This document shows, in pieces, positions 1 to 64,000 of a stretch of DNA of 64,000 nucleotides (its first letter is position 1; every line of letters begins with the position of its first letter). Below the pieces are notes generated by a model. The model searched no databases. It was not told the DNA's origin and was given only the letters and a program-made list of their open reading frames with translations. The stretch lies in contig NZ_CP010836.1 of assembly GCF_000935025.1 (NCBI RefSeq), positions 4,697,001 through 4,761,000 of the forward strand, read 5' to 3'. The DNA comes from Sphingomonas hengshuiensis. GTDB lineage: Bacteria; Pseudomonadota; Alphaproteobacteria; Sphingomonadales; Sphingomonadaceae. The translations under genes and the position numbers were made by a program.

Positions 1-1270
1 ATTGCGGGCTCGTCGTGAAGCCGATCTGGTTGTTGATGATGAAGTGGATGCAGCCGCCGGTATTATAGCCTCGAATGCCCGAAAAGCCGAGGCATTCCCA
101 CACGATCCCCTGGCCCGCGAAGGCCGCGTCGCCATGGATCAGCACCGGCAGCACCTGGGTATGTTCGGCGAGGTCGCTGCGCAGCGTCTGGAGCGCGCGG
201 ACCTTGCCCAGCACGACCGGATCGGCGGCCTCGAGGTGCGAGGGGTTGGCGGCCAGCGACATATGGACGCTGATCCCGTCGAATTCGCGGTCGGTCGAGG
301 TGCCGAGATGGTATTTGACGTCACCCGAGCCGGCGACATCGTCCGGATTGGCCGAGCCGCCGCCGAATTCGTGGAAGATCACGCGGAACGGCTTCGACAT
401 GACATTGGCGAGCATGTTCAGCCGGCCACGATGCGCCATGCCGTACACGATCTCGCGGATGCCCATCTGGCCGCCGTACTTGATGATCGATTCCATCGCC
501 GGGATCATCGCTTCGCCGCCGTCGAGGCCGAAGCGCTTGGTGCCGACATATTTCTTGCCGAGGAATTTTTCCCACTGCTCGGCCTGGATCACCTTGGACA
601 GGATCGCCTTCTTGCCGTCCGGCGTGAAGTGGATCTCCTTGTCCTTGCCTTCCATCCGGTCCTGGAGGAAGCGGCGCTCCTCCACGTCGGCGATGTGCAT
701 ATATTCGAGGCCGACCTTGCCGCAATAATTGGCCTGGAGGATCGCCACGATCTCGCGCACGCTCGCCTTTTCGAGGCCCAGCGTGCCGCCGAGATAGATC
801 GGACGGTCGAGGTCGGCGCCCGAGAAGCCGTGATATTCGGGGGTCAGGTCGGCGGGAATATCCTGCCGCGCCAGCCCGAGCGGGTCGAGATTGGCGGCGA
901 GGTGACCGCGGACGCGATAGGTGCGGATGAGCAGCATCGCGCGGATCGAATCGCCGGCGGCGCGGGCGATGTCCGCCTCCGACGCCGCGGGGGCGGCGGG
1001 CTTGGCCAGGGCGCCACCCTTGGGCTTGGCGGGCGCGGGCTCCATCTGAGTCGGATCGAGCCCGGCGGTGAGCGCGTCGGTTTCGAACAAAGGCCAGCGC
1101 GGATTGGCCCAGCTCGGCCCCTGCGCGGTGTTTTCAAGACCCTCGAACCACTGGCGCCAGCCCGGCTCGATCGATGCCGGGTCGGCCTTGAACCGGCGGT
1201 ACAGCGTTTCGACGAAGGCGGGGCTTACGCCGCCGGCGATGTCGTCAAAGTCGAGGCCCTCATAGCCCAT
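1..1270 (-). CDS. sucA: 2-oxoglutarate dehydrogenase E1 component, partial (3' end outside window)
   Basis: This is the N-terminal 423 residues of the thiamine-diphosphate E1 subunit of the 2-oxoglutarate dehydrogenase complex, which decarboxylates 2-oxoglutarate and passes the succinyl group to the E2 lipoyl domain. Family members are about 930-950 residues, so over half is missing beyond base 1. I see the N-terminal helical segment with WRQWFEGL, the linker rich in Pro and Ala, and the start of the catalytic core with GMAHRGRLNMLANV and HGDAAFAGQG. The ATG at 1270 is the first in frame after the sucD stop, 62 bases upstream, so the gene very probably belongs to the mdh-sucD transcript. Identification is secure from these motifs and the neighbour sucD. 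Confidence 0.96.
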   Translation of the reverse strand, partial: MGYEGLDFDDIAGGVSPAFVETLYRRFKADPASIEPGWRQWFEGLENTAQGPSWANPRWPLFETDALTAGLDPTQMEPAPAKPKGGALAKPAAPAASEADIARAAGDSIRAMLLIRTYRVRGHLAANLDPLGLARQDIPADLTPEYHGFSGADLDRPIYLGGTLGLEKASVREIVAILQANYCGKVGLEYMHIADVEERRFLQDRMEGKDKEIHFTPDGKKAILSKVIQAEQWEKFLGKKYVGTKRFGLDGGEAMIPAMESIIKYGGQMGIREIVYGMAHRGRLNMLANVMSKPFRVIFHEFGGGSANPDDVAGSGDVKYHLGTSTDREFDGISVHMSLAANPSHLEAADPVVLGKVRALQTLRSDLAEHTQVLPVLIHGDAAFAGQGIVWECLGFSGIRGYNTGGCIHFIINNQIGFTTSPQ

Positions 1271-1332
1271 GATCAATTCCGTTCGATGGTAGCGTTCCCA
1301 ATATCCCCCAATATAGGAGCGCTACGTTGCAA

Positions 1333-2223
1333 TTACCCCTTGAGGACGGCAGCCAGCGTCGAGCCCAGCTCGGACGGGCTGGCGGCAACGCGGATGCCCG
1401 CTGCCTCCATCGCCGCAATCTTGTCCTCGGCGCCGCCCTGGCCGCCCGAGACGATCGCCCCGGCATGGCCCATGCGGCGGCCCGGAGGCGCGGTGCGGCC
1501 CGCGATGAAGCCGGCCATCGGCTTCTTGCGGCCACGCTTGGCCTCGTCGATCAGGAACTGCGCGGCTTCCTCTTCCGCGGAGCCGCCGATTTCGCCGATC
1601 ATGATGATCGACTGGGTCGCGTCGTCGGCGAGGAAGAGTTCGAGCACGTCGATGAAGTTGGTGCCGTTGACCGGATCGCCGCCGATGCCGACTGCGGTGG
1701 TCTGGCCGAGCCCGGCATTGGTCGTCTGGAACACCGCCTCATAGGTGAGCGTGCCCGAGCGCGACACGACGCCGACCGAACCCTTGGAAAAGATGCTGCC
1801 GGGCATGATGCCGATCTTGCACTCGCCGGGGGTCAGCACGCCGGGGCAGTTCGGGCCGATCAGCCGCGACTTCGACCCCGAGAGCGCGCGCTTGACCTTG
1901 ACCATGTCGAGCACCGGAATGCCTTCGGTGATGCACACGATCAGCGGCACTTCGGCGTCGATCGCTTCCAGGATCGAATCGGCCGCGAAGGGGGGCGGAA
2001 CATAGATCACGGATGCATTGGCGCCGGTCTTCGACACGGCTTCGGCGACGGTGTTGAAGTTGGGCAGGCCCAGTTCCTCGTGCATCGTGCCGCCCTTGCC
2101 CGGCGTCACGCCGCCGACCATCTGGGTGCCGTATTCGAGCGCCGCCTTGGTATGGAAGGTGCCGGTCTTGCCGGTCATCCCCTGGGTGATGACCTTGGTA
2201 TTCTTGTCGACGAGAATGCTCAT
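1333..2223 (-). CDS. sucD: succinate-CoA ligase (ADP-forming) subunit alpha
   Basis: This 296-residue protein is the alpha subunit of succinyl-CoA synthetase, which conserves the thioester energy of succinyl-CoA as a nucleoside triphosphate. The N-terminal CoA-binding Rossmann region shows [20 protein letters not shown]. The phosphohistidine loop is [16 protein letters not shown] near the C terminus. An upstream in-frame extension exists, but the ATG at 2223 gives the family N terminus [10 protein letters not shown] and overlaps the stop of the preceding gene as ATGA, which suggests translational coupling. The beta subunit gene sucC, normally immediately upstream, is absent; a secreted protein gene takes its place. 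The partner must be encoded elsewhere. Confidence 0.96.
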
Positions 2224-2786
2224 GGAGTGGTTCGCTCCTTCGGGGCGGGTTCGGACACGATGCTGAGCACCGTCCATTGATCGAGTTCGGCGGCGGTGAG
2301 GACCGATCCGCTGTGGCGATAGGAAACAAAGCGCGTGCCGGCGGGCAGCGCGGGGGTGGCGACGGGCTTGGTGCCGGACACCAGCGCCTCGACTGCGGCC
2401 TGGGCATCGGCCTGGTGATTGCCCTGCCAGACGACGCTGCACGCCTCCGCTGCGCGACCGGGGGCGCCGGTGGCGGGGAGCAGGAGGTACAGGTCGCGCT
2501 CCGGCAGCGTGACCATCACGCGATTGGGCACGTCGAGGTCGCCCGGGGCGACCGGCGGGGTCGCCTTTGCGCCGTCGAGCGCGAGCCCGAACAGCGTGCG
2601 CGCGGCGCGCGGCATCACGGCATAGGCGACGTCATCGAACTTGGTGCGCGACAGCCGGGCCTGTCCGCCGATGCAGGCAGTGTTGAACAGCGTCACCGGG
2701 TCTTCGAGCCCCGCGCTCTGCGCATGCGCCGCCCCGGCGCCGCAGAGCAGCGCCAGGGGGAGCAGGACGAGGTGCGGCGCCCGCAT
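2220..2786 (-). CDS. secreted protein of unknown function between mdh and sucD
   Basis: This gene encodes 188 residues with a clear Sec signal peptide ([22 protein letters not shown], cleavage about residue 22), so the product is probably periplasmic. I recognise no catalytic motif. Two cysteines in the mature part (near residues 38 and 115) could form a disulfide. It starts 4 bases after the mdh stop and its TGA overlaps the sucD ATG, so it is embedded in the TCA operon exactly where sucC would normally lie. It has nothing in common with a CoA ligase beta subunit. The name remains hypothetical protein; expression with the operon is inferred from spacing. Confidence 0.85.
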
Positions 2787-2790
2787 CGGT

Positions 2791-3873
<1,083 letters not shown>

Positions 3874-3880
3874 TTATCTT

Positions 3881-3905
3881 TGCAAATGGTTCGCAAGTGC
3901 AATAA
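3881..3905 (-). promoter_or_regulatory. Fur-box-like sequence upstream of mdh
   Basis: The stretch TGCAAATGGTTCGCAAGTGC followed by AATAA resembles the alphaproteobacterial Fur box (GCAAATnnTTnGCAnnTGC). It lies about 130 bases upstream of the mdh ATG in the 176-base gap after zapE. Fur is known to influence TCA-cycle genes in some alphaproteobacteria such as Caulobacter. The match is by eye, so regulation by iron is an inference. Confidence 0.4.
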
Positions 3906-3929
3906 CGGCCTCAGCCGGTCGCGCCGGGC

Positions 3930-5042
3930 TCACGGCTCGCCATGGCCCTGCGCCAGATAATCGTCCGACTGCATTTCCATCAGCCGCGAGACGGTGCGGT
4001 CGAATTCGAATCGCCCGTCGCCGGCCTCATAGAGATGGACGGGCTCGGCATCGGCGGCGGCGAGGAGCTTGACCTTATGCTCGTACAGCGCGTCGATCAG
4101 CGTGACGAAGCGCGCCGCTTCGTTGCGGTTCTCCGGCCCCAATCGCGGAATGCCGACGAGGATCACGGTGTGGAAGCGGCGGGCGACCGCCAGATAATCC
4201 GCGGCGCCCCGCGCCTCGCCGCACAGCTTCTTGAACGAGAAGACCGCGACGCCCTTCAGGCATTTGGGCACAGCGACCTCGCGCCCGCCCTGGACCGCGA
4301 CGGTGCAGGCGGGGACATGCGCGCGGTCCTCGACAGGATAGTCGGTGAGGCGGAAGAAGGCGGCGGAGAGCGCGGCGGTCGCCTCGGCGCCATTGGGGAC
4401 GAGCCAGGTGTCCATGCTGCCCAGCCGATCGAGCCGGTAATCGACCGGCCCGTTGAGCGGGCGGACGTCCATGCGATCCTTGATCAGCGCGATGAACGGC
4501 AGGAACAGGTCGCGGTTGATCCCGTTCTTGTAGAGATCGTCGGGCGCGCGGTTCGAGGTCGCGACCAAAGTCAGCCCGTGTCGCATCATCTCGGTAAACA
4601 GCCGCGACAGGATCATCGCGTCGGGCGGGTTGTTCACCACCATCTCGTCGAACGCGAGCAGCCGGACATCGTCGGCCAGCGCCGCCGCGACCGCGATCAC
4701 CGGGTCGGGCGTATCCTTCTGGCGCTCGACGTTGAGGCGGTCATGCACTTCGAGCATGAATTCGTGGAAATGGACGCGGCGTTTGCGGCGGATCGCGACG
4801 CTGTCGAAGAACAGGTCCATCAGCATCGACTTGCCGCGCCCGACTCCGCCCCACAGATAGACGCCGCGGGGAGGCTCCGGACGGCGTCCGGCGAGGCGCC
4901 ACAGCACGCTGCCGCGCCGGGGGGTGGCCTCCAGTTCGGCGGCGAGCGTCGCCAGCCGTTCGGCGGCGGCGGCCTGTTCGGGATCGGGGCGCAATTCCCC
5001 GGCGGCGACGAGCGCGCGATAGCGTGCGGCGACGTCGGTCAT
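3930..5042 (-). CDS. zapE: cell division protein ZapE, AFG1-like ATPase
   Basis: This 370-residue cytoplasmic P-loop ATPase belongs to the ZapE/AFG1 family, which associates with the FtsZ ring in bacteria. The Walker A motif is GGVGRGKSM at residues 65-73, the Walker B region is LLAFDEM, and a sensor-like ATSNRAP follows. The length fits the family. Its ATG overlaps the stop of the upstream thioesterase gene (ATGA), so both are probably translated from one transcript. Next downstream is mdh, after a 176-base gap. In many alphaproteobacteria zapE sits beside mdh and the suc genes, so this order is ordinary. Confidence 0.93.
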   Translation of the reverse strand: MTDVAARYRALVAAGELRPDPEQAAAAERLATLAAELEATPRRGSVLWRLAGRRPEPPRGVYLWGGVGRGKSMLMDLFFDSVAIRRKRRVHFHEFMLEVHDRLNVERQKDTPDPVIAVAAALADDVRLLAFDEMVVNNPPDAMILSRLFTEMMRHGLTLVATSNRAPDDLYKNGINRDLFLPFIALIKDRMDVRPLNGPVDYRLDRLGSMDTWLVPNGAEATAALSAAFFRLTDYPVEDRAHVPACTVAVQGGREVAVPKCLKGVAVFSFKKLCGEARGAADYLAVARRFHTVILVGIPRLGPENRNEAARFVTLIDALYEHKVKLLAAADAEPVHLYEAGDGRFEFDRTVSRLMEMQSDDYLAQGHGEP

Positions 5043-5497
5043 CGCTGCGACGGCTTTCGCACGACGCCCTGGAAACTGGCGATATTCGTGTCCTCCTGTA
5101 CGATCAGCCCGCGCAGGAACAGCATCCGCCCGGTTTCGCGGACCAGCTCGACGCGCGCCTCTATTGCCTCGCCGATCGCGGCGCCCGCGACGAACTGGAC
5201 CGAGACATCGACGGTCGAGGCGGGGCCGGCGGTGATCACGTCGAGCCCGCGCGCGCCCGCGAACAGCGCGATGTCGACGAACCCGAGCAGCGCGCCGCCA
5301 TGGACATGGTCGCGCAGGTTCGAATGCCGGTGTTCGGGGACCATCCGGACGCGGGCGACGTCGGCTTCGCGGCGGACGAGGATAGCGCCGAGAAAGCCGT
5401 TAAACCGCGTCGGGTCGCGCAATTCCCAGCGCTTCCACCCCGGATGGCCGGGTTCGTCCTCGTAGCGGAAATGCGGCGTGTCCGCGGCCTCGATCAA
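5039..5497 (-). CDS. PaaI-family hotdog thioesterase
   Basis: The predicted 152-residue protein has the hotdog-fold acyl-CoA thioesterase signature [16 protein letters not shown], in which the HGG segment and the following acidic residue shape the active site in PaaI-like enzymes. Substrate is not predictable; short or aromatic acyl-CoAs are typical. No ATG suits: the frame opens upstream inside sdhB, but a TTG at 5497 overlaps the sdhB TGA by four bases (TTGA) and begins just before the conserved part, so I choose it. The gene ends in an ATGA overlap with zapE. It is probably cotranscribed with sdhB and zapE. Confidence 0.85.
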
Positions 5498-6276
5498 AGC
5501 GTGCGCTCGGCTTCCATCTTCTTGATCTCGGCGATCGCCTTGGCCGGGTTCAGCCCCTTTGGACACACGTTCGCGCAGTTCATGATCGTGTGGCAGCGAT
5601 AGAGACGGAACGGGTCCTCGAGCGCATCGAGCCGCTCGCCGGTCATCTCGTCGCGCGAATCGGCGAGCCAGCGATAGGCCTGGAGCAGGATCGCCGGCCC
5701 CAGGAACTTGTCGCTGTTCCACCAATAGCTGGGGCACGACGTCGAGCAGCAGGCGCACAGGATGCACTCATAGAGGCCGTCGAGCTTGTCGCGCTGCTCG
5801 GGGCTCTGGAGCCGCTCCTTGCCCGACGGCGTGGTCGAGACGGTCTGCAGCCACGGCTTGATCGAGCTGTACTGCGCATAGAAATGGGTGAAATCGGGGA
5901 CCAGGTCCTTGATCACGTCCATATGCGGCAGCGGGGTGATGCGGATATCGCCCTTGATATCCTCGATCGCGGTCGTGCAGGCCAGGCCGTTGCGGCCGTC
6001 CATGTTCATCGAGCACGACCCGCAAATCCCCTCGCGGCACGAGCGGCGGAAGGTCAGCGACGAATCCTGCTCCGACTTGATCTTGATGAGCGCGTCGAGG
6101 ACCATCGGGCCGCATTCGTCGAGATCGACTTCGAACTGGTCGTAGCGCGGATTCTGACCGCTATCGGGATCGTAGCGGTAGATTTTGAATTTCTTGACGC
6201 GTGCGGCCGAAGCGTCGGCCTTGTGCTCCTTGCCCTTTGTGATTCGGCTGTTCTTGGGCAGGCGGAAGTCGGCCAT
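5494..6276 (-). CDS. sdhB: succinate dehydrogenase iron-sulfur subunit
   Basis: This 260-residue subunit carries electrons from the SdhA flavin to ubiquinone in complex II. The [2Fe-2S] ligands are visible as C80, C85, C88 and C100 ([12 protein letters not shown] then GLAC). The [4Fe-4S] and [3Fe-4S] ligands lie in [16 protein letters not shown] and [14 protein letters not shown]. The length matches the family. Unusually, it is not next to sdhA: 3.2 kb with two protease genes on the same strand and three toxin-antitoxin-type genes on the other strand lie between. It must therefore be transcribed from its own promoter or from the protease transcript (89-base gap upstream). Confidence 0.97.
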
Positions 6277-6365
6277 TCCTGAAGATCCTTGTTGACCACG
6301 CGGCGTTCGGAGCGTCGGCTATGCCTTTCGCACTCGCAGCGCAACCCCGTAGGCGCGCGGAATGG

Positions 6366-7241
6366 CTAGATGACGTCGAGGACCAGCCCCAGATCGCGCG
6401 CTTCCTCGGCCTCGATATACCAGTTGGAGGGGGCGCGGTGCTGCACATCCTCGAACGGGATGTGCGATCCTTCGACAAGGTCGCGGAACCCCTCTTCCTC
6501 GATGCGGATCGAATGTTCGATCTCGTGGAGCGTCGCCTGGAGCGAGGCAGTGACGGTCTTGAGCGGGCCCGAAAGCGTGATTGTCTTGTTGATGATCCGC
6601 TCGTGGATCATGATCCGCGTGCCCGCGGTGAGGAAGCGCTTGTCGACCGGAAAACTGGCCATGAAGGTGGCGCCCGCCGAATAGACCGCGACCTTGCCGA
6701 GGAAGAGAATCTCGCGCCCGCTATATTCGCGCAGCAGCCGCAGGTCGTCGCCCATCAACCGCGCGACTTCGGGATCGCCGCCCAATGTCGAGATCGACAC
6801 GACGAGGGGGCCGCCATCCTGCGGCGCGTTGGCGAGCTGGCCGCGGAAATTGACGTACATCGCATGGTCCACGGGGCCATGGAGCAGGATGTGCGGCGTC
6901 GACAGCAAAGGATAGCGCGTCGCGCGGCTTTCGCGGGCGCTGGAGCGCTGCGGCTCGGCGGAGGTCGTTTCGGGCATGACCTGCGCAACTGCCCTGGCCG
7001 CCGCAGGTTCCGTAGAAATCGACTCGGCGCGGGGGGCGCGCGCGGCGATGCGGCGCGCCGCCTCGCGCTTCGCGAGCATCCGGCGCACCACGAACGCGAG
7101 GCCGAACGCGATGAGCAGGGCGAGCGCGCCCTGGACCAGCCGGTTGCGTATCCCGCCGGGCAGCACGCGCTGCACCGCGGCGGGGATGCGATCCTCGAGA
7201 TCGCCGGGGATCAGCCGATCGAGGAGACCCTCCGACTCCAC
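6366..7241 (-). CDS. membrane-anchored ClpP-like serine protease
   Basis: The 291-residue product has a polar N terminus, one membrane span at about residues 37-53 (GALALLIAFGLAFVV), a low-complexity linker to about residue 112 and a ClpP/crotonase-fold domain. ClpP-like elements are the oxyanion strand STLGGDP (151-157), a nucleophile-like Ser188 in VYSAGATF and His213 in IMIHERI. The position of the third ClpP residue appears to be Asn273 (NWYIEAEEARDLGL) where ClpP has Asp, so activity is uncertain. It starts at a GTG 4 bases after the C13 peptidase stop, so the two form an operon. Role unknown; regulated proteolysis at the membrane is a guess. Confidence 0.8.
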   Translation of the reverse strand: MESEGLLDRLIPGDLEDRIPAAVQRVLPGGIRNRLVQGALALLIAFGLAFVVRRMLAKREAARRIAARAPRAESISTEPAAARAVAQVMPETTSAEPQRSSARESRATRYPLLSTPHILLHGPVDHAMYVNFRGQLANAPQDGGPLVVSISTLGGDPEVARLMGDDLRLLREYSGREILFLGKVAVYSAGATFMASFPVDKRFLTAGTRIMIHERIINKTITLSGPLKTVTASLQATLHEIEHSIRIEEEGFRDLVEGSHIPFEDVQHRAPSNWYIEAEEARDLGLVLDVI

Positions 7242-7245
7242 GCGC

Positions 7246-8223
7246 CTAATCGGCCTTCAGCGCATCGGTGGCGGGTGCGCCGACGGGTTCGGTCGCGGTG
7301 GTGGGCATGCGCGCCTCGAGCGGGGCGAGGAACGCCGCGACACCGTCGCCGATCGCGACCTGCGGACGCGAGGGGGTGAGCCGGGTGGCCATTTCCCAGC
7401 CGCTGATCTGGTCGCGCGCGTCGATCGCCGCGGCCTCGAGCGGTTGCGGCTTGCGCAACGCATGGTTGACCAGCGCGTCGCCGAAAAAGGTCCAGTCATT
7501 CTCGGCGCGGCATCCGAACGAGGTGCGATCCGACGAGGCGGCGGTGATCAGCGCGGTGGTATCGTTGGCGAGCGGGCGGACGAAAATCCCCGAATAACAG
7601 GCCGAGAGCAGCAGCACGCGGTTGCGGATGCCCAGTTCGTCGAGCAGCGCCGCGAGCCGCGCGGGGGCGAGCAGCCCGAAGCCCTGGTCGCCGTCATGAT
7701 AGGCGATCCCCACCTGCGCGCCATGGCTGGTGGCGTAGAGGATCAGCACGTCCTGGCTCTTGTCCATCACCTCCGCGACGCGGGCGAGCGCGACGGCGAG
7801 CGACTGGAGGCTGCCATTGGGCAGGTCGTCGGGGGTAGGCCCGGTGGGGCCGGCGAGCACGATCGTGCGCCCGGCGGCGTCGTAGCGGCGGGCGAGCACC
7901 TTGCCCGCCTCGCGCGCTTCGCGCCCGAAGACGGGATCGCTGTCGAGCGCGACCGAGACGACATAGGCGTCGACCAAGGGCTTGCGCTGGGGGAGCAGCG
8001 CGTCGAGGGCGCGCGTGAGCGCGCGCTGGTCGGCGAGGAGCGCGCGGGCCGAGCGCCCGCGCTGAAGCTCCGGCCCCTCGGCGAGCGATTCGGCGGCCTC
8101 GGACGGGTTGTCGCCCGAGGCAAGCTGGGGCCAGTCGCGGGTGTGGCGGGGCTGGGCGAGGGCGGGAAGCGCCGTCAGGGTTGCCGCAAGGGCGAGGAGA
8201 CGCACACCGAACCGCCAACGCAT
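7246..8223 (-). CDS. C13-family (legumain-like) cysteine peptidase, secreted
   Basis: The ATG at 8223 gives 325 residues beginning with a signal peptide (MRWRFGVRLLALAATLTALP...ALAQ). The clan CD catalytic pair is visible: His in LYATSHGAQVG and Cys in LLLSACYSGIF, followed by the characteristic AASSDRTSFGC. Family C13 includes legumain and the GPI-anchor transamidase catalytic subunit; bacterial members are largely uncharacterised. The product is probably periplasmic. It is followed after 4 bases by the ClpP-like gene, and its upstream region faces the MazE-like gene (divergent, 134 bases). A longer start at 8283 exists but would bury the signal peptide. Confidence 0.88.
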   Translation of the reverse strand: MRWRFGVRLLALAATLTALPALAQPRHTRDWPQLASGDNPSEAAESLAEGPELQRGRSARALLADQRALTRALDALLPQRKPLVDAYVVSVALDSDPVFGREAREAGKVLARRYDAAGRTIVLAGPTGPTPDDLPNGSLQSLAVALARVAEVMDKSQDVLILYATSHGAQVGIAYHDGDQGFGLLAPARLAALLDELGIRNRVLLLSACYSGIFVRPLANDTTALITAASSDRTSFGCRAENDWTFFGDALVNHALRKPQPLEAAAIDARDQISGWEMATRLTPSRPQVAIGDGVAAFLAPLEARMPTTATEPVGAPATDALKAD

Positions 8224-8357
8224 CGCGCAATCGCTCCCCCGGGGACAGGAGGGGCAGTTTCGCGGGTGTGGGGGCGGAGTCAAGCGGGGTGGTGTGGCGT
8301 TATAACCTTGTGCTTACACAGCGGCGCAGCTATTTCTTGTTCCGAAAAGGAACCGCC

Positions 8358-8609
8358 ATGCAGACTGCGCTTCGCAAAATGGGCAACTCGACCGGGTTGA
8401 TCGTCCCGCGCACGATCCTGAATGCCATGGGCGTCACGACCGGATCCGCGATGGAGTTGCGCGTCGAGGACGGCAAGCTGATCGCGACCCCGGTCGAACG
8501 CACGCCGCGCGACGGCTGGGCGCTGGCGGCGCAGAGCGTGGCGGAGGATCGCAGCGCGGACGAGTGGCAGGGATTTGCCAGCGAAGGCGATGCGGACCTG
8601 ACCTGGTGA
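8358..8609 (+). CDS. MazE-like AbrB/SpoVT-fold antitoxin
   Basis: This 83-residue protein starts with the swapped-hairpin DNA-binding domain typical of MazE-type antitoxins (ALRKMGNSTGLIVPRTILNA, about residues 4-23, then VEDGKLIATPV). The acidic, tryptophan-containing C terminus (DEWQGFASEGDADLTW) would neutralise the toxin. The ATG at 8358 has an AAGGAA ribosome site; longer in-frame starts lack one. Its TGA overlaps the toxin GTG start by three bases. Such pairs autoregulate their promoter, so the 134-base divergent gap towards the C13 peptidase gene probably carries the operator; I cannot define it. Confidence 0.87.
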   Translation: MQTALRKMGNSTGLIVPRTILNAMGVTTGSAMELRVEDGKLIATPVERTPRDGWALAAQSVAEDRSADEWQGFASEGDADLTW

Positions 8610-8923
8610 AACGCGGCGAAATCTGGCTGGCTGCGCTCGACCCGACGATCGGCAGCGAGATCCAGAAGACGCGGCCCTGCCTGGTGGTGTCGCCCGACGA
8701 GATGAACGCGCATCTGCGCACTGCGATCGTAGCGCCGATGACGACGGGGAGCAGACCCGCGCCGTTCCGCGTGTCGGTGACCTTCAAGGGCAAGACGGGG
8801 CTGATCCTGCCCGATCAGATGCGGACGATCGACAAGGCGCGGCTCGTCAAGCGGATGGGGCGGGTGGACGCGGCGACGCTGAGGGCGGTGCTGGAGGTGC
8901 TTGGGGAGATGTTTGAGGTTTAG
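8606..8923 (+). CDS. MazF/PemK-family endoribonuclease toxin
   Basis: This 105-residue protein shows the MazF/PemK fold signatures: KRGEIWLAALDPTIGSE at the N terminus, the catalytic Arg region QKTRPCLVVS, then TGLILPDQMRTID and a C-terminal KRMGRVDAATL helix. Members cleave RNA at short sequence motifs. No ATG fits the family N terminus; the GTG at 8606 overlaps the antitoxin stop (GTGA), so translation is coupled. The pair lies on the plus strand inside the minus-strand gap between sdhA and sdhB, consistent with acquisition. Cleavage specificity cannot be read from the sequence. Confidence 0.9.
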   Translation: MKRGEIWLAALDPTIGSEIQKTRPCLVVSPDEMNAHLRTAIVAPMTTGSRPAPFRVSVTFKGKTGLILPDQMRTIDKARLVKRMGRVDAATLRAVLEVLGEMFEV

Positions 8924-8970
8924 GACAGGCACGGTGTCTTGCGGCATCGACCCGAATGGAAGGATCACGC

Positions 8971-9273
8971 ATGACAATTGTTCTTGAACCCAGCTTCGCC
9001 GTGCATCCGGGAGCGTGGCTGCGCAGCGAGATCGTCGAGCCGCATGGGCTCGGCGTGACCGACGCCGCGCGGCATCTGGGCGTTACACGGCAGGCGATGA
9101 GCGCGCTGCTCAATGGCCGGGCGGGGTTGTCCGCCGACATGGCGATCCGGTTCGAAAAGGCGTTCGGGGTGAAGGCGGACACGCTGCTGCGGAGGCAGGT
9201 GGCGCACGAACTGGCGCAGGCGCGGGCGCATGAGGATGAGATACGGGTCGAGCCGTTCAGGGACGCGGCTTGA
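8971..9273 (+). CDS. orphan HigA-family antitoxin, XRE-type regulator
   Basis: The 100-residue product is a HigA-type helix-turn-helix protein: WLRSEIVEPHGLGVTDAARH, the recognition helix TRQAMSALLNGRAGLS, and the helix MAIRFEKAFGVKADTLL. HigA normally follows a higB toxin gene, but the 47 bases upstream cannot hold one and the preceding gene is MazF-like. So it is either an orphan or a stand-alone regulator. The ATG at 8971 has a well-placed GGAAGGA; the ATG at 8956 does not. Its 3' end overlaps the convergent small gene at 9257-9508 by 17 bases. Confidence 0.85.
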   Translation: MTIVLEPSFAVHPGAWLRSEIVEPHGLGVTDAARHLGVTRQAMSALLNGRAGLSADMAIRFEKAFGVKADTLLRRQVAHELAQARAHEDEIRVEPFRDAA

Positions 9274-9508
9274 CCTGCTTGCGGTCACGAAAAGGCTTAT
9301 TTGCCCCTTCGTGACCAAACCAACCGAGCAAATCGTCGGCACTTTTAAATATTGGAGCGCCATACAGCGCTCCCGACGAGGACTTGTCGCTCATAAATGA
9401 TATTCCTTCGGCGGATATAACCGCGAAGAAAGTCTCGTTCAGAGATGTTTTTAGTTCAATCTTGACCGTGTGATAGTCTGCGCCAATCTCCACGATCTTC
9501 AATGTCAC
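9257..9508 (-). CDS. small protein of unknown function downstream of sdhA
   Basis: The 83-residue product (MTLKIVEIGADYHTVKIELK... ending in KQVKPRP) matches no family I know. The start is GTG at 9508, behind a GGGAG ribosome site, 12 bases after the sdhA stop, so it may be cotranscribed with sdhCDA. The DNA is visibly richer in A and T than its neighbours and uses rare codons for this genome, which suggests a recent arrival with the neighbouring toxin-antitoxin genes. It converges with and slightly overlaps the HigA gene. Confidence 0.6.
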   Translation of the reverse strand: MTLKIVEIGADYHTVKIELKTSLNETFFAVISAEGISFMSDKSSSGALYGAPIFKSADDLLGWFGHEGANKPFRDRKQVKPRP

Positions 9509-9520
9509 GGTGTTGCTCCC

Positions 9521-11323
9521 TCAATACACCCGCTTCTTCGGCTTGATATACTCGATCTCGTCGGTGAGTGTATAGTCGTGCACCGGGCGATACTCGATCG
9601 CCGTGGTGCCGCTCTTGCCGCCCCAGCCGTCGAAGCTCGTCACGGTGTGCTTCATCCAGTTTGCGTCGTCGCGGTTGGGGAAGTCCTCGTGCATGTGCGC
9701 GCCGCGGCTTTCCTTGCGGTTTTCGGCGCTCCTGATCGTCACGACGGCCTGGCCGATCAGATTGTCGAGTTCGAGCGTCTCGATCAGGTCGGTGTTCCAG
9801 ATCAGCGAGCGATCGGTGACGCCGACATCCTGGAAACCGGCATAGATGCGGTCCATCTCGGTCACGCCTTCGCTCAGCAGCGCGCTGTCGCGGAACACGG
9901 CGCAGTGGCGCTGCATCGTCTTTTGCATCTCGGCGCGGATCTTCGCGGTCGGGGTGCCGCCGCTGGCGTGGCGGAAATGATCGAGGCGGGCGAGGGCATA
10001 GTCCTCCGAACCCGCCGGCAGCGCCTTGTGCGCGGTGCCGGGCTTGATCAGTTCCTTGAGGCGCAGGCCGGTCGCGCGGCCGAACACGACGAGATCGATC
10101 AGCGAGTTCGAGCCGAGGCGGTTGGCGCCGTGGACCGAAACGCAGGCCGCCTCGCCGACCGCGAACAGGCCGGGGACGATGCTGTCGGGGTCGCCATCCT
10201 TGTTGTGGACGACTTCGCCGTGATAATTGGTCGGCACGCCGCCCATATTATAATGGACGGTCGGGACCACCGGCAGCGGCTGGCGGGTCAGGTCGACGCC
10301 GGCGAAGATCTTGCCGGTTTCGGTGATGCCGGGTAGCCGCTCGTGCAGGATCTTCGGGTCGATATGGTTGAGGTGGAGGAAGATATGATCCTTCTCCTTG
10401 CCGACGCCGCGGCCCTCGCGGATTTCCATCGCCATCGAGCGCGCGACGACGTCGCGGCTGGCAAGGTCCTTCGCGCTGGGGGCATAGCGCTCCATGAAGC
10501 GCTCGCCCTCGCTGTTGGTCAGATAGCCGCCCTCACCGCGCGCACCCTCGGTGATCAGCACGCCCGCGCCATAGATGCCGGTCGGGTGGAACTGGACGAA
10601 CTCCATGTCCTGGAGCGCGATCCCTGCGCGCAGCGCCATGCCGTTGCCGTCGCCGGTGCAGGTGTGCGCCGAGGTCGCCGACTGGTAGACGCGCCCGCCG
10701 CCGCCGGTGGCGAGCACCACGGCATGGCTGCGGAAGCGGTGGATCGAGCCGTCTTCCATGCACAGGGCGATCACGCCCCGGCACTCGCCGTTCTCCATGA
10801 TCAGGTCGAGTGCGAAATATTCGACGTAGAAATCGGCGTCGTACTTCAGGCTCTGCTGGTACAGCGCGTGGAGCATCGCGTGGCCGGTGCGGTCCGCCGC
10901 GGCGCAGGTGCGCTGCACGGGGGGGCCTTCGCCCATATTCTGCATATGGCCGCCGAACGGGCGCTGGTAGATCGTGCCGTTCTCGTTGCGGCTGAAGGGC
11001 ACGCCGGCATGTTCGAGCTCGTACACCGCCTGCGGCGCTTCGCGGACCATATATTCGATCGCGTCCTGGTCGCCGAGCCAGTCCGATCCCTTGACGGTAT
11101 CGAACATGTGCCACGACCAGTGATCCGGCGTGTTGTTGCCCAGCGACGCGGCGATGCCGCCCTGTGCCGCCACGGTGTGGCTGCGCGTCGGGAACACCTT
11201 GGTGATGCACGCGGTCTTCAGACCCGCCTCGGCACAGCCCATCGTGGCGCGCAGGCCCGAGCCGCCGGCGCCGACGACGACGGCGTCATAGGTGTGATCG
11301 ATGATCTTATAGGCGGTCGGCAT
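9521..11323 (-). CDS. sdhA: succinate dehydrogenase flavoprotein subunit
   Basis: This 600-residue subunit oxidises succinate to fumarate with covalently bound FAD. The dinucleotide motif [14 protein letters not shown] starts near residue 13, and the flavin-linked histidine is H49 in [10 protein letters not shown]. The active-site region [17 protein letters not shown] and the C-terminal [14 protein letters not shown] are canonical. The ATG overlaps the sdhD stop by one base (TGATG). Length and domain order are normal. What is odd is the downstream context: instead of sdhB, an unrelated small gene and then an opposite-strand toxin-antitoxin block follow. Confidence 0.97.
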
Positions 11324-11712
11324 CAGGCGACTACTCCGGCAGTAAATGCCACCTTGAGGATCGAAAAGACCGCCAGCGTGCCCGCGGCGATGGTGAAATA
11401 TTTCAGCAGGATGAGCAGGACGAAGCGCGTCTCGTCATGCTGGTAATCCTCGATCACCACGGTCAGCCCGTGGTGGAAGTGATAAAAGGTGCTGAACACC
11501 AGCAGGATCAGCGGCACCGCGACCAAAGGCTGCGCCATCCAGGCGGCGATCGTCGCATAATCATGCGCGGGCAGCATCGCGATCGAGGCGAGGAACCAGA
11601 CCATCAGGATCAGGTTCGACCCCGCGCTGATCTTGTGCTGCCACCAGCCCTCTGCGCCCTCATGTGCGGAGCCGAGGCCGCGGACGCGACCGATCGGGGT
11701 GCCGTTACCCAT
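11323..11712 (-). CDS. sdhD: succinate dehydrogenase membrane anchor subunit
   Basis: This 129-residue hydrophobic subunit anchors complex II and helps bind haem b and ubiquinone. Three membrane spans are visible (about residues 30-50, 60-82 and 100-125). The segment [19 protein letters not shown] contains the expected haem-ligand histidine and the DY pair at the quinone site. It overlaps sdhC by eight bases and sdhA by one base, so sdhCDA is a tightly coupled unit. Confidence 0.94.
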
Positions 11713-12127
11713 TGCTCTTCTCCAGCAGATAGATCCAGAACGCCGCCGTTGCGATCACCGAAAAGGCGAAAGTGACATAGGCAGTGCGCTTGTTCCCGCC
11801 CAGTTCGAAGTTCGCGCCGGCATCGAGGAACAGATGCCGTACCCCCGAGGCCATGTGCTGGAAGAACGACAGCGTCAGCCCGATTCCGAACACATAGCCC
11901 GCGATGTTGAGCGCGCCAGACTTGAGCGTGAACAGGTCGAGGAATGCGGCATAGCCGACCGGGCCCGACGCCGCGGCGACCAGCCACCAGACGAACAGGA
12001 TCGTGCCGACCGTCGCCATCCCCGATCCGGTGACGCGGTGAACGATCGAGACCGTCATCGACGGTCCCCATTTCCAGATCGAGAGATGCGGCGACAGCGG
12101 GCGCGCTGCATTGCGGACGTTGGCCAA
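11705..12127 (-). CDS. sdhC: succinate dehydrogenase cytochrome b556 subunit
   Basis: This 140-residue membrane subunit shows the family signature SPHLSIWKW and IVHRVTGSGM, then three spans with the haem-ligand histidine in SFFQHMASGVRHL. The start is a TTG at 12127 preceded by AAAGGAA at good spacing; no ATG fits. It is first in sdhCDA. The 167 bases up to the divergent chemoreceptor gene should contain the operon promoter, which I cannot define reliably. Confidence 0.94.
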   Translation of the reverse strand: MANVRNAARPLSPHLSIWKWGPSMTVSIVHRVTGSGMATVGTILFVWWLVAAASGPVGYAAFLDLFTLKSGALNIAGYVFGIGLTLSFFQHMASGVRHLFLDAGANFELGGNKRTAYVTFAFSVIATAAFWIYLLEKSNG

Positions 12128-12294
12128 GGGCGTTCCTTTCGGGTCGACGCGGCTTCCTTAGCCCTGCGGCCAACGGATGCAAGTCGGATGCGTTGCGGAG
12201 GCCCGGTACATAACCCCGCCTTAACCAGTTCGGCGCAAAGCTTCGCGCATGACCGGCACGCCCATCGGCGGCCGCACAGGGGGAATGCGCGACC

Positions 12295-13656
12295 GTGGCA
12301 CCGACCAAAGATCTACCCGCGCCGGGGACGATGAGCGCGCGGATCGACATGCAGGCACGGCTTCGCGTCTTCGATTTCGACGGCCAGCTGGTGCGATCGA
12401 GCCGCGAGGCGTGGGAGGCGCTGGAGCCCGAAATTCACGCGGTTTCGGAGGCATATTGGCAGCAATGGCTGCGCTGTTTCGCCGATGAGCGCAACTGGCC
12501 GACCGGCGACACCGCCAAGATGATCGAACTGGGCGTGGTGTTCCTGCGCAATCGCTTCCTCGACACGCTGGGCCGCGCCTGGATCGAATCGATCGAGCGA
12601 TCGGTCGCCGCCGCCTATTCCGCCGACGTGCCGCCGATGGCGCTGCTGTCGATGATCAACGCGAGCGACCGCGCCGCGCTCGACGTGCTGTTCCGCCGGC
12701 TGGGGCATGCGGATGCCCGGGTCGTCGCGCTGATCGACACGCTGATGCGACTCTCCGCGCTCGAGACCGACGTGACGGTCGAAATCTACAACATGTATCG
12801 CGAGCATAGCGCGCAGGTGGCGCGGGACCGGCTCACGCTCGAATTCCGCGACTCGATCGGCAATACCGTCGAGCGGGCGTCGCGCGAAGGCGACCAGTTG
12901 CGCGTGCAGGCGGTGCATACCTCGGCATCGGCGCGCGGCATGCTGGGCAAGGCGAGCGAAGTCGCGGCGGCGGCGGAGCAATCGGCGGTGGCGATGCGCG
13001 AGGCGGCGCAGACCGCGGCGGGGCTGATCCGCGCGATCGAGGATGCGCGTACCGAAGTCGAGGCGGCGGCGGAAATCGCGACGCGCGCATCGGGGCAGGC
13101 GGGGGCGGCGGTCGGCATGTCCGAAATGCTGTCGGAGCATGCCAAGTCGATCGAATCGATCCTGGGCCTGATCCGCGACATTGCCGGGCAGACCAATTTG
13201 CTGGCGCTCAACGCGACGATCGAAGCGGCGCGGGCGGGGGATGCCGGCCGCGGATTCGCAGTGGTGGCGCAGGAAGTGAAGAGCCTCGCCAACCAGACCG
13301 CGCGCGCGACCGACGATATCGCCGCCAAGATTGCGGCGATCCAGTCGGCGACGCGCAGCACGGTCGAGACCAATGCATCGATCCGCGCGACTGTCTCTGA
13401 GGTTCAGGAAAGCGCGAACCGCATCCGCGGCGCGATGGAAGTGCAGGCGCAGACGGTGACCGCGATCACCGCCGCGGTCGACGAGACCGCGCTGGCGGCG
13501 GATTCGATGTCGGCGACGATCGGCGCGATCCGCGAGGATACCGAGGCCGTAGCCTCCGAAATCGACCGAGTCGGCCAGGGCTTTGCCGCGCTCGATATCC
13601 AATTGGGCGCGCTGAAGGGCAGCGCCGGTGAGTTCGTGGCGAAAGTCGCGGCGTAG
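12295..13656 (+). CDS. soluble methyl-accepting chemotaxis protein, globin-sensor-like N domain (1)
   Basis: This protein of up to 453 residues has no membrane span. Residues about 40-180 form a helical sensor region resembling globin-coupled sensors. Residues about 210-420 form the coiled-coil signalling domain with the conserved tip [20 protein letters not shown] and [17 protein letters not shown]. In the sensor, the place where these globins carry the proximal histidine appears to read [10 protein letters not shown], with Tyr instead of His, so haem binding is doubtful. Start choice is uncertain: GTG at 12295 (used here) or ATG at 12331. The next gene, 9 bases on, is a paralogue with an almost identical signalling half. 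No che genes are in the window. Confidence 0.88.
12919..13540 (+). repeat. direct repeat copy 1, chemoreceptor signalling domain
   Basis: This 622-base segment recurs at 14284-14905 with a constant offset of 1365 bases, no gaps and only a few substitutions, many of them silent. It encodes the signalling coiled coil of the first chemoreceptor. Identity collapses on both sides of the repeat. Confidence 0.93.
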
Positions 13657-13665
13657 GAACATGAC

Positions 13666-15021
13666 ATGATCAGCGCGCGGACACCCGGACAATGGAGCGG
13701 CGACACCCGCTCGCTCGACGCGCATCGCCGCGACTATGACTGGGACGGCGCGCTGTTGCCGGGATGCGCGGAGATCAGTGCGCTGCTGGCGGGGCGGCAC
13801 GAGGCAATCGCCCGCGCGCTCGCCGCCCATTTCGCCGCCGCGGACGCCAGCGGTCCGCTGCGCGACCGGCTGCACAGCGAAGAGTATGTCCAGGCCAGCG
13901 CACTCTATACCCAGGTCAAATTTGCCGAGCCGTTCAGCGAGCGCTGGGCATCGATGGTCTGCGCCTTTGCCGCGCGCAGCCACAATGCCGGAGTCGCATT
14001 GCCCGTAGTGATCGCGGCGCTGACCTTTGGGCATAGCGAGACGATCCGGGTGCTGGGCGAGCAATTGGCCGACCAGCCCCAGCGGCTCGCGCGGCTGAGC
14101 GACGTGGTCCAGCGGCTGGCGATGGCCGAAGTCGACCTGATGACCGGGCATCTGGGCGCGCGCGATGCGGCGGAGGCGGTGGCCGAGCGGAACGAGCGCG
14201 CGGTGCGCTTTCGCGCGAGCATCGCCGAATCGATCGAAGGCGCGACCGGGCTGGGCAACCGCATCCGCGTCCAGGCGGAATGTGCGTCGGCATCGGCGCG
14301 CGGCATGCTGGGCAAGACGAGCGAAGTCGCGGCGGCGGCCGAGCAATCGGCGGTGGCGATGCGCGAGGCGGCGCACACTGCGGCGGGGCTGATCCGCGCG
14401 ATCGAGGATGCACGCACCGAAGTCGAGGCGGCGGCGGAAATCGCGACGCGCGCATCGGGGCAGGCGGGGGCGGCGGTCGGCATGTCCGAAATGCTGTCGG
14501 AGCATGCCAAGTCGATCGAATCGATCCTGGGCCTGATCCGCGACATTGCCGGGCAGACCAATTTGCTCGCGCTCAACGCGACGATCGAGGCGGCGCGGGC
14601 GGGGGATGCCGGGCGCGGATTCGCAGTGGTGGCGCAGGAAGTGAAGAGCCTCGCCAACCAGACCGCGCGCGCGACCGACGACATCGCCGCCAAGATCGCG
14701 GCGATCCAGTCGGCGACGCGCAGCACGGTCGAGACCAATGCATCGATCCGCGCGACTGTCTCTGAGGTTCAGGAAAGCGCGAACCGCATCCGCGGCGCGA
14801 TGGAAGTGCAGGCGCAGACGGTGACGGCGATCACCGCCGCGGTCGACGAGACCGCGCTGGCGGCGGATTCGATGTCGGCGACGATCGGCGCGATCCGCGA
14901 GGATAGCAAGAACGTCACGAGCGAGATCGACACGCTCCAGCGCGACGTCACCGAAGTCGACGACCGGCTGCTCCAGCTGCGCGGCGCTGCCGAGAGCTTC
15001 TCCAACGCCGTCGCCGCCTGA
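13666..15021 (+). CDS. soluble methyl-accepting chemotaxis protein, globin-sensor-like N domain (2)
   Basis: This 451-residue soluble chemoreceptor has the same layout as its upstream neighbour. The N-terminal helical region (about residues 20-170) contains [18 protein letters not shown], which fits the proximal-histidine segment (H...GV) of globin-coupled sensors better than the paralogue does, so it may bind haem and sense oxygen or redox state; this is inference. The signalling domain (about 210-415) is nearly identical to copy 1. The C-terminal tails differ. The ATG at 13666 follows AGGAA and lies 9 bases after the upstream stop. No C-terminal NWETF-type pentapeptide is present. Confidence 0.88.
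14284..14905 (+). repeat. direct repeat copy 2, chemoreceptor signalling domain
   Basis: Second copy of the 622-base block also found at 12919-13540. It ends abruptly at the shared GCGAGGATA, after which the two genes diverge completely. The lack of indels suggests recent duplication or gene conversion. Confidence 0.93.
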
Positions 15022-15059
15022 TCCTTCCTCTGCCCGCTGCTAGCGGCTAAGGGCAGGTG

Positions 15060-15761
15060 ATGACACATATTCTCGTTACCGGCAGCAGCCGGGGCATCGG
15101 CGCGGCCATCGCGCAAAGGCTGGGGGCCGAGCATGGCGTCCGGCTGGTCGGGCATGGCACTGCCAGCGGCATCGCCGCCGATTTCAGCGATTCCGCAGCG
15201 CCGCAGGATCTGTGGGCGCGCGCGCTGGAGGCGCTCGACGGGCGCGTGGACGTGCTGATCAACAATGCCGGCATTTTCGACGCCGCGCCGATCGAGATGG
15301 AGCATGACGATTGGGTCGCGGCATGGGAGCGGACGATGCGCATCAACCTGACCGCCGCCGCCGAGCTGAGCCGGCTGGCGATCCGCCACTGGCAGGGCGA
15401 GGGACGCGGGGGCCGCATCGTCAACATTGCCAGCCGCGCAGCCTATCGCGGCGACAGCCCGGCGCATTGGCATTATGCCGCGTCAAAGGCGGGAATGGTG
15501 GCGATGACCAAGAGCATCGCGCGCGGCTATGCGGCGCAGGGCATATTGGCCTTCGCGATCTGCCCCGGCTTCACGATGACGGGCATGGCCGAGGAGTATC
15601 TGGCGAGTCGGGGCGGCGACAAGCTGCTCGCCGACATCCCGCTGGGCCGCGTCGCCGAGCCGGACGAGATTGCGACGCTCGCGCGGTTCTGCGCGCTGGA
15701 GGCGCCTGCTTCGATGACCGGCGCGGTTCTCGATGCCAATGGCGCGAGCTATGTCCGCTGA
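15060..15761 (+). CDS. short-chain dehydrogenase/reductase, FabG-like
   Basis: This 233-residue NAD(P)-dependent oxidoreductase has TGSSRGIGAAIA for cofactor binding, NNAG after strand 4, and the catalytic YAASK (Tyr and Lys) preceded by a serine in IVNIASRAAY. It resembles 3-oxoacyl-ACP reductases, but substrate is unknown and it is not next to fatty-acid genes. ATG at 15060 (AGGGCAGG upstream) is preferred to the adjacent GTG at 15057. Its TGA overlaps the prmA ATG by one base, so it is likely expressed with prmA and the lipase-like gene. Confidence 0.9.
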   Translation: MTHILVTGSSRGIGAAIAQRLGAEHGVRLVGHGTASGIAADFSDSAAPQDLWARALEALDGRVDVLINNAGIFDAAPIEMEHDDWVAAWERTMRINLTAAAELSRLAIRHWQGEGRGGRIVNIASRAAYRGDSPAHWHYAASKAGMVAMTKSIARGYAAQGILAFAICPGFTMTGMAEEYLASRGGDKLLADIPLGRVAEPDEIATLARFCALEAPASMTGAVLDANGASYVR

Positions 15762-16735
15762 TGGCTAGCTGGAAACTCACCCTCCCCTGCACCCGCGCAG
15801 AGGCCGAGGCGATCGATTTCGAGACTCCGGCGCTGGCGGAGATCAATCCTCCGCCCGTGCTGATGACCAGCGAGCGCGTCGAGGACGATCCCGATAGCTG
15901 GCAGCTGGAGGCCTATTTCGAGGGCAAGCCCAACAGCGCGGCGCTGGCCGCGGTCGCCGCGCTGGTGCCGAGTGCGGCGGGGACGCGGCTCGTGGCGAAG
16001 CGGATCGCCGAGCAGGATTGGGTGACGCTGAGCCAGGCGGGGATCGAGCCGGTCCATGCCGGGCGCTTCTATGTCCATACCGAGACCAACAAGGGCGTCG
16101 TGCCCGCCGGCGCCAAGCCGTTCCGCATCGATGCGGGGATCGCATTCGGCACTGGCACGCATGAGACGACGTCGGGATGCCTGATCGCATTGGGCGAGCA
16201 TCGCGCGCGCGGCGCGAACGTGCGCAACCTGCTCGATCTGGGGACCGGCACCGGGCTGCTCGCCTTTGCCGCGATGCATTTGTGGCCGCGCGCCTATGCG
16301 ACCGCGTCGGACATCGATCCGCGATCGATCGAGGTGACTGCGGAGAATGCCGCGATCAACGGCGTCGCGCTGGGCGAGGGGGCGGGACAGCTTGCGCTGG
16401 CGGCGGCGGCGGGGCTCGAGCATCCGCTGCTGATCGGGCGCGCGCCCTATGACCTGATCATCGCCAATATCCTCGCCGGGCCGCTGGTCGAGCTGGCGCC
16501 CACGGTGGCGATGGCGCTGGCCGAGGGCGGGACGTTGCTCGTCGCCGGGTTGCTGGAGGGACAGGCGGATATCGTCGCGCAGGCCTATCGCCGGCAGGGG
16601 CTGCGGCTCGCCGGGCGGATCGATCGCGGGCATTGGCCGACGCTGCGGCTGGTCAAAAGGCGGCGGCATGGAGCGGATCGCGTCACGCGGCGGAGCCGTG
16701 GGCGCGGCGAGGCGCCGGGGTTCGGAAGCTGGTGA
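15761..16735 (+). CDS. prmA: ribosomal protein L11 methyltransferase
   Basis: The 324-residue product is a SAM-dependent methyltransferase that trimethylates ribosomal protein L11 residues in the PrmA family. The N-terminal substrate-recognition domain (about residues 1-110) is followed by FRIDAGIAFGTGTHETT, the SAM motif LLDLGTGTGLLAF, DIDPRSIEVTAENA and IIANILAGPL. The C terminus carries about 25 extra basic residues compared with the usual end. Start ATG overlaps the upstream stop by one base and the TGA overlaps the GTG of the following gene. Confidence 0.93.
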   Translation: MASWKLTLPCTRAEAEAIDFETPALAEINPPPVLMTSERVEDDPDSWQLEAYFEGKPNSAALAAVAALVPSAAGTRLVAKRIAEQDWVTLSQAGIEPVHAGRFYVHTETNKGVVPAGAKPFRIDAGIAFGTGTHETTSGCLIALGEHRARGANVRNLLDLGTGTGLLAFAAMHLWPRAYATASDIDPRSIEVTAENAAINGVALGEGAGQLALAAAAGLEHPLLIGRAPYDLIIANILAGPLVELAPTVAMALAEGGTLLVAGLLEGQADIVAQAYRRQGLRLAGRIDRGHWPTLRLVKRRRHGADRVTRRSRGRGEAPGFGSW

Positions 16736-17481
16736 AGCTGCCGGTCCCGGCCAGCGCGGATGTGCCGCCGCCGGGGTTGGCGATGCTGGCCGAATGGCCG
16801 CGTGCGGCCTGGGGGCTGGCGCGGCTGGCGGGCGCGTGGCGCGGGTTGCAGGATGTTCCGCGCGGCGACGGGCGCCCGGTGATGGTGCTGCCGGGGCTGT
16901 TCAACAGCGACCGGTCGAATGTGGTGATGCGGCGCTATCTCGACGGGCTCGGCTATCGCAGCCAGGGCTGGGGGCTCGGGCGCAATCTGGGCGCGCGGAC
17001 GATCGGCGGCGACGGCGCGCGGCTGATGGACCGGATCGCCGAGGTCCATGCCGACGCGGGCGAGCCCGTGACGCTGATCGGCGTGTCGCTGGGCGGGATC
17101 ATGGCGCGGATCGCGGCGCATCGGCATCCCGACAAGGTGCGGCAGGTGATCACGGTCAGTTCGCCCTTTGCGGGATCGCCGACCGCGACGAATGTGTGGC
17201 GCCCGTTCGAGTGGCTGAGCGGCGAGCGGATCACCGATGCGGCGGTGGCGGAGCGGCTGGCCGAGGCGGTGGCGCCGCTGCCGGTGCCGTCGGCGGCGAT
17301 CTGGAGCCGCAGCGACGGGCTGGTCAACGGGCTGATCTGCCGCGAGGGCGAAGGGGCTGCGTGCCGCGCCGTCGAGGTCCGCAGCAGCCATTTGTTCGTG
17401 CAGATGAAGCCCGAAGTGCTGCGCGCGATCGCGCAGCTATTGGCGGATCAGCGCGGGTCCGACGCGCGAGCGCCGTCATAG
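16732..17481 (+). CDS. alpha/beta hydrolase, lipase-like
   Basis: The 249-residue protein has PVMVLPGLFNSDRSN, an oxyanion-loop-like start, and the nucleophile elbow TLIGVSLGGIMAR. A late SSHLFVQ supplies a plausible catalytic histidine. It resembles triacylglycerol-lipase/PGAP1-type esterases, without a signal peptide. Translation probably starts at the GTG at 16732 that overlaps the prmA stop (GTGA); an open extension upstream lies inside prmA. The last 34 bases overlap the convergent lipoprotein gene. Substrate unknown. Confidence 0.85.
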   Translation: MKLPVPASADVPPPGLAMLAEWPRAAWGLARLAGAWRGLQDVPRGDGRPVMVLPGLFNSDRSNVVMRRYLDGLGYRSQGWGLGRNLGARTIGGDGARLMDRIAEVHADAGEPVTLIGVSLGGIMARIAAHRHPDKVRQVITVSSPFAGSPTATNVWRPFEWLSGERITDAAVAERLAEAVAPLPVPSAAIWSRSDGLVNGLICREGEGAACRAVEVRSSHLFVQMKPEVLRAIAQLLADQRGSDARAPS

Positions 17482-17732
17482 GCGCAATTCTCGCCGCCGC
17501 GCTTCTCGCATTCCTTCTGCTGCTTGCGACGTTCCTTGCCCTCGCGCGCTTCCTGCTTGCGCATCTTGCGACCGTAATTGCGGTCGGACTCGTCCTGGCT
17601 GGTCGTCGCCCAGTCGGCGGCCTGTGCGCCGGCGCGGACCGGCAGCGTGGCGACATCGACCACGGTCTTTGCGATGCAGCCGCCGGCGAGCAGCGGCAGC
17701 GCGACGATCATCGGAAACAGGAATTTGCGCAT
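17448..17732 (-). CDS. small lipoprotein
   Basis: The 94-residue product has a type II signal peptide with lipobox LAGGC (Cys19), so it should be a lipid-anchored periplasmic or outer-membrane protein. The mature C-terminal half is highly charged (RKMRKQEAREGKERRKQQKE), with two later cysteines. No function is recognisable. Its ATG overlaps the stop of the glycerophosphodiesterase gene by one base, so the two are probably cotranscribed. Confidence 0.82.
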   Translation of the reverse strand: MRKFLFPMIVALPLLAGGCIAKTVVDVATLPVRAGAQAADWATTSQDESDRNYGRKMRKQEAREGKERRKQQKECEKRGGENCAYDGARASDPR

Positions 17733-18811
17733 CAGTCTTTCCCTCGCTCCGCAGCCGCGGCCAATGCCGATGCGCGCGCTGAGGCGCCTTTATACGGGTA
17801 ATCGGTGAAGAAACCATCGACGCCATAGCCGATGAAGGCGCGAATCTCGTCCTCGATCCGGCCATGCGTGGCGGGCGTGCCGGGGACGCGATAGTCGGGG
17901 GAGAGGAAGATATTCTCGGCGCGGAAGGTCCAGGGATGGACCTTGAGCCCCGCGGCATGCGCATCGGCGATCAGCGCCGTCGGCTTCGCACCCGGAATGG
18001 CGGGCAGGATCATCGCCTTGTCGGGGCCGATGCCATAGGCATAAGCGGCGACCGCGCGCAGTCCGGCGGGAGTCGCCATCGCGGCATAGCTGGACGCGGC
18101 ATGATCGGCGGGGGCGCCGGTCGCGGCCATCAGCTGGATCAGCCGGACGCTGGTCATCGCCTTGAGCCGCTTGAGATTATCGACTTCGAACGACTGGATG
18201 AACACCGGCGCATCGGCACGGTCCCATCCCGCCGCCTTGAGCGCAGCGACCAGCCGCGCGTCGGTGGGCAGCCCGATCGACGCGAAATAGCTCGGATGCT
18301 TGGTTTCGGGATAGATGCCGATCATCCGCCCGTTCGCCGCCGAGGCGCGCTTGGCGAGCGCGATGATCTCGTCGAAGGTCGGGATGTCGGCCTGGCCGTC
18401 GAACGCGGCATTGCCGGGGCGAAGCTGGGGCAGGCGCTCCTTCGCGCGCAGCGTCTTGAGCTCGGCGAGCGTGAAATCCTCGGTGAACCAGCCGGTCATC
18501 GTCTCGCCGTCGATCGTCTTGGTCGCCTTGCGCGCCGCGAATTCGGGGTGGGTGGCGACGTCGGTCGTGTCCGCGATGTTGTTTTCGTGGCGGGCGACGA
18601 GGACGCCGTCCTTGGTCGGGACCAGATCGGGTTCGATATAGTCGGCGCCCTGGTCGATCGCGCGTTGGTAGGACAGCATCGTGTGTTCGGGCCGCTCGCC
18701 GCTGGCGCCGCGATGCGCGATGATCAGGACCGGGTGGGGCATGGCGCGATCCTGCCCCGCGGCCATGCCGGGCGCCAGCAACAATATGGCAATCAGGAAC
18801 AATCTCGTCAT
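17732..18811 (-). CDS. glpQ: periplasmic glycerophosphodiester phosphodiesterase
   Basis: This 359-residue enzyme hydrolyses glycerophosphodiesters to glycerol 3-phosphate and an alcohol. A signal peptide (MTRLFLIAILLLAPGMAAG) places it in the periplasm. GDPD motifs are IIAHRGASGERPEHT, then DYIEPDLVPTKDG with the metal ligands Glu and Asp, and the following VARHEN histidine. Its length suits GlpQ. ATG at 18811 is preceded by GAGGG; an upstream ATG at 18823 lacks such a site. Its product could feed glpK/glpD-linked glycerol 3-phosphate metabolism encoded at 52.6-55.7 kb, though those genes are far away. GlpQ versus UgpQ naming rests on the signal peptide. Confidence 0.9.
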   Translation of the reverse strand: MTRLFLIAILLLAPGMAAGQDRAMPHPVLIIAHRGASGERPEHTMLSYQRAIDQGADYIEPDLVPTKDGVLVARHENNIADTTDVATHPEFAARKATKTIDGETMTGWFTEDFTLAELKTLRAKERLPQLRPGNAAFDGQADIPTFDEIIALAKRASAANGRMIGIYPETKHPSYFASIGLPTDARLVAALKAAGWDRADAPVFIQSFEVDNLKRLKAMTSVRLIQLMAATGAPADHAASSYAAMATPAGLRAVAAYAYGIGPDKAMILPAIPGAKPTALIADAHAAGLKVHPWTFRAENIFLSPDYRVPGTPATHGRIEDEIRAFIGYGVDGFFTDYPYKGASARASALAAAAERGKD

Positions 18812-18846
18812 CGGGCCCTCCACCCGCTAGGCGCTACGCGGCGGAT

Positions 18847-19776
18847 ATGACGATTGCGAGGCGTGGCGTGGCGGAGAATGACGGCGTATTGGCGGCGGCG
18901 CGCGCCTGGGCCGGCGCACCGATGGCGCTGGCGACGGTGGTGTCGACCTGGGGATCGGCACCGCGACCGCGCGGCAGCCATATGCTCGTCCACGCCGATG
19001 GCCGGTTCGAGGGATCGGTGTCGGGCGGCTGCGTCGAGACCGACATCCTCGAAACCGCCGCCGAGGTGATCGCGGGCGCCCCCGCGCTGGTCAAACGCTA
19101 TGGCGTCGCCGATGCCGCGGCGTGGGAAGTGGGATTGCCCTGTGGCGGCGAGATCGCGGTGCTGGTCCAGCCGGTCGCCGCGCATGGCTTCCCCCCCGCC
19201 TTGTTCGATGCGATCGCCGCCGCGCGCGACGCGGGCACGCCGCTGGACATCGCGACCGACCTGGCGACGGGGCGCAGCGTTGAGGGTTCGGCGGGGGATT
19301 TCGTCAACCGCTATGACCCCCCGCGGCGGCTGTTGATCGTCGGCGCGGTCCAGATCGCGCAGGCGCTGGCCGGGCTGGCGCGCGAGATGGGGATCTCAAC
19401 CGTGGTGATCGATCCACGCGGGCGATTTCTGACGCCCGAGCGTTTTCCGGGGGTGACGCTCGACGATCGCTGGCCCGACGAGGCACTGGCTGCGCTCAAG
19501 CCCGACCGCGCCACCGCCGTGGTGACGCTGAGCCACGACCCCAAGATCGACGACGCCGCGCTGCTGGCGGCACTGGCCACTCCGGCAGGCTATGTCGCCG
19601 CGCTGGGATCGCGCCGCAGCCATGCCGCGCGGATCGAGCGGCTGGCGGCGGCAGGCGTCGCGGCGGACGACCTTGCGCGAATCGAGGGGCCGGCGGGGCT
19701 CGCCATCGGCGCGATCGGCCCGGCCGAGATCGCGCTGTCGATCGCGGCATCCATGATAAGGAGCTTTCATGCTTGA
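18847..19776 (+). CDS. XdhC/CoxI-family molybdoenzyme maturation protein
   Basis: The 309-residue protein has the XdhC N-terminal domain (GSAPRPRGSHMLV, VSGGCVE, and a GLPCGGEIAV segment) and a C-terminal Rossmann domain (RLLIVGAVQIAQALAGLA, VIDPRGRFLT). XdhC proteins bind molybdenum cofactor and help insert its sulfurated form into xanthine-oxidase-type enzymes. The ATG at 18847 has a weak ribosome site; the GTG at 18868 after GAGG is an alternative. It overlaps the nucleotidyltransferase gene by eight bases. No xanthine dehydrogenase or CO dehydrogenase-like gene is in the window. Confidence 0.9.
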   Translation: MTIARRGVAENDGVLAAARAWAGAPMALATVVSTWGSAPRPRGSHMLVHADGRFEGSVSGGCVETDILETAAEVIAGAPALVKRYGVADAAAWEVGLPCGGEIAVLVQPVAAHGFPPALFDAIAAARDAGTPLDIATDLATGRSVEGSAGDFVNRYDPPRRLLIVGAVQIAQALAGLAREMGISTVVIDPRGRFLTPERFPGVTLDDRWPDEALAALKPDRATAVVTLSHDPKIDDAALLAALATPAGYVAALGSRRSHAARIERLAAAGVAADDLARIEGPAGLAIGAIGPAEIALSIAASMIRSFHA

Positions 19777-20365
19777 ACCCGAGAATGTCGCGCTCGTCCT
19801 CCTCGCCGCGGGGCGATCGCATCGGTTCACGCATGCCGACAAGCTCGCCGAGCCGTTCCTCGACAAGCCGCTGGCCTATCATGTCGTGACCGCGCTCGAG
19901 AATATGCCGTTCCTGACGCGGATCGCCGTGGTGTCCGACACCAGCCTCGATTTTGCGGCGCGCGGCTATCGCGTGGTCGAAAATCCCGACCCGTCGCTGG
20001 GGCAGGCGCGGTCGCTGTGCTTCGGGGTCGAGGCGGCGCGGGCGGCGGGGGCTGCCGGGGTGTTGGTCGCGCTGGCCGACATGCCGCGCGTCACCGCGAC
20101 GCATCTGTACCGGATGTTCGACGCCGCCCATGGCGCCGAGACGATCGTCGCATCCAGCGACGGCGTGCGCCCGATGCCGCCCGCGCTGTTCGGCAGCGCG
20201 CTGTTCGACGATCTGCTCAACCTCGAGGGCGACGAGGGCGGGCGCGAACTGATCAAGCGGGGCCGCCACGTCGTGACCAGCCCCGCCGAACTGGTCGACA
20301 TCGATACGCGAGAGGACCTCGAGGCGCTGCGCGAACTCTATGGACTGCCGACCGACGGGAAATAG
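19769..20365 (+). CDS. MobA-like nucleotidyltransferase (MocA/molybdenum cofactor cytidylyltransferase type)
   Basis: The 198-residue protein has the N-terminal nucleotide-binding signature VALVLLAAGRSHRF and the conserved KLAEPFLDKPLAYHV, then LVALADMPRVTATH, in which Asp binds metal. It fits the MocA/MobA-like NTP transferase family that attaches CMP or GMP to molybdopterin. Cotranscription with the overlapping xdhC supports a role in cofactor delivery to a xanthine-oxidase-family enzyme. In the usual first motif GxSxRxG, the segment here is GRSHRFTHADK, so a final Gly is replaced. Assignment to MocA versus a generic NTP transferase is uncertain. Confidence 0.85.
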   Translation: MLEPENVALVLLAAGRSHRFTHADKLAEPFLDKPLAYHVVTALENMPFLTRIAVVSDTSLDFAARGYRVVENPDPSLGQARSLCFGVEAARAAGAAGVLVALADMPRVTATHLYRMFDAAHGAETIVASSDGVRPMPPALFGSALFDDLLNLEGDEGGRELIKRGRHVVTSPAELVDIDTREDLEALRELYGLPTDGK

Positions 20366-20390
20366 GCGGGCGCTCCCCTCCCTGCTTGCA

Positions 20391-20555
20391 GCAGGGCTAT
20401 CGCATAAGAGAAAACACATCGTCATCCTGACGAAAGTCAGGATCCATTCTGTGCTCGGTATGGGCTTATTGGTCCACCGGAGCGGCTAAATGGATCCCAG
20501 CCTGCGCTGGGATGACGGCGTGTATGTTTGCCCGCTGCCATATGCGATTGCCCTG
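20391..20555. repeat. two-hairpin palindromic repeat element, copy 1
   Basis: The element contains hairpin ATCCTGAC-GAAA-GTCAGGAT, a variable middle and hairpin ATCCCAGC-CTGC-GCTGGGAT. CGTCATCC and GGATGACG at the ends of the two hairpins also pair, as do GGATCCATT and AATGGATCC, and outer arms (GGGCTATCGCATA / TATGCGATTGCCC) pair again. A second copy lies at 27504-27667. Both sit between convergent genes, consistent with a REP-like element acting as a bidirectional terminator. Confidence 0.85.
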
Positions 20556-20591
20556 TCCCCGACGGGAAGGCGCGGGCCTGTTCTGCTGCCC

Positions 20592-21800
20592 CTATTCGTG
20601 GCGGAGCGCGTCGATCGGGTTGAGCGCCGCCGCCCGCCGCGCCGGGAAATAGCCGAAGACCACCCCGATCAGCGCCGAGATGGCGAAGGCGATCACGTTG
20701 ATCTGGGTATCGAACACCCATTCGACCTGCATCAGCGGGACCGCGACGGCGATCATCGCCTGTGCGAGGACGAGCCCGATCAGCCCGCCCAGGCAGGACA
20801 GCACGATGGCCTCGACCAGGAACTGCATCAGCACTTCGGTCGCGACGGCGCCGATCGCAAGGCGGATGCCGATCTCACGCGTGCGTTCGGTGACCGAGAC
20901 CAGCATGATGTTCATGATGCCGATGCCCCCCACCAACAGGCTGATCCCCGCGACCGCGGCGACGATGCTGGTCAGCAATTGCGTCGTGCCGGTGAGGGTG
21001 GCGCTGATTTGGGCGGTGTCGAAGATGTTGAAATCATCCTGCTTGCCGCCGGTGATGCCGCGGCGTTCGCGCAGCACGGTGCTGATCGCCGATTGCACTG
21101 CGCTGGTGTCATAGGCCTGGTCGACCCCGACCAGCATCAGCCTTATGTCGCGATTGCCGGTGAAGCGGCGCTGCACCTGCTTGATCGGCAGGATCACGAC
21201 ATCGTCCTGGTCGCCGCCGAACCCGGCCTGGCCACGCGTCGACAGCATCCCGATCACGTCGCACGTCACCGAATTGAGCCGCAACCGCTTGCCCACCGCG
21301 TCGCCGCCGGCGAACAGGTTCTTGCGCACCGTCGAGCCGATCAGGCACACACCCTTGCCGGCGCTTTCCTCGGTATCGGTCCAATAGCGCCCGCCGGTCA
21401 GCGGCCATGCCTGCGCGCTGAAATAGGCGTTGGTCGTGCCGTTGATCGTCGTCGTGGAATTGGCGCCTTCGTTCACTGCGGTCACGCTCGACTGGGCGAG
21501 CGGCGCCACCGCCGTGACCCCGGCGACCTGATCGCGGATCGCCTCGACATCGGCTTCCTTGAACTCGGGCGGGGGCGGGCCGCCGCCGCCGCGGCCAAAG
21601 CCCTGGCCGGGGCGGATCTGGAGGATGTTGGTGCCGAGCGCCGAAATCTGCTTGCGCACCGCCGCCGTGGTGGCGTTGCCCAGCGTCACCATCGCGACCA
21701 CCGCCGCGACGCCGATGATGATTCCCAGCGTCGTGAGGAACGAGCGCAGCTTGTGGCGGGCGATCGAGCGGAGCGCGAGCAGGAAGGTGGTGCCGAACAT
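20592..21800 (-). CDS. MacB-like ABC transporter permease
   Basis: The 402-residue protein has the MacB architecture: an N-terminal membrane span (RSFLTTLGIIIGVAAVVAMV, about 19-38), a periplasmic domain of about 230 residues starting with a Gly/Pro-rich segment, and three C-terminal spans including GISLLVGGIGIMNIMLVSVT and the FtsX-type ERTREIGIRLAIGA. It is the last gene of the exporter operon and its ATG overlaps the ATPase stop by one base. Unlike E. coli MacB, the ATPase is a separate protein. Exported substrate (macrolide, lipid or peptide) is not predictable. Confidence 0.92.
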   Translation of the reverse strand: MFGTTFLLALRSIARHKLRSFLTTLGIIIGVAAVVAMVTLGNATTAAVRKQISALGTNILQIRPGQGFGRGGGGPPPPEFKEADVEAIRDQVAGVTAVAPLAQSSVTAVNEGANSTTTINGTTNAYFSAQAWPLTGGRYWTDTEESAGKGVCLIGSTVRKNLFAGGDAVGKRLRLNSVTCDVIGMLSTRGQAGFGGDQDDVVILPIKQVQRRFTGNRDIRLMLVGVDQAYDTSAVQSAISTVLRERRGITGGKQDDFNIFDTAQISATLTGTTQLLTSIVAAVAGISLLVGGIGIMNIMLVSVTERTREIGIRLAIGAVATEVLMQFLVEAIVLSCLGGLIGLVLAQAMIAVAVPLMQVEWVFDTQINVIAFAISALIGVVFGYFPARRAAALNPIDALRHE

Positions 21801-22522
21801 CAGGAGACTGCCTCGGTCGGATGCGGATTGGCATCGATCCGTTCGACGAGTCCGTCCTTGAAATGGACGATCGTGCGGGCGAACGCAGCCATGTCGGGTT
21901 CGTGCGTGACCATCAGCACGGTGATGCCGCTGGTGCGGTTCAGATCGGTCAGAAGCTGCATGATCTCGACCGAGCGTTCGCTGTCGAGATTGCCGGTCGG
22001 TTCGTCGGCGAGCAGCACCGCGGGGTTCGTCGCGATCGCGCGGGCGATCGCGACGCGCTGTTGCTGGCCGCCCGAAAGCTCGCCGGGAGTGTGGTCCCAC
22101 CAATCCTTCAGCCCGACCTTGTCGAGCGCGGCCATCGCCGCGGCGCGGCGTTCGGCGCGCGGATCGCCGCGATAGACCAGCGGCAGTTCGACATTCTCGA
22201 GCGCAGAGGTGCGCGCGAGCAGATTGAACCCCTGGAACACGAAGCCGAGATATTTGCGCCGCAGCAGCGCGCGCTGGTCGCGATCCAGCATCTCGACATG
22301 GACGCCGCGGAACAGGAAGGTGCCGGCGCTGGGCACGTCGAGGCAGCCGAGAATGTTCATCGTGGTCGACTTGCCCGAGCCCGAGGGGCCCATGACCGCG
22401 ACGAAATCGCCGGACTGGATGTCGAGATCGATGCCCTTCAGCGCCTGGAACGCGGTTGCGCCGCTTCCATAATTCTTGGTGACGCCGCGGAGCTGGATCA
22501 GCGGGGCGCTATCACTTGACAC
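21800..22522 (-). CDS. MacB-type ABC transporter ATP-binding protein
   Basis: This 240-residue ATPase shows Walker A GPSGSGKST, signature LSGGQQQRVAIARA, Walker B VLLADEPTGNLD and switch histidine VTHEPD. It is of the LolD/MacB class that drives mechanotransmission rather than direct membrane transport. The start is GTG at 22522, inside the 3' end of the membrane-fusion gene (11-base overlap). It partners the permease downstream and the MacA-like protein upstream. Confidence 0.95.
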   Translation of the reverse strand: MSSDSAPLIQLRGVTKNYGSGATAFQALKGIDLDIQSGDFVAVMGPSGSGKSTTMNILGCLDVPSAGTFLFRGVHVEMLDRDQRALLRRKYLGFVFQGFNLLARTSALENVELPLVYRGDPRAERRAAAMAALDKVGLKDWWDHTPGELSGGQQQRVAIARAIATNPAVLLADEPTGNLDSERSVEIMQLLTDLNRTSGITVLMVTHEPDMAAFARTIVHFKDGLVERIDANPHPTEAVS

Positions 22523-23855
22523 TCGCGCCTCCGCTTGCGCTGCTCGACAGCTGGCCGGTGATGACCTTCATCCCCGGCTTCAAGTCGCCGCCGATGACTT
22601 CGGTTTGCGAGCCGTTGGTCAGCCCGGTCGCGATCTTGACCGGCTGGGGCGTGCCGTCGGCGCCGAGTATGTACACGGTCTGCTGGCCGGGCTTGGCGGT
22701 ATCGCCCGCCGCGCTTTTCTGGGCAGCGTCGCGGCGCGGGCGCGGCATCAGCGAGTCGGCGAAACTGCCGCCCGACTTGGCGCCCGCCGCGTCGGTCGTC
22801 GCCGGTTTGAACCGCAGCGCGGCGTTCGGCACCTGGAGCGCATTGGGCTTGGACGCGGTCACGATCTCCGCCGTCGCGGTCATCCCCGGGCGCAGCTGCA
22901 AGTCGCGATTGGCGACGCTCAGCGTGGCCGCATAGGAAATGACGGTCGTCGAGGTGGAACTGGTCGTGGTTGTCGTGGACGAAGTGCCCGCGGTCAGGCT
23001 GGAGCCCTGGTCGACGCGCGTGATCTGCGCGGGGAACGAGCGGCCGGGGAATGCATCGACGGTGAAGCTGGCCTCCTGCCCCACCACCACGCCCGCGACA
23101 TCGGCTTCGTCGACCGCGACTTCGAGCTTCATCTGCGACAGATCCTCGGCGATCACGAACAGCGTCGGGGTGCTGAACGATGCCGCCACGGTCTGGCCCG
23201 GCTCGATCTGGCGGGCGAGCACCACGCCGTTCACGGGCGATCGGATCGTGGTGCGCGTCAGCTGGGTGCGCCCGGCGGAAAGCTGGGCCTGGTTCTGCTG
23301 GACGCTGGCACGCGCGGCGGCGAGGGTGGCGAGCGCGCGCTGGTAATTGGCGCGGGCGGTGTCGAGCTCGGTCTTGGCGGGGACGCGCCCGCCGGACAGG
23401 CGGCTGACTTCCTCTTGCCGGTCGAGCGTCGCCTTGGCCTCGGCGACGGTCGCTTCGTTCTGGCGGACGCTGGCGACTGCCGAAGCGACGGACGCTTCGT
23501 TCTGGCGGACGGTGTCCTCGAAATTGGACGGGTCGATCACGGCGATCGGCTGTCCCACCGTCACGCGATCATTGACGTCGACCAGCACCTTGATGATCCG
23601 GCCCGACAATTCGGCGCCGACCTCGACCTGGTTGGTCGGGGCGAGGTTGCCGGTGGCCGAGACCGTGACGCGCAGCGGCGCCTGGGTCACCGCGACGGTG
23701 GCATAGCTGGGCTTGGCGGTGGTGCCGAAGACGCGGCTGAGCACGAAAAGCACGATCACCACGGCGACGCCGAGGAGAATCCATTTCAGCCATTTCCGCC
23801 AGCGCGGCACCGGCTTTGCACCGAGGAAATCGTCGAGGTTGGTCTGCGTCGCCAT
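22512..23855 (-). CDS. MacA-like periplasmic adaptor (membrane fusion) protein
   Basis: The 447-residue adaptor has one N-terminal membrane anchor (about residues 23-42, WILLGVAVVIVLFVLSRV). It then shows the lipoyl-like half LRVTVSATGNLAPTNQVEVG, a long coiled coil with repeats (VRQNEASVASAVASVRQNEA), the second lipoyl half TTIRSPVNGVVLAR and beta-barrel domains. Gly/Ser/Thr-rich insertions lie in the C-terminal part. It links the ABC permease to the outer-membrane factor encoded just upstream. Its ATG overlaps the upstream stop by one base. Confidence 0.93.
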   Translation of the reverse strand: MATQTNLDDFLGAKPVPRWRKWLKWILLGVAVVIVLFVLSRVFGTTAKPSYATVAVTQAPLRVTVSATGNLAPTNQVEVGAELSGRIIKVLVDVNDRVTVGQPIAVIDPSNFEDTVRQNEASVASAVASVRQNEATVAEAKATLDRQEEVSRLSGGRVPAKTELDTARANYQRALATLAAARASVQQNQAQLSAGRTQLTRTTIRSPVNGVVLARQIEPGQTVAASFSTPTLFVIAEDLSQMKLEVAVDEADVAGVVVGQEASFTVDAFPGRSFPAQITRVDQGSSLTAGTSSTTTTTSSTSTTVISYAATLSVANRDLQLRPGMTATAEIVTASKPNALQVPNAALRFKPATTDAAGAKSGGSFADSLMPRPRRDAAQKSAAGDTAKPGQQTVYILGADGTPQPVKIATGLTNGSQTEVIGGDLKPGMKVITGQLSSSASGGASVK

Positions 23856-25348
23856 CAGCGGTCCTGGCTGGTTGAGGGGGCGACGGTTGCCGCCCGCACA
23901 GTGTCGATCGTCGGCGTGGCGGTGGCATCCCAGCCCCCGCCGAGTGCCACAAAGAGCTGGATCAGCGCGGTGACCCGGTCGGCCTGCGCCTGTGCCAGGT
24001 TGTTGCGCGCCGACAGCAGCGAAGATTCGGCGGTGCTGAGCGTCGTGAAGTCGGTCAGCCCGCTTTGATACTGGCTGCGCGAGAGGATCGCGCTGTTGTT
24101 CGCGGCATCGAGCGCGATCGCGAATTGCTGCGTACGCTGGCCGGCGGTGTCGAGCGCGACGACGGCGTTCTCGGTATCCTCGAGCGCCGTCAGCACGGTC
24201 TGCTTATAGCTGGCAAAGGCCTGGTCGGCGCTGGCCTCTGCGCTGCGCACCTGCGAGCGGAGGTTGCCGCCGTCGAAGATCGTCTGTGCCAGCGACGCGA
24301 ACAACTGCCCGGTCACCAGGTCGCCGAGCGTGCGGAAGCTCGATGCATTGGTGCTCAGGCTGCCGGTTAGCGACAGGCTGGGGTAGAGCGAGGCGGTGGC
24401 GACGCCGACCTGCGCAGTCGCCGAGGCGAGCGTGCGTTCGGCCGAGCGGACGTCGGGGCGCTGGCGCAGCGTGTCGGCGGGGATGCCGATGCCGACCGTC
24501 TCGGGCCCCGTGGGGATCGGCGCGGTTGCCGCGAGTGCGGCGCGCAGCGCGCCCGGCGCCTGTCCGGTGAGCACGCCGATCCGCGCCACGGCGGCGCTAT
24601 AGCTGGATTCGAGCGACGGGATCGTGGCGGCGGTGGTTGCGCGCTGGTTGCGCGCAGTCTCGACGTCGATCGACGAGACGAGCCCCGCCTGAACCCGCCA
24701 CCGCGCGATTTCGAGATTGTCGTCCTGGATCGCGAGCGAGGCGCGGGCATTGCCGATCTGCGCCTGGTAGAGCCGCGCGAGGACATAGTTGCGCGCCATT
24801 TCGGATTCGACCGACAGCAAGGTGGCGGCATAGGTGAAACCGGCGGCTTCGTAGCTGGCGCGCGATGCCTCGATCCCGCGGCGCACCCCGCCGAACAGAT
24901 CGACCTGATAGCTGGCGTCGAGCCCGAGCGACGTGCTGGTGCTGCCGCCCTGGCCGATCGTCGTGATGGTGCCGTCGGAGAGGCGGGTGGTCGCGGTGCC
25001 GCCGCGGAGCGGTTCGCTGTGCGACACGCTGCCGCTGCCGGTCACCGAGGGGAGCAGCGAGGTGCGCTGCTGGACGAGCGATTCGCGTGCCTGGCGCAGC
25101 CGGGCGACGGCCTGGACGATGTCGAGATTGGCCGCCTGGGCCTGTTCGACGAGCGTGCCGAGCAGCGGATCGTCGAACTTGCGCCACCAGCGCGTCAGGT
25201 CCTCCCGCGTGCGCTGGTCACTGGCGACCGAATAAGCGTCCGGCACGCCGAGTTCGGCCGCGGCACTGGGGCGATAGTCCGGCCCGGTTGCGCAACCGCC
25301 CAGCGGCAGCGCGATCGACAGGGCGAGGGAGAGGCGGCGGGATACCAT
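23855..25348 (-). CDS. NodT-family outer-membrane efflux lipoprotein
   Basis: The 497-residue protein has a lipoprotein signal with lipobox LGGC (MVSRRLSLALSIALPLGGCA) and two TolC-type outer-membrane-factor repeats; PDYRPSAAAELGVPDAY and WWRKFDDPLLGTLVEQA are typical of the NodT class. It forms the outer-membrane channel of the tripartite exporter with the three following genes. The ATG at 25348 gives the signal peptide; the frame extends further upstream without support. It is the first gene of the operon; its promoter lies in the 189 bases shared with the divergent acs gene. Confidence 0.93.
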   Translation of the reverse strand: MVSRRLSLALSIALPLGGCATGPDYRPSAAAELGVPDAYSVASDQRTREDLTRWWRKFDDPLLGTLVEQAQAANLDIVQAVARLRQARESLVQQRTSLLPSVTGSGSVSHSEPLRGGTATTRLSDGTITTIGQGGSTSTSLGLDASYQVDLFGGVRRGIEASRASYEAAGFTYAATLLSVESEMARNYVLARLYQAQIGNARASLAIQDDNLEIARWRVQAGLVSSIDVETARNQRATTAATIPSLESSYSAAVARIGVLTGQAPGALRAALAATAPIPTGPETVGIGIPADTLRQRPDVRSAERTLASATAQVGVATASLYPSLSLTGSLSTNASSFRTLGDLVTGQLFASLAQTIFDGGNLRSQVRSAEASADQAFASYKQTVLTALEDTENAVVALDTAGQRTQQFAIALDAANNSAILSRSQYQSGLTDFTTLSTAESSLLSARNNLAQAQADRVTALIQLFVALGGGWDATATPTIDTVRAATVAPSTSQDR

Positions 25349-25390
25349 GCCCGATTCATGGTCCGGGGGCGGAACGAGTGCCAGCAAGAA

Positions 25391-25410
25391 TTTGTCGCAG
25401 TTTGTCGCAG
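25391..25410. repeat. tandem decamer TTTGTCGCAG x2
   Basis: A perfect tandem pair of TTTGTCGCAG lies in the 189-base region between the divergent efflux operon and acs, 43 bases from the efflux start and about 128 from acs. Two copies one helical turn apart could be a regulator site. Function is unproven. Confidence 0.4.
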
Positions 25411-25537
25411 CGCCGCGCGGACCGCCGCGGAAAATCGCGGCGCGCGTCCGCTTGCGCAGGTCCGCTGCGGCGCCCTAGAGAGGGCGCGTCGGTGCGTCGG
25501 TCGGGGGTGATCTGCGGCGCATGAGGAGGAGAGCGCA

Positions 25538-27475
<1,938 letters not shown>

Positions 27476-27503
27476 GGGGGGCGGTTTATCCTCACCCTTG
27501 CGG

Positions 27504-27667
27504 GCAGGGCAATCGCATTTGGCAAAAACCGAGTCATCCTGACGAAAGTCAGGATCCATTCGGTGCTCGGTAGCGGCTTTTGGGTCGAGCGGAGTGGCTG
27601 AATGGATCCCAGCCTTCGCTGGGATGACGGCGTTTATGTTTGCCCGACGCCATATGCGATAGCCCTG
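27504..27667. repeat. two-hairpin palindromic repeat element, copy 2
   Basis: This copy matches 20391-20555. Hairpins are ATCCTGAC-GAAA-GTCAGGAT and ATCCCAGC-CTTC-GCTGGGAT, and outer arms GGGCAATCGCAT / ATGCGATAGCCC also pair. It lies between acs and the convergent NnrU-like gene. The middle region differs from copy 1 while the stems are kept, which suggests structure is under selection. Confidence 0.85.
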
Positions 27668-27687
27668 CCCTTGCGGGGGAGAATTAC

Positions 27688-28377
27688 TTACCCCAGCCAG
27701 CGCCAGACACCCGCCGCCATCGGGCTGCCCAGCGGCACATGCGCCCAGGTGGCGGCGAGCCACACCACCAGCCCGCCGCCCGCGGCATGGAGGTCGCCGA
27801 TCGTCCAGCCCGCGCGGCCGGCGATCTGGCGGGCGAAGGGCCAATAGCTCGTCTCCGCTTCCCAGCGCGGCCACTCCTGCGGGAACAGCTTCTCCTTCTT
27901 GCGGTCCTGAAGCGCCGCGCCGACCAGCGCGAGCACCAGGATCGCCGCGCTCAGCACCAGATTGGCGGCGGTGGGGAACACCGCGGCATGGACCAGCGCC
28001 CATAGGGCGAAACCCCACATCATCGGATGGCGGGTGATGCGGAACACGCCGCGCGGGGGCGCGATCTTCGGCGCCTTGCCGGTCGGATCGGGCATCGCCG
28101 GATTGCGGACCAGCGATCCGACGAACAGGATGCTGGCGACCAGCATCACTGCGCTCGCCACTGCCCAGCCCGCATCGCCGACGTCCCACCACAAGGGCTC
28201 GGGCGGGGCCTTGCGGAACGCCTCCGCCATCCAGCCGAGCGTGGCGAACGCGACCAGCGCATAGAGGCCGAGGAACCCCGCCGCGCCGATCCGCGACACC
28301 AATGGTCGGCGAAGGGGATGGGACAGCAGGAAATGCGACCCCACAAACGCGATACTGGCAGCAATCAGCGATTCCAT
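27688..28377 (-). CDS. NnrU-family membrane protein
   Basis: The 229-residue integral membrane protein has about six spans and the family segment GVFRITRHPMMWGFALWAL followed by a C-terminal EWPRWEAETSYWPF. NnrU is linked to denitrification in some rhizobia, and the fold resembles isoprenylcysteine methyltransferases (the RHP motif). No nitrogen-oxide genes are nearby, so the role is unknown. The ATG at 28377 follows AAGGAG at longish spacing. A 19-base gap separates it from the peptide transporter upstream, so they may be cotranscribed. Confidence 0.88.
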   Translation of the reverse strand: MESLIAASIAFVGSHFLLSHPLRRPLVSRIGAAGFLGLYALVAFATLGWMAEAFRKAPPEPLWWDVGDAGWAVASAVMLVASILFVGSLVRNPAMPDPTGKAPKIAPPRGVFRITRHPMMWGFALWALVHAAVFPTAANLVLSAAILVLALVGAALQDRKKEKLFPQEWPRWEAETSYWPFARQIAGRAGWTIGDLHAAGGGLVVWLAATWAHVPLGSPMAAGVWRWLG

Positions 28378-28396
28378 CCCCCGGCGCTCCTTATGG

Positions 28397-29992
28397 TCAG
28401 TGTTGCTCGTCCTTCGTGCGCGTGCCCGCCGCCGCAGGCTCGGCAAGCTGCGATTCGCCCGCGAGCGCGTGGCCCGTTTCGTCCTGGCCGATCGTGTCGA
28501 GGTGCATCAGCCGCGACACCAGCCAGCTCACCGGCATCGCAACGACGCCGATCACGATGATATACCAGCCGATCGACCAATAGACTTCGAGCACGCGATC
28601 GGGCCCGGCGCCCTCGCCCCCGGTCATCTGCGCGATTTGCGCGGCGAGGAAATTGCCCGCCGCAGTCGACAGGAACCACGTGCCCATCATCAGCCCGACC
28701 ATCGATCCGGTCGAGAGCCGGGTCATGCTCGACAGTCCCACCGGCGAGAAGCACAGCTCCGCCGTCGAGTGGAGCAGGTACAGCAGGATCACGAACAGCA
28801 TCGGCGTCATCGCGCCGTCGCGCCCGGCGCCGAGCACCAGCACGATGAACCCCAGCCCGACCTGGATCAGCCCCAGCGCGAACTTGAGCGCCGCGCTCGG
28901 CTCCAGCCCGCGCTTGCCCAGCCACACCCACAATATCCCGAACAGCGGCGCCAGCGTGATGATCCAGAAGCTGTTGACCGACTGGAACCACGAGGCGGGC
29001 ATTTCCCAGCCCAGGAAATGCCGGTCGACGCGCTGGTCGGTGAAGACGTTGAGCGACGACCCCGCCTGTTCGAACAGCGCCCAGAACAACGGGCACAGCG
29101 CGATCAGGTACAAAGCGGCAAAGACGCGGTTGCGCTCGACCCTGGGCAGGGTGAACAGCGCGCGGTAGAAGATGTAGAGGAAGGTCACGCCGAAACAGGC
29201 GAGGAGCAGCGTGCCGACGGTGCTTTCGTCGCGGATCAGCAGCCAGGCAATGCCGACGACCACGATCGATCCGAGATAGATCAGCCATTCGCGCGAAATG
29301 CCCAGCGGGGTGCGGGCGGCGAGCAGCACGGGGTCTGCCGGTGCGCCGGCGCCGTGCAGGTCGTGGCGGAACAGCACGAACACCACCAGCCCGAGCAGCA
29401 TCCCGATCCCTGCGGCCCCGAAGCCCCACGACCAGCCGACCCGCTCGCCCAGATAGCCGATCAGGATCGGGCCGATAAATGCGCCCAGATTGATCCCCAT
29501 GTAAAAGATCGAAAAGGCGCCATCGCGGCGCACATCGTCGCGCCGGTAGAGTTGCCCGACCAGCACCGAGATATTGGCCTTCAGAAAGCCGGTGCCGACG
29601 ATGATGAATGCGAGCCCGGCATAGAAGCCGTTGAGATAGACGCCCTGTTCGCCCTGTGGCCCCTCGACCAGCGCGATCAGCAGATGCCCGATCGCGATCA
29701 GGATGCCGCCGGCGAACACCGCCTTTCGCGCGCCCAGATATTTGTCGGCCAGATAGCCGCCGATAACGGGCGTAATGTACACCATCGAGGTGTACGCGCC
29801 GTACACCGCATAGGCCGGGTTCTCGCCGAACAGGAAATGCTTGGTGAGGTAGAACACCAGGATCGCGCGCATGCCGTAATAGGAGAAGCGCTCCCACATT
29901 TCGGCGAAGAACAGCATGTACAGCCCGCGCGGGTGGCCGAGGAAGGTCTTGGCAGATGCGGGCACGCCTCCGCCCGCCATTGTTGTTGCCAT
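28397..29992 (-). CDS. POT-family proton-dependent oligopeptide transporter
   Basis: The 531-residue permease belongs to the POT/PTR2 branch of the major facilitator superfamily, which imports di- and tripeptides with protons. Signature one is seen in FFAEMWERFSYYGMRAIL (the ExxER motif) and signature two in FSIFYMGINLGAFIGPI. Fourteen or so hydrophobic segments are visible, including the bacterial two-helix insertion. The N terminus is short and cytosolic. The downstream NnrU-like gene may share its transcript. Exact peptide preference is unknown. Confidence 0.95.
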   Translation of the reverse strand: MATTMAGGGVPASAKTFLGHPRGLYMLFFAEMWERFSYYGMRAILVFYLTKHFLFGENPAYAVYGAYTSMVYITPVIGGYLADKYLGARKAVFAGGILIAIGHLLIALVEGPQGEQGVYLNGFYAGLAFIIVGTGFLKANISVLVGQLYRRDDVRRDGAFSIFYMGINLGAFIGPILIGYLGERVGWSWGFGAAGIGMLLGLVVFVLFRHDLHGAGAPADPVLLAARTPLGISREWLIYLGSIVVVGIAWLLIRDESTVGTLLLACFGVTFLYIFYRALFTLPRVERNRVFAALYLIALCPLFWALFEQAGSSLNVFTDQRVDRHFLGWEMPASWFQSVNSFWIITLAPLFGILWVWLGKRGLEPSAALKFALGLIQVGLGFIVLVLGAGRDGAMTPMLFVILLYLLHSTAELCFSPVGLSSMTRLSTGSMVGLMMGTWFLSTAAGNFLAAQIAQMTGGEGAGPDRVLEVYWSIGWYIIVIGVVAMPVSWLVSRLMHLDTIGQDETGHALAGESQLAEPAAAGTRTKDEQH

Positions 29993-30111
29993 TCGCAGAA
30001 AGCCTTTTCGAAAATTGCGTGTCCCCGCAGGGAAATGTCGCGCAGACTAACGTCGAAATGCCGCGTGTGAACCCCGTTGTTGGCGCGCGGGCGGGCTGGT
30101 AGGTCGCGGTC

Positions 30112-30723
30112 ATGCTCTTCAACGACCGCACGACTCCGCTCTCGCTCCTCCAGACCCGCCGCTCGGGCAAGCCGCGCGAGATGATCGCGCCGGGGCCGGG
30201 CGCCGACCAGATCGATGCGATCCTCGCCATCGCGGCGCGCACCCCGGACCATGGCAAGCTCAACCCGTGGCGCTTCGTCGTGATCGAGGACGACCAGCGC
30301 CCCGCCTTCGCGCTGCGGCTGGTGGAGATCCTCCGCGCCGAGAAGCCCGACGCGACCCCGCGCGACGAAGAGGCGGCGGCGCAATTCGCGACCCAGGCGC
30401 CGGCGCTGATCGTGGTGCTCTCCGCGCCGGTGGTGGGGCACAAGGTGCCGCTGTGGGAACAGGAGCTGTCGGCAGGGGCGGTATGCATGAACCTGCTCCA
30501 TGCGACGCATGCGATGGGGTTCGTCGGGAGCTGGATCACCGGCTGGGCCGCCTATTCGGACGGAGTGCGCGACCTGTTCGGCGCAGCGCCGCAGCGGATC
30601 GCCGGATTCCTGTTCCTGGGCTCGCCCGGACGCCCGCTGGAGGAGCGGCCCCGCGGCGCATTGTCCGAAATCGTACATAGGTGGAAAAGCGGGGATGGAC
30701 CCAAAAGCGATCTGGTGTATTAA
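30112..30723 (+). CDS. nitroreductase-family flavoprotein, YdjA-like
   Basis: The 203-residue protein shows the YdjA-type FMN-binding start RRSGKPREM and TPDHGKLNPWRFVVI, then a late GFLFLGSPGRPLEERPR. YdjA-like members are small nitroreductases with unknown physiological substrate. It lies 6 bases upstream of the GntR regulator gene, and the two probably form one transcript. The start ATG at 30112 gives the expected N terminus. Confidence 0.9.
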   Translation: MLFNDRTTPLSLLQTRRSGKPREMIAPGPGADQIDAILAIAARTPDHGKLNPWRFVVIEDDQRPAFALRLVEILRAEKPDATPRDEEAAAQFATQAPALIVVLSAPVVGHKVPLWEQELSAGAVCMNLLHATHAMGFVGSWITGWAAYSDGVRDLFGAAPQRIAGFLFLGSPGRPLEERPRGALSEIVHRWKSGDGPKSDLVY

Positions 30724-30729
30724 GAGAGC

Positions 30730-31086
30730 ATGACAGCGCTCGAACATGACGACAGCCCGGTCTATCTGAAATTGCGGGCAACGATCGCCGCGGCGATCCT
30801 GCGCGGGCAATTCCGGGCCGGCGACCAGCTTCCCTCGGTCCGCGCACTTGCCGCCGAACATGGCGCCAATCCGCTGACCGTCGCCAAGGCGTATCAGAGC
30901 TTTCAGGACGACGGCTATGTCGAGGTGCGGCGCGGCGTGGGCATGTTCGTGCTCCCCGGCGCCGTCGAACGGCTGCGCATCGCCGAGCGCGAGCGCTTCC
31001 TCACCGGGCATTGGCCGCGCGTGAAGGAGCATATCGCGCTGCTGGGGCTGGACGTGAACGAGCTGCTGGGCCGCGAGATCGCCTGA
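30730..31086 (+). CDS. GntR-family transcriptional regulator, YtrA subfamily
   Basis: The 118-residue protein consists almost entirely of the winged helix: VYLKLRATIAAAILRGQFRA, LPSVRALAAEHGANPLTVAKAY and the wing GYVEVRRGVGMFVLPG. The short C-terminal helix (about 40 residues) with no ligand domain is typical of YtrA-type regulators, which often control ABC transporters. Here the partner is a nitroreductase gene 6 bases upstream. Target unknown. Confidence 0.93.
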   Translation: MTALEHDDSPVYLKLRATIAAAILRGQFRAGDQLPSVRALAAEHGANPLTVAKAYQSFQDDGYVEVRRGVGMFVLPGAVERLRIAERERFLTGHWPRVKEHIALLGLDVNELLGREIA

Positions 31087-31091
31087 GGCTG

Positions 31092-31421
31092 CTAGCCCGC
31101 AAAGGTTACGAGCAGGAACATGCACGTTGCCGCGACCACGCCGTAGCGTGCTCGTACTGTCAAAGGTCGACGCGTATGCGCCGCGTGCAGCAGCGGCCAA
31201 ACCGCCGACACCAAAAACGCGAGTGGAATTAGGAAGCTTAGCACCCGGCCTGAACGGCTTCCTCCGGTCCAGTGTGCTGCGCGCGTATCGCACCACCCGT
31301 TCCATTCGATCGAGCAGGGCGGTGCCAGGAATCCTGCTATCGCGCCCCAGCTAAGCATAAGCAACACAGGGCCTATAAACAGCAGCCCTACGATCCAAGT
31401 CCCACCCGACGGCGCCTTCAC
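31092..31421 (-). CDS. small membrane protein of unknown function
   Basis: Starting at a GTG that overlaps the acyl-CoA dehydrogenase stop (GTGA), this frame encodes 109 residues with three hydrophobic segments (WIVGLLFIGPVLLMLSWG, VLSFLIPLAFLVSAVW and YGVVAATCMFLLVTFAG). A short loop contains APPCSIEWNGWCDTR, two cysteines that might pair. The frame extends upstream within the dehydrogenase gene but without a suitable start. I recognise no family. Coupled translation with the dehydrogenase is likely. Confidence 0.65.
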   Translation of the reverse strand: MKAPSGGTWIVGLLFIGPVLLMLSWGAIAGFLAPPCSIEWNGWCDTRAAHWTGGSRSGRVLSFLIPLAFLVSAVWPLLHAAHTRRPLTVRARYGVVAATCMFLLVTFAG

Positions 31422-33112
31422 ACTGCGAACGCCGCTGCATCGACCGAATAGAGCAGCGCCGCCGGTGCCGTCGCCGCCGCCTTCAGCCCGAGCGCCTCGG
31501 GCACGATCTGCTCGACATAGAAGCGCGCCGCCGCCGCCTTCATCCCCAGGAACAGCGGATCGCCTTCGCCCCGCGCGGCGATGCGGCCCTGTGCCTCCAT
31601 CAGCCAGCCGCATACCGCGACCGACACCATCGTCAGGAACGGATAGCTCGCCGCCAGCCGATCGTCGGTCTCGGCGCCGAGCAAATGGTGGGTCACTTCC
31701 TCGCACGCCTCGATCAGCCGGAGCAGATCGGCATGTTCGGCATCGCCGCGCATCTCCGCCAGCAATGCGAGCAGCGCCGCGCCGCCATCGTGGGTCAGCT
31801 TGCGCCCGACCAGATCGGCGGCCTGGATGCCGTTGGTGCCTTCGTAGATCGGGGTGATCCGCGCGTCACGGAAATGCTGGGCGGCGCCGGTTTCCTCGAT
31901 ATAGCCCATGCCGCCATGGACCTGGACGCCAAGGCTGGCGACTTCGTTGCCGAGATCGGTGCCATGCGCCTTGGCCAGCGGCGTGAGCAGCTCGACGCGC
32001 GCCGCGGCGGCGGCATCGCCCATCCGGCCACGGTCGAGCTGGCCGAAGGCGTAATAGACCAGCGCGCGTGCGGCCTGGGTCTGCGCCTTCATCCGCAGCA
32101 GCATCCGGCGGACATCGGGATGCTCGACGATCGCCACAGGCGCGCCCGCCCGCACGCCCTGGATACGCTCGCGCGCATAGGCCACCGCGCGCTGGGTTGC
32201 GCGCTCCGCCACCTGCACGCCCTGGAGCCCGACATTGAGCCGGGCATTGTTCATCATCGTGAACATGCCGCGGATGCCCCCCAGCTCGGGGCCGATCAGC
32301 TCGCCGATGCAATCGTCATGGTCGCCGAAGCTGAGCACGCAGGTGGGCGAGGCATGGAGGCCCATCTTGTGTTCGATCGACACGACATGCACGTCGTTCG
32401 CCGCGCCGGGGGTGCCATCGGGGTTGAGCCGGTATTTGGGGACGAGGAACAGCGACAGCCCCTTGGTCCCCGCCGGCGCATCGGGGGTGCGGGCGAGGAC
32501 CAAGTGGACGATATTGTCGGTCAGGTCGTGGTCGCCGAACGAGATGTAGATCTTCGTCCCCTTGATCCGCCACGTCCCGTCGCCGACCGGATCGGCGCCG
32601 GTCTTGAGCGCGCCGACATCGCTCCCCGCCTGCGGCTCGGTGAGGTTCATCGTGCCGGTCCATTCGCCGGTGGCGAGCTTGGGCAGGTACAGCGCCTGCT
32701 GCTCCGGGGTGCCGTGATGCGCGAGCGATTCGATCGCGCCGACAGTGAGCACCGGCGCCAGCGCAAAGCCCATGTTCGCGGTGCCCAGCGTCTCCAGCAC
32801 TGCGATCGACAGGCTGACGGGCAGCCCCTGTCCGCCAAATTCGGCAGGCGAGCCGATCGTGCCCCAGCCGCCCTCGACATAGGCACGATACGCCGCCGCG
32901 AAGCCAGTGGGCATCGTCACGCCCTGTTCGCTCCAGCGCGGCCCTTCAGTATCGCCCAGCCGATCGAGCGGCGCCCATTCGCCCGCCGCGAACTGGCCCG
33001 CACCCTCCAGCACCGCATCGACCAGATCGGGGGTCGCCTCTTCGCTGATCTCGGAAAGGCGGACGATATGGTCGAGCACGAAACGCTGCTCGGCAGTGGC
33101 GGGAGTGAACAT
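31418..33112 (-). CDS. acyl-CoA dehydrogenase
   Basis: This 564-residue flavoprotein introduces the alpha-beta double bond in acyl-CoAs. Flavin/substrate motifs are MNLTEPQAGSDVGALKT and YISFGDHD, and the catalytic base lies in ITPIYEGTNGIQA. The sequence has the longer C-terminal extension of about 150 residues typical of the FadE12/AcdB-like class that carries an N-terminal DUF3483-type start; that placement is by resemblance. The start is ATG at 33112. The divergent tsaC-like gene begins about 50 bases away. Confidence 0.94.
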   Translation of the reverse strand: MFTPATAEQRFVLDHIVRLSEISEEATPDLVDAVLEGAGQFAAGEWAPLDRLGDTEGPRWSEQGVTMPTGFAAAYRAYVEGGWGTIGSPAEFGGQGLPVSLSIAVLETLGTANMGFALAPVLTVGAIESLAHHGTPEQQALYLPKLATGEWTGTMNLTEPQAGSDVGALKTGADPVGDGTWRIKGTKIYISFGDHDLTDNIVHLVLARTPDAPAGTKGLSLFLVPKYRLNPDGTPGAANDVHVVSIEHKMGLHASPTCVLSFGDHDDCIGELIGPELGGIRGMFTMMNNARLNVGLQGVQVAERATQRAVAYARERIQGVRAGAPVAIVEHPDVRRMLLRMKAQTQAARALVYYAFGQLDRGRMGDAAAAARVELLTPLAKAHGTDLGNEVASLGVQVHGGMGYIEETGAAQHFRDARITPIYEGTNGIQAADLVGRKLTHDGGAALLALLAEMRGDAEHADLLRLIEACEEVTHHLLGAETDDRLAASYPFLTMVSVAVCGWLMEAQGRIAARGEGDPLFLGMKAAAARFYVEQIVPEALGLKAAATAPAALLYSVDAAAFAV

Positions 33113-33161
33113 CGGGCCTCTCTTCTTGTACGCTGGTTGCGTGCGCTATAGCGCGTGGGTG

Positions 33162-34082
33162 GTGAGCCCGACAAATCCCCGTATCATCCCTTATCGCGAC
33201 GCGAGCATCGCCGAGGCCGCGGCAGTGATCCGCGCCGGCGGCTGCGTCGCGGTGCCGACCGAGACGGTGTATGGCCTCGCCGCCGACGCGACCGACGCGC
33301 GGGCGGTGGCGGGGATCTACGCCGCTAAGGGGAGGCCGAGCTTCAACCCGCTGATCGTCCATGTCGCGAGCCTTGCCGATGCCGAGCGGATCGCGGTGTT
33401 CGACGATGCCGCGCGGAGTCTTGCCGAGCGGTTCTGGCCGGGGCCGCTGACTTTGGTGCTGCCGGTGCGCGCCGGGGCGGGGATCGCGGCGCTGGTGACT
33501 GCGGGGCTGGATACGGTGGCGGTGCGGGTTCCCGCGCACCGCGCGATGCGGGCGCTGCTGGCCGCCGTCGGCGTGCCGCTCGCCGCGCCCTCCGCCAATG
33601 CCAGCGGTTCGATCAGCCCGACGCGCGCGGCGCATGTCGCGGCCAGCCTTGCCGGACGCATCCCGCTGGTGATCGACGATGGTGCGACGCAGGCGGGGCT
33701 CGAATCGACGATCGTGCAGGGAGGGCGGATATTGCGGCCCGGACCGCTCACCGCGGAAATGCTGGGGCTGGAGACGGCGGCGCCGGGCGGGGCGATCACG
33801 GCGCCGGGGCAGCTTGCCAGCCATTATGCCCCGGTCAGGCCGGTGCGGCTGGGCGCAGTCGACCGGCGCGCGGGCGAGTGGCTGATCGGGTTCGGCGCGG
33901 TGGCGGGCGACGACAGCTTGTCGCCGGGCGGCGACCTGACCGAGGCGGCGGCGCGGCTATTCGACGCGCTGCACCGCGCCGATGCATCGGATGCCCTGGG
34001 GATCGCCGTGGCGCCCGTGCCGGAGCGGGGGATCGGCGCGGCGATCAACGACCGGCTGCGGCGCGCAGCGCACCGGGATTAG
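33162..34082 (+). CDS. L-threonylcarbamoyladenylate synthase, Sua5 type
   Basis: This enzyme makes threonylcarbamoyl-AMP from threonine, bicarbonate and ATP for the t6A modification at tRNA position 37. The YrdC/Sua5 core shows VAVPTETVYGLAADA, KGRPSFNPLIVHV and PLAAPSANASGSISPT. A C-terminal Sua5 domain of about 100 residues follows LASHYAP, so it is the long type (306 residues from GTG 33162). No ATG is near; GTG codons at 33141, 33159 and 33162 are possible. It lies divergently from acyl-CoA dehydrogenase. Confidence 0.92.
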   Translation: MSPTNPRIIPYRDASIAEAAAVIRAGGCVAVPTETVYGLAADATDARAVAGIYAAKGRPSFNPLIVHVASLADAERIAVFDDAARSLAERFWPGPLTLVLPVRAGAGIAALVTAGLDTVAVRVPAHRAMRALLAAVGVPLAAPSANASGSISPTRAAHVAASLAGRIPLVIDDGATQAGLESTIVQGGRILRPGPLTAEMLGLETAAPGGAITAPGQLASHYAPVRPVRLGAVDRRAGEWLIGFGAVAGDDSLSPGGDLTEAAARLFDALHRADASDALGIAVAPVPERGIGAAINDRLRRAAHRD

Positions 34083-34115
34083 GCCGGGTCGTCTCGATGG
34101 CGCTGAAACCGCCTG

Positions 34116-34745
34116 CTAGCGTGCCCCGCGCAGTTCCAGCGCCCGCGCGAACACCGCCTCGAACATCTCGGCGGTCAGCCGGTTGGTGTTCTGGTTATAG
34201 CGCGAGCAGTGATAGCTATCGATCACCACCCGACCATCGGGCATGCGATGCTCGGCCAGATGCGCGAACGGCGTCCTGGGCAATCGCCCGCCCAGCGCCT
34301 TGACCGTCGACTGGTGCGCGATCTGGCCGAGCGCGACATAGATTCGCGCGGGCAGCACAGCAGCCTCGGCGCGCAGGAAGTCGCGGCAGCTATGGGTTTC
34401 CGCCGGCACCGGCTTGTTGCCCGGCGGCACGCACTTCACGGCGTTGAGGATGATCACGCCGCGCGGCGCGCCGCCTTCGGCCAGCCCGAACTTCTCGAGC
34501 GTCGCGAACAACAGGTCGCCCGAGGCATCGCCGGTAAAGGCGCGCCCGGTGCGGTTGGCGCCGCGCAGGCCGGGCGCGAGCCCGACGATCGCCAGCCATG
34601 CGTCGCGCTCGCCAAGCGCGGGCACCGGCGCGTTCCACCATTCGGGCTGCTCGACGCGCAGCGTTTCGCGCAGCGCGACGAGGCGGGGGCAGCGCGGGCA
34701 ATCGCGTGTCGGTTCGGTTTGGGAGGTTGGCGTGGGCACACGCAC
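34116..34745 (-). CDS. family 5 uracil-DNA glycosylase (UDGb type)
   Basis: This DNA-repair enzyme excises uracil. Motif A reads VGLAPGLRGANRTGRAFTGD, the GLAPG form of family 5, and motif B reads SYHCSRYNQNT. Cysteines for an iron-sulfur cluster are visible as RDCPRCPR and later CVPPGNKP then HSC. Start is uncertain: the open frame runs to a TTG at 34784, overlapping folK; I prefer a GTG at 34745 or 34739 just before PTPTSQTEPTRDC. It is divergent from folK with little spacing. Confidence 0.9.
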   Translation of the reverse strand: MRVPTPTSQTEPTRDCPRCPRLVALRETLRVEQPEWWNAPVPALGERDAWLAIVGLAPGLRGANRTGRAFTGDASGDLLFATLEKFGLAEGGAPRGVIILNAVKCVPPGNKPVPAETHSCRDFLRAEAAVLPARIYVALGQIAHQSTVKALGGRLPRTPFAHLAEHRMPDGRVVIDSYHCSRYNQNTNRLTAEMFEAVFARALELRGAR

Positions 34746-34762
34746 GCGATAGGCCCCCCGCG

Positions 34763-35260
34763 ATGGCAAGGACAAGCTATGCAATCGCGCTCGGATCGAA
34801 CCGTCCGGGGCGCCATGGCGGCCCCCGGCGCGAGCTTGCGGCGGCGCTGGCGGCGCTGGGCGGCGTCGTCGCGGTCTCGCCCGTCCTGCTTACGCCGCCG
34901 CTCGGGCCGTCGAAACGGCGCTTCGCCAATGCCGTGGCGCTGATCGAGAGCGCCGAATCACCGCCCGCGCTGTTGGCCCGGCTCAAGCGCATCGAACGCG
35001 ATTTCGGGCGCCGCCGGGGCCAGAACTGGGCCGCGCGCGTGATCGACCTCGACATCATCCTGTGGTCGGGCGGCGCATGGGCGAGCCCCGGCCTAACGGT
35101 GCCCCACGCGCTGTTCCGCACGCGTGACTTCGTGCTGCGCCCGCTTGCCGCCATCGCCCCCGATTGGCGCGATCCGCTGAGCCAGTTGCGGGTCCGTCAC
35201 TTGCTCGCGCGGTTGACCCGTCCGGCGCCCGCGCTTAGGGGCGGCGGCGTGGGTCCGTAG
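34763..35260 (+). CDS. folK: 2-amino-4-hydroxy-6-hydroxymethyldihydropteridine pyrophosphokinase
   Basis: This 165-residue enzyme transfers pyrophosphate from ATP to the pterin alcohol in folate biosynthesis. Motifs are YAIALGSNRPG at the N terminus, KRIERDFGRR, NWAARVIDLDIILW (metal-binding acidic residues) and VPHALFRTRDFVLRPLAAIAP. Its TAG stop (35258-35260) lies inside the first ten bases of tRNA-Lys, so the gene and the tRNA physically overlap. The start is ATG at 34763, divergent from the glycosylase. Confidence 0.93.
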   Translation: MARTSYAIALGSNRPGRHGGPRRELAAALAALGGVVAVSPVLLTPPLGPSKRRFANAVALIESAESPPALLARLKRIERDFGRRRGQNWAARVIDLDIILWSGGAWASPGLTVPHALFRTRDFVLRPLAAIAPDWRDPLSQLRVRHLLARLTRPAPALRGGGVGP

Positions 35261-35326
35261 CTCAGTCGGTAGAGCAAGCGACTTTTAATCGAGAGGTCCC
35301 GGGTTCGAGCCCCGGCGGACCCACCA
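35251..35326 (+). tRNA. tRNA-Lys(TTT)
   Basis: The 76-base sequence including an encoded CCA folds as a standard cloverleaf: acceptor GGGTCCG/CGGACCC, D stem GCTC/GAGC, T stem CCGGG/CCCGG with TTCGAGC loop, and anticodon loop CTTTTAA giving TTT (Lys). The anticodon stem AGCGA/TCGAG has three Watson-Crick pairs next to the loop, but positions 28-42 and 27-43 are G-A and A-G. The first ten bases overlap the 3' end of folK. No duplicated tRNA end or integrase is visible nearby. Confidence 0.95.
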
Positions 35327-35453
35327 TTTCTCTCTCCGCCTTTCCCGCTCCGGGCAGCCATGGCTGACCGGCATGCGCCGCGCATCGTGCCCGGCGCAGC
35401 GCCCCGCCTGCGCGATCCCTTTCCGCCTGCCAGGCTTTCGAACACGGCACCTC

Positions 35454-35482
35454 TTGCCTGACAAGAAATGATGATCTATCAA
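35454..35482 (+). promoter_or_regulatory. predicted promoter of the DUF3237-hydrolase operon
   Basis: TTGCCT (35454-35459), 17 bases, then TATCAA (35477-35482) resembles a sigma-70-type promoter in front of 35521. The -10 box lies within operator A, so regulator binding there would block polymerase. Confidence 0.45.
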
Positions 35483-35483
35483 C
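35470..35483. promoter_or_regulatory. predicted MarR-type operator A
   Basis: GATGATCTATCAAC is the reverse complement of GTTGATAGATCATC and matches the palindrome found at three other promoter regions of the island. It ends 37 bases before the GTG of the DUF3237 gene. Confidence 0.6.
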
Positions 35484-35520
35484 AACTCCTCGCCCTGGAG
35501 GCGGTTGTAAGAGAGGTACC

Positions 35521-36003
35521 GTGCCCGAAAGCCACCCCTTTGCTCCCGTGCTGGAGCATGCGTTCACGATTTCCATCGACCTGACCGGCATCAAATGGGT
35601 GACACCCAGCACGATGGGGGCATCGCGCGCGGCGATCTATGCCGCCCAGGGAACGGTGACCGGTCCCCTCCTCAACGGAAAGGTCGTGCCGATGTCGGGC
35701 GGCGACTTCCCGCTGCTACGTCCCGACGGGGTGATCGATTTCGACGCGCGCTACCTGCTGGAGGCGGATGACGGCGCGATCATCTATATGCAGAATCGCG
35801 GCTATCGCTGGCCGCGCACGCCCGAGATCGGCGAGCGGATGGCGCGCAACGAACCGGTGTCGCACGACGATTATTATATGCGCGTGAGCCCCAAATTCGA
35901 CGCGCCCGTCGGCCCGCACGAATGGATGGCCAAGCACGTCTTCCTGGGCGTCGCGGAGAAGATCCCGGGGGCGAACCGCATCCATTATTTCGTGGCGCGC
36001 TGA
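35521..36003 (+). CDS. DUF3237 family protein
   Basis: The 160-residue protein fits the DUF3237/UPF0311 family by its length and by segments such as GPLLNGKVVPMSGGDFPLLR, FDARYLLEADDGAIIYMQNR and VFLGVAEKIPG. The family forms a small beta barrel of unknown activity and turns up in catabolic clusters. The start is GTG at 35521 after GAGAGG. It is the first gene of a two-gene unit with the S15 hydrolase (one base between stop and ATG). Operator A lies over its predicted promoter. Confidence 0.85.
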   Translation: MPESHPFAPVLEHAFTISIDLTGIKWVTPSTMGASRAAIYAAQGTVTGPLLNGKVVPMSGGDFPLLRPDGVIDFDARYLLEADDGAIIYMQNRGYRWPRTPEIGERMARNEPVSHDDYYMRVSPKFDAPVGPHEWMAKHVFLGVAEKIPGANRIHYFVAR

Positions 36004-36004
36004 C

Positions 36005-37678
36005 ATGGCCGACCCGGACGCGTTCAGCCTGATCCTGCGGCCGGGAGTCGATCCCCACACCGCGCCGTTCAAGCCGCCGCTGCCGCCATTGGGGCATGCC
36101 GTGCGCCGCGAGGCGGGGCTGGTGATCGATCGCAACCTGCCGATCCGGCTGAGCGACGGCGTGACGATCTATTGCGACCTGTATCGCCCGGACGGCCCGG
36201 CGGGCGAAGCCGATCTGCCGGTGCTGCTGTCCTGGGGCCCCTATGGCAAGCACGGGCAGAGCAACCAGGTCTTCTGGCCGCTATCGGGGGTCAACCCCGA
36301 ATGGCTGTCGCCGCTGACTCCGTTCGAGGGCCCCGACCCCGTGCAATGGGGCGCAAAGGGCTATGCCGTCGCGATCGTCGATCCGCGCGGCGCCTGGCTT
36401 TCCGAGGGCGTTTTCCGGCACAATGGCATCGGCGAGGCACAGGATTGCGCCGAGACGATCGCCTGGCTCGCCGACCAGCCCTGGTCGAACGGCAAGGTCG
36501 GGATGACCGGCGTTTCGTACCTCGCCTGCATCCAGTTCTGGGCAGCGGCGCAGCGCCCGCCCGCGCTGGCGGCGATCAATCCGTGGGAAGGCTTTACCGA
36601 CTGGTATCGCGAATTCGCCTATCATGGCGGGATTCCCGAGACCGGCTTCGTCCCGCGCGCGTCGGACACGATCCGCTTTTCGGTGGGGCAGACCGAGGAC
36701 ACCTGGGCGAATGTCCAGGCGCATCCGCTGATCGACGCCTATTGGCGTTCGAAGGACATTGATTTCGGCGCGATCGACGTGCCCGCTTATGTCGTCGCGA
36801 GCTGGTCCGACCAGGGGCTGCACACCCGCGGCACGCTGGAGGCCTATAAGCGCATCGGCAGCCGCCAGAAATGGCTCGAGGTCCATGGCCAGAAGAAATG
36901 GGCGCACTATTACCACCCCGAAAGCCAGGCGCGGCGCGAGGCGTTTTTCGACCATTTCCTGAAAAGTCGCGAAACCAGCGTCGCCGCATGGCCACCGGTG
37001 CAGATCGAAGTGCGCGACCGCGCCGGGCTCGCCACGCTGCGCGACGAGGCGGAGTGGCCGATCGCGCGGACTGTCCCGACGCCGCTATGGCTGGACCTCG
37101 ATCAAGGCGCCCTGACGCAGGCGGCCCCCGACGCGGCGCAACGCCTCGCTTATGACGCCCAGACGGGGGGCGCAGTGTTCGACATCCGCTTCGAAGCCGA
37201 GACCGAGATCAGCGGCCACGCGATGCTGCGCCTCTGGGTGGAGGCAGAGGGCGCCGACGATGCGGATCTCTTCGTCGCGCTGCAAAAGCTCGATGCGGCG
37301 GGCGCGCCCGTCGGCATGACCTTCTATGCGTTTTTCGAGGACGGTCCCGTCGCGCTCGGATGGCTGCGCGCCAGCCACCGCGAGACCGATCCCGAGCGGA
37401 GCACGCTGCTCCAACCCTTCCACCCCCATCTGCGCGAACAGCCGCTGGAACCGGGCAGCGCAGTGCCGCTCGACATCGAGTTCTGGCCCGGCGCGACGCG
37501 GTTCGAAGCCGGGGAATCGCTGCGGCTGGTGATCCAGGGGCGCGACATCTACGCGGACGGCGCGCCCAATTTGCCCTTCGCGCGACACCAGGACACCCGC
37601 AACCAGGGCACGCACGTCCTGCACAGCGGTCCGGGTCGCGAATCGCACCTGCTGCTGCCGGTAATCCCGCCCCGATAA
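36005..37678 (+). CDS. CocE/NonD (peptidase S15) family hydrolase
   Basis: This 557-residue enzyme has the X-Pro dipeptidyl-peptidase/cocaine-esterase fold. The serine nucleophile is in GMTGVSYLACIQFW, the acid probably in VVASWSDQGLH and the histidine in VHGQKKWAHYYH. After about residue 335 a jelly-roll domain typical of the C-terminal part follows (FEAETEISGHAMLRLWVEAE). There is no signal peptide, so it is cytoplasmic. Homologues cleave esters such as cocaine or glutaryl amides; the substrate here is unknown. It is coupled to the DUF3237 gene and lies in the MarR-controlled island. Confidence 0.9.
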   Translation: MADPDAFSLILRPGVDPHTAPFKPPLPPLGHAVRREAGLVIDRNLPIRLSDGVTIYCDLYRPDGPAGEADLPVLLSWGPYGKHGQSNQVFWPLSGVNPEWLSPLTPFEGPDPVQWGAKGYAVAIVDPRGAWLSEGVFRHNGIGEAQDCAETIAWLADQPWSNGKVGMTGVSYLACIQFWAAAQRPPALAAINPWEGFTDWYREFAYHGGIPETGFVPRASDTIRFSVGQTEDTWANVQAHPLIDAYWRSKDIDFGAIDVPAYVVASWSDQGLHTRGTLEAYKRIGSRQKWLEVHGQKKWAHYYHPESQARREAFFDHFLKSRETSVAAWPPVQIEVRDRAGLATLRDEAEWPIARTVPTPLWLDLDQGALTQAAPDAAQRLAYDAQTGGAVFDIRFEAETEISGHAMLRLWVEAEGADDADLFVALQKLDAAGAPVGMTFYAFFEDGPVALGWLRASHRETDPERSTLLQPFHPHLREQPLEPGSAVPLDIEFWPGATRFEAGESLRLVIQGRDIYADGAPNLPFARHQDTRNQGTHVLHSGPGRESHLLLPVIPPR

Positions 37679-37717
37679 GGCGGACCGGGACGCCACCCGG
37701 TCTACCCCAAAAGAAAC

Positions 37718-37731
37718 ATTGATAAATCATC
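37718..37731. promoter_or_regulatory. predicted MarR-type operator B
   Basis: ATTGATAAATCATC matches the GTTGATARRTCAAC consensus at 11 of 14 positions. It lies 63 bases upstream of the MFS transporter start. The right half is identical to the right half of operator A read in reverse complement. Confidence 0.5.
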
Positions 37732-37794
37732 ATTCCTGCTGCACACCCCGGCGCAGCACCGGGGCAAGCCGGCGCGCATCGAGAGGATCGGGCT

Positions 37795-39180
37795 TTGCAG
37801 AATGAAGACGAGCGGCTGCTGTCGGCGGGCTATGGGCGGATGTTCATCGCGATGTCGTTCCTGGTCGCGGTGTTCAACTTCGCCGATCGCGCGGTACTCG
37901 CGGTGCTCGCGCAGCCGATCAAGCGCGACCTCGGGCTGAGCGACTTCCAGCTCGGCATCCTCCAGGGCGTCGCCTTCGCCTTTCTCTATGCGATCCTGGG
38001 GCTCCCGATCGGCCGGCTGGCCGAGCGCATCTCGCGCGTGAACATCATTGCCGCCTCGGTGATCTTCTGGTCGGTGATGACCGCGGCGTGCGGGATGATC
38101 GGCAATTTCACCCAGCTTCTGTTGTGCCGCGTCGGCGTGGGCATGGGCGAGGCGGGTGCGCAGCCGGCCACCTCCTCGCTGGTCAGCGACCATTTCCCGC
38201 GCGAGAAGCGCGCATCGGTGATGTCGCTGATCTTCCTCGGCTCGCCTGCGGGCGCGTTCCTGGGCGCGACGGTCGGCGGCTGGGTCGCGGCGCATTGGGG
38301 CTGGCGGATGGCGTTCTTCGCACTGGGTATTCCGGGCATCCTGGTCGGCCTGCTGGTGCTGTTGCTGCTGCGCGAACCGCGCCGGGGCCTGGCCGACAAT
38401 GCCCCGCGCGAACCGACGCCGCCGCCCAATTTCAAGGCGTTCCTGCGCGTGGTCGGGCGCAAGCGCGGGCTGTTCTTCGTGATCCTGGGCGGGTCGATGG
38501 CGGGTTTCGGCATGACCGCGATCTCGCAATTCCTGGCGATCTATCTCGCGCGGATGTACGATCTGCCGGTCCAGCAGGCGGGGTCGCTCTACGGCACGAT
38601 TTCGGCGATCGCGCTGACCACCGGGCTCGTCTGCGGGTCGTTCGGCACCGACTGGCTGTCGCGTCGCGGCGATCGGCGCTGGCCCGCCTGGGGCGCCGCG
38701 ATCGGGCTGGCCATCGCGCCGTTCCTCTATTGGATCGCGTTCAACACCCAATCCGTCCTGTGGGGATCGGTGATGCTGTGCATCTCCGGGGCCGCGCTGC
38801 TGCTCTTCTACGGCCCGACTTTGGGCATGATCCAGAACCTGCTCGAGCCGCGGATGCGCGCCACCGGCGCGGCGCTGTTCGCGATCCTCTACACGATCTT
38901 CGGCTCCGGGCTGGGGCCGACCGCGGTCGGCTGGCTGAGCGACCATTTCGCCAGCGGGGTGTTCACCGGTGGCGACTATCTGGCGCAATGCCATGGCGGC
39001 AAGGCGGCGATCGCCGCTGCCAAGGGGGCGCTGGACCCGTGCGCGATTGCCGCCACCCATGGCATCAAGACCGCGCTGATGGCGGCGGTGTGCATCTTCT
39101 TCGCCGCATCGCTCTGCTATCTGATCGCGGCGCGCACGCTGCGTGAGGACTTCTATATCGTCGGCGAGGAGAAGGCGTGA
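37795..39180 (+). CDS. MFS transporter, spinster-like
   Basis: The 461-residue permease has twelve hydrophobic segments and MFS motif A-like LPIGRLAERISR. A periplasmic or cytosolic insert with cysteines (QCHGGKAAIAAAKGALDPC) lies before the last helix; this is typical of the spinster-like group common in sphingomonads, often found in catabolic clusters. The start is TTG at 37795 behind GAGAGGA. It is followed by two SnoaL-like genes in overlapping frames, so all three form one unit under operator B. It probably imports the aromatic or ester substrate across the inner membrane. Confidence 0.9.
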   Translation: MQNEDERLLSAGYGRMFIAMSFLVAVFNFADRAVLAVLAQPIKRDLGLSDFQLGILQGVAFAFLYAILGLPIGRLAERISRVNIIAASVIFWSVMTAACGMIGNFTQLLLCRVGVGMGEAGAQPATSSLVSDHFPREKRASVMSLIFLGSPAGAFLGATVGGWVAAHWGWRMAFFALGIPGILVGLLVLLLLREPRRGLADNAPREPTPPPNFKAFLRVVGRKRGLFFVILGGSMAGFGMTAISQFLAIYLARMYDLPVQQAGSLYGTISAIALTTGLVCGSFGTDWLSRRGDRRWPAWGAAIGLAIAPFLYWIAFNTQSVLWGSVMLCISGAALLLFYGPTLGMIQNLLEPRMRATGAALFAILYTIFGSGLGPTAVGWLSDHFASGVFTGGDYLAQCHGGKAAIAAAKGALDPCAIAATHGIKTALMAAVCIFFAASLCYLIAARTLREDFYIVGEEKA

Positions 39181-39587
39181 CCCCGCCGGGCACGCGAGAG
39201 TGGTTCGAAGCCTATCTCGCCGCGTTCAACCGCGGCGATTTTCCGGGGTTCGGCGCCTATTATGCCGATGACGTGGCGTTCCACGGCCAGGCGGCGCAGC
39301 TGACCGGGCGCGCGGCAGTGCTCGATTTCTACACGCGGGTCCGCTCGTATCTCGACGAACAGCTGGAACTGCTCAGCTTCGTCGCGGCGCCCGGCGGCGA
39401 CCGGATCGTCGCCGAGGTCCGCACGACGCTGACCGCGCACCGCGACTGGCCGGACATGCCCACCGGCGCGATGCAGGTGGGGGACATGCGGCAAAGCGTG
39501 TCCTTTATTTTCTACGACATCGCAGACGGGCACTTCACCCGCATCCGCTCGGCGCGCTTCTCGCCCCAGCCGGGTGCCCGCGCATGA
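39177..39587 (+). CDS. SnoaL-like NTF2-fold protein (1)
   Basis: The 136-residue protein has the NTF2-like pattern WFEAYLAAFNRGDFPGFGAYYADDVAFHG. SnoaL-type members include polyketide cyclases, isomerases and small dehydratases, and the fold is shared with Rieske-oxygenase beta subunits. No specific function can be assigned. Start GTG overlaps the transporter stop (GTGA), and its own TGA overlaps the next ATG (ATGA). It is paralogous to the next gene, with modest identity. Confidence 0.82.
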   Translation: MTPPGTREWFEAYLAAFNRGDFPGFGAYYADDVAFHGQAAQLTGRAAVLDFYTRVRSYLDEQLELLSFVAAPGGDRIVAEVRTTLTAHRDWPDMPTGAMQVGDMRQSVSFIFYDIADGHFTRIRSARFSPQPGARA

Positions 39588-39979
39588 GCCCGGAGGACCG
39601 TTTCCGCGCCTATATGGCTGCGTTCAACACGAGCGACTGGGACGCGCTGCGCCGCCATTACGCGCCGGATGTCCGGCTGGTGATCGGCAACGGCACCGAA
39701 TTGGTCGGGTGCGACGCGATCGTCGATTTCTACGGCAAGGTGAAGCAGCAGACGCGCCGGACGATCGAGATCGTCCAGTGTTTCGCCGACGGGGCGACGC
39801 TGGCGGCGGAACTGGAATCCGAATTTCTCGCGCTGGAGGACGCCCCCGATTTCGCGGTGCGCCCGATGGCAAAGGGCGACCGCTATTACCTCAACAGCTT
39901 CGTCCTCTACGACAGCGACGGCGAGCGCTACACCCGCATCCGCGCGGCAGTGTTCCGCCGCGAGTTCCGCCCCGTCTGA
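39584..39979 (+). CDS. SnoaL-like NTF2-fold protein (2)
   Basis: This 131-residue NTF2-fold protein resembles its upstream neighbour (YMAAFNTSDWDALRRHYAPDV near the start, RYTRIRAAVFRREFRPV at the end). The two might form a heteromer or act on successive intermediates; that is inference. It ends 4 bases before the convergent tannase-like gene, with no room for a conventional terminator. Confidence 0.82.
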   Translation: MSPEDRFRAYMAAFNTSDWDALRRHYAPDVRLVIGNGTELVGCDAIVDFYGKVKQQTRRTIEIVQCFADGATLAAELESEFLALEDAPDFAVRPMAKGDRYYLNSFVLYDSDGERYTRIRAAVFRREFRPV

Positions 39980-39983
39980 CCGC

Positions 39984-41639
39984 TCAGCCCAGCGGGGCCA
40001 GAACCCGGCGCTTCTTCGATACCGCGCGCGAGCCGGGCCAGTCGACGCCATCCTCGGGCGCGACCTTCACCGGCTGCGGCGCGAACGAAGCGGCCGCATT
40101 GACGTCCCCGCCCAGATAGCGCGTCCGCGTCGGATAGGCATAAAGCGGGCGCCGCCGGATCGCACCGTCGGCGAGCGTCGCGCTGGCCTCCACGGCATCG
40201 GGTGCCTGCCCCTGCTCGACCCAGTTGACCACCGCGCCCAGGAAATCCTGATCATAGGCGATATAGCCCCCCGCGCAGTGATAGCCGCCCGGCACCAGGA
40301 ACATCCGCGCGAAAGCGCGCGTCGCCGCCATCCCGCCCATTCGGTCGCGCACCGCCTGATAATAATCGAGCATGCCGTAAATGCCCGCCGCATTGTCCGC
40401 CGCGCCCTGCCACAGCAACAACTTGCCGCCGCGGGTCCGGAACGCCGTCATGTCGGGGTCGGTCGAGTCATAGGGCTGCCCCGCCGTGAGCAACTGCGCC
40501 AGGCTCTCGCGCGAGAAGCGCCAGTCGCGCCAGCCAAAGCCCGCAGGCATCGCGCCGGGGAAGAGCAGATATTTGAGGAATGCCTCCGCCGCGAACTTGC
40601 CCGTCTGCGTCGGCGCACCGCGGCCGACCCAGCCCAGCTCGGCGCCAAAGGGTGCGCCGCCGGGGAACAGCGCATTGCCCTGCGCATCGCTCGGCCCGCG
40701 ATAATAAGCGCGCGCGGCGGCAACCTGCGCCGCGCTCAGGCAATCGGAATCCGTCGCCGCCCGGCACAACAGCTTGGCCGGATCGAAACCGCACGCGCGC
40801 GGATCGTCGATCTGGTCATCGGCGATCCCGTCCAGCCGGTCGCACGCCTTTAGCACGGCCTTGTGGAGCAGTTGCACTGCCCCCTCGGTGAAGATTTCCT
40901 GCCCGTCCGCCGCGATGCCGTGCTGCGCCTCCCACAGGAACAGCTGCATCGCGGCGGGCATCGCGACCGACGATCCCGCGACGATGCCGTCGAAATCGCC
41001 CGGATAGCGCTGCGCCTCCATCAGCGCCTCGCGCCCGCCGCCTGAGCATCCGGCGAAATAGCTCGTCTCGGGCGCCGCGCCATAGAACGCAGCGATCAGC
41101 GCCTTGGACGCCACCGCGACCGCATGCGTCGCCTTGTGCGCGAATTGCGCGCGCAGCTCGGGATCGGCGACCGCCCAGGTCCCGTCGCCAATCCCCGCGC
41201 TGTGATGCCCGCCATTGTTGAACGCGACGGCAAAGGCGCCGCTATAAGCATGGGCATTGCTGCATTTGGGGGTGATCGAATCGCCGATCACGCCGCACAT
41301 CCCGCCGCACCCGCCCTGCAGGAATCGCCCGGTATAACCGGTCAGCGGCAGCCGCAGCTCGAACTCGGTTTGCGGGCTGGTATAGCCCTTGACCAGGCAG
41401 AAGCCGGCGCGGTCCCCCGTCGCCGGCTCTTCGACCGCCGAGCGCAGCCGGAATGCGATCTCGCCCGCCTCGCGCGCAGGCTGGCGCATCAAATCGGTAC
41501 AGGCGATGGCGGGGGCGACGACCGGCCTGGCGGGAAGCGCGATCAGTTGCGCCGGGGAAGGTGCCGCCACCACCGGCAGCGCGCACAGGGCCAGCGCGAC
41601 GACGATCACCCGCGCCAGAATGTGTAGCGCCTTACGCAT
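39984..41639 (-). CDS. tannase/feruloyl esterase family hydrolase, secreted
   Basis: The 551-residue protein has a signal peptide (MRKALHILARVIVVALALCA...VVAA) and belongs to the tannase/feruloyl esterase family. The nucleophile is in FAGCSGGGREALM and the histidine in GGYHCAGGY; the cysteines beside both residues form the family's CS-D-HC disulfide at the active site. More cysteine pairs (GGCGGMCGV, CDRLDG, CGFDPAKLLC) match the lid domain. Members cleave gallate, ferulate or terephthalate-type esters, so a periplasmic or outer-membrane role in freeing aromatic acids is likely. Its ATG overlaps the carboxylesterase stop by eight bases. Confidence 0.92.
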   Translation of the reverse strand: MRKALHILARVIVVALALCALPVVAAPSPAQLIALPARPVVAPAIACTDLMRQPAREAGEIAFRLRSAVEEPATGDRAGFCLVKGYTSPQTEFELRLPLTGYTGRFLQGGCGGMCGVIGDSITPKCSNAHAYSGAFAVAFNNGGHHSAGIGDGTWAVADPELRAQFAHKATHAVAVASKALIAAFYGAAPETSYFAGCSGGGREALMEAQRYPGDFDGIVAGSSVAMPAAMQLFLWEAQHGIAADGQEIFTEGAVQLLHKAVLKACDRLDGIADDQIDDPRACGFDPAKLLCRAATDSDCLSAAQVAAARAYYRGPSDAQGNALFPGGAPFGAELGWVGRGAPTQTGKFAAEAFLKYLLFPGAMPAGFGWRDWRFSRESLAQLLTAGQPYDSTDPDMTAFRTRGGKLLLWQGAADNAAGIYGMLDYYQAVRDRMGGMAATRAFARMFLVPGGYHCAGGYIAYDQDFLGAVVNWVEQGQAPDAVEASATLADGAIRRRPLYAYPTRTRYLGGDVNAAASFAPQPVKVAPEDGVDWPGSRAVSKKRRVLAPLG

Positions 41640-43203
41640 GCGCTGCCACCAGCGCCTGCTCGGCACCCAACGGATCGTCGCGCACCGAACAGGGCGAATC
41701 GAAGATCATCGTCGCGCGGGCGGGCGCGGCATAAGCGGGCCAATCGGGCAGCCCCGCGACATTGGGGTTGCCGGTGCGTGCAAAGGTCGCCCAGCGCCGG
41801 CTCATGATAGCGGCGAGCGCCTGTGCCTCCGCAGCGCGCGGGGCGATTCCGGGCGCCGCCGCGACGGTATCGAACACCATCGGCAGCTCGACGCCATGAT
41901 GGCTGCGCAGCCTGCCGCCATCGACCGGCGAGCGCCAGTCGACCAGATAGCCATAGGCCAGCGCCGCGCCCATCGCGCCGCGCTTCTCCAGCACGATGCG
42001 CGCGTTGCGGCCCATCCCCGCCTCGGTCGTGATCGCGAAATACAGGTCGCTCGGCGAGGCGCCGGGCCGCAGCCGGCGGAACCCGTCGATCATCGGCGCG
42101 GGATCGCGCACCTTGCCCGCCAGCGCGCCCGGCAGCCCCGCCCAATCGAGCGCAAAGGCGCCGGGCGGCGGGAACAACACAGTGGTCTCGGTCGCGGTAT
42201 GGCCGACCAGCATCGGCAGATCGGGCCGGATCGGCGGCGCATCGGGCGCGAAGGGGATATGCGGCAGCACCGTCCCGTCGGCGACGATTCCCGGCCCCAG
42301 CATTGGGTTGCCCTTGGTCACCTGCTGGAGCCCGGTCAGCAGCCGCGGCACGGGCACCGCCCGCAGCGCGTCGATATCGCCGCGCGCGATCCCCAGCGCC
42401 GCGAACAGCGCCAGCGTGATCCGCATGCCCTCATCGGGGGCGACGCCATAGGTGCCGAACCCGCTCTGAAGCGCGGCGCGGTGGAACAGCCCCTGCGCCG
42501 CCGGCATCGCCGCCAGCGATGCGACTTTCGATCCGCCGCCCGAATGGCCGAACACCATCACCGTATCGGGATCGCCCCCGAACGCCGCGATATTGTCGCG
42601 TACCCAAAGCAGCGCCGCCGCCACGTCGAGCTGGCCGGGATTGGCGACGGCCTTCCCGGCGGGCACGAGGTCGCCGAAATAGAGATAGCCAAGGGCGTTG
42701 AGCCGGTGGTTGAGCGATACGACAACGACATCGTTGCGCGCAGCCAGCCTCGCGCCCTCGGTAACCGGGTCCGCCCCCGACCCCACCGCAAAGCCGCCGC
42801 CATGGACCCAGACCATCACCGGGCGCCGGGCATCGCCGCCGGTCGCGGGGGTCCAGACATTGAGGACAAGGCAATCCTCGCTCTGCTCGCCCGAAGCGCC
42901 AAGCTGCGGGGCAATCGCCCCGTAGCGGGTGGCGTCGCGCACCCCGCTCCACGGTGCCGGGGGCTCGGGCGCAAGGAAGCGCCGTGCACCGCCGGTGGGG
43001 GCGCCATAGGGGATGCCGCGAAACACCTGGACGCCGTTCTCGCTGAGCCCGCGCACGCGCCCCGCACGGGTCTGCACCACGTCGCCCTCCTGCGCGAAGG
43101 CCGCACGCGGCGCCAGCAGCGCCATCGCACCGGCAGCCGCACCGCCGACGAAATGGCGCCGCGAGGGGGTGGCGCCCCGGCCCGAATATCCTCTTTCGGT
43201 CAT
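41632..43203 (-). CDS. type-B carboxylesterase with Tat-like signal
   Basis: The 523-residue protein starts with a twin-arginine-like signal (SRRHFVGGAAAGAMALLAPRAAFA). The type-B esterase features are EDCLVLNVWTP, HGGGFAVGSG and the nucleophile elbow VMVFGHSGGGSKVASL. The elbow is GHSGGG, whereas family members usually have GESAGG. The catalytic histidine is probably in SHHGVELPMVFD. It should be periplasmic. It is placed between the TonB receptor (37-base gap) and the tannase-like gene and so belongs to the same uptake-and-hydrolysis unit. Confidence 0.9.
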   Translation of the reverse strand: MTERGYSGRGATPSRRHFVGGAAAGAMALLAPRAAFAQEGDVVQTRAGRVRGLSENGVQVFRGIPYGAPTGGARRFLAPEPPAPWSGVRDATRYGAIAPQLGASGEQSEDCLVLNVWTPATGGDARRPVMVWVHGGGFAVGSGADPVTEGARLAARNDVVVVSLNHRLNALGYLYFGDLVPAGKAVANPGQLDVAAALLWVRDNIAAFGGDPDTVMVFGHSGGGSKVASLAAMPAAQGLFHRAALQSGFGTYGVAPDEGMRITLALFAALGIARGDIDALRAVPVPRLLTGLQQVTKGNPMLGPGIVADGTVLPHIPFAPDAPPIRPDLPMLVGHTATETTVLFPPPGAFALDWAGLPGALAGKVRDPAPMIDGFRRLRPGASPSDLYFAITTEAGMGRNARIVLEKRGAMGAALAYGYLVDWRSPVDGGRLRSHHGVELPMVFDTVAAAPGIAPRAAEAQALAAIMSRRWATFARTGNPNVAGLPDWPAYAAPARATMIFDSPCSVRDDPLGAEQALVAAHA

Positions 43204-43240
43204 AGCTGCCGCACCACGGCGCCCCCCTCTCGTCGACGGA

Positions 43241-46171
43241 TCAGAAGCTCGCGCGGATGCCCACGCGATAGCGGCGACCGATATTGTCGTAATAGACTGC
43301 GTTGTTGTTGCCGTTCCAATAGGGCGGCGGTGTCACGTTGAAGAGGTTGTAGACATTGCCGAACAGCTCGACCTTGTTCGCGGGCCGGTCGATGAGCTGG
43401 AAGGTCGCGCCGAGATTGGTGTAGAAACGCGACGGCACCCGATTGGTGTTGATGCTGTTCGCCAGGTAGATGCTGTAGCCTTCGTCCTCGGGCCCGACCA
43501 GCGTGGCGTCGATCTTGCCCTTCGAGATGTAGCGACCCTGAAGGTTGATCCCGACTCGCTCCCAGTCGAGCGAAACAATCCCGTCGACCACCCAGGACGG
43601 CACCCCGCTCAAGCCATTGTCGCCCGCGCGATTGATGCCGGGCAGCGCGCTGTTGGTGAAATCGATCGTGTGCGTGGTCAGCACGCGCAGGTCGAGCGCG
43701 CGATCGGCGCCGAGCGGGATGTTATACCCCGCTTCGAAATCGAGCCCGCGCACCTTCTGCTCGTTCAAATTGAGCTGGAGCACGGACACAGACTGGAGCA
43801 GCCCGCTGCTGTCGCGCGTGACCAGCGCACAGATCTCCGCCGAGTTGGTGCGGTTGCAGGTATCGACGATCACCTGCGCGCCCAGCGATGCGATCGCGTC
43901 CTTGATGATCACATTGTAATAATCGGCGGAGAAGCGCAGCCCGCGCAGCGCACCTTCGCCCTGAAGCGTCATGCCCGCGGTGAAGGTCTTCGCCTTTTCG
44001 GGGCGCAGGTTGATGTTGCCGCCGGTGAAGAGCTGCGCAAACACCTGAGTCGAGGTCTTGGTATCGGTCAGCGCCGCGAGGCCGCCGACCGGGGTGGTGA
44101 ACAATTCCGACGTGTTGGGCGCGCGGATGTCGCGCGACTGGGTCGCGCGCAGCAGCATCCACGAGAAGGGGCTGTAGGTCAGGCCGACTTTCCAGGTCGT
44201 CGCGTCGAAGGTGTTCTTGGTCGCGCCGCTGGTGTTGGTGTAGCGCGCCTGGCGCGCCGCGCCGTTGATGTCGAGCTTGGAGCCGAGCGGGCTGTCGCGA
44301 AGCAGCGGCACCGCGACTTCGGCATAGCCCTCGACGACCGACACTGTGCCCTGCGACGGAGTCTGGTTGAAGATGTAGAAGCCGTTGGCGGCGGAGATCG
44401 GATCGACCTGGATCTTCAGCCCGTTGTTGCGTCCCTCGACACCCGCCGCGACCGCGACCGGGCCGGCCCAGGTCTCGAACGGCTGGCCGCTGACGTTGAA
44501 CGCGCCCGAAGTCTGGGTGAATTCGCTGTCCTGCAACGTGGTGCCGAACGCATAGGCCTTTGCCGCTGCCGAGAAATTGCCCTGGCCGATGATGTTGAGC
44601 GCAACGCAGGCCGGGTCGTCATTGGCGGGATTGGCGTCCGCATTCACGCGGCAGACCGGGGTGCCATTGGGCCCCGTAACGGCGTCGACTGCCTTGGCAT
44701 AGCGCGCGGTGATACGGTTGTTGATCGTGACCTGGTTATAATCGGTGACGCCGTACTGGACATAGGCATCCCATTTCCAGCTTCCGCCCAGTTCGCCGCT
44801 GCCGCCTGCCAGAACGCGCATCGTGTCGCGCGTCGACACGCTGTCCATCGTGCCGAACTCGGTGCCGAGCTTGCCGAGCGTCAGCCCGACGATGCCGTTG
44901 GCGGCCATCGTGTCGCGCACCGAACTGGGCAGGAACGGGTTGTCGATCGAAATGACCGTGCCCGTGGTCGGATAGCCGGTGTCGCGGATTTCGGGCCCGC
45001 GCGTGCGGCCCTGAACATGGCCATAGCTCGCCTCGACAAAGGCCGTGATCGCCGGCGAGAATTCATATTCGAAATGGCCAAGCGCATTGTACCGCTCGAC
45101 CGGGATCGACAGCAGCGGATCGCCAAAGAACGCATTGAGCCCCGCGCCGGTCCCGCCCGCCTGGAACAGCGCGTTGGAATAGGTGCCATATTCGAACGCC
45201 GTCGTCTGGCCGTTGGGGGCGAATTGGAGCCCGCTGAGCACGCCGCCCTTGGCAGCGGTGCGCACCCCCGCCGCGTTGATCGTCGCGGTGATCAGCCCGC
45301 CCGGAGTCAGCGTACCGGTGCGCACATTATAGGTGATGTTGTGCGCAGGGCGCCCATCGGCACCCGGTACCCCGGTCAGGTCGGCGACTTCGTTGCTGCA
45401 GAAGGTGCGCGTGTAGCAGCCGCCGGTGCCTTCGTCCTTGTTATACTCGGCGCCGAACACGGCATGGCCGCGATCGTCGTTGAAGCTGGTGCCTGCCGCG
45501 AACTGGGCGAAATATTGCTTGCCGTCGCCGACTTCGGTCACGCCATAGCCGGCGGAGGCCTTGATCCCCTTGAGCTTGGTGTCGAGCAGGATGTTGATCA
45601 CCCCCGACACCGCGTCCGAACCATAGGCCGCCGACGCGCCGCCGGTGACGACTTCGGCGCGCTGGACCAGCAGCGTGGGGATCAGGTTCAAATCGATCGT
45701 GCCGGTAGAGGTGCTCGGCGGAAAGCGGCGGCTGTCGACCAGCACCAGCGTGCGCGACGCGCCCAGGCCGCGCAGGTCGGAGATGCGCGCGCCGGCATTG
45801 GCGGGGAAGATACCCTGGGTGCCGGGCGTGCTGGTGGGGCGGAACGAGGGAAGCTGTGCCAGCGCCTCGCCGATCGTCGGCGACGAGGTCTTCTCGATCA
45901 TGTCGACGCCCAGCACGGTGACCGGCGTCGGCGCAGTAAAGCCGCTGACCCCCAGCCGCGTACCGGTGACGACGATCTCGCGCGTCTCATCGCCGCTATC
46001 GGCTTGCGGGGCGACATCGGCGGGCGCCTCCGCCTGCTGGGCGGCCTCCGTTGCCGGAGTCGGCGCGGTTTGCGCCATCGCTTCCACCGAGAGCATCGCC
46101 CCCAGCGCAGTCGATCCCAGCGCCAGCAGGCGATAGGCAGTGGCGCGGGCAGTCTTGTGTCGATCAGCCAT
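43241..46171 (-). CDS. TonB-dependent receptor
   Basis: This 976-residue outer-membrane protein has a signal peptide ending near ALGAMLSVEAMAQ, an N-terminal acidic linker with TonB-box-like ETREIVVTGT, a plug domain (IGEALAQLPSFRPTSTPGTQ, VDSRRFPPST) and a 22-strand-type barrel ending with an aromatic residue (YRVGIRASF). It should import a substrate too large or scarce for porins. Its neighbours suggest an aromatic ester or glycoside rather than iron. The ATG at 46171 is chosen because it gives the signal peptide. It heads the receptor-carboxylesterase-tannase unit, under operator C shared with the MarR gene. Confidence 0.95.
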   Translation of the reverse strand: MADRHKTARATAYRLLALGSTALGAMLSVEAMAQTAPTPATEAAQQAEAPADVAPQADSGDETREIVVTGTRLGVSGFTAPTPVTVLGVDMIEKTSSPTIGEALAQLPSFRPTSTPGTQGIFPANAGARISDLRGLGASRTLVLVDSRRFPPSTSTGTIDLNLIPTLLVQRAEVVTGGASAAYGSDAVSGVINILLDTKLKGIKASAGYGVTEVGDGKQYFAQFAAGTSFNDDRGHAVFGAEYNKDEGTGGCYTRTFCSNEVADLTGVPGADGRPAHNITYNVRTGTLTPGGLITATINAAGVRTAAKGGVLSGLQFAPNGQTTAFEYGTYSNALFQAGGTGAGLNAFFGDPLLSIPVERYNALGHFEYEFSPAITAFVEASYGHVQGRTRGPEIRDTGYPTTGTVISIDNPFLPSSVRDTMAANGIVGLTLGKLGTEFGTMDSVSTRDTMRVLAGGSGELGGSWKWDAYVQYGVTDYNQVTINNRITARYAKAVDAVTGPNGTPVCRVNADANPANDDPACVALNIIGQGNFSAAAKAYAFGTTLQDSEFTQTSGAFNVSGQPFETWAGPVAVAAGVEGRNNGLKIQVDPISAANGFYIFNQTPSQGTVSVVEGYAEVAVPLLRDSPLGSKLDINGAARQARYTNTSGATKNTFDATTWKVGLTYSPFSWMLLRATQSRDIRAPNTSELFTTPVGGLAALTDTKTSTQVFAQLFTGGNINLRPEKAKTFTAGMTLQGEGALRGLRFSADYYNVIIKDAIASLGAQVIVDTCNRTNSAEICALVTRDSSGLLQSVSVLQLNLNEQKVRGLDFEAGYNIPLGADRALDLRVLTTHTIDFTNSALPGINRAGDNGLSGVPSWVVDGIVSLDWERVGINLQGRYISKGKIDATLVGPEDEGYSIYLANSINTNRVPSRFYTNLGATFQLIDRPANKVELFGNVYNLFNVTPPPYWNGNNNAVYYDNIGRRYRVGIRASF

Positions 46172-46349
46172 GAAATCTCTCCCTTTGCGTTTATGCTTCG
46201 GCGCTCTTCGGCGCCTTGCGTGACCATCGCGGGCTGTTGGCGGGGATACGCCCCCCCGCAACGCCGCGACACGCCGGACCTGCACCCCCACTATGAAACG
46301 GGACGGACAGAGCGGCGCTATGGATGGCAGGTTAGGCCATTACCCTTTT

Positions 46350-46377
46350 GTTGATTGTTCAATGTTGATAAGTCAAC
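46350..46377. promoter_or_regulatory. predicted MarR-type operators C1 and C2
   Basis: Two adjacent palindromes, GTTGATTGTTCAAT (46350-46363) and GTTGATAAGTCAAC (46364-46377), lie between the TonB receptor and MarR genes. The spacing of 14 bases start to start and the divergent position suggest control of both genes, including autoregulation. C2 matches the island consensus best. Confidence 0.6.
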
Positions 46378-46429
46378 TGCGAGGGATTCACAAGAGACAA
46401 ACGCGCCCTCGCGCGATAGGAGCGGGCAG

Positions 46430-46942
46430 ATGAAAAAACGCGAAACGACCGCCGCCGATCGCGCCATCGAAGCGCTGGAGGAGCGCTGGGCAAATGTCGC
46501 CCCGGGCAATCTGCCCTACCATATATTGCTGCTCAGCAAGATCATCGACCGCACCACCGCGCAGCATGTCCGCGAAACCGCCGACCTCTCGCTCCCCGAA
46601 TGGCGGACGATGGCGCATGTCCATTATCTGGGCCTTTGCAGCGCCAGCGAAGTCGCCAGCCTGGCGTTTGTCGACCGCGCCGAGGTAAGCCGCGCGCTGG
46701 GCAGCCTGGAGGAACGCGGGCTGGTGCGGCGCGAACCGCATCCGACCAAGCGCAACAGCCGGCTGGTATCGCTGACTGACGAGGGCAAGAAGGTGCATCT
46801 CTCGATCCGCGGCGAGCGCGGCAGATTCTTCACCGACTGGGTATCCGACCTCGACGAGGCCGAGCGCAAGCAGCTCGATTCGGGGCTGCGCCAGATCATC
46901 CGCCGCGTCGTCACGCTGGCGCCGCATGTCATGGATCTCTGA
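46430..46942 (+). CDS. MarR-family transcriptional regulator
   Basis: The 170-residue protein has the MarR winged helix: LSLPEWRTMAHVHYLG, the recognition region SEVASLAFVDRAEVSRALGS and the wing VRREPHPTKRNSRLVSLTD. A basic N terminus (MKKRETTAADR) and C-terminal dimer helix flank it. MarR members of catabolic clusters are usually repressors released by an aromatic acid or its CoA ester. The ATG at 46430 has TAGGAG in front; an earlier ATG at 46355 lies in the operator region. Four similar palindromes in the island support it as the local regulator. Confidence 0.92.
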   Translation: MKKRETTAADRAIEALEERWANVAPGNLPYHILLLSKIIDRTTAQHVRETADLSLPEWRTMAHVHYLGLCSASEVASLAFVDRAEVSRALGSLEERGLVRREPHPTKRNSRLVSLTDEGKKVHLSIRGERGRFFTDWVSDLDEAERKQLDSGLRQIIRRVVTLAPHVMDL

Positions 46943-46969
46943 CTCTGTTTCAGTGAAGCTGAAACAGGG

Positions 46970-47052
46970 CGGCACCGGCCCGCTCCCCCGCCCGGCCACC
47001 CCTAGAATAATATTGTCGTCGGGTGGCCGGGCGGGGGAGCGGGCCGGTGCCG
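46970..47052. terminator. 32-bp perfect inverted repeat between convergent genes
   Basis: Left arm 46970-47001 and right arm 47021-47052 are perfectly complementary over 32 bases, with a 19-base AT-rich loop (CTAGAATAATATTGTCGTC). Outside each arm sits a copy of TTCAGYGAAGCTGAAA, itself a small hairpin. The position between marR and the convergent reductase gene fits a bidirectional terminator, but there is no T-tract and the perfection is unusual for one. Confidence 0.6.
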
Positions 47053-47087
47053 ATTCAGCGAAGCTGAAAACGAGACTCACCCCCCGG

Positions 47088-48011
47088 TCAGCGGGCCACT
47101 GCCGCCTCAACGATCCGGACCAGATCGCTCAGCGTCTCGCATACCGGCGTCGGCACGCCCAGCCGGGCGCCTTCGCGCGCGATGGCGCCGTTGATCGACT
47201 CGATCTCGCTCGGGCGCCCCGCCTCGCGATCGTGCAGCATCGATGCCTTGTGCGCGCGGTGATCGCGCAGCGCCGCGTCGACGCTGGCAAGGATGCCTGG
47301 GGCATCGATCGCGATCCCCTGCGCCGCGGCGACCGCGACCGTCTCGCGCGCCACCGCTGCGGCGATCCGGCGGCCGGGCGGATTGTCGACCCCGGCATTG
47401 GGCACCTGGCACAGCATCCCGATCGCATTGAGCGCAGCGTTGAACGCGACCTTCTCCCACACCGCCGCCGCGATATCGGCGCGCTCGGTGACGGCGAACC
47501 CTGCGGCGCGCAGCAGGCTCGCGACTCGGCCCGCCTTGTCGTCGGCGTCGGGCGCCATCGCCCCGAGGGCGATCGACGCGAAGCCGTGCGATGCCACTGC
47601 GCACGGCCCGGTCAGGTCGGCGGGGATCAGCGCGGTGCCCATCACCACCCGGTCCGCGCCAAAACCCTCGGCCAGCAACTCGGCATTGCCGATGCCGTTC
47701 TGCAAGGTCAGCGCGATCGGGCGATGCGCGCGCAGATGCGCCACCGACGCGATCGCCGCCGCGCTGTGCATCCCCTTGGTGAATAGGACGACCAGATCGA
47801 CGGGCGCGCCGACGTCACCGGCCAGCGCCGCCGCCACGCGCACCGTGCGCGTGCCCCGGTCATCGGTGAGCGTGATCCCCGAAGCGGCGATCGCGGCGAG
47901 GCGATCCGCATCGACATCGATCACCGTCACGCGCGCGCCGGTCTCGGCGATCCGCGCCGCGAACAGGCTGCCCATCGCGCCCGCGCCCAGGATAGCTACG
48001 CTGCCGATCAT
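47088..48011 (-). CDS. ketopantoate reductase (ApbA/PanE) family dehydrogenase
   Basis: The 307-residue protein has the N-terminal Rossmann motif VAILGAGAMGSLFAARIAE and family catalytic residues: Lys in WEKVAFNAALNAIGML (with the following Asn) and Glu in SEIESINGAIAR. PanE itself makes pantoate. However, this family also contains D-mandelate and other D-2-hydroxyacid dehydrogenases, and the gene is the last in a unit with a benzoylformate-decarboxylase-like enzyme and a Rieske dioxygenase. An aromatic 2-hydroxyacid dehydrogenase is therefore at least as likely; this is inference. Its ATG overlaps the dioxygenase beta stop (ATGA). Confidence 0.85.
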   Translation of the reverse strand: MIGSVAILGAGAMGSLFAARIAETGARVTVIDVDADRLAAIAASGITLTDDRGTRTVRVAAALAGDVGAPVDLVVLFTKGMHSAAAIASVAHLRAHRPIALTLQNGIGNAELLAEGFGADRVVMGTALIPADLTGPCAVASHGFASIALGAMAPDADDKAGRVASLLRAAGFAVTERADIAAAVWEKVAFNAALNAIGMLCQVPNAGVDNPPGRRIAAAVARETVAVAAAQGIAIDAPGILASVDAALRDHRAHKASMLHDREAGRPSEIESINGAIAREGARLGVPTPVCETLSDLVRIVEAAVAR

Positions 48012-48502
48012 ATCGAATAGACGTCCAGAAGCGTCGGCACGACATCGTTGAGCAGCCGGATCACCTTGCGCGCGATCCGCCACTCGCCGCCGACGCGGAC
48101 CAGTTCATGCTCATACCGCCCGAAAAACGCATGCGTCCGCCCGGCGCGGACATCGACGAGGTGGACGATGAAGCAGCTCGACACGCTGATGCTGTCGGCG
48201 CTCTGGGCAATGATCGTCACGTTGCTGATCGCATGCATCACGCGCAGCCGCACTTTCGACGCGACCGACATGCCCGAGCGGATGCGCCGGACGCGATCCT
48301 CGAGATTGCTGCGCCCCTGATAATAGATCAGCGACAATTCGCGGTCGGGGTCCTCGGTCTGCTCGCTCTCGTTGCGCCAGGCGGGCATCCAGAACACGGT
48401 GTCGGGGGTGAACAGCGCGAGCCACGCGTCATAGTCGCCCTGGTCGAGCAGCAGCGCCTCGCGGAACAGCAGCGCCTCGGCTTCGCGGAGAAGGTCGGTC
48501 AT
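48008..48502 (-). CDS. aromatic ring-hydroxylating dioxygenase beta subunit
   Basis: The 164-residue NTF2-fold subunit matches the BenB/HcaF-type beta subunit: EALLLDQGDYDAWLALFTPD, YYQGRSNLEDRVRRIRSG and the C-terminal RKVIRLLNDVVPTLLDVYSI. The beta subunit is structural in the alpha3-beta3 oxygenase. ATG at 48502 overlaps the alpha-subunit stop, and its stop overlaps the reductase ATG, both as ATGA. The frame is open further upstream, but that is inside the alpha gene. Confidence 0.93.
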   Translation of the reverse strand: MTDLLREAEALLFREALLLDQGDYDAWLALFTPDTVFWMPAWRNESEQTEDPDRELSLIYYQGRSNLEDRVRRIRSGMSVASKVRLRVMHAISNVTIIAQSADSISVSSCFIVHLVDVRAGRTHAFFGRYEHELVRVGGEWRIARKVIRLLNDVVPTLLDVYSI

Positions 48503-49839
48503 GCCAGCACTCCCGCCATGCGCTGTGCCCATGCGCGGTAATAGCTGTGGAACAGGCTCTCGTCGCAGGTCTGGGCCTGTCCCAGCACGCTGCGTTCGGG
48601 ATGAAGGTCGATGCTGTCCGAATAGGCATTGCCGCCCGCGACCGACGCGGCGAGCCCGCGGGCATGGCCCTGCAGCCACGGGCGCTCCTGCGCCGCCATT
48701 CCCGCCTGGCATTCCTCATAGACCACGGTGTCGTCGGGGGTGGCCATGCCCGTGGGATTGAAGAAATCCTCATATTGCCGGATGCGCATCCGCCGCGCCT
48801 CGGCGCTCTCGCCGCGCGGGGCGATGCACCAGGTCTGCATCTCGGTCAGGTTATGCGCCACCGGGCGGATCACGCGAAGCTGGCTGGAGGCGTTCTCGGC
48901 GATCTGGAGGTTGGGGAAGATCGTCAGGTTGCGCATGTTGAACATCCAGTTGCGCCGCGCCACCCCGACCCGCTCGGCGACCGCGTCCGCGGTCTCGTAC
49001 AGCGGCAGCGCAGGCGTCACCGCCATCAGCCCCCAATTGAGGACATGGCCGTTGGCGAAGCTGAACGTGCCGCCGGTCGGCCCCTCGGCATCCTCCTTCC
49101 AGAAATCGCTGCCGCCCAGCGTCGACTGGACCACTTCGGCCTTCTGCTCGCGAGCCCGCGCGTCGAGGATGCGGATGTAGCTCGGGTGGGTCGAGGTGAA
49201 ATGATATTGGTCCGAGCAATTCTCCAACTGCATCTTCCAGTTCGCGGCATAGGTGAAGCGCACCGCCCCCGGCACCAGTTCGGCGCCCTCGGGGCTCTGG
49301 TCCGCCACCAGATCGAGCAGCTTGCGCGCCTCGCCGAGATGCTCGTCGAGGCTGGGCACATCGGGGTTGAGGCTGGCGAACAGGAAGCCGCGATACTCGC
49401 CGAAGCGCGGCAGGCGCGCGAGGTCGTGATCCTCGCGATCGAACCCCTCACCATAACAGCCGCCGCTCTTCCATTTGATGTTACGGTTCGCGCCCGCGCT
49501 GTCGAAGGTCCAGCTGTGATAGGGGCAGACATGCATCCGGGCATTGCCCGACAGCTGCTGCGCGATGCGCGCGCCCTTGTGCGGACAGGCGTTGACGAAG
49601 CCGCCCAGCACGCCCTCGCCCGAGCGGCTGACCAGGATCGGCACCCTCCCGATAAAGCCGGTGAAGAAATCATGCGGCTTCTCGGCCTGGCACGCCATGC
49701 CGACGAACACCCAGCCGCCCTCGAAAATCGCCTGCATCTCGAGCGCGAACAGGTCCGGGTCGCTGAACAGCGCGCGGTTGATGCGGAAGACCCCGTCGTC
49801 GGGGCGGTCGTCGATCAGGTCGGTGAGGCGATAGGCCAT
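48499..49839 (-). CDS. aromatic ring-hydroxylating dioxygenase alpha subunit (benzoate-dioxygenase-like)
   Basis: The 446-residue catalytic subunit has a Rieske centre (C85-x-H87 in ACPHKGAR and C105-x2-H108 in CPYHSWTF) and the mononuclear iron site D210-x2-H213-x4-H218 in ENCSDQYHFTSTH, with the C-terminal acidic ligand in RQYEDFFNPTGMATPDD. The spacing and flanks recall BenA/AntA-type benzoate or anthranilate dioxygenases more than naphthalene-type ones. No ferredoxin or reductase gene is in the window, so electrons must come from elsewhere. It is 23 bases downstream of the decarboxylase-like gene and coupled to the beta gene. Confidence 0.93.
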   Translation of the reverse strand: MAYRLTDLIDDRPDDGVFRINRALFSDPDLFALEMQAIFEGGWVFVGMACQAEKPHDFFTGFIGRVPILVSRSGEGVLGGFVNACPHKGARIAQQLSGNARMHVCPYHSWTFDSAGANRNIKWKSGGCYGEGFDREDHDLARLPRFGEYRGFLFASLNPDVPSLDEHLGEARKLLDLVADQSPEGAELVPGAVRFTYAANWKMQLENCSDQYHFTSTHPSYIRILDARAREQKAEVVQSTLGGSDFWKEDAEGPTGGTFSFANGHVLNWGLMAVTPALPLYETADAVAERVGVARRNWMFNMRNLTIFPNLQIAENASSQLRVIRPVAHNLTEMQTWCIAPRGESAEARRMRIRQYEDFFNPTGMATPDDTVVYEECQAGMAAQERPWLQGHARGLAASVAGGNAYSDSIDLHPERSVLGQAQTCDESLFHSYYRAWAQRMAGVLA

Positions 49840-49862
49840 CGGCGTTCCTTTCCTGCGTCGCG

Positions 49863-51431
49863 TCAATCGACGACGATTTCGACCAGCGTCGGCGTCGGCG
49901 TCGCGAACGACCAGGCCAGTGCCGCGTCGAGCGCTTCGGGGGTATCGGCGCGCCGCGCGGCCATGCCATGCCCGGCGGCGAGCGCGCAGAAATCGAGGCC
50001 CGACAGGTCGGTGCCCTCGACCTTGGTCAGCCCGAAATGCCGGCCGAAGGATTCGAGCGCCTCGTACCGGTGATTGACGATCACCAGCACGCTGAGCGGC
50101 AGGTTCAGGCGGCTGGCGGTGAACAGCGCCTGGATCGAATACATCGCCGACCCGTCGCCGATCAGCGCGATCACGCGCTCGCCGGGCCGCGCCAGCGCGA
50201 TCCCCACCGAAGCGGGCAGCGCATAGCCCAGCCCGCCGCTGGCGGTGGTGTAAAAGCCGTCGGCGCGTAGCATCGGCAGCAAGTCGTACATCGCGGCGCG
50301 GCTGGACGGCGCTTCCTCGACGATGACCGACTCGCGCGGGCGCAGCGCCGCGATCCGGTGCATCGCCAGACGGTCGATCATCCGGTCGCCATCGGGCGCG
50401 GCGACAGGATCGCGGGGGGCAGGCGCCGGGCGAACGCCGGGCGTGGCACGCGCCGCCAGCGTCTCCAGCGCGCTGCGGCTGTTCGCCAGGATTCCCCGCC
50501 CGCACGGTGCCCAGGACAGTACCGCCGGATTGTCGTCGACCAGCCACAGCGCCAGCCCCTCGGGAACATGCGGCCCCGGCGCCTCGGTATGGTAGAGGTT
50601 GAGCGGCCCGCCGACGACGAGCGCCAGATCGTGGCGGCCCAGTTGCGCGACGATGTCCTGCCGGCTCGCGCGCAGGAAGCCCGCAAAGCAGCGATGGTCC
50701 TCGGGAAAGGCGTTGCGACACGCAAAGGGCGCGGCATAGACGCGCGCGCTATGCGCCTCGGCGAAGCGGATTGCGGCGTCCCAGGCGCCATCGCGCGCTG
50801 CGCCAGCTCCCAGTATCAGCGCCGGACGCTCCGCCCCGGCGAGCGCCTGCGCGAGTTCGTCCAGCGCCGCCGGATCGCCGGGGTTCGCCGTCGTGATCGT
50901 GCGCGGCTCGATGGCCTCACCGGGCTGGTCCCAGTCATCGACCGGCACCGATACGAAGGTCGGGCCGAACGGCGGCGTCATCGCGATCTGGTGCGCGCGG
51001 GCGATGGCGCGCGGCACATCGGCGGCACGCGCGGGCTCGCATGCCCATTTGACGAAGGGGCGCGGGAATTCGGTCGCGCGCTCGGCATGGAGGAACGGCT
51101 CGAACGGCAGGATCGATCGCGCCTGCTGGCCGGCAGTCACGACTAGCGGCGCCTGGTTCTTGAACGCCGTGAAGATATTGCCCAGCGCATGCCCGACGCC
51201 CGCCGAGCTGTGCAGATTGACCAGCGCGGCGGTGCGCGTCGCCTGCGCATAGCCGTCCGCCATCGCGACGACGGTCGCTTCCTGGAGCCCCAGCACATAG
51301 TCGAAATCGGCCGGAAAATCGCGGAACATCGGCAGTTCGGTCGATCCCGGATTGCCGAAGACCCGCGTCATGCCGAGCCGACGCAGCAGCGCCAGCGTCG
51401 CGTCTCGCACCGTCGTCATCTGGGCTGGCAT
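49863..51431 (-). CDS. mdlC: benzoylformate-decarboxylase-like thiamine diphosphate enzyme
   Basis: The 522-residue protein matches benzoylformate decarboxylase at several positions: VFGNPGSTELPMF (Ser site), Glu51 in GLQEATVVAMADG for cofactor activation, His74 in VNLHSSAGVGHALGN, and the ThDP motif IGDGSAMYSIQALFTASRLN. In Pseudomonas the enzyme turns benzoylformate into benzaldehyde in the mandelate pathway. Related 2-oxoacid decarboxylases cannot be excluded, so the symbol is tentative. It heads the unit with the Rieske dioxygenase and the PanE-family gene. AAGGA precedes the ATG at 51431; operator D lies 70 bases upstream. Confidence 0.87.
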   Translation of the reverse strand: MPAQMTTVRDATLALLRRLGMTRVFGNPGSTELPMFRDFPADFDYVLGLQEATVVAMADGYAQATRTAALVNLHSSAGVGHALGNIFTAFKNQAPLVVTAGQQARSILPFEPFLHAERATEFPRPFVKWACEPARAADVPRAIARAHQIAMTPPFGPTFVSVPVDDWDQPGEAIEPRTITTANPGDPAALDELAQALAGAERPALILGAGAARDGAWDAAIRFAEAHSARVYAAPFACRNAFPEDHRCFAGFLRASRQDIVAQLGRHDLALVVGGPLNLYHTEAPGPHVPEGLALWLVDDNPAVLSWAPCGRGILANSRSALETLAARATPGVRPAPAPRDPVAAPDGDRMIDRLAMHRIAALRPRESVIVEEAPSSRAAMYDLLPMLRADGFYTTASGGLGYALPASVGIALARPGERVIALIGDGSAMYSIQALFTASRLNLPLSVLVIVNHRYEALESFGRHFGLTKVEGTDLSGLDFCALAAGHGMAARRADTPEALDAALAWSFATPTPTLVEIVVD

Positions 51432-51491
51432 CCTCTCGTCCTTCGCGACGGCTTGCTCCGGTACCCTGCGGCCCGAGCGCCGACGCTTCCC

Positions 51492-51519
51492 TTGATCATA
51501 GTTGATAGATCAACATAAT
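51492..51519 (+). promoter_or_regulatory. predicted promoter of the esterase gene
   Basis: TTGATC (51492-51497), 16 bases, then CATAAT (51514-51519) resembles a sigma-70-type promoter reading right towards 51604. Operator D fills the spacer, so binding would exclude RNA polymerase. Confidence 0.45.
51501..51514. promoter_or_regulatory. predicted MarR-type operator D
   Basis: GTTGATAGATCAAC has perfect six-base arms (GTTGAT/ATCAAC) around AG. It lies between the divergent decarboxylase-like gene (70 bases) and the esterase gene (90 bases), so one site can control both. Confidence 0.65.
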
Positions 51520-51603
51520 CCCGGTTGCAACCAATGGCTATCGCCGATACCCATTCGCCAGAGCCCGGAGAAACACGCCGGGGATCAAAGGGGAGAGGAT
51601 GCA

Positions 51604-52620
51604 ATGAACCGGATCGTGCGATCGGTGCTGGCTGCCGCGGTGCTCGTCATCAGCACCACGGCACAGGCCCAGAGCCCCGCGGCAAAGGTGGATGCGATCA
51701 AGGTCCACAGCGCCGCGATCGAGGGCAATCTGGAGGGCAACAGCGCGGATCGCGACGTGTTCGTCGTGCTGCCGCCCAGCTATGCCAGCCATCCCGAACG
51801 GCGCTATCCGGTGGTCTATTTCCTCCATGGCTTCTTCGCCACGGCGGCGAAATATATGGAGGGCACCCGCATCGCCGAGGCTGCCGCCGCCGCGGTGCAG
51901 GCGGGGGGCGCGGAGATGATCCTCGTCGTCCCCGATAGTGACAGCCGCCATGCGGGCTCGCTCTATTCGAACTCGTCGACCGTCGGCAATTTCGAAGGCT
52001 TCATCACCCGCGACCTGATCGCCGCGATCGACCGTCAATACCGCACCCTCGCGCGCCCCGAGAGCCGGGGCCTCGCCGGGCACTCGATGGGCGGCTATGG
52101 CACGCTGCGGCTCGCGATGCGCTATCCGGGCATCTATTCCAGCATCTATGCGATGAGCGCGTGCTGCCTCGCGCCGCGCGCGCCGGTCGCCGAACAGCTC
52201 AAGCCGCTGGCGGGGATCACCCCGGAACAGGCGGCAAAGGGCGATTTCATGGTCCGCGCGACGCTCGCCAGCGCCGCCGCCTGGTCCCCCGCGCCCGAAA
52301 AGCCGCCGCTGTTCCTCGAAACCGGGCTGCTGCCCGATGGCAGTATCGATCCGCTGGTGACGGCGAAATGGGCCGCCAATGCGCCGCTGGTGATGGTCGC
52401 CCAGTCGGTGCCCGCGCTCAAGACGCTGTCGGGAATCGCGATGGACGTCGGCGACAAGGATTCGCTGAAAGGCAGCAACGAAGCCGTCCATGACGAGCTG
52501 CTGCGCTTCGGGCTCAAGGTCGAGTGGGAAGTCTATGACGGCGACCATGGCAATCGCATCGCCGAACGCTTCCGCACCAAATTGCTGCCCTTCTTCTCCC
52601 GCCAGCTAAAGGGGCAATAG
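51604..52620 (+). CDS. secreted esterase, esterase-D/feruloyl-esterase-like
   Basis: The 338-residue alpha/beta hydrolase has a signal peptide (MNRIVRSVLAAAVLVISTTAQAQ) and the putative-esterase family pattern VVLPPSYASHPERRYPVVYF, LHGFFATA, the nucleophile elbow GLAGHSMGGYGTLRLAM and a catalytic histidine in DGDHGNRIAE. It should act in the periplasm. Homologues include S-formylglutathione hydrolases and feruloyl or acetylxylan esterases. The ATG at 51604 follows GGAGAGG. It is the rightmost gene of the MarR island, divergent from the decarboxylase-like unit. Confidence 0.9.
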   Translation: MNRIVRSVLAAAVLVISTTAQAQSPAAKVDAIKVHSAAIEGNLEGNSADRDVFVVLPPSYASHPERRYPVVYFLHGFFATAAKYMEGTRIAEAAAAAVQAGGAEMILVVPDSDSRHAGSLYSNSSTVGNFEGFITRDLIAAIDRQYRTLARPESRGLAGHSMGGYGTLRLAMRYPGIYSSIYAMSACCLAPRAPVAEQLKPLAGITPEQAAKGDFMVRATLASAAAWSPAPEKPPLFLETGLLPDGSIDPLVTAKWAANAPLVMVAQSVPALKTLSGIAMDVGDKDSLKGSNEAVHDELLRFGLKVEWEVYDGDHGNRIAERFRTKLLPFFSRQLKGQ

Positions 52621-52655
52621 CGCGGGCGGTCGCGATGCCGTAGCCTGGACGGGCC

Positions 52656-54143
52656 ATGTCCCAGCCCCCCTATATCCTCGCCATCGACCAGGGTACGACC
52701 TCGACCCGGTGCATCCTGTTCGACGCGGCGGCGGTGCCCGTCGCGGTCGCGCAACGCGAATTCGCGCAGCATTATCTGCAGCATGGCTGGGTCGAGCATG
52801 ATCCCGAGGATATCTGGCGCGATACCGTCGCGGTGCTGCGCGAAGTCGTGGCCAAGGCGGAGGTGCAGCTTGCCGACATCGCCGGGCTCGGCATCACCAA
52901 CCAGCGCGAAACGGTGGTGGTATGGGAACGCGCGACCGGCCGCCCGATCTACAATGCGATCGTGTGGCAGGACCGCCGCACCGCCGACGCCTGTGCGCGG
53001 CTGAAGGAATCGGGCGCCGAGGCCATGGTCAGCGGCAAGACCGGCCTCCTGCTCGATCCCTATTTCTCGGGCACCAAGCTCGCCTGGATCCTCGACAATG
53101 TCGCAGGCGCGCGCGCCGCCGCCGATCTCGGCGAGCTGGCGTTCGGGACGATCGACAGCTTCCTCCTCTCGCGGCTGACGCGGGGCAAGGTCCATGCGAC
53201 CGATCCCACCAATGCCGGGCGCACGCTGTTGTTCGACATTTTCGAACAACGCTGGGACGACGAACTGCTCCGCCTGTTCGACATCCCGGCATCGCTGCTG
53301 CCCGAGGTGTTCGACAACAGCCATGTCTTCGGCCATCTCGATCCCGACATATTGGGCGCGCCGATCCCGATCGCGGGGATGGCGGGCGACCAGCAGGCGG
53401 CGTTGTTCGGCCAGGGATGCGTCCGACCGGGCATGGCCAAATCGACCTATGGCACCGGCTGCTTCCTGCTGATGAACCTCGGCGAGACCCCGGTGCTGTC
53501 CACCAACCGGCTGCTCACCACCCCCGCCTGTCGCCTGAACGGCAAGACGCAATACGCGCTGGAGGGATCGATCTTCGTCGCGGGCGCTGCCGTCAAATGG
53601 CTGCGCGACGGGCTGAAGATCATCACCCGCGCGTCGGAAACGCACGACATGGCGACGCGCGTCCCCGACAGCCACGGCGTGTACATGGTGCCCGCATTCG
53701 TCGGCATGGGCGCGCCCTATTGGGACCCCGCCGCGCGTGGGCTGATCTGCGGGCTGACGCTCAACGCGACCGACGCGCATCTGGCGCGCGCGGCGCTCGA
53801 ATCGGTGGCTTATCAGACGATGGACCTGATCGACGCGATGGCCGCCGATGCTGGCCCCGCCGCGACGGCGCTGCGCGTCGATGGCGGGATGGCGGCGAAC
53901 GACTGGCTTTGCCAGTTCCTCGCCGACATGCTGGAGGCGCCGGTCGAGCGCCCCGCGATTGTCGAGACGACTGCATTGGGTGCAGCGTTCCTGGCGGGGA
54001 TGGCGACGGGGGTATGGGACGGCGTCGGCGCGCTGGAGGGGCTCTGGTCGCTCGATCGGCGCTTCGAGCCCGCCATGGAAGCACCCAAGCGCGAGACGAT
54101 GGTCGCGGGGTGGCGCAAGGCAGTGGCGCGCGCGCTGCTATAA
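52656..54143 (+). CDS. glpK: glycerol kinase
   Basis: This 495-residue FGGY kinase phosphorylates glycerol to glycerol 3-phosphate. Evidence: N-terminal [47 protein letters not shown], and the second-domain signature [33 protein letters not shown] closes the site. Its length matches GlpK. It is tail to tail with glpD 15 bases away, so the two are separate transcripts. No glycerol facilitator or glpR gene is present in the window. Confidence 0.96.
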
Positions 54144-54158
54144 CCCCCCACCAGCGGA

Positions 54159-55658
54159 TCAGCCCGCCGCCAGATACTCCGCCAGCCGCTCCGCAGTGCC
54201 GGGGGGTACGTGCAGCCCCAGCTTGCTGCGCCGGAACAAGATGTCCTCGGCGGTGCGCGCCCATTCGCGGTCGCGCAGATACGCGACCTCGGCGGTGGTC
54301 AGCCCGCCGCCCAGATCCTCGCCCACCGCCGCGATCGTCTGCGCATCGCCCAGAATGTCCGAAACACGGGTGCCATAGGCGCGCGCCAGCCGCCGCAGCA
54401 GCGCCGGGTCGAAACCCGGGCGCTCGGCGATCAGCCCCGCCAGAAAGTCCTCGAAATCGGCCATGTCGCCACCGGGAAGCACCGCGCCCGCGGTCCAGGC
54501 GCCGCTCGCTTCGGGAAAGAACGGCGCCAGATGCTCGAGCGCATGCTCCGCCAGCTTGCGATAGGTTGTGATCTTTCCCCCGAATATGTTGAGCAACGGC
54601 GCGCCGCCGTCCTCGCCGGATTCGAGATCGAGCACATAGTCGCGCGTCACCGCCGAGGCGCTTCCCGCCTTGTCGTCGTACAGCGGGCGGATGCCGGCAT
54701 AGCTCCACGCGACGTCGGCCGCGTCGCTCTGCCGCGTGAAGTAGCGGTTCACCGTGTCGAGCAGGTAGCGTGTCTCGCCTGCGCTGATCTCCGCCTTGGC
54801 CGGTGCGCCCTGCCATGGCTCGTCGGTGGTGCCGACCAGCGTGAAGTGCCCCTCATAGGGGATGGCGAACACGATCCGCCGATCCGGGTTCTGGAGCATG
54901 AAGCAATGATCGCCCTCGTACAGCCGCGGCAGGACGATGTGGCTGCCCTTGACCAGCCGCACGCCGCGGGTCGCATTGGCGCCGGTGACGCGGGCGATCA
55001 CCTCCTCCACCCAGGGCCCCGCCGCATTGACGAGCGCGCGCGCTTTCACGCTGCGGCTGCCCTCCGCATCTGCGATCGTCGCGATCCAGCCCGGGCTTTC
55101 GCGCCGCGCGTCGAGCAGCCGCGTGCGCGTCGCGATCGTCGCGCCGCGATCGGCGGCATCGCGTGCGTTGAGCACCACCAGCCGGCTGTCCTCGACCCAG
55201 CAGTCCGAATAGACGAAGCCCTTGCCGCGCCGATCGGAAAGCCCCGCGCCATATGCGGACCGGTCGAGCCGGATCGTCTCGGTCCCCGGCAGCGCCTTTC
55301 GCCCGCCGAGATGGTCGTAGAGAAACAGCCCGAGCCGCACCATCCAGGCGGGGCGCGGCGATTGCGTCTGCGGCAGCACGAAGCGCAGCGGCCAGATGAT
55401 GTGCGGTGCCATGCCCCATAGCCGCTCGCGCTCGATCAGCGCCTCGCGCACCAGCCGGAATTCGCCATATTCGAGGTAGCGCAGCCCGCCATGGATCAGC
55501 TTGGTCGACGCCGAGGAGGTGTGCCCCGCCAGATCGTCCTGCTCGACCAGCAGCACCGAAAGCCCGCGCCCGGCGGCATCGCGCGCGATTCCCGCGCCGT
55601 TGATTCCGCCGCCGACCACCAATAGATCGAAGCTGGCACCCGTCCCGTCGCTGCCCAT
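54159..55658 (-). CDS. glpD: aerobic glycerol-3-phosphate dehydrogenase
   Basis: This 499-residue FAD enzyme oxidises glycerol 3-phosphate to dihydroxyacetone phosphate and feeds electrons to ubiquinone at the inner membrane. The dinucleotide motif is DLLVVGGGINGAGIARDAAG, followed by SSASTKLIHGGLRYLEYGEF and a C-terminal domain. It follows the usual length of about 500. ATG at 55658 is preceded by an open but GTG-poor region. It completes the glycerol route with glpK and, functionally, with the periplasmic glpQ product. Confidence 0.96.
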   Translation of the reverse strand: MGSDGTGASFDLLVVGGGINGAGIARDAAGRGLSVLLVEQDDLAGHTSSASTKLIHGGLRYLEYGEFRLVREALIERERLWGMAPHIIWPLRFVLPQTQSPRPAWMVRLGLFLYDHLGGRKALPGTETIRLDRSAYGAGLSDRRGKGFVYSDCWVEDSRLVVLNARDAADRGATIATRTRLLDARRESPGWIATIADAEGSRSVKARALVNAAGPWVEEVIARVTGANATRGVRLVKGSHIVLPRLYEGDHCFMLQNPDRRIVFAIPYEGHFTLVGTTDEPWQGAPAKAEISAGETRYLLDTVNRYFTRQSDAADVAWSYAGIRPLYDDKAGSASAVTRDYVLDLESGEDGGAPLLNIFGGKITTYRKLAEHALEHLAPFFPEASGAWTAGAVLPGGDMADFEDFLAGLIAERPGFDPALLRRLARAYGTRVSDILGDAQTIAAVGEDLGGGLTTAEVAYLRDREWARTAEDILFRRSKLGLHVPPGTAERLAEYLAAG

Positions 55659-55769
55659 GCGTCGTCCACCTGTTCCTGGCTGCCATTCCCCCTTACCCTT
55701 TCAAGCGAAACGCGAAAGCACGGAAGCGAGACCGATGAACATTGTGGCGATGGCCCCGCGCGGGGCAGC

Positions 55770-56492
55770 ATGAGCGCCGTGCCCCCCATGGTGCCCGAAT
55801 CCGAACTGCTGGCGCCGCTCGCGCCCGAGGGTGCGGCGTCACGCCGCATCCCCTGGCTGATGGTTGCGGCAGCAGGCGTCGCGCTGTTGCTCGCGCTGCT
55901 CGTCTGGCTGGGGCACGAACTCAACGAAGGCGACGGCGCGGCGTTCGATCGCGCGGTGATGCTGGCGATGCGCGTGCCGGGGGACCCCGGACAGCCGATC
56001 GGCCCCGAATGGCTGCCGAGCGCGGTGCGCGACATCACGGCGCTTGGCAGTTCGATCGTGCTGACTTTGGTGGTTGCCGCCACCGCGACGTTCCTCGCAC
56101 TGCGCCGCCGGATGCGCAGCGCGCTGCTGGTGCTGGCCGCGACGATCCTTGGCGGATGCGGGGTAACGCTGATCAAGGCGCTGGTCGGCCGCGCCCGCCC
56201 CGATCTGGTCGACCGGCTGATGACCGAGGCGTCGAACAGCTTCCCCAGCGGGCACGCTGCGAACAGCGCGATCGTCTATCTCACGCTCGCGACGCTGCTG
56301 TTCCCCGTGGTGCGCGAGGCCCGGATGCGCGCCTTCGTGCTCGGCGCGGCGCTGGGGCTGACGCTGATGATCGGCGTCAGCCGCGTCTATCTGGGCGTCC
56401 ATTGGCCCAGCGACGTGCTGGCGGGATGGGCGTTCGGATCGGCCTGGGCGCTGTTGTGGTGGCGGATCGAAGTCGCGGTGATCCGGCGTTAG
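55770..56492 (+). CDS. PAP2-family membrane phosphatase
   Basis: The 240-residue integral membrane protein has the three acid-phosphatase motifs: KALVGRARPD, SFPSGHAANSA and SRVYLGVHWPSDVLAG. Five or six spans surround them, and the active site should face the periplasm. Substrates in the family are phosphatidic acid, phosphatidylglycerophosphate or undecaprenyl pyrophosphate; the sequence does not tell which. It overlaps the convergent galE by four bases. It starts 111 bases from glpD (divergent). Confidence 0.92.
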   Translation: MSAVPPMVPESELLAPLAPEGAASRRIPWLMVAAAGVALLLALLVWLGHELNEGDGAAFDRAVMLAMRVPGDPGQPIGPEWLPSAVRDITALGSSIVLTLVVAATATFLALRRRMRSALLVLAATILGGCGVTLIKALVGRARPDLVDRLMTEASNSFPSGHAANSAIVYLTLATLLFPVVREARMRAFVLGAALGLTLMIGVSRVYLGVHWPSDVLAGWAFGSAWALLWWRIEVAVIRR

Positions 56493-57490
56493 GAGCCGTC
56501 CCGCTCGCCCAAAGCCCGCTCCCACGCCAGCGCATCGCGTACGATGCCGTCGAGATCGTCATGCTTCGGGCGCCACGGCAGCGCCGCCAGGATCGCGCTG
56601 TTGTCGGCGACCAGCGCATCGGGATCGCCCGCGCGGCGCCCCTCCAGCCGCCGCTCGATCTTCAGGTTGGTGACGCGATCGACGGCGTCGAGCACCTGGA
56701 GCACCGAGAAGCCCTTGCCATAGCCCGCGTTGAGCGTGTGGTTCTCCTCCGGCCGCGCGATCAGCAGGTCGAGCGCGTCGACATGCGCGGCGGCAAGGTC
56801 GCTGACATGGATATAGTCGCGCACCCCGGTCCCGTCGGGCGTCGCAAAATCGGTGCCGAACACCGATACATGTCCGCGCTTGCCGGTCGCGGCCTCGGCG
56901 GCGATCTTGATCAGATGCGTCGCGCCCGCAGTCGACTGGCCGGACCGGCCCTGCGGATCGGCGCCCGCGACGTTGAAATAGCGTAGCGCGCAGTAATTGA
57001 TCGGATGCGCCGCCGCGACGTCGCGCAGCATGTGCTCGGTCATCAGCTTGGACATGCCATAGGGATTGATCGGCGATTTCGGACTGTCCTCGCGCACCGG
57101 AACCACTTCGGGAATGCCATAGGTCGCGGCGGTGGAGGAGAAGAGGAAGTGCTTCACGCCCTCGGCCACCGCGCTTTCGATCAGCGATCGGCTGGCGGCG
57201 GTGTTGTTGCGGTAATATTTGAGCGGATTGGCGACCGATTCGGGCACCACTACCGAACCGGCGAAATGCATCACCGCGGTGACGCCGTGCTCGCGCATCG
57301 CCGCGCGCACATTCGCCTCGTCCTCGATATTGGCGACCACCAGCGAGGCGCGCTTGTCCACCGCCCAGTCGAACCCGGTGACGAGATTGTCGACCACCAC
57401 TACGCGCCAGCCCGCGTCGAGCAGCGCAAGCACTGCATGGCTCCCGATATACCCCGCACCGCCCGTGACCAGCACTGCACCCGAACGCAT
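56489..57490 (-). CDS. galE: UDP-glucose 4-epimerase
   Basis: This 333-residue extended short-chain dehydrogenase interconverts UDP-glucose and UDP-galactose with bound NAD. Motifs are AVLVTGGAGYIGSHAVLA, the Ser/Thr-rich FLFSSTAATYG and catalytic YGMSKLMTE. ATG at 57490 has GAGGG seven bases upstream; ATGs at 57496, 57508 and 57526 are less well placed. It supplies sugar nucleotide for surface polysaccharide, though no polysaccharide genes are close. It is convergent with the PAP2 gene. Confidence 0.95.
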   Translation of the reverse strand: MRSGAVLVTGGAGYIGSHAVLALLDAGWRVVVVDNLVTGFDWAVDKRASLVVANIEDEANVRAAMREHGVTAVMHFAGSVVVPESVANPLKYYRNNTAASRSLIESAVAEGVKHFLFSSTAATYGIPEVVPVREDSPKSPINPYGMSKLMTEHMLRDVAAAHPINYCALRYFNVAGADPQGRSGQSTAGATHLIKIAAEAATGKRGHVSVFGTDFATPDGTGVRDYIHVSDLAAAHVDALDLLIARPEENHTLNAGYGKGFSVLQVLDAVDRVTNLKIERRLEGRRAGDPDALVADNSAILAALPWRPKHDDLDGIVRDALAWERALGERDGS

Positions 57491-57559
57491 CGCCATTCCC
57501 TCAATCATTGCCGTTTTGCGCCTCAATCCTATCTTTGCGTGACAAGCAAGGAGTTAGGC

Positions 57560-58105
57560 ATGACGATAGAAACGGCCACGCTGGCGGGCGGTTGCTTCTG
57601 GTGCACCGAAGCGGTGTTCAACGACGTGATCGGGGTGCAGTCGGTCGAGAGCGGCTATATCGGCGGACATGTCCCCAACCCGACCTATAAACAGGTCTGC
57701 GGCGGCGACACCGGCCATGCCGAGGCGATTCGGGTCAGCTTCGATACCGACCAGATCAGCTATGGCGAGATCCTCGATATCTTTCTCGCGACGCACGACC
57801 CGACCCAGCTCAATCGCCAGGGCAACGATATCGGCACCCAATATCGCTCGGCGATCTTCCCGCATTCGGCGGAGCAGGAGCGGGAGGCGCTCGACGCAAT
57901 CGACCGCGCGCGTCCCGACTGGCCCGCGCCGATCGTGACCAGCATCGAAACGCTGGGCGAATGGTATTCCGCCGAGGACTATCACCAGGAATATTGGGAG
58001 GGCGAGGGGAAGAGCAATCCCTACTGTCTCGCCGTGATCCCGCCCAAGCTGCGCAAATTGCGCAAAAGCTTCGCCGCGCGCAGCAAGGAGGGCGCCGCGG
58101 CGTAA
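57560..58105 (+). CDS. msrA: peptide-methionine (S)-S-oxide reductase
   Basis: This 181-residue enzyme repairs methionine-S-sulfoxide in oxidised proteins. The catalytic cysteine is in LAGGCFWCTEAVF, the family signature GYIGGHVPNPTYKQVCGGDTGHAE follows in two parts, and YHQEYWE is in the C-terminal half. AAGGAG precedes the ATG at 57560. A further Cys at residue about 154 (NPYCLAV) could serve as resolving residue. It is divergent from galE with 69 bases between. Confidence 0.95.
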   Translation: MTIETATLAGGCFWCTEAVFNDVIGVQSVESGYIGGHVPNPTYKQVCGGDTGHAEAIRVSFDTDQISYGEILDIFLATHDPTQLNRQGNDIGTQYRSAIFPHSAEQEREALDAIDRARPDWPAPIVTSIETLGEWYSAEDYHQEYWEGEGKSNPYCLAVIPPKLRKLRKSFAARSKEGAAA

Positions 58106-58148
58106 GCAGCGAGGTCGCGTGAAGACGCTAAGGCGCAGGCCTTATTGT

Positions 58149-58850
58149 CTACGCCGCAACCCCGAACAACGCGCCGACTCCGGCAGTCACTGCCATCGCG
58201 ACCACGCCCCAGAAGCCGACGCGCAGCACCGCGCGCATCGGCGGGGCGCCACCTGCGCGCGCGCCGATCCAGCCGAGGAGGACGAGGCAGAGCAGCGACA
58301 CTGCGAACACGCTGGCGATGATCGCGTCTGCGGGAACGAGCAAGGCGATCAGCAGCGGCGCGGCTGCCCCCGCGGAGAAGGTCAGCGCGGAGGCGAAAGC
58401 CGCCTGGAGCGGACGCGCGCTGGTCGTGTCGGACAGGCCTAGCTCGTCGCGGGCATGCGCGCCCAGCGCGTCCGCCGCCATCATCTGGTCGGCGACCTGC
58501 CGCGCCAGCGCGCGCTCCACGCCGCGCCCGACATAGATTGCCGCCAGTTCGTCGCGCTCGAACGCCGGGTCGGTACGGATTTCCTCAGCCTCGCGCGCCA
58601 GGTCGGCGCGCTCGGTATCGGCCTGCGAACTGACCGAGACGAACTCGCCCGCCGCCATCGACAGCGCCCCCGCCAACAGCCCCGCAACCCCCGCGACGAG
58701 GATCGCCTGCCGCTCCGGCCCCGCCGCGGCGACGCCGACGATCAGGCTGGCGGTGGAGACGATCCCGTCATTGGCACCAAGCACCGCCGCGCGCAGCCAC
58801 CCGATCCGGCTGGCGAGGTGGCGTTCGCTGTGTACGGTCGTGCTGCGCAT
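58149..58850 (-). CDS. VIT family (VIT1/CCC1-like) transporter
   Basis: The 233-residue membrane protein has the VIT1/CCC1 signature RAAVLGANDGIVSTASLIVGV, LLAGALSMAAGEFVSVSSQ, and a charged central loop (about 80-150) followed by spans to the C terminus. Plant and yeast relatives move iron or manganese into vacuoles; bacterial roles include metal efflux. The central helices here lack the extended ferritin-like metal domain of larger members. RBS AAAGGGG precedes the ATG at 58850. It converges with msrA. Confidence 0.92.
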   Translation of the reverse strand: MRSTTVHSERHLASRIGWLRAAVLGANDGIVSTASLIVGVAAAGPERQAILVAGVAGLLAGALSMAAGEFVSVSSQADTERADLAREAEEIRTDPAFERDELAAIYVGRGVERALARQVADQMMAADALGAHARDELGLSDTTSARPLQAAFASALTFSAGAAAPLLIALLVPADAIIASVFAVSLLCLVLLGWIGARAGGAPPMRAVLRVGFWGVVAMAVTAGVGALFGVAA

Positions 58851-58966
58851 GGTGAGTCCCCTTTGGGGGGCCTTCTGCGCTGCGCCGACGGGGCCGCCAA
58901 GCCGGGATTGTCCCAGGGGGCGGAACGCGATAGCTTCGTCGCCACGTTCAGTGTGGGAGACTGCCG

Positions 58967-59266
58967 ATGCGCTTCCTTCTGCTTGCCCTCGCGATGGTCC
59001 CCGCGAGCGCCCTCGCCGACGAAACCACGCCCGCAGAGCCGGCGCCCAAACCGCAGGTAGTCGCCAGGGTTGCGCCGTGCCCCGCCGCTCGGGTCCATTA
59101 TGCGGACAAGGACGCGGCGGCGAATCCCCGCGCGCGGCGGATGGATCGCGAACCTCGCGCCTTTAGCTATCTGCTCGTCGAGCGCGGAATCGTTGGATGC
59201 GCGCATCCGGGGATGATCCGTGCCACCATCAATCGCGCACCGACTACGGGGCAACCCGCGCCCTAA
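58967..59266 (+). CDS. small secreted protein of unknown function
   Basis: The 99-residue product begins with a signal peptide (MRFLLLALAMVPASALA) and continues with a Pro/Ala-rich segment, two cysteines (near residues 38 and 78) and the conserved-looking stretch ARRMDREPRAFSYLLVERGI. I know no family. The final four bases overlap the convergent aguB gene. Its promoter would lie in the 116-base gap with the divergent VIT gene. Confidence 0.65.
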   Translation: MRFLLLALAMVPASALADETTPAEPAPKPQVVARVAPCPAARVHYADKDAAANPRARRMDREPRAFSYLLVERGIVGCAHPGMIRATINRAPTTGQPAP

Positions 59267-60114
59267 ATGTCCTGCACCAGCCGCCCGTACAGCTCCGGGC
59301 GGCGGTCGCGGAAGAAGCCGAAGGCGGCGCGGTGGCGCTTTACGCGGTCGAGGTCGAGCGTCGCGGTGATGACGCCGGTCTCCGTCCGATCCAGCTCGGC
59401 CAGGATGTCGCCGCGCTCGTCGGTGATGAAGCTGGTGCCGTAGAAAGTCTGGCCGTGTTCGGTCCCGACGCGATTTGCCGCGATCACGGGGACGACGTTG
59501 GACACCGCATGCCCCACCATCGCTCGGCGCCACAGCCGCGCGGTATCGAGGCTGTCGTCATGCGGCTCGTTGCCGATCGCGGTCGGGTAAAACAGCAGTT
59601 CCGCGCCCATCAGCATCATCGCGCGCGCGGTTTCGGGATACCATTGGTCCCAGCACACTCCGACGCCCAATGTGGTCGCGGCGGGGCCTTCCCACACCTT
59701 GAACCCGGTATTGCCGGGGCGGAAATAGAATTTCTCCTCATAGCCGGGGCCATCGGGGATGTGGCTCTTGCGATAGACGCCCGCGACCTTGCCGTCGGGG
59801 CCGATCATCGCGAGGCTGTTATAATGATGCGGGCCGTCCGCCTCGAAAAAGCTGGTCGGGATGTGGATGCGCAGTTCGGCGGCGAGCGCCTGCATCGCCA
59901 GCACCGCCTTGTGCTGGCCGACCGGCTTCGCATTGGCGAACAGCCCCTCATCCTCGACTCGGCAGAAATATTCGCCCTCGAACAATTCGGGGGGCAGCAC
60001 GACCTGTGCGCCGCGGCCCGCGGCCTCGCGGACGAGTTCGGTGACGGCCGCGATATTCGCATCGATATCGCTGGTGAAGGCGAGCTGGAGCGCTCCGACG
60101 GTGATTTCAGTCAT
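59263..60114 (-). CDS. aguB: N-carbamoylputrescine amidase
   Basis: This 283-residue carbon-nitrogen hydrolase converts N-carbamoylputrescine to putrescine, ammonia and CO2. The nitrilase triad is visible: Glu in LPPELFEGEYFC, Lys in VYRKSHIPDGPGYEEKFYF and Cys in GVGVCWDQWYPETA. The strong substrate-class motif YEEKFYF and partner aguA 600 bases away support AguB over a general amidase. ATG at 60114 gives the family start MTEITVGALQ. An intervening plus-strand gene separates the two pathway genes, which are both on the minus strand. Confidence 0.93.
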   Translation of the reverse strand: MTEITVGALQLAFTSDIDANIAAVTELVREAAGRGAQVVLPPELFEGEYFCRVEDEGLFANAKPVGQHKAVLAMQALAAELRIHIPTSFFEADGPHHYNSLAMIGPDGKVAGVYRKSHIPDGPGYEEKFYFRPGNTGFKVWEGPAATTLGVGVCWDQWYPETARAMMLMGAELLFYPTAIGNEPHDDSLDTARLWRRAMVGHAVSNVVPVIAANRVGTEHGQTFYGTSFITDERGDILAELDRTETGVITATLDLDRVKRHRAAFGFFRDRRPELYGRLVQDI

Positions 60115-60179
60115 GCCGCGCCATGTAGTGCGGAACGCGCTTGTGCGCACCCCCCGGCTGCGCGAAAGCCACCTCCAGC

Positions 60180-60725
60180 ATGACCAGCTTCGAATTCGCC
60201 TTTTCGCTCTTCGGGCTGGTGCTCGGGCTGTCGGTCGCCGAAGTGATGAGCGGGTTTGCGCGGGTGATGCGCGCGCGGCGATCGATGCGGCTGGGGTGGC
60301 TGACGCCGTTGCTCGGCATCCTGCTGATGGTCGATCTTGTCACCTTCTGGTCCAACGCGTGGGACATGCGCGCGGCGATCCCGCCCAGCTTCTGGGCGTT
60401 GCTGTACGGGACGGGGATCGCGGCGGTGTATTTCCTGTCGGCGTCGCTGGTCTTCCCCAATCCGCTGTCCGAATGGCCCGATCTCGACGCCTATTTCCTG
60501 CGCCACAAGGGGCAGGTGATGATCGGCGTGCTGATCGCCAACCTGTTGGTGCTGACCGCGCGGGTGCTGCTGTACGGCAACATCTTCACCAGTTGGACGC
60601 GAATCGCCGTACCAGTCGTTTATACGGCGATCGGCCTGTGGCTGGTGCGGACGCAGGACAAACGGCTAAGCATCGTGCTGCTGTGTGTCCTGCTCGCGAT
60701 GTACGCCCGCTTCCGGCTACTTTGA
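60180..60725 (+). CDS. integral membrane protein of unknown function between aguA and aguB
   Basis: The 181-residue protein has five hydrophobic segments (SLFGLVLGLSVAEVMSGFA, WLTPLLGILLMVDLVTFW, WALLYGTGIAAVYFLSAS, GVLIANLLVLTARVLLY and AVPVVYTAIGLWLV) and no motif I recognise. It starts at ATG 60180; earlier alternatives lie in the 65-base divergent gap to aguB. Its 3' end overlaps aguA (convergent) by nine bases. A link with polyamine transport is a guess from location only. Confidence 0.8.
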   Translation: MTSFEFAFSLFGLVLGLSVAEVMSGFARVMRARRSMRLGWLTPLLGILLMVDLVTFWSNAWDMRAAIPPSFWALLYGTGIAAVYFLSASLVFPNPLSEWPDLDAYFLRHKGQVMIGVLIANLLVLTARVLLYGNIFTSWTRIAVPVVYTAIGLWLVRTQDKRLSIVLLCVLLAMYARFRLL

Positions 60726-61691
60726 CGGGATCTGCTGGCTGATGCAGTGAAAGCTGCCGCCGCCGGTCAGGATATGGTCCGCACGCTGGCCGATAATCGC
60801 GCGACCGGGGAAGAGCGCCTCCAGCGCCGTGACCGCCCCATCGTCATTGGGCTGGCCATAAAGCGGAACGACCACTGCCGCGTTGCCGATGTAGAAGTTC
60901 ATATAGCTGGCGGGGATGATCTCCCCATCCTCGTTCAGCACGCGGCCCGGCGACGGGAAGCGCACCACCTCCACACCGAATCGCGCGGCGCGATCTGCTG
61001 CGTCCTGATACACCCGCCAATTGGGATCATTGTCGGTCGCCTCCGGGATCAGCAGCCGGTTGGGGCCTATAAAGCGCGCCAGATTGTCGACATGGCCGTC
61101 GGTATGGTCGTTGGCCAGCCCATCGCCCAGCCACAGCACGCGGCCATAGCCAAGGTCCGCCGCCAGCCGCGTCTCGACATCGGCCTTGCTCAAGCCGGGG
61201 TTGCGATTGGGGTTGAGCAGGCATTGCTCGGTCGTCACCGCCAGCCCGGTGCCGTCGCCGTCTATCGCGCCGCCTTCGAGCACCCAGTCATGGCTCTCGA
61301 CCGAAAGCCCGCGCCGCCGCGCCAGCCGGACGCCGATGGTGTCGTCGCCGGGCAAATCATATTTGCCGCCCCAGCCGTTGAACCCGAAATCCTGCCCGGC
61401 GCCTGCGCCGTCCACGATCGCGGCAGTGTCGCGCAGCCAGATGTCGCCGAACGGCTCGACCACCACCTCCGCGGTATCGCCCGCGATCGCGCGTGCCGCT
61501 TGTGCCGCTGCGTCGTCGGCGGCGACCAGGATCACGCGCTCGCCGCGCCCGCCGGCATGCACCGCCGCCGCGAACGCCGCGACTTCGGCACGCGCGGGCT
61601 CAAGGTCCTCCAGCCACAATTCGGGGTGGCTGGGAAAGCCGATCCAGACGGCATCGTGGCGAGCCCATTCGGGCGGGGGGGGCAGAGTCAT
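60717..61691 (-). CDS. aguA: agmatine deiminase
   Basis: This 324-residue enzyme hydrolyses agmatine to N-carbamoylputrescine and ammonia, the step before AguB. The peptidyl-arginine-deiminase-like fold shows PFGDIWLRDTAAIV, GDGLANDHTDGHVDN (His and Asp) and the catalytic cysteine in GGGSFHCISQQIP near the C terminus. The size is a little short compared with about 350-370 in other bacteria. It is followed by M28 peptidase on the same strand upstream with a 10-base gap. Confidence 0.94.
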   Translation of the reverse strand: MTLPPPPEWARHDAVWIGFPSHPELWLEDLEPARAEVAAFAAAVHAGGRGERVILVAADDAAAQAARAIAGDTAEVVVEPFGDIWLRDTAAIVDGAGAGQDFGFNGWGGKYDLPGDDTIGVRLARRRGLSVESHDWVLEGGAIDGDGTGLAVTTEQCLLNPNRNPGLSKADVETRLAADLGYGRVLWLGDGLANDHTDGHVDNLARFIGPNRLLIPEATDNDPNWRVYQDAADRAARFGVEVVRFPSPGRVLNEDGEIIPASYMNFYIGNAAVVVPLYGQPNDDGAVTALEALFPGRAIIGQRADHILTGGGSFHCISQQIPSK

Positions 61692-61701
61692 GCGCGCGCC
61701 T

Positions 61702-63330
61702 TTACTGCGCCGCGCGGCTCTTGTCTCGCACGGCGCGGAATTCGGCGTCGGGATACCAATTGGGCCAGCCCGCGCCGTCGGCCAGCGTGCGGCCGAGTTG
61801 ATAATAGACCGTCAGGTCCTGCACCGCGCCCGACCAGTCCCAGCGTTCGTCAAATTCGTCCTGCGGCTTGTGATAGCGATGGGCGATATAGTCGTCCGCG
61901 GCCTTTTTCCCTGCCGCGGTGCCGCCGGCGACCAGGTCCTGCCCGGCCTTGCCATAGAACATCGGCACGCCGAGCTTGGCGAAGCTGAAATGGTCCGAGC
62001 GGTAATAGCTGCCCTTTTCGGGGCTGGGCTCGGCGGCGATCACGCGGCCCTGGGCCTCGACCAGGGGCTTGACCAATACCTCCAGCTCGGACTTGCCCGC
62101 GCCGACCACGACGAGGTCACGCGCGGGGCCGAGGACGTTGAGCCCGTCCATATTCACGCCGCCCACGGTCTTGCCGAGCGGATAGACCGGGTTCTCGGCA
62201 TAATATTTGGAGCCGAGCAGCCCCGATTCCTCTGCAGTGAGCCCGAGGAAGACGATGCTGCGCTTCGCCGGTCCCGCCTTGGCCTGCGCCTCGGCCAGCG
62301 CGATGAGCCCGGCAACGCCCGAGGCATTGTCCAGCGCGCCGTTGCAGATATCGTCGCCGTTCACGGCGTCGCACCGGCCGAGATGGTCCCAATGCGCCGA
62401 ATAAAGGACGATCTCGTCCGGGCGTTCGGTGCCGGGGAGGATGCCGACGACGTTCTTCGATGCCTGGCGGCGGATCGTGTTGGTCCAGCGTGCCGACGCC
62501 TTGACGCCCAGCGGTACGGCCTTGAAGCCCTTGTGCTTTGCGGCCTCGACCAGCGCCGCATAGTCCTTGCCCGCGCGGGCGAACAACGCCTGCGCCGCGG
62601 ACTGCTGGAGCCAGCCGACTGCCTTGGACTGGTCCATATGATCGCCCGGCGTGTCCTGTTGCAGCACGGGCCCGGTCCAGCTCGACTGGACGACGCCCCA
62701 GCCATAGGCGGCGGGTTCGGTGTCATGGATGATGATCGCCGCCGCCGCACCCTGTCGCGCCGCTTCCTCGAACTTATACGGCCAGCGCCCGTAATAGGTC
62801 ATTGCGCGGCCGCCGAAGGGGCCGTCCAGCGTCATGGTCTGCCAATCGGGGTCGTTGATCAGGATGACGACGGTCTTCCCCTTCACATCGACCCCGGCAT
62901 AGTCGTTCCAGCCGCGTTCGGGTGCATGGATGCCATAGCCGACGAATACCATCTCGCTGTCCTGGATCACGGTGCGCGGCACGACCTGATAGGTGCCGAT
63001 GACCAGATCCTTGCGGTATTCGAACGCCAGCGGCGTCTTGCCCCCCGTGATCGTCAGCGGCGACACGTCGGTGGCGGTCAGTTCGACCAGCGGTACGTCC
63101 TGGTACCAGCTCCCTTTGTTGCCCGGTTTCAGCCCCGCCTGCGCCATGCGCGCGACGATGTAGGCGAGCGTCTTGGTCTCGGCGGGGGTAGTGGGGGCGC
63201 GGCCTTCATAGTCGTCGGACGCCAGTGTGCGGGTGACGTCCTTTAGCGTGTCGACCGAGAGCGCGGGGGCAGTCTGCGCAGCGGCGGCGCCACTCGCGAG
63301 CAGCAGCAGGGCGGGAAGCAGGATGCGCAA
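61702..63330 (-). CDS. secreted M28-family zinc peptidase with PA domain
   Basis: The 542-residue protein starts at a TTG (63330) with GGGAG in front and a signal peptide RILLPALLLLASGAAAAQ. The M28 metal ligands are visible in YSAHWDHLG, GALDNASGVAG, TAEESGLLGS, NMDGLNVLG and YYRSDHFSFAKLG. A protease-associated domain (about residues 130-290) with VFVGYGIHAPERGWNDYAG and AAAAIIIHD interrupts the N-terminal part. Such enzymes are secreted aminopeptidases. It may be cotranscribed with aguA. It is divergent from the S9-like gene. Confidence 0.92.
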   Translation of the reverse strand: MRILLPALLLLASGAAAAQTAPALSVDTLKDVTRTLASDDYEGRAPTTPAETKTLAYIVARMAQAGLKPGNKGSWYQDVPLVELTATDVSPLTITGGKTPLAFEYRKDLVIGTYQVVPRTVIQDSEMVFVGYGIHAPERGWNDYAGVDVKGKTVVILINDPDWQTMTLDGPFGGRAMTYYGRWPYKFEEAARQGAAAAIIIHDTEPAAYGWGVVQSSWTGPVLQQDTPGDHMDQSKAVGWLQQSAAQALFARAGKDYAALVEAAKHKGFKAVPLGVKASARWTNTIRRQASKNVVGILPGTERPDEIVLYSAHWDHLGRCDAVNGDDICNGALDNASGVAGLIALAEAQAKAGPAKRSIVFLGLTAEESGLLGSKYYAENPVYPLGKTVGGVNMDGLNVLGPARDLVVVGAGKSELEVLVKPLVEAQGRVIAAEPSPEKGSYYRSDHFSFAKLGVPMFYGKAGQDLVAGGTAAGKKAADDYIAHRYHKPQDEFDERWDWSGAVQDLTVYYQLGRTLADGAGWPNWYPDAEFRAVRDKSRAAQ

Positions 63331-63457
63331 GAAAGAACTCCCGGAATCGAATGATCCGGCAAGTCTGGCAGCGGCGCCGGTTCGCGGCAAGGCAGGATGG
63401 AAATCGTTGCTAGCGCACCGAAACGGGATAGGATGTCGGTCCGTACAGGGGGGAATC

Positions 63458-64000
63458 ATGAAGGGCATTATTGCAGCGTTGCTGGCGTCGGTGTGCGTCG
63501 CTGGGGTCGCACAGGCGCAGAGCGTCGAGGCGAAACGATTTGGCGCGCGCGAGATCGTGCGCGAAGTCAGCATCTCACCCGATGGCCAGCGGATCGCGAT
63601 GATCGTCACCAGCGGGACGCGGGGCACGGGACTGGTTGTGGCGACCACCGCCGGCGACATGAAGCCGCTGATGAATTACCCAGGCAGCGACGCGCGGCTG
63701 GCAAGCTGTGCTTGGTCGACGAATTCGCGCCTCGTGTGCACGGTGTTCGGAATCGCTGAGCGGAACGCGCATCTCGTCGGAATTTCGCGGATGATCGCGC
63801 TCAACGCCGATGGTTCGGGCAGCAAGGAGCTGAGCGCGGCCCAGGCTTCGAGCCAGCTCTATGAGCGCTATTATGGCGGCGGCGTCCTGGACTGGCTGCC
63901 CGACGATAGCGGCAGCGCGGTGCTGATGCTGCGCGAGTTCGTGCCCGAATATGGCACCGGCACGCTGGTCGCCCAAACGCGCAAGGGGCTTGGCGTCGAG
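63458..64000 (+). CDS. secreted S9 (prolyl-oligopeptidase) family peptidase, partial (3' end outside window)
   Basis: The first 181 residues are present. They show a signal peptide (MKGIIAALLASVCVAGVAQA) and then the beta-propeller start common in sphingomonad S9 peptidases: REVSISPDGQRIAMIV, LMNYPGSDARLASCAWSTNS and DWLPDDSGSAVLMLREF. The catalytic alpha/beta domain lies beyond the window, so the call rests on the propeller repeats and on its usual company with secreted peptidases. GGGGGAATC precedes the ATG at 63458. Confidence 0.75.
   Translation, partial: MKGIIAALLASVCVAGVAQAQSVEAKRFGAREIVREVSISPDGQRIAMIVTSGTRGTGLVVATTAGDMKPLMNYPGSDARLASCAWSTNSRLVCTVFGIAERNAHLVGISRMIALNADGSGSKELSAAQASSQLYERYYGGGVLDWLPDDSGSAVLMLREFVPEYGTGTLVAQTRKGLGVE

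Follow-up and report, generated by a model that had tools for sequence, protein, structure and literature searches.

A predicted operator common to a MarR clade and an aromatic-catabolic island of a sphingomonad

Several described systems resemble the locus considered here, as set out in the available text of the reports cited. CouR of Rhodococcus jostii RHA1 is a MarR repressor with p-hydroxycinnamoyl-CoA as its ligand and an operator whose half-sites are 5 bp apart (PMC4737184). DesR of Sphingobium sp. SYK-6 has the operator GTTTGTGTCACATAC and the effectors vanillate and syringate (PMC6888825), and Saro_0803 of Novosphingobium aromaticivorans is a MarR protein that controls the gene for a stilbene-cleaving dioxygenase and is released by resveratrol (PMC10046596). 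On the enzyme side, lignin-dimer clusters of the pin/phc type combine DUF3237 decarboxylases, NTF2-family formaldehyde lyases, GMC oxidases and lignostilbene dioxygenases (PMC12607616, PMC12997858, PMC11323797), and the DUF3237 family includes the decarboxylases PinX, PhcF and PhcG (PMC12607616).

We analysed a stretch of 64,000 nucleotides from Sphingomonas hengshuiensis (the window) that contains a catabolic block, island A, with a recurrent palindrome at its promoters. The palindrome is very probably where the MarR encoded in the island docks, and two pathways in this genome may be under one control code.

Island A and its five boxes

Island A comprises six units: DUF3237-CocE; MFS-SnoaL-SnoaL; TonB-carboxylesterase-tannase; marR; benzoylformate decarboxylase (BFD), ring hydroxylase alpha and beta, and PanE; and an esterase. 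The open reading frames used in the computations come from a simple caller, with errors in some starts and "coding" labels, as with both boxes of the marR promoter, which were called coding.

35470..35483, minus: box 1, GATGATCTATCAAC, read on the minus strand as GTTGATAGATCATC; 1 mismatch to the 14-mer, one core mismatch; upstream of DUF3237-CocE
35521..36003, plus: DUF3237 protein (PF11578, 1.4e-33)
36005..37678, plus: CocE/NonD family hydrolase (TIGR00976, 230 bits, cut-off 66.3)
37718..37731, plus: box 2, ATTGATAAATCATC; 2 mismatches to the 14-mer, one core mismatch; upstream of MFS-SnoaL-SnoaL
37795..39180, plus: MFS transporter (PF07690, 4.8e-52)
39177..39587, plus: SnoaL/NTF2-like protein 1 (PF12680, 4.2e-13)
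39584..39979, plus: SnoaL/NTF2-like protein 2 (PF12680, 6.5e-12)
39984..41666, minus: tannase/feruloyl esterase family protein (PF07519, 3.3e-96)
41632..43203, minus: carboxylesterase (PF00135, 1.5e-84)
43241..46291, minus: TonB-dependent receptor (PF00593, PF07715); longest ORF, the likelier start being the ATG at 46171
46350..46363, plus: box 3, GTTGATTGTTCAAT; 3 mismatches to the 14-mer, exact TTGA-N4-TCAA; between the TonB receptor and marR
46364..46377, plus: box 4, GTTGATAAGTCAAC; 0 mismatches to the 14-mer, exact TTGA-N4-TCAA; adjoins box 3
46430..46942, plus: MarR regulator (PF12802, 41.7 bits, cut-off 27; PF01047, 36.4 bits, cut-off 24.6); recognition helix DRAEVSRA, from the alignment
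47088..48083, minus: PanE/ApbA-type 2-ketoacid reductase (TIGR00745, 223.7 bits, cut-off 141.35)
48008..48502, minus: ring-hydroxylating dioxygenase beta subunit (PF00866, 1.5e-37); predicted start
48499..49839, minus: ring-hydroxylating dioxygenase alpha subunit (PF00848, PF00355); predicted start
49863..51431, minus: BFD (NF005485, 738.6 bits, above the cut-off of 493)
51501..51514, plus: box 5, GTTGATAGATCAAC; 0 mismatches to the 14-mer, exact core; between the BFD and esterase units
51604..52620, plus: esterase, likely signal peptide (PF00756, 3.7e-24); ATG start, the longest ORF beginning at 51502

A sequence-only reading of the window had placed sites at 35470, 37718, 46350-46377 and 51501, and had argued that these four regions cover all six units under the only regulator gene of the block. 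All sites are present at these coordinates, every unit is preceded by one of the four regions, and no second regulator was found among the proteins scanned in the block and its flanks, a set that lacks some small ORFs. The MarR protein itself passes the MarR winged-helix cut-offs and has two adjacent palindromic boxes at its own promoter, and the nearest relative (L080) keeps a pair of boxes offset by 14 bp, as boxes 3 and 4 are, the second with one mismatch.

The island-A sites are genuine and exceed chance expectation, the window holding 13 matches to the 14-mer at up to three mismatches versus a shuffle mean of 3.63, with 13 reached in 0 of 100 shuffles. Counting against a regulon, two of the five boxes miss a core base. 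Box 1 ends 37 bp before the predicted DUF3237 start; it had been thought to cover a plausible -10 box, which was not borne out by a promoter-pair scan that gave no pair at 35470. The proposed position of box 5 in a -35/-10 spacer was recovered as the promoter-like pair TTGATC, 16 nt, CATAAT at 51492-51519, and this pair is weak evidence because the scan, over 19 kb, found three such pairs versus 1.7 in shuffles.

At the island's edge, folK and tRNA-Lys are alike across the genus up to the end of the tRNA, and island A lies directly behind. An exact direct repeat of the tRNA end of at least 12 bp was sought on the plus strand of the window and an integrase among the proteins scanned, and neither was found; the loci around that tRNA-Lys in 11 relatives (1.5 kb on each side) gave no match to island-A proteins. 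A simple tRNA-borne island is one possible reading, the tRNA-Lys junction speaking for it and the missing repeat and integrase and the unmatched relatives' loci against.

Form of the motif and a second island

The 14-mer GTTGATARRTCAAC, put forward earlier as the consensus, is too specific, in that its ARR centre is not kept in relatives, and the predicted operator is better written as RTTGA-N4-TCAAY. At up to one mismatch the 14-mer occurs at four places in the 5.23-Mb genome, three in island A and one in a second MarR island. At up to two mismatches there are 10 forward and 7 reverse matches, versus 9 and 5 for the reversed control, and because this total barely exceeds that of the control (17 versus 14), the 37718 site is not separable by this count alone; the 14-mer at this stringency was dropped as a genome search pattern. 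The same narrow excess is what one would expect if the boxes were chance AT-rich palindromes in the promoters of a GC-rich genome, an explanation that we regard as extremely improbable, since it is contradicted by the spacer specificity and the conservation in other genomes described below, and by the window count, which no shuffle reached.

The core TTGATNNNTCAW is found at 10 distinct places versus one for its control: five in island A, three beside a paralogous marR, and two elsewhere that both fall within predicted ORFs, one near an uncertain start. For TTGANNNNTCAA there are 11 places versus four for the control, and for RTTGANNNNTCAAY seven versus none, three being in island A and four in the second region. 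Exact RTTGA-N4-TCAAY has seven copies in the genome, all within two MarR-bearing islands. The genome-wide scan that had been suggested as a check thus confined the strict form to two islands, and the copies in the second ruled out a box private to island A.

The second island, island B, at 1.271-1.291 Mb of C1, has the same box at its promoters, a paralogous MarR at C1:1278390-1278884, three DUF3237 matches and one lignostilbene-dioxygenase-like (RPE65) gene (PF03055, 3.5e-134). The two MarR proteins are 31-34% identical, and the recognition helix DRAEVSR is common to both and was absent from the other MarR ORFs examined in this genome. Their islands carry near-identical boxes (GTTGATAAGTCAAC in A and ATTGATAAGTCAAC in B); an exact box is missing from the promoter of the paralogue itself. 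In a tree that leaves out L104 (no ORF), L084, L139, L149 and L156, the two regulators fall into separate groups, both containing boxes, where the paralogue is labelled "box" for the boxes of its island. Since the paralogue comes with the same box, cross-talk between the two MarRs is likely and sites may be common to both. The earlier claim of a single MarR regulon therefore stands as to a MarR regulon, which is well supported, but not as to one MarR with an island-private motif.

Taken further, both paralogues would read the boxes of both islands as one cross-regulated network, in which loss of a single marR would have a partial effect. This alternative overlaps with the explanation favoured below and changes whose regulon it is. 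The common helix, the nearly alike boxes, the boxes in each of two tree groups, and the genomes that keep a box at DUF3237 far from any clade marR all argue for it. Against it stand the limited identity of the two proteins, whose wing contacts or affinity could differ, and the clustering of boxes beside each regulator, as local control predicts. We consider such a network a serious possibility, at somewhat below even chances.

Conservation of the box in related genomes

Among 76 distinct promoters of related marR genes, a set that includes the wrongly cut L156 (no matches), 47 contain TTGA-N4-TCAA, whereas other spacers from 0 to 11 occur in 0-2 (spacer 5 in 1 of 76). Intergenic copies over 78 loci (L084 dropped) number 124 with spacer 4 versus 1-12 with other spacers. 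When L156 is omitted, 28 of 75 upstream regions have no exact box, and 12 of those 28 have a one-mismatch box (0-4 for other spacers). At six loci (L088, L093 and L095-L098) an aldehyde-dehydrogenase-type reading frame seems, by eye, to run into marR, so that no operator is expected there, which accounts for these six boxless members of the clade without a different operator. The recognition helix reads DRAE[VI]SR in most members. Upstream of the 50 non-clade MarR ORFs examined no box was found, in a survey from which 8 of 60 loci were dropped for want of an ORF and in which four genes were counted twice.

Exact boxes also precede orthologous leaders of the target units: 22 of 30 for DUF3237, 2 of 2 and 14 of 16 for TonB, 5 of 8 and 13 of 21 for MFS, 3 of 10 for CocE and 4 of 11 for RPE65, with 0 of 7 for SnoaL. 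Among operon-internal genes, a box was found at 2 of 6 for DUF3237 and at 0 of 24 for CocE. Because the spacing is fixed at related marR genes and the same targets, because the box is absent from the non-clade MarR ORFs, and because its strict form is restricted to two islands, the palindrome probably acts as the operator of this MarR.

The MarR clade is present in 25 of 397 genomes and a close DUF3237 in 26, with 23 genomes holding both; the cut-offs (1e-43 for a strong clade match, 1e-60 for a close DUF3237) were chosen after seeing gaps in the match lists, and the Fisher test applied ignores kinship. Two DUF3237 genes carry exact boxes with the closest clade marR on the contig 309 kb away for one and 1.2 Mb for the other, which counts in favour of the regulon. 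Counting against it, a box is lacking within 400 bp at ten of the 23 close DUF3237 loci that clade genomes contain, and the boxless locus in G164 is 123 kb away from marR; genome G117, in which the clade match is only weak, has an exact box. Base composition confounds box counts across the whole family, in which more than 20 boxes occur in some genomes that have no clade match, and counts were therefore compared within genera. Clade genomes gave 4.46 boxes versus 1.89 for the others, as high a value being reached in 0 of 200,000 permutations; here G013, the sole member of its genus in the sample, was left out, and seven genomes whose clade match was only weak (E 1e-28 to 1e-32) were counted as lacking the clade.

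It is very unlikely that the box is read by a different regulator, encoded elsewhere, with MarR close by only by coincidence. Such a protein would be accommodated by those clade marR genes and targets that lack an exact box, the binding of MarR to the box being a prediction, but box counts and close DUF3237 genes track the MarR clade across genomes, and the box marks the clade's own marR promoters and not those of other MarR ORFs.

The reading we favour, with good confidence, is that a distinct MarR repressor clade uses RTTGA-N4-TCAAY as its operator. The MarR at 46430 would bind all five boxes and would repress, rather than activate, marR itself as well as the remaining five units of island A, and a substrate or intermediate of the aromatic pathway would release it. 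Repression lifted by a pathway metabolite, as the earlier reading supposed, fits the MarR family. The operator code would be older than this regulator, as the paralogue with the same box suggests.

Pathway and relation to known systems

Island A has a DUF3237 protein at the family level (PF11578), and no RPE65 protein was found among the island-A proteins scanned. The four protein families of the pin/phc clusters are found across islands A and B together, to which island A adds esterases, BFD and a ring hydroxylase. With DUF3237 and NTF2-like enzymes, and lignostilbene-dioxygenase-like ones in island B, the enzyme set points to the breakdown of lignin dimers or lignans. That the substrate class consists of lignin-type dimers or lignans, together with their esters, is clearly less certain than the regulon, and we put the chances at even. 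The word MarR is absent from the available text of the three pin/phc papers (PMC12607616, PMC12997858, PMC11323797). The literature searched, which covered few subscription papers, yielded no description of this clade and operator and nothing on DUF3237 together with MarR; matches for MarR and lignostilbene look unrelated.

More tentatively, an old MarR clade with a near-invariant helix and one code may run a sparse regulon for lignin-dimer and lignan catabolism among alphaproteobacteria, in sphingomonads and some others. Where a genome has at least two members, these would share sites, joining separate islands and far single genes into one network, with regulators that differ chiefly in their ligand. 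A fixed operator would offer a genome-scale handle, as one pattern flags candidate regulon members, some far from the regulator, and points to pathway enzymes of unknown role such as the CocE hydrolase and the branch with BFD and ring hydroxylase. Clade MarRs may also yield sensors for plant aromatics, and the two islands provide a natural test of how, if at all, paralogues that share a DNA code keep their pathways separate.

The window's MarR falls below the cut-offs of the Saro_0803 family (NF053777, 20.6 bits versus 200), HpaR (TIGR02337, 27.9 versus 121.2) and BilQ (NF045593, 39.2 versus 125). Saro_0803 likewise comes from a sphingomonad, but the operator given for it is GCAATA-N6-TATTGC (PMC10046596). 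Plasmid pABRDHK22 of Novosphingobium sp. EMRT-2 (L077) resembles island A in its tannase, carboxylesterase, TonB receptor, CocE, DUF3237 and divergent marR (55% identical), whereas no exact box and no match to BFD, ring hydroxylase or esterase was found in that stretch. DesR is also a sphingomonad MarR, an autoregulated repressor with inverted-repeat sites at several catabolic promoters and its own, although its operator as reported, GTTTGTGTCACATAC, bears no likeness to the island-A box (PMC6888825). CouR differs in spacing, with 5 rather than the 4 of the clade, so that the CouR/FerC-type spacing ATTGA-N5-TCAAT does not apply here; its available description nevertheless matches island A in the half-site, (A)TTGA / TCAA(T), and, as predicted here, in the control of several aromatic-catabolic units together with the regulator's own gene (PMC4737184).

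Probable operator boxes and transcription units of island A

The 17-kb catabolic block of the window (island A) had been proposed, in a sequence-only reading, to carry a 14-bp palindrome in four promoter regions. Indeed, all five copies are found where that reading placed them, at 35470, 37718, 46350, 46364 and 51501, in a block composed of the following units.

Unit 1: DUF3237-CocE
Unit 2: MFS-SnoaL-SnoaL
Unit 3: TonB receptor-carboxylesterase-tannase
Unit 4: marR
Unit 5: benzoylformate decarboxylase (BFD)-ring hydroxylase-PanE
Unit 6: esterase

Besides the MarR at 46430, no regulator was found among the scanned block and flank proteins. Matches with up to three mismatches number 13 in the window versus a shuffle mean of 3.63, and none of 100 shuffles reached 13. 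Both the 35470 and the 37718 box depart from the core at one base, and the box at 51501 is flanked by -35-like and -10-like hexamers.

The consensus originally offered for the palindrome, GTTGATARRTCAAC, is with up to two mismatches hardly commoner genome-wide (17 matches) than its reversed control (14). The operator is better defined by other patterns, including the core TTGATNNNTCAW (10 distinct genome places versus 1 for the control), TTGANNNNTCAA (11 versus 4) and RTTGANNNNTCAAY (7 versus 0). As assigned from flanking sequence, three of the seven RTTGANNNNTCAAY places are in the window (46351, 46365 and 51502), and four are in a second region of the genome (C1 1277196, 1280876, 1281103 and 1291048). 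We write the operator as RTTGA-N4-TCAAY and its exact box as TTGA-N4-TCAA; of 112 distinct intergenic boxes, 90% have a purine as the outer base and 57% have T as the inner one.

A tRNA-Lys gene (35251–35326) lies directly left of island A, and a tRNA-Tyr gene (16075–16161) adjoins the homologous genes in the nearest relative (locus L080, MarR 84% identical). No direct repeat of the tRNA-Lys end of at least 12 bp was found on the plus strand of the whole window. The right edge (52656–55658) holds a glpK-like kinase and a glpD-like oxidoreductase, a pair also adjacent in the fetched loci of 11 relatives; a second copy of the kinase (83% identical) is present at C1 344324.

Conservation of the probable operator with the MarR clade

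Footprinting with 21 aligned MarR relatives as the query recovered at least 79 loci (best 80 of 81 matches taken), mostly from sphingomonads but also from Niveispirillum, Azospirillum, a Hyphomonadaceae bacterium and others. The exact box precedes marR in 47 of 76 distinct regions, versus 0 to 2 regions for each other spacer (0–3 and 5–11). Among the 28 marR upstreams that lack it (75 examined), 12 carry a one-mismatch box, compared with 0 to 4 for spacers 2, 3 and 5–8. Intergenic copies in 78 loci number 124 with spacer 4 versus 1 to 12 with any other. In L080, the two adjacent boxes keep their 14-bp step, the second having one mismatch.

Exact boxes at target-gene orthologues (at least 50% identical; leader, first gene of its unit). 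The counts are partly non-independent because the set takes in the genome's own second island and because DUF3237 and marR genes often share an intergenic region.
DUF3237, leader: 22/30; unit-internal: 2/6
MFS, leader: 5/8; second type: 13/21
TonB, leader: island-A type 2/2; island-B type 14/16
RPE65, leader: 4/11
CocE, leader: 3/10; unit-internal: 0/24
BFD, leader: 1/2
SnoaL, leader: 0/7

As a control, we collected 60 MarR-domain loci, best-scoring ones only, from 25 family genomes including this one; 52 of these loci have an ORF (4 genes counted twice), and none of the 50 MarR ORFs outside the clade is preceded by the box. Across 12 genera, RTTGANNNNTCAAY sites average 4.46 per genome with a strong clade member (n = 24) versus 1.89 without (n = 66), a value not equaled in 200,000 stratified permutations within genera. 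More than 20 such sites occur in some family genomes that lack a clade match (G023, G180, G233 and others); their base composition could explain this, or else a different regulator that uses a similar box.

Of 397 genomes, 25 carry the clade (E ≤ 1e-43) and 26 a close DUF3237 (E ≤ 1e-60), with 23 carrying both. An exact box lies within 400 bp in 13 of 30 fetched DUF3237 loci, and the window's own locus has a one-mismatch box. In two genomes (G380 and G102), the boxed DUF3237 gene is 309 kb and 1.2 Mb, respectively, from the nearest clade marR on the same contig. Neither of two close DUF3237 copies in genomes lacking a clade match (G191 and G034) has a box, nor do four distant homologues. Against this reading, strong-clade genomes contain 23 close DUF3237 loci, of which 10 lack the box, one of these lying 123 kb from marR; moreover, a genome with just a weak clade match (G117) has a box at DUF3237.

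A second island and its paralogous MarR

The second region, island B (C1 1.271–1.291 Mb; loci L057 and L058), encodes the following.

MarR paralogue, 31–34% identical to the window's MarR
Lignostilbene-dioxygenase-like RPE65 protein
Three DUF3237 matches, one 61% identical to that of island A
SnoaL-like proteins, TonB receptor, MFS transporters, aldehyde dehydrogenases and GMC oxidoreductase

In island B, boxes occupy the gap separating the divergent aldehyde dehydrogenase and SnoaL genes, the gap from the MFS to the TonB unit, and the region preceding a further aldehyde dehydrogenase gene. The genome has 41 MarR-domain places; we retrieved 30 of them and obtained an ORF from 24, and among these the recognition helix DRAEVSR occurs only in the two island regulators. 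Adjoining island B, one 328-residue ORF carries tandem MarR domains (L058 7871–8857, C1 1289871–1290857), and similar proteins, about 250–345 residues long, number at least 60 in other sequences.

A tree of 76 proteins places the window's MarR in a group of 40 rows (support 100/98) and the paralogue in one of 32 rows, which is less well supported (93/68). The exact box precedes marR in 26 of 40 rows of the former and in 21 of 31 rows of the latter, leaving out the paralogue itself. The operator is probably older than the split of the two groups, and the two regulators should recognize each other's sites at least partly. The main correction to the proposed single MarR regulon is, then, a paralogue in the same cell, with sites presumably recognized at least partly by both. 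A natural case for shared operators is locus L082, where three boxes are exact and a fourth has a mismatch. Two clade MarRs lie about 3 kb apart there (9887–10483 and 13439–13996), together with DUF3237, CocE, RPE65 and TonB genes. In L080 (100–2522), a gene with 74% identity to the aldehyde dehydrogenase of island B directly precedes island A's MFS gene (90% identity), a hint that the pathways of the two islands are related.

Possible substrates and proposed mechanism

MarR repressors acting at palindromic operators are already known as a kind. In the literature searched, outside which most subscription papers lie, we found no published account of the clade, its operator or its regulon, none of DUF3237 together with MarR, and none joining at least four of Novosphingobium, MarR, TonB-dependent, DUF3237 and SnoaL; only apparently unrelated work links MarR with lignostilbene.

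Family membership is the basis for our hypothetical pathway assignment for island A. Three papers (PMC12607616, PMC12997858, PMC11323797) describe decarboxylase roles for the DUF3237 proteins PinX, PhcF and PhcG in the catabolism of pinoresinol and phenylcoumaran, that of PinX being predicted from mutant data, and assign formaldehyde release from lignin dimers to the NTF2-family proteins LdpA and PcfL. The DUF3237 protein of island A is paired with a hydrolase of the CocE type, whose action might release a carboxylate for subsequent removal by the DUF3237 protein. The presence of a tannase and a carboxylesterase points to substrates that are esters, and conversion of an arylglyoxylate to an aldehyde would fall to BFD.

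From the observed sites, we infer that a MarR dimer would bind the palindrome, with each TTGA half-site contacted by one of its two winged helices. A dimer bound at 51501, between the -35-like and -10-like hexamers, would block RNA polymerase, and a box between divergent genes would control two units. A pathway ligand would then lower the affinity for DNA, an effect that has been reported for CouR (PMC4737184), DesR (PMC6888825) and Saro_0803 (PMC10046596).
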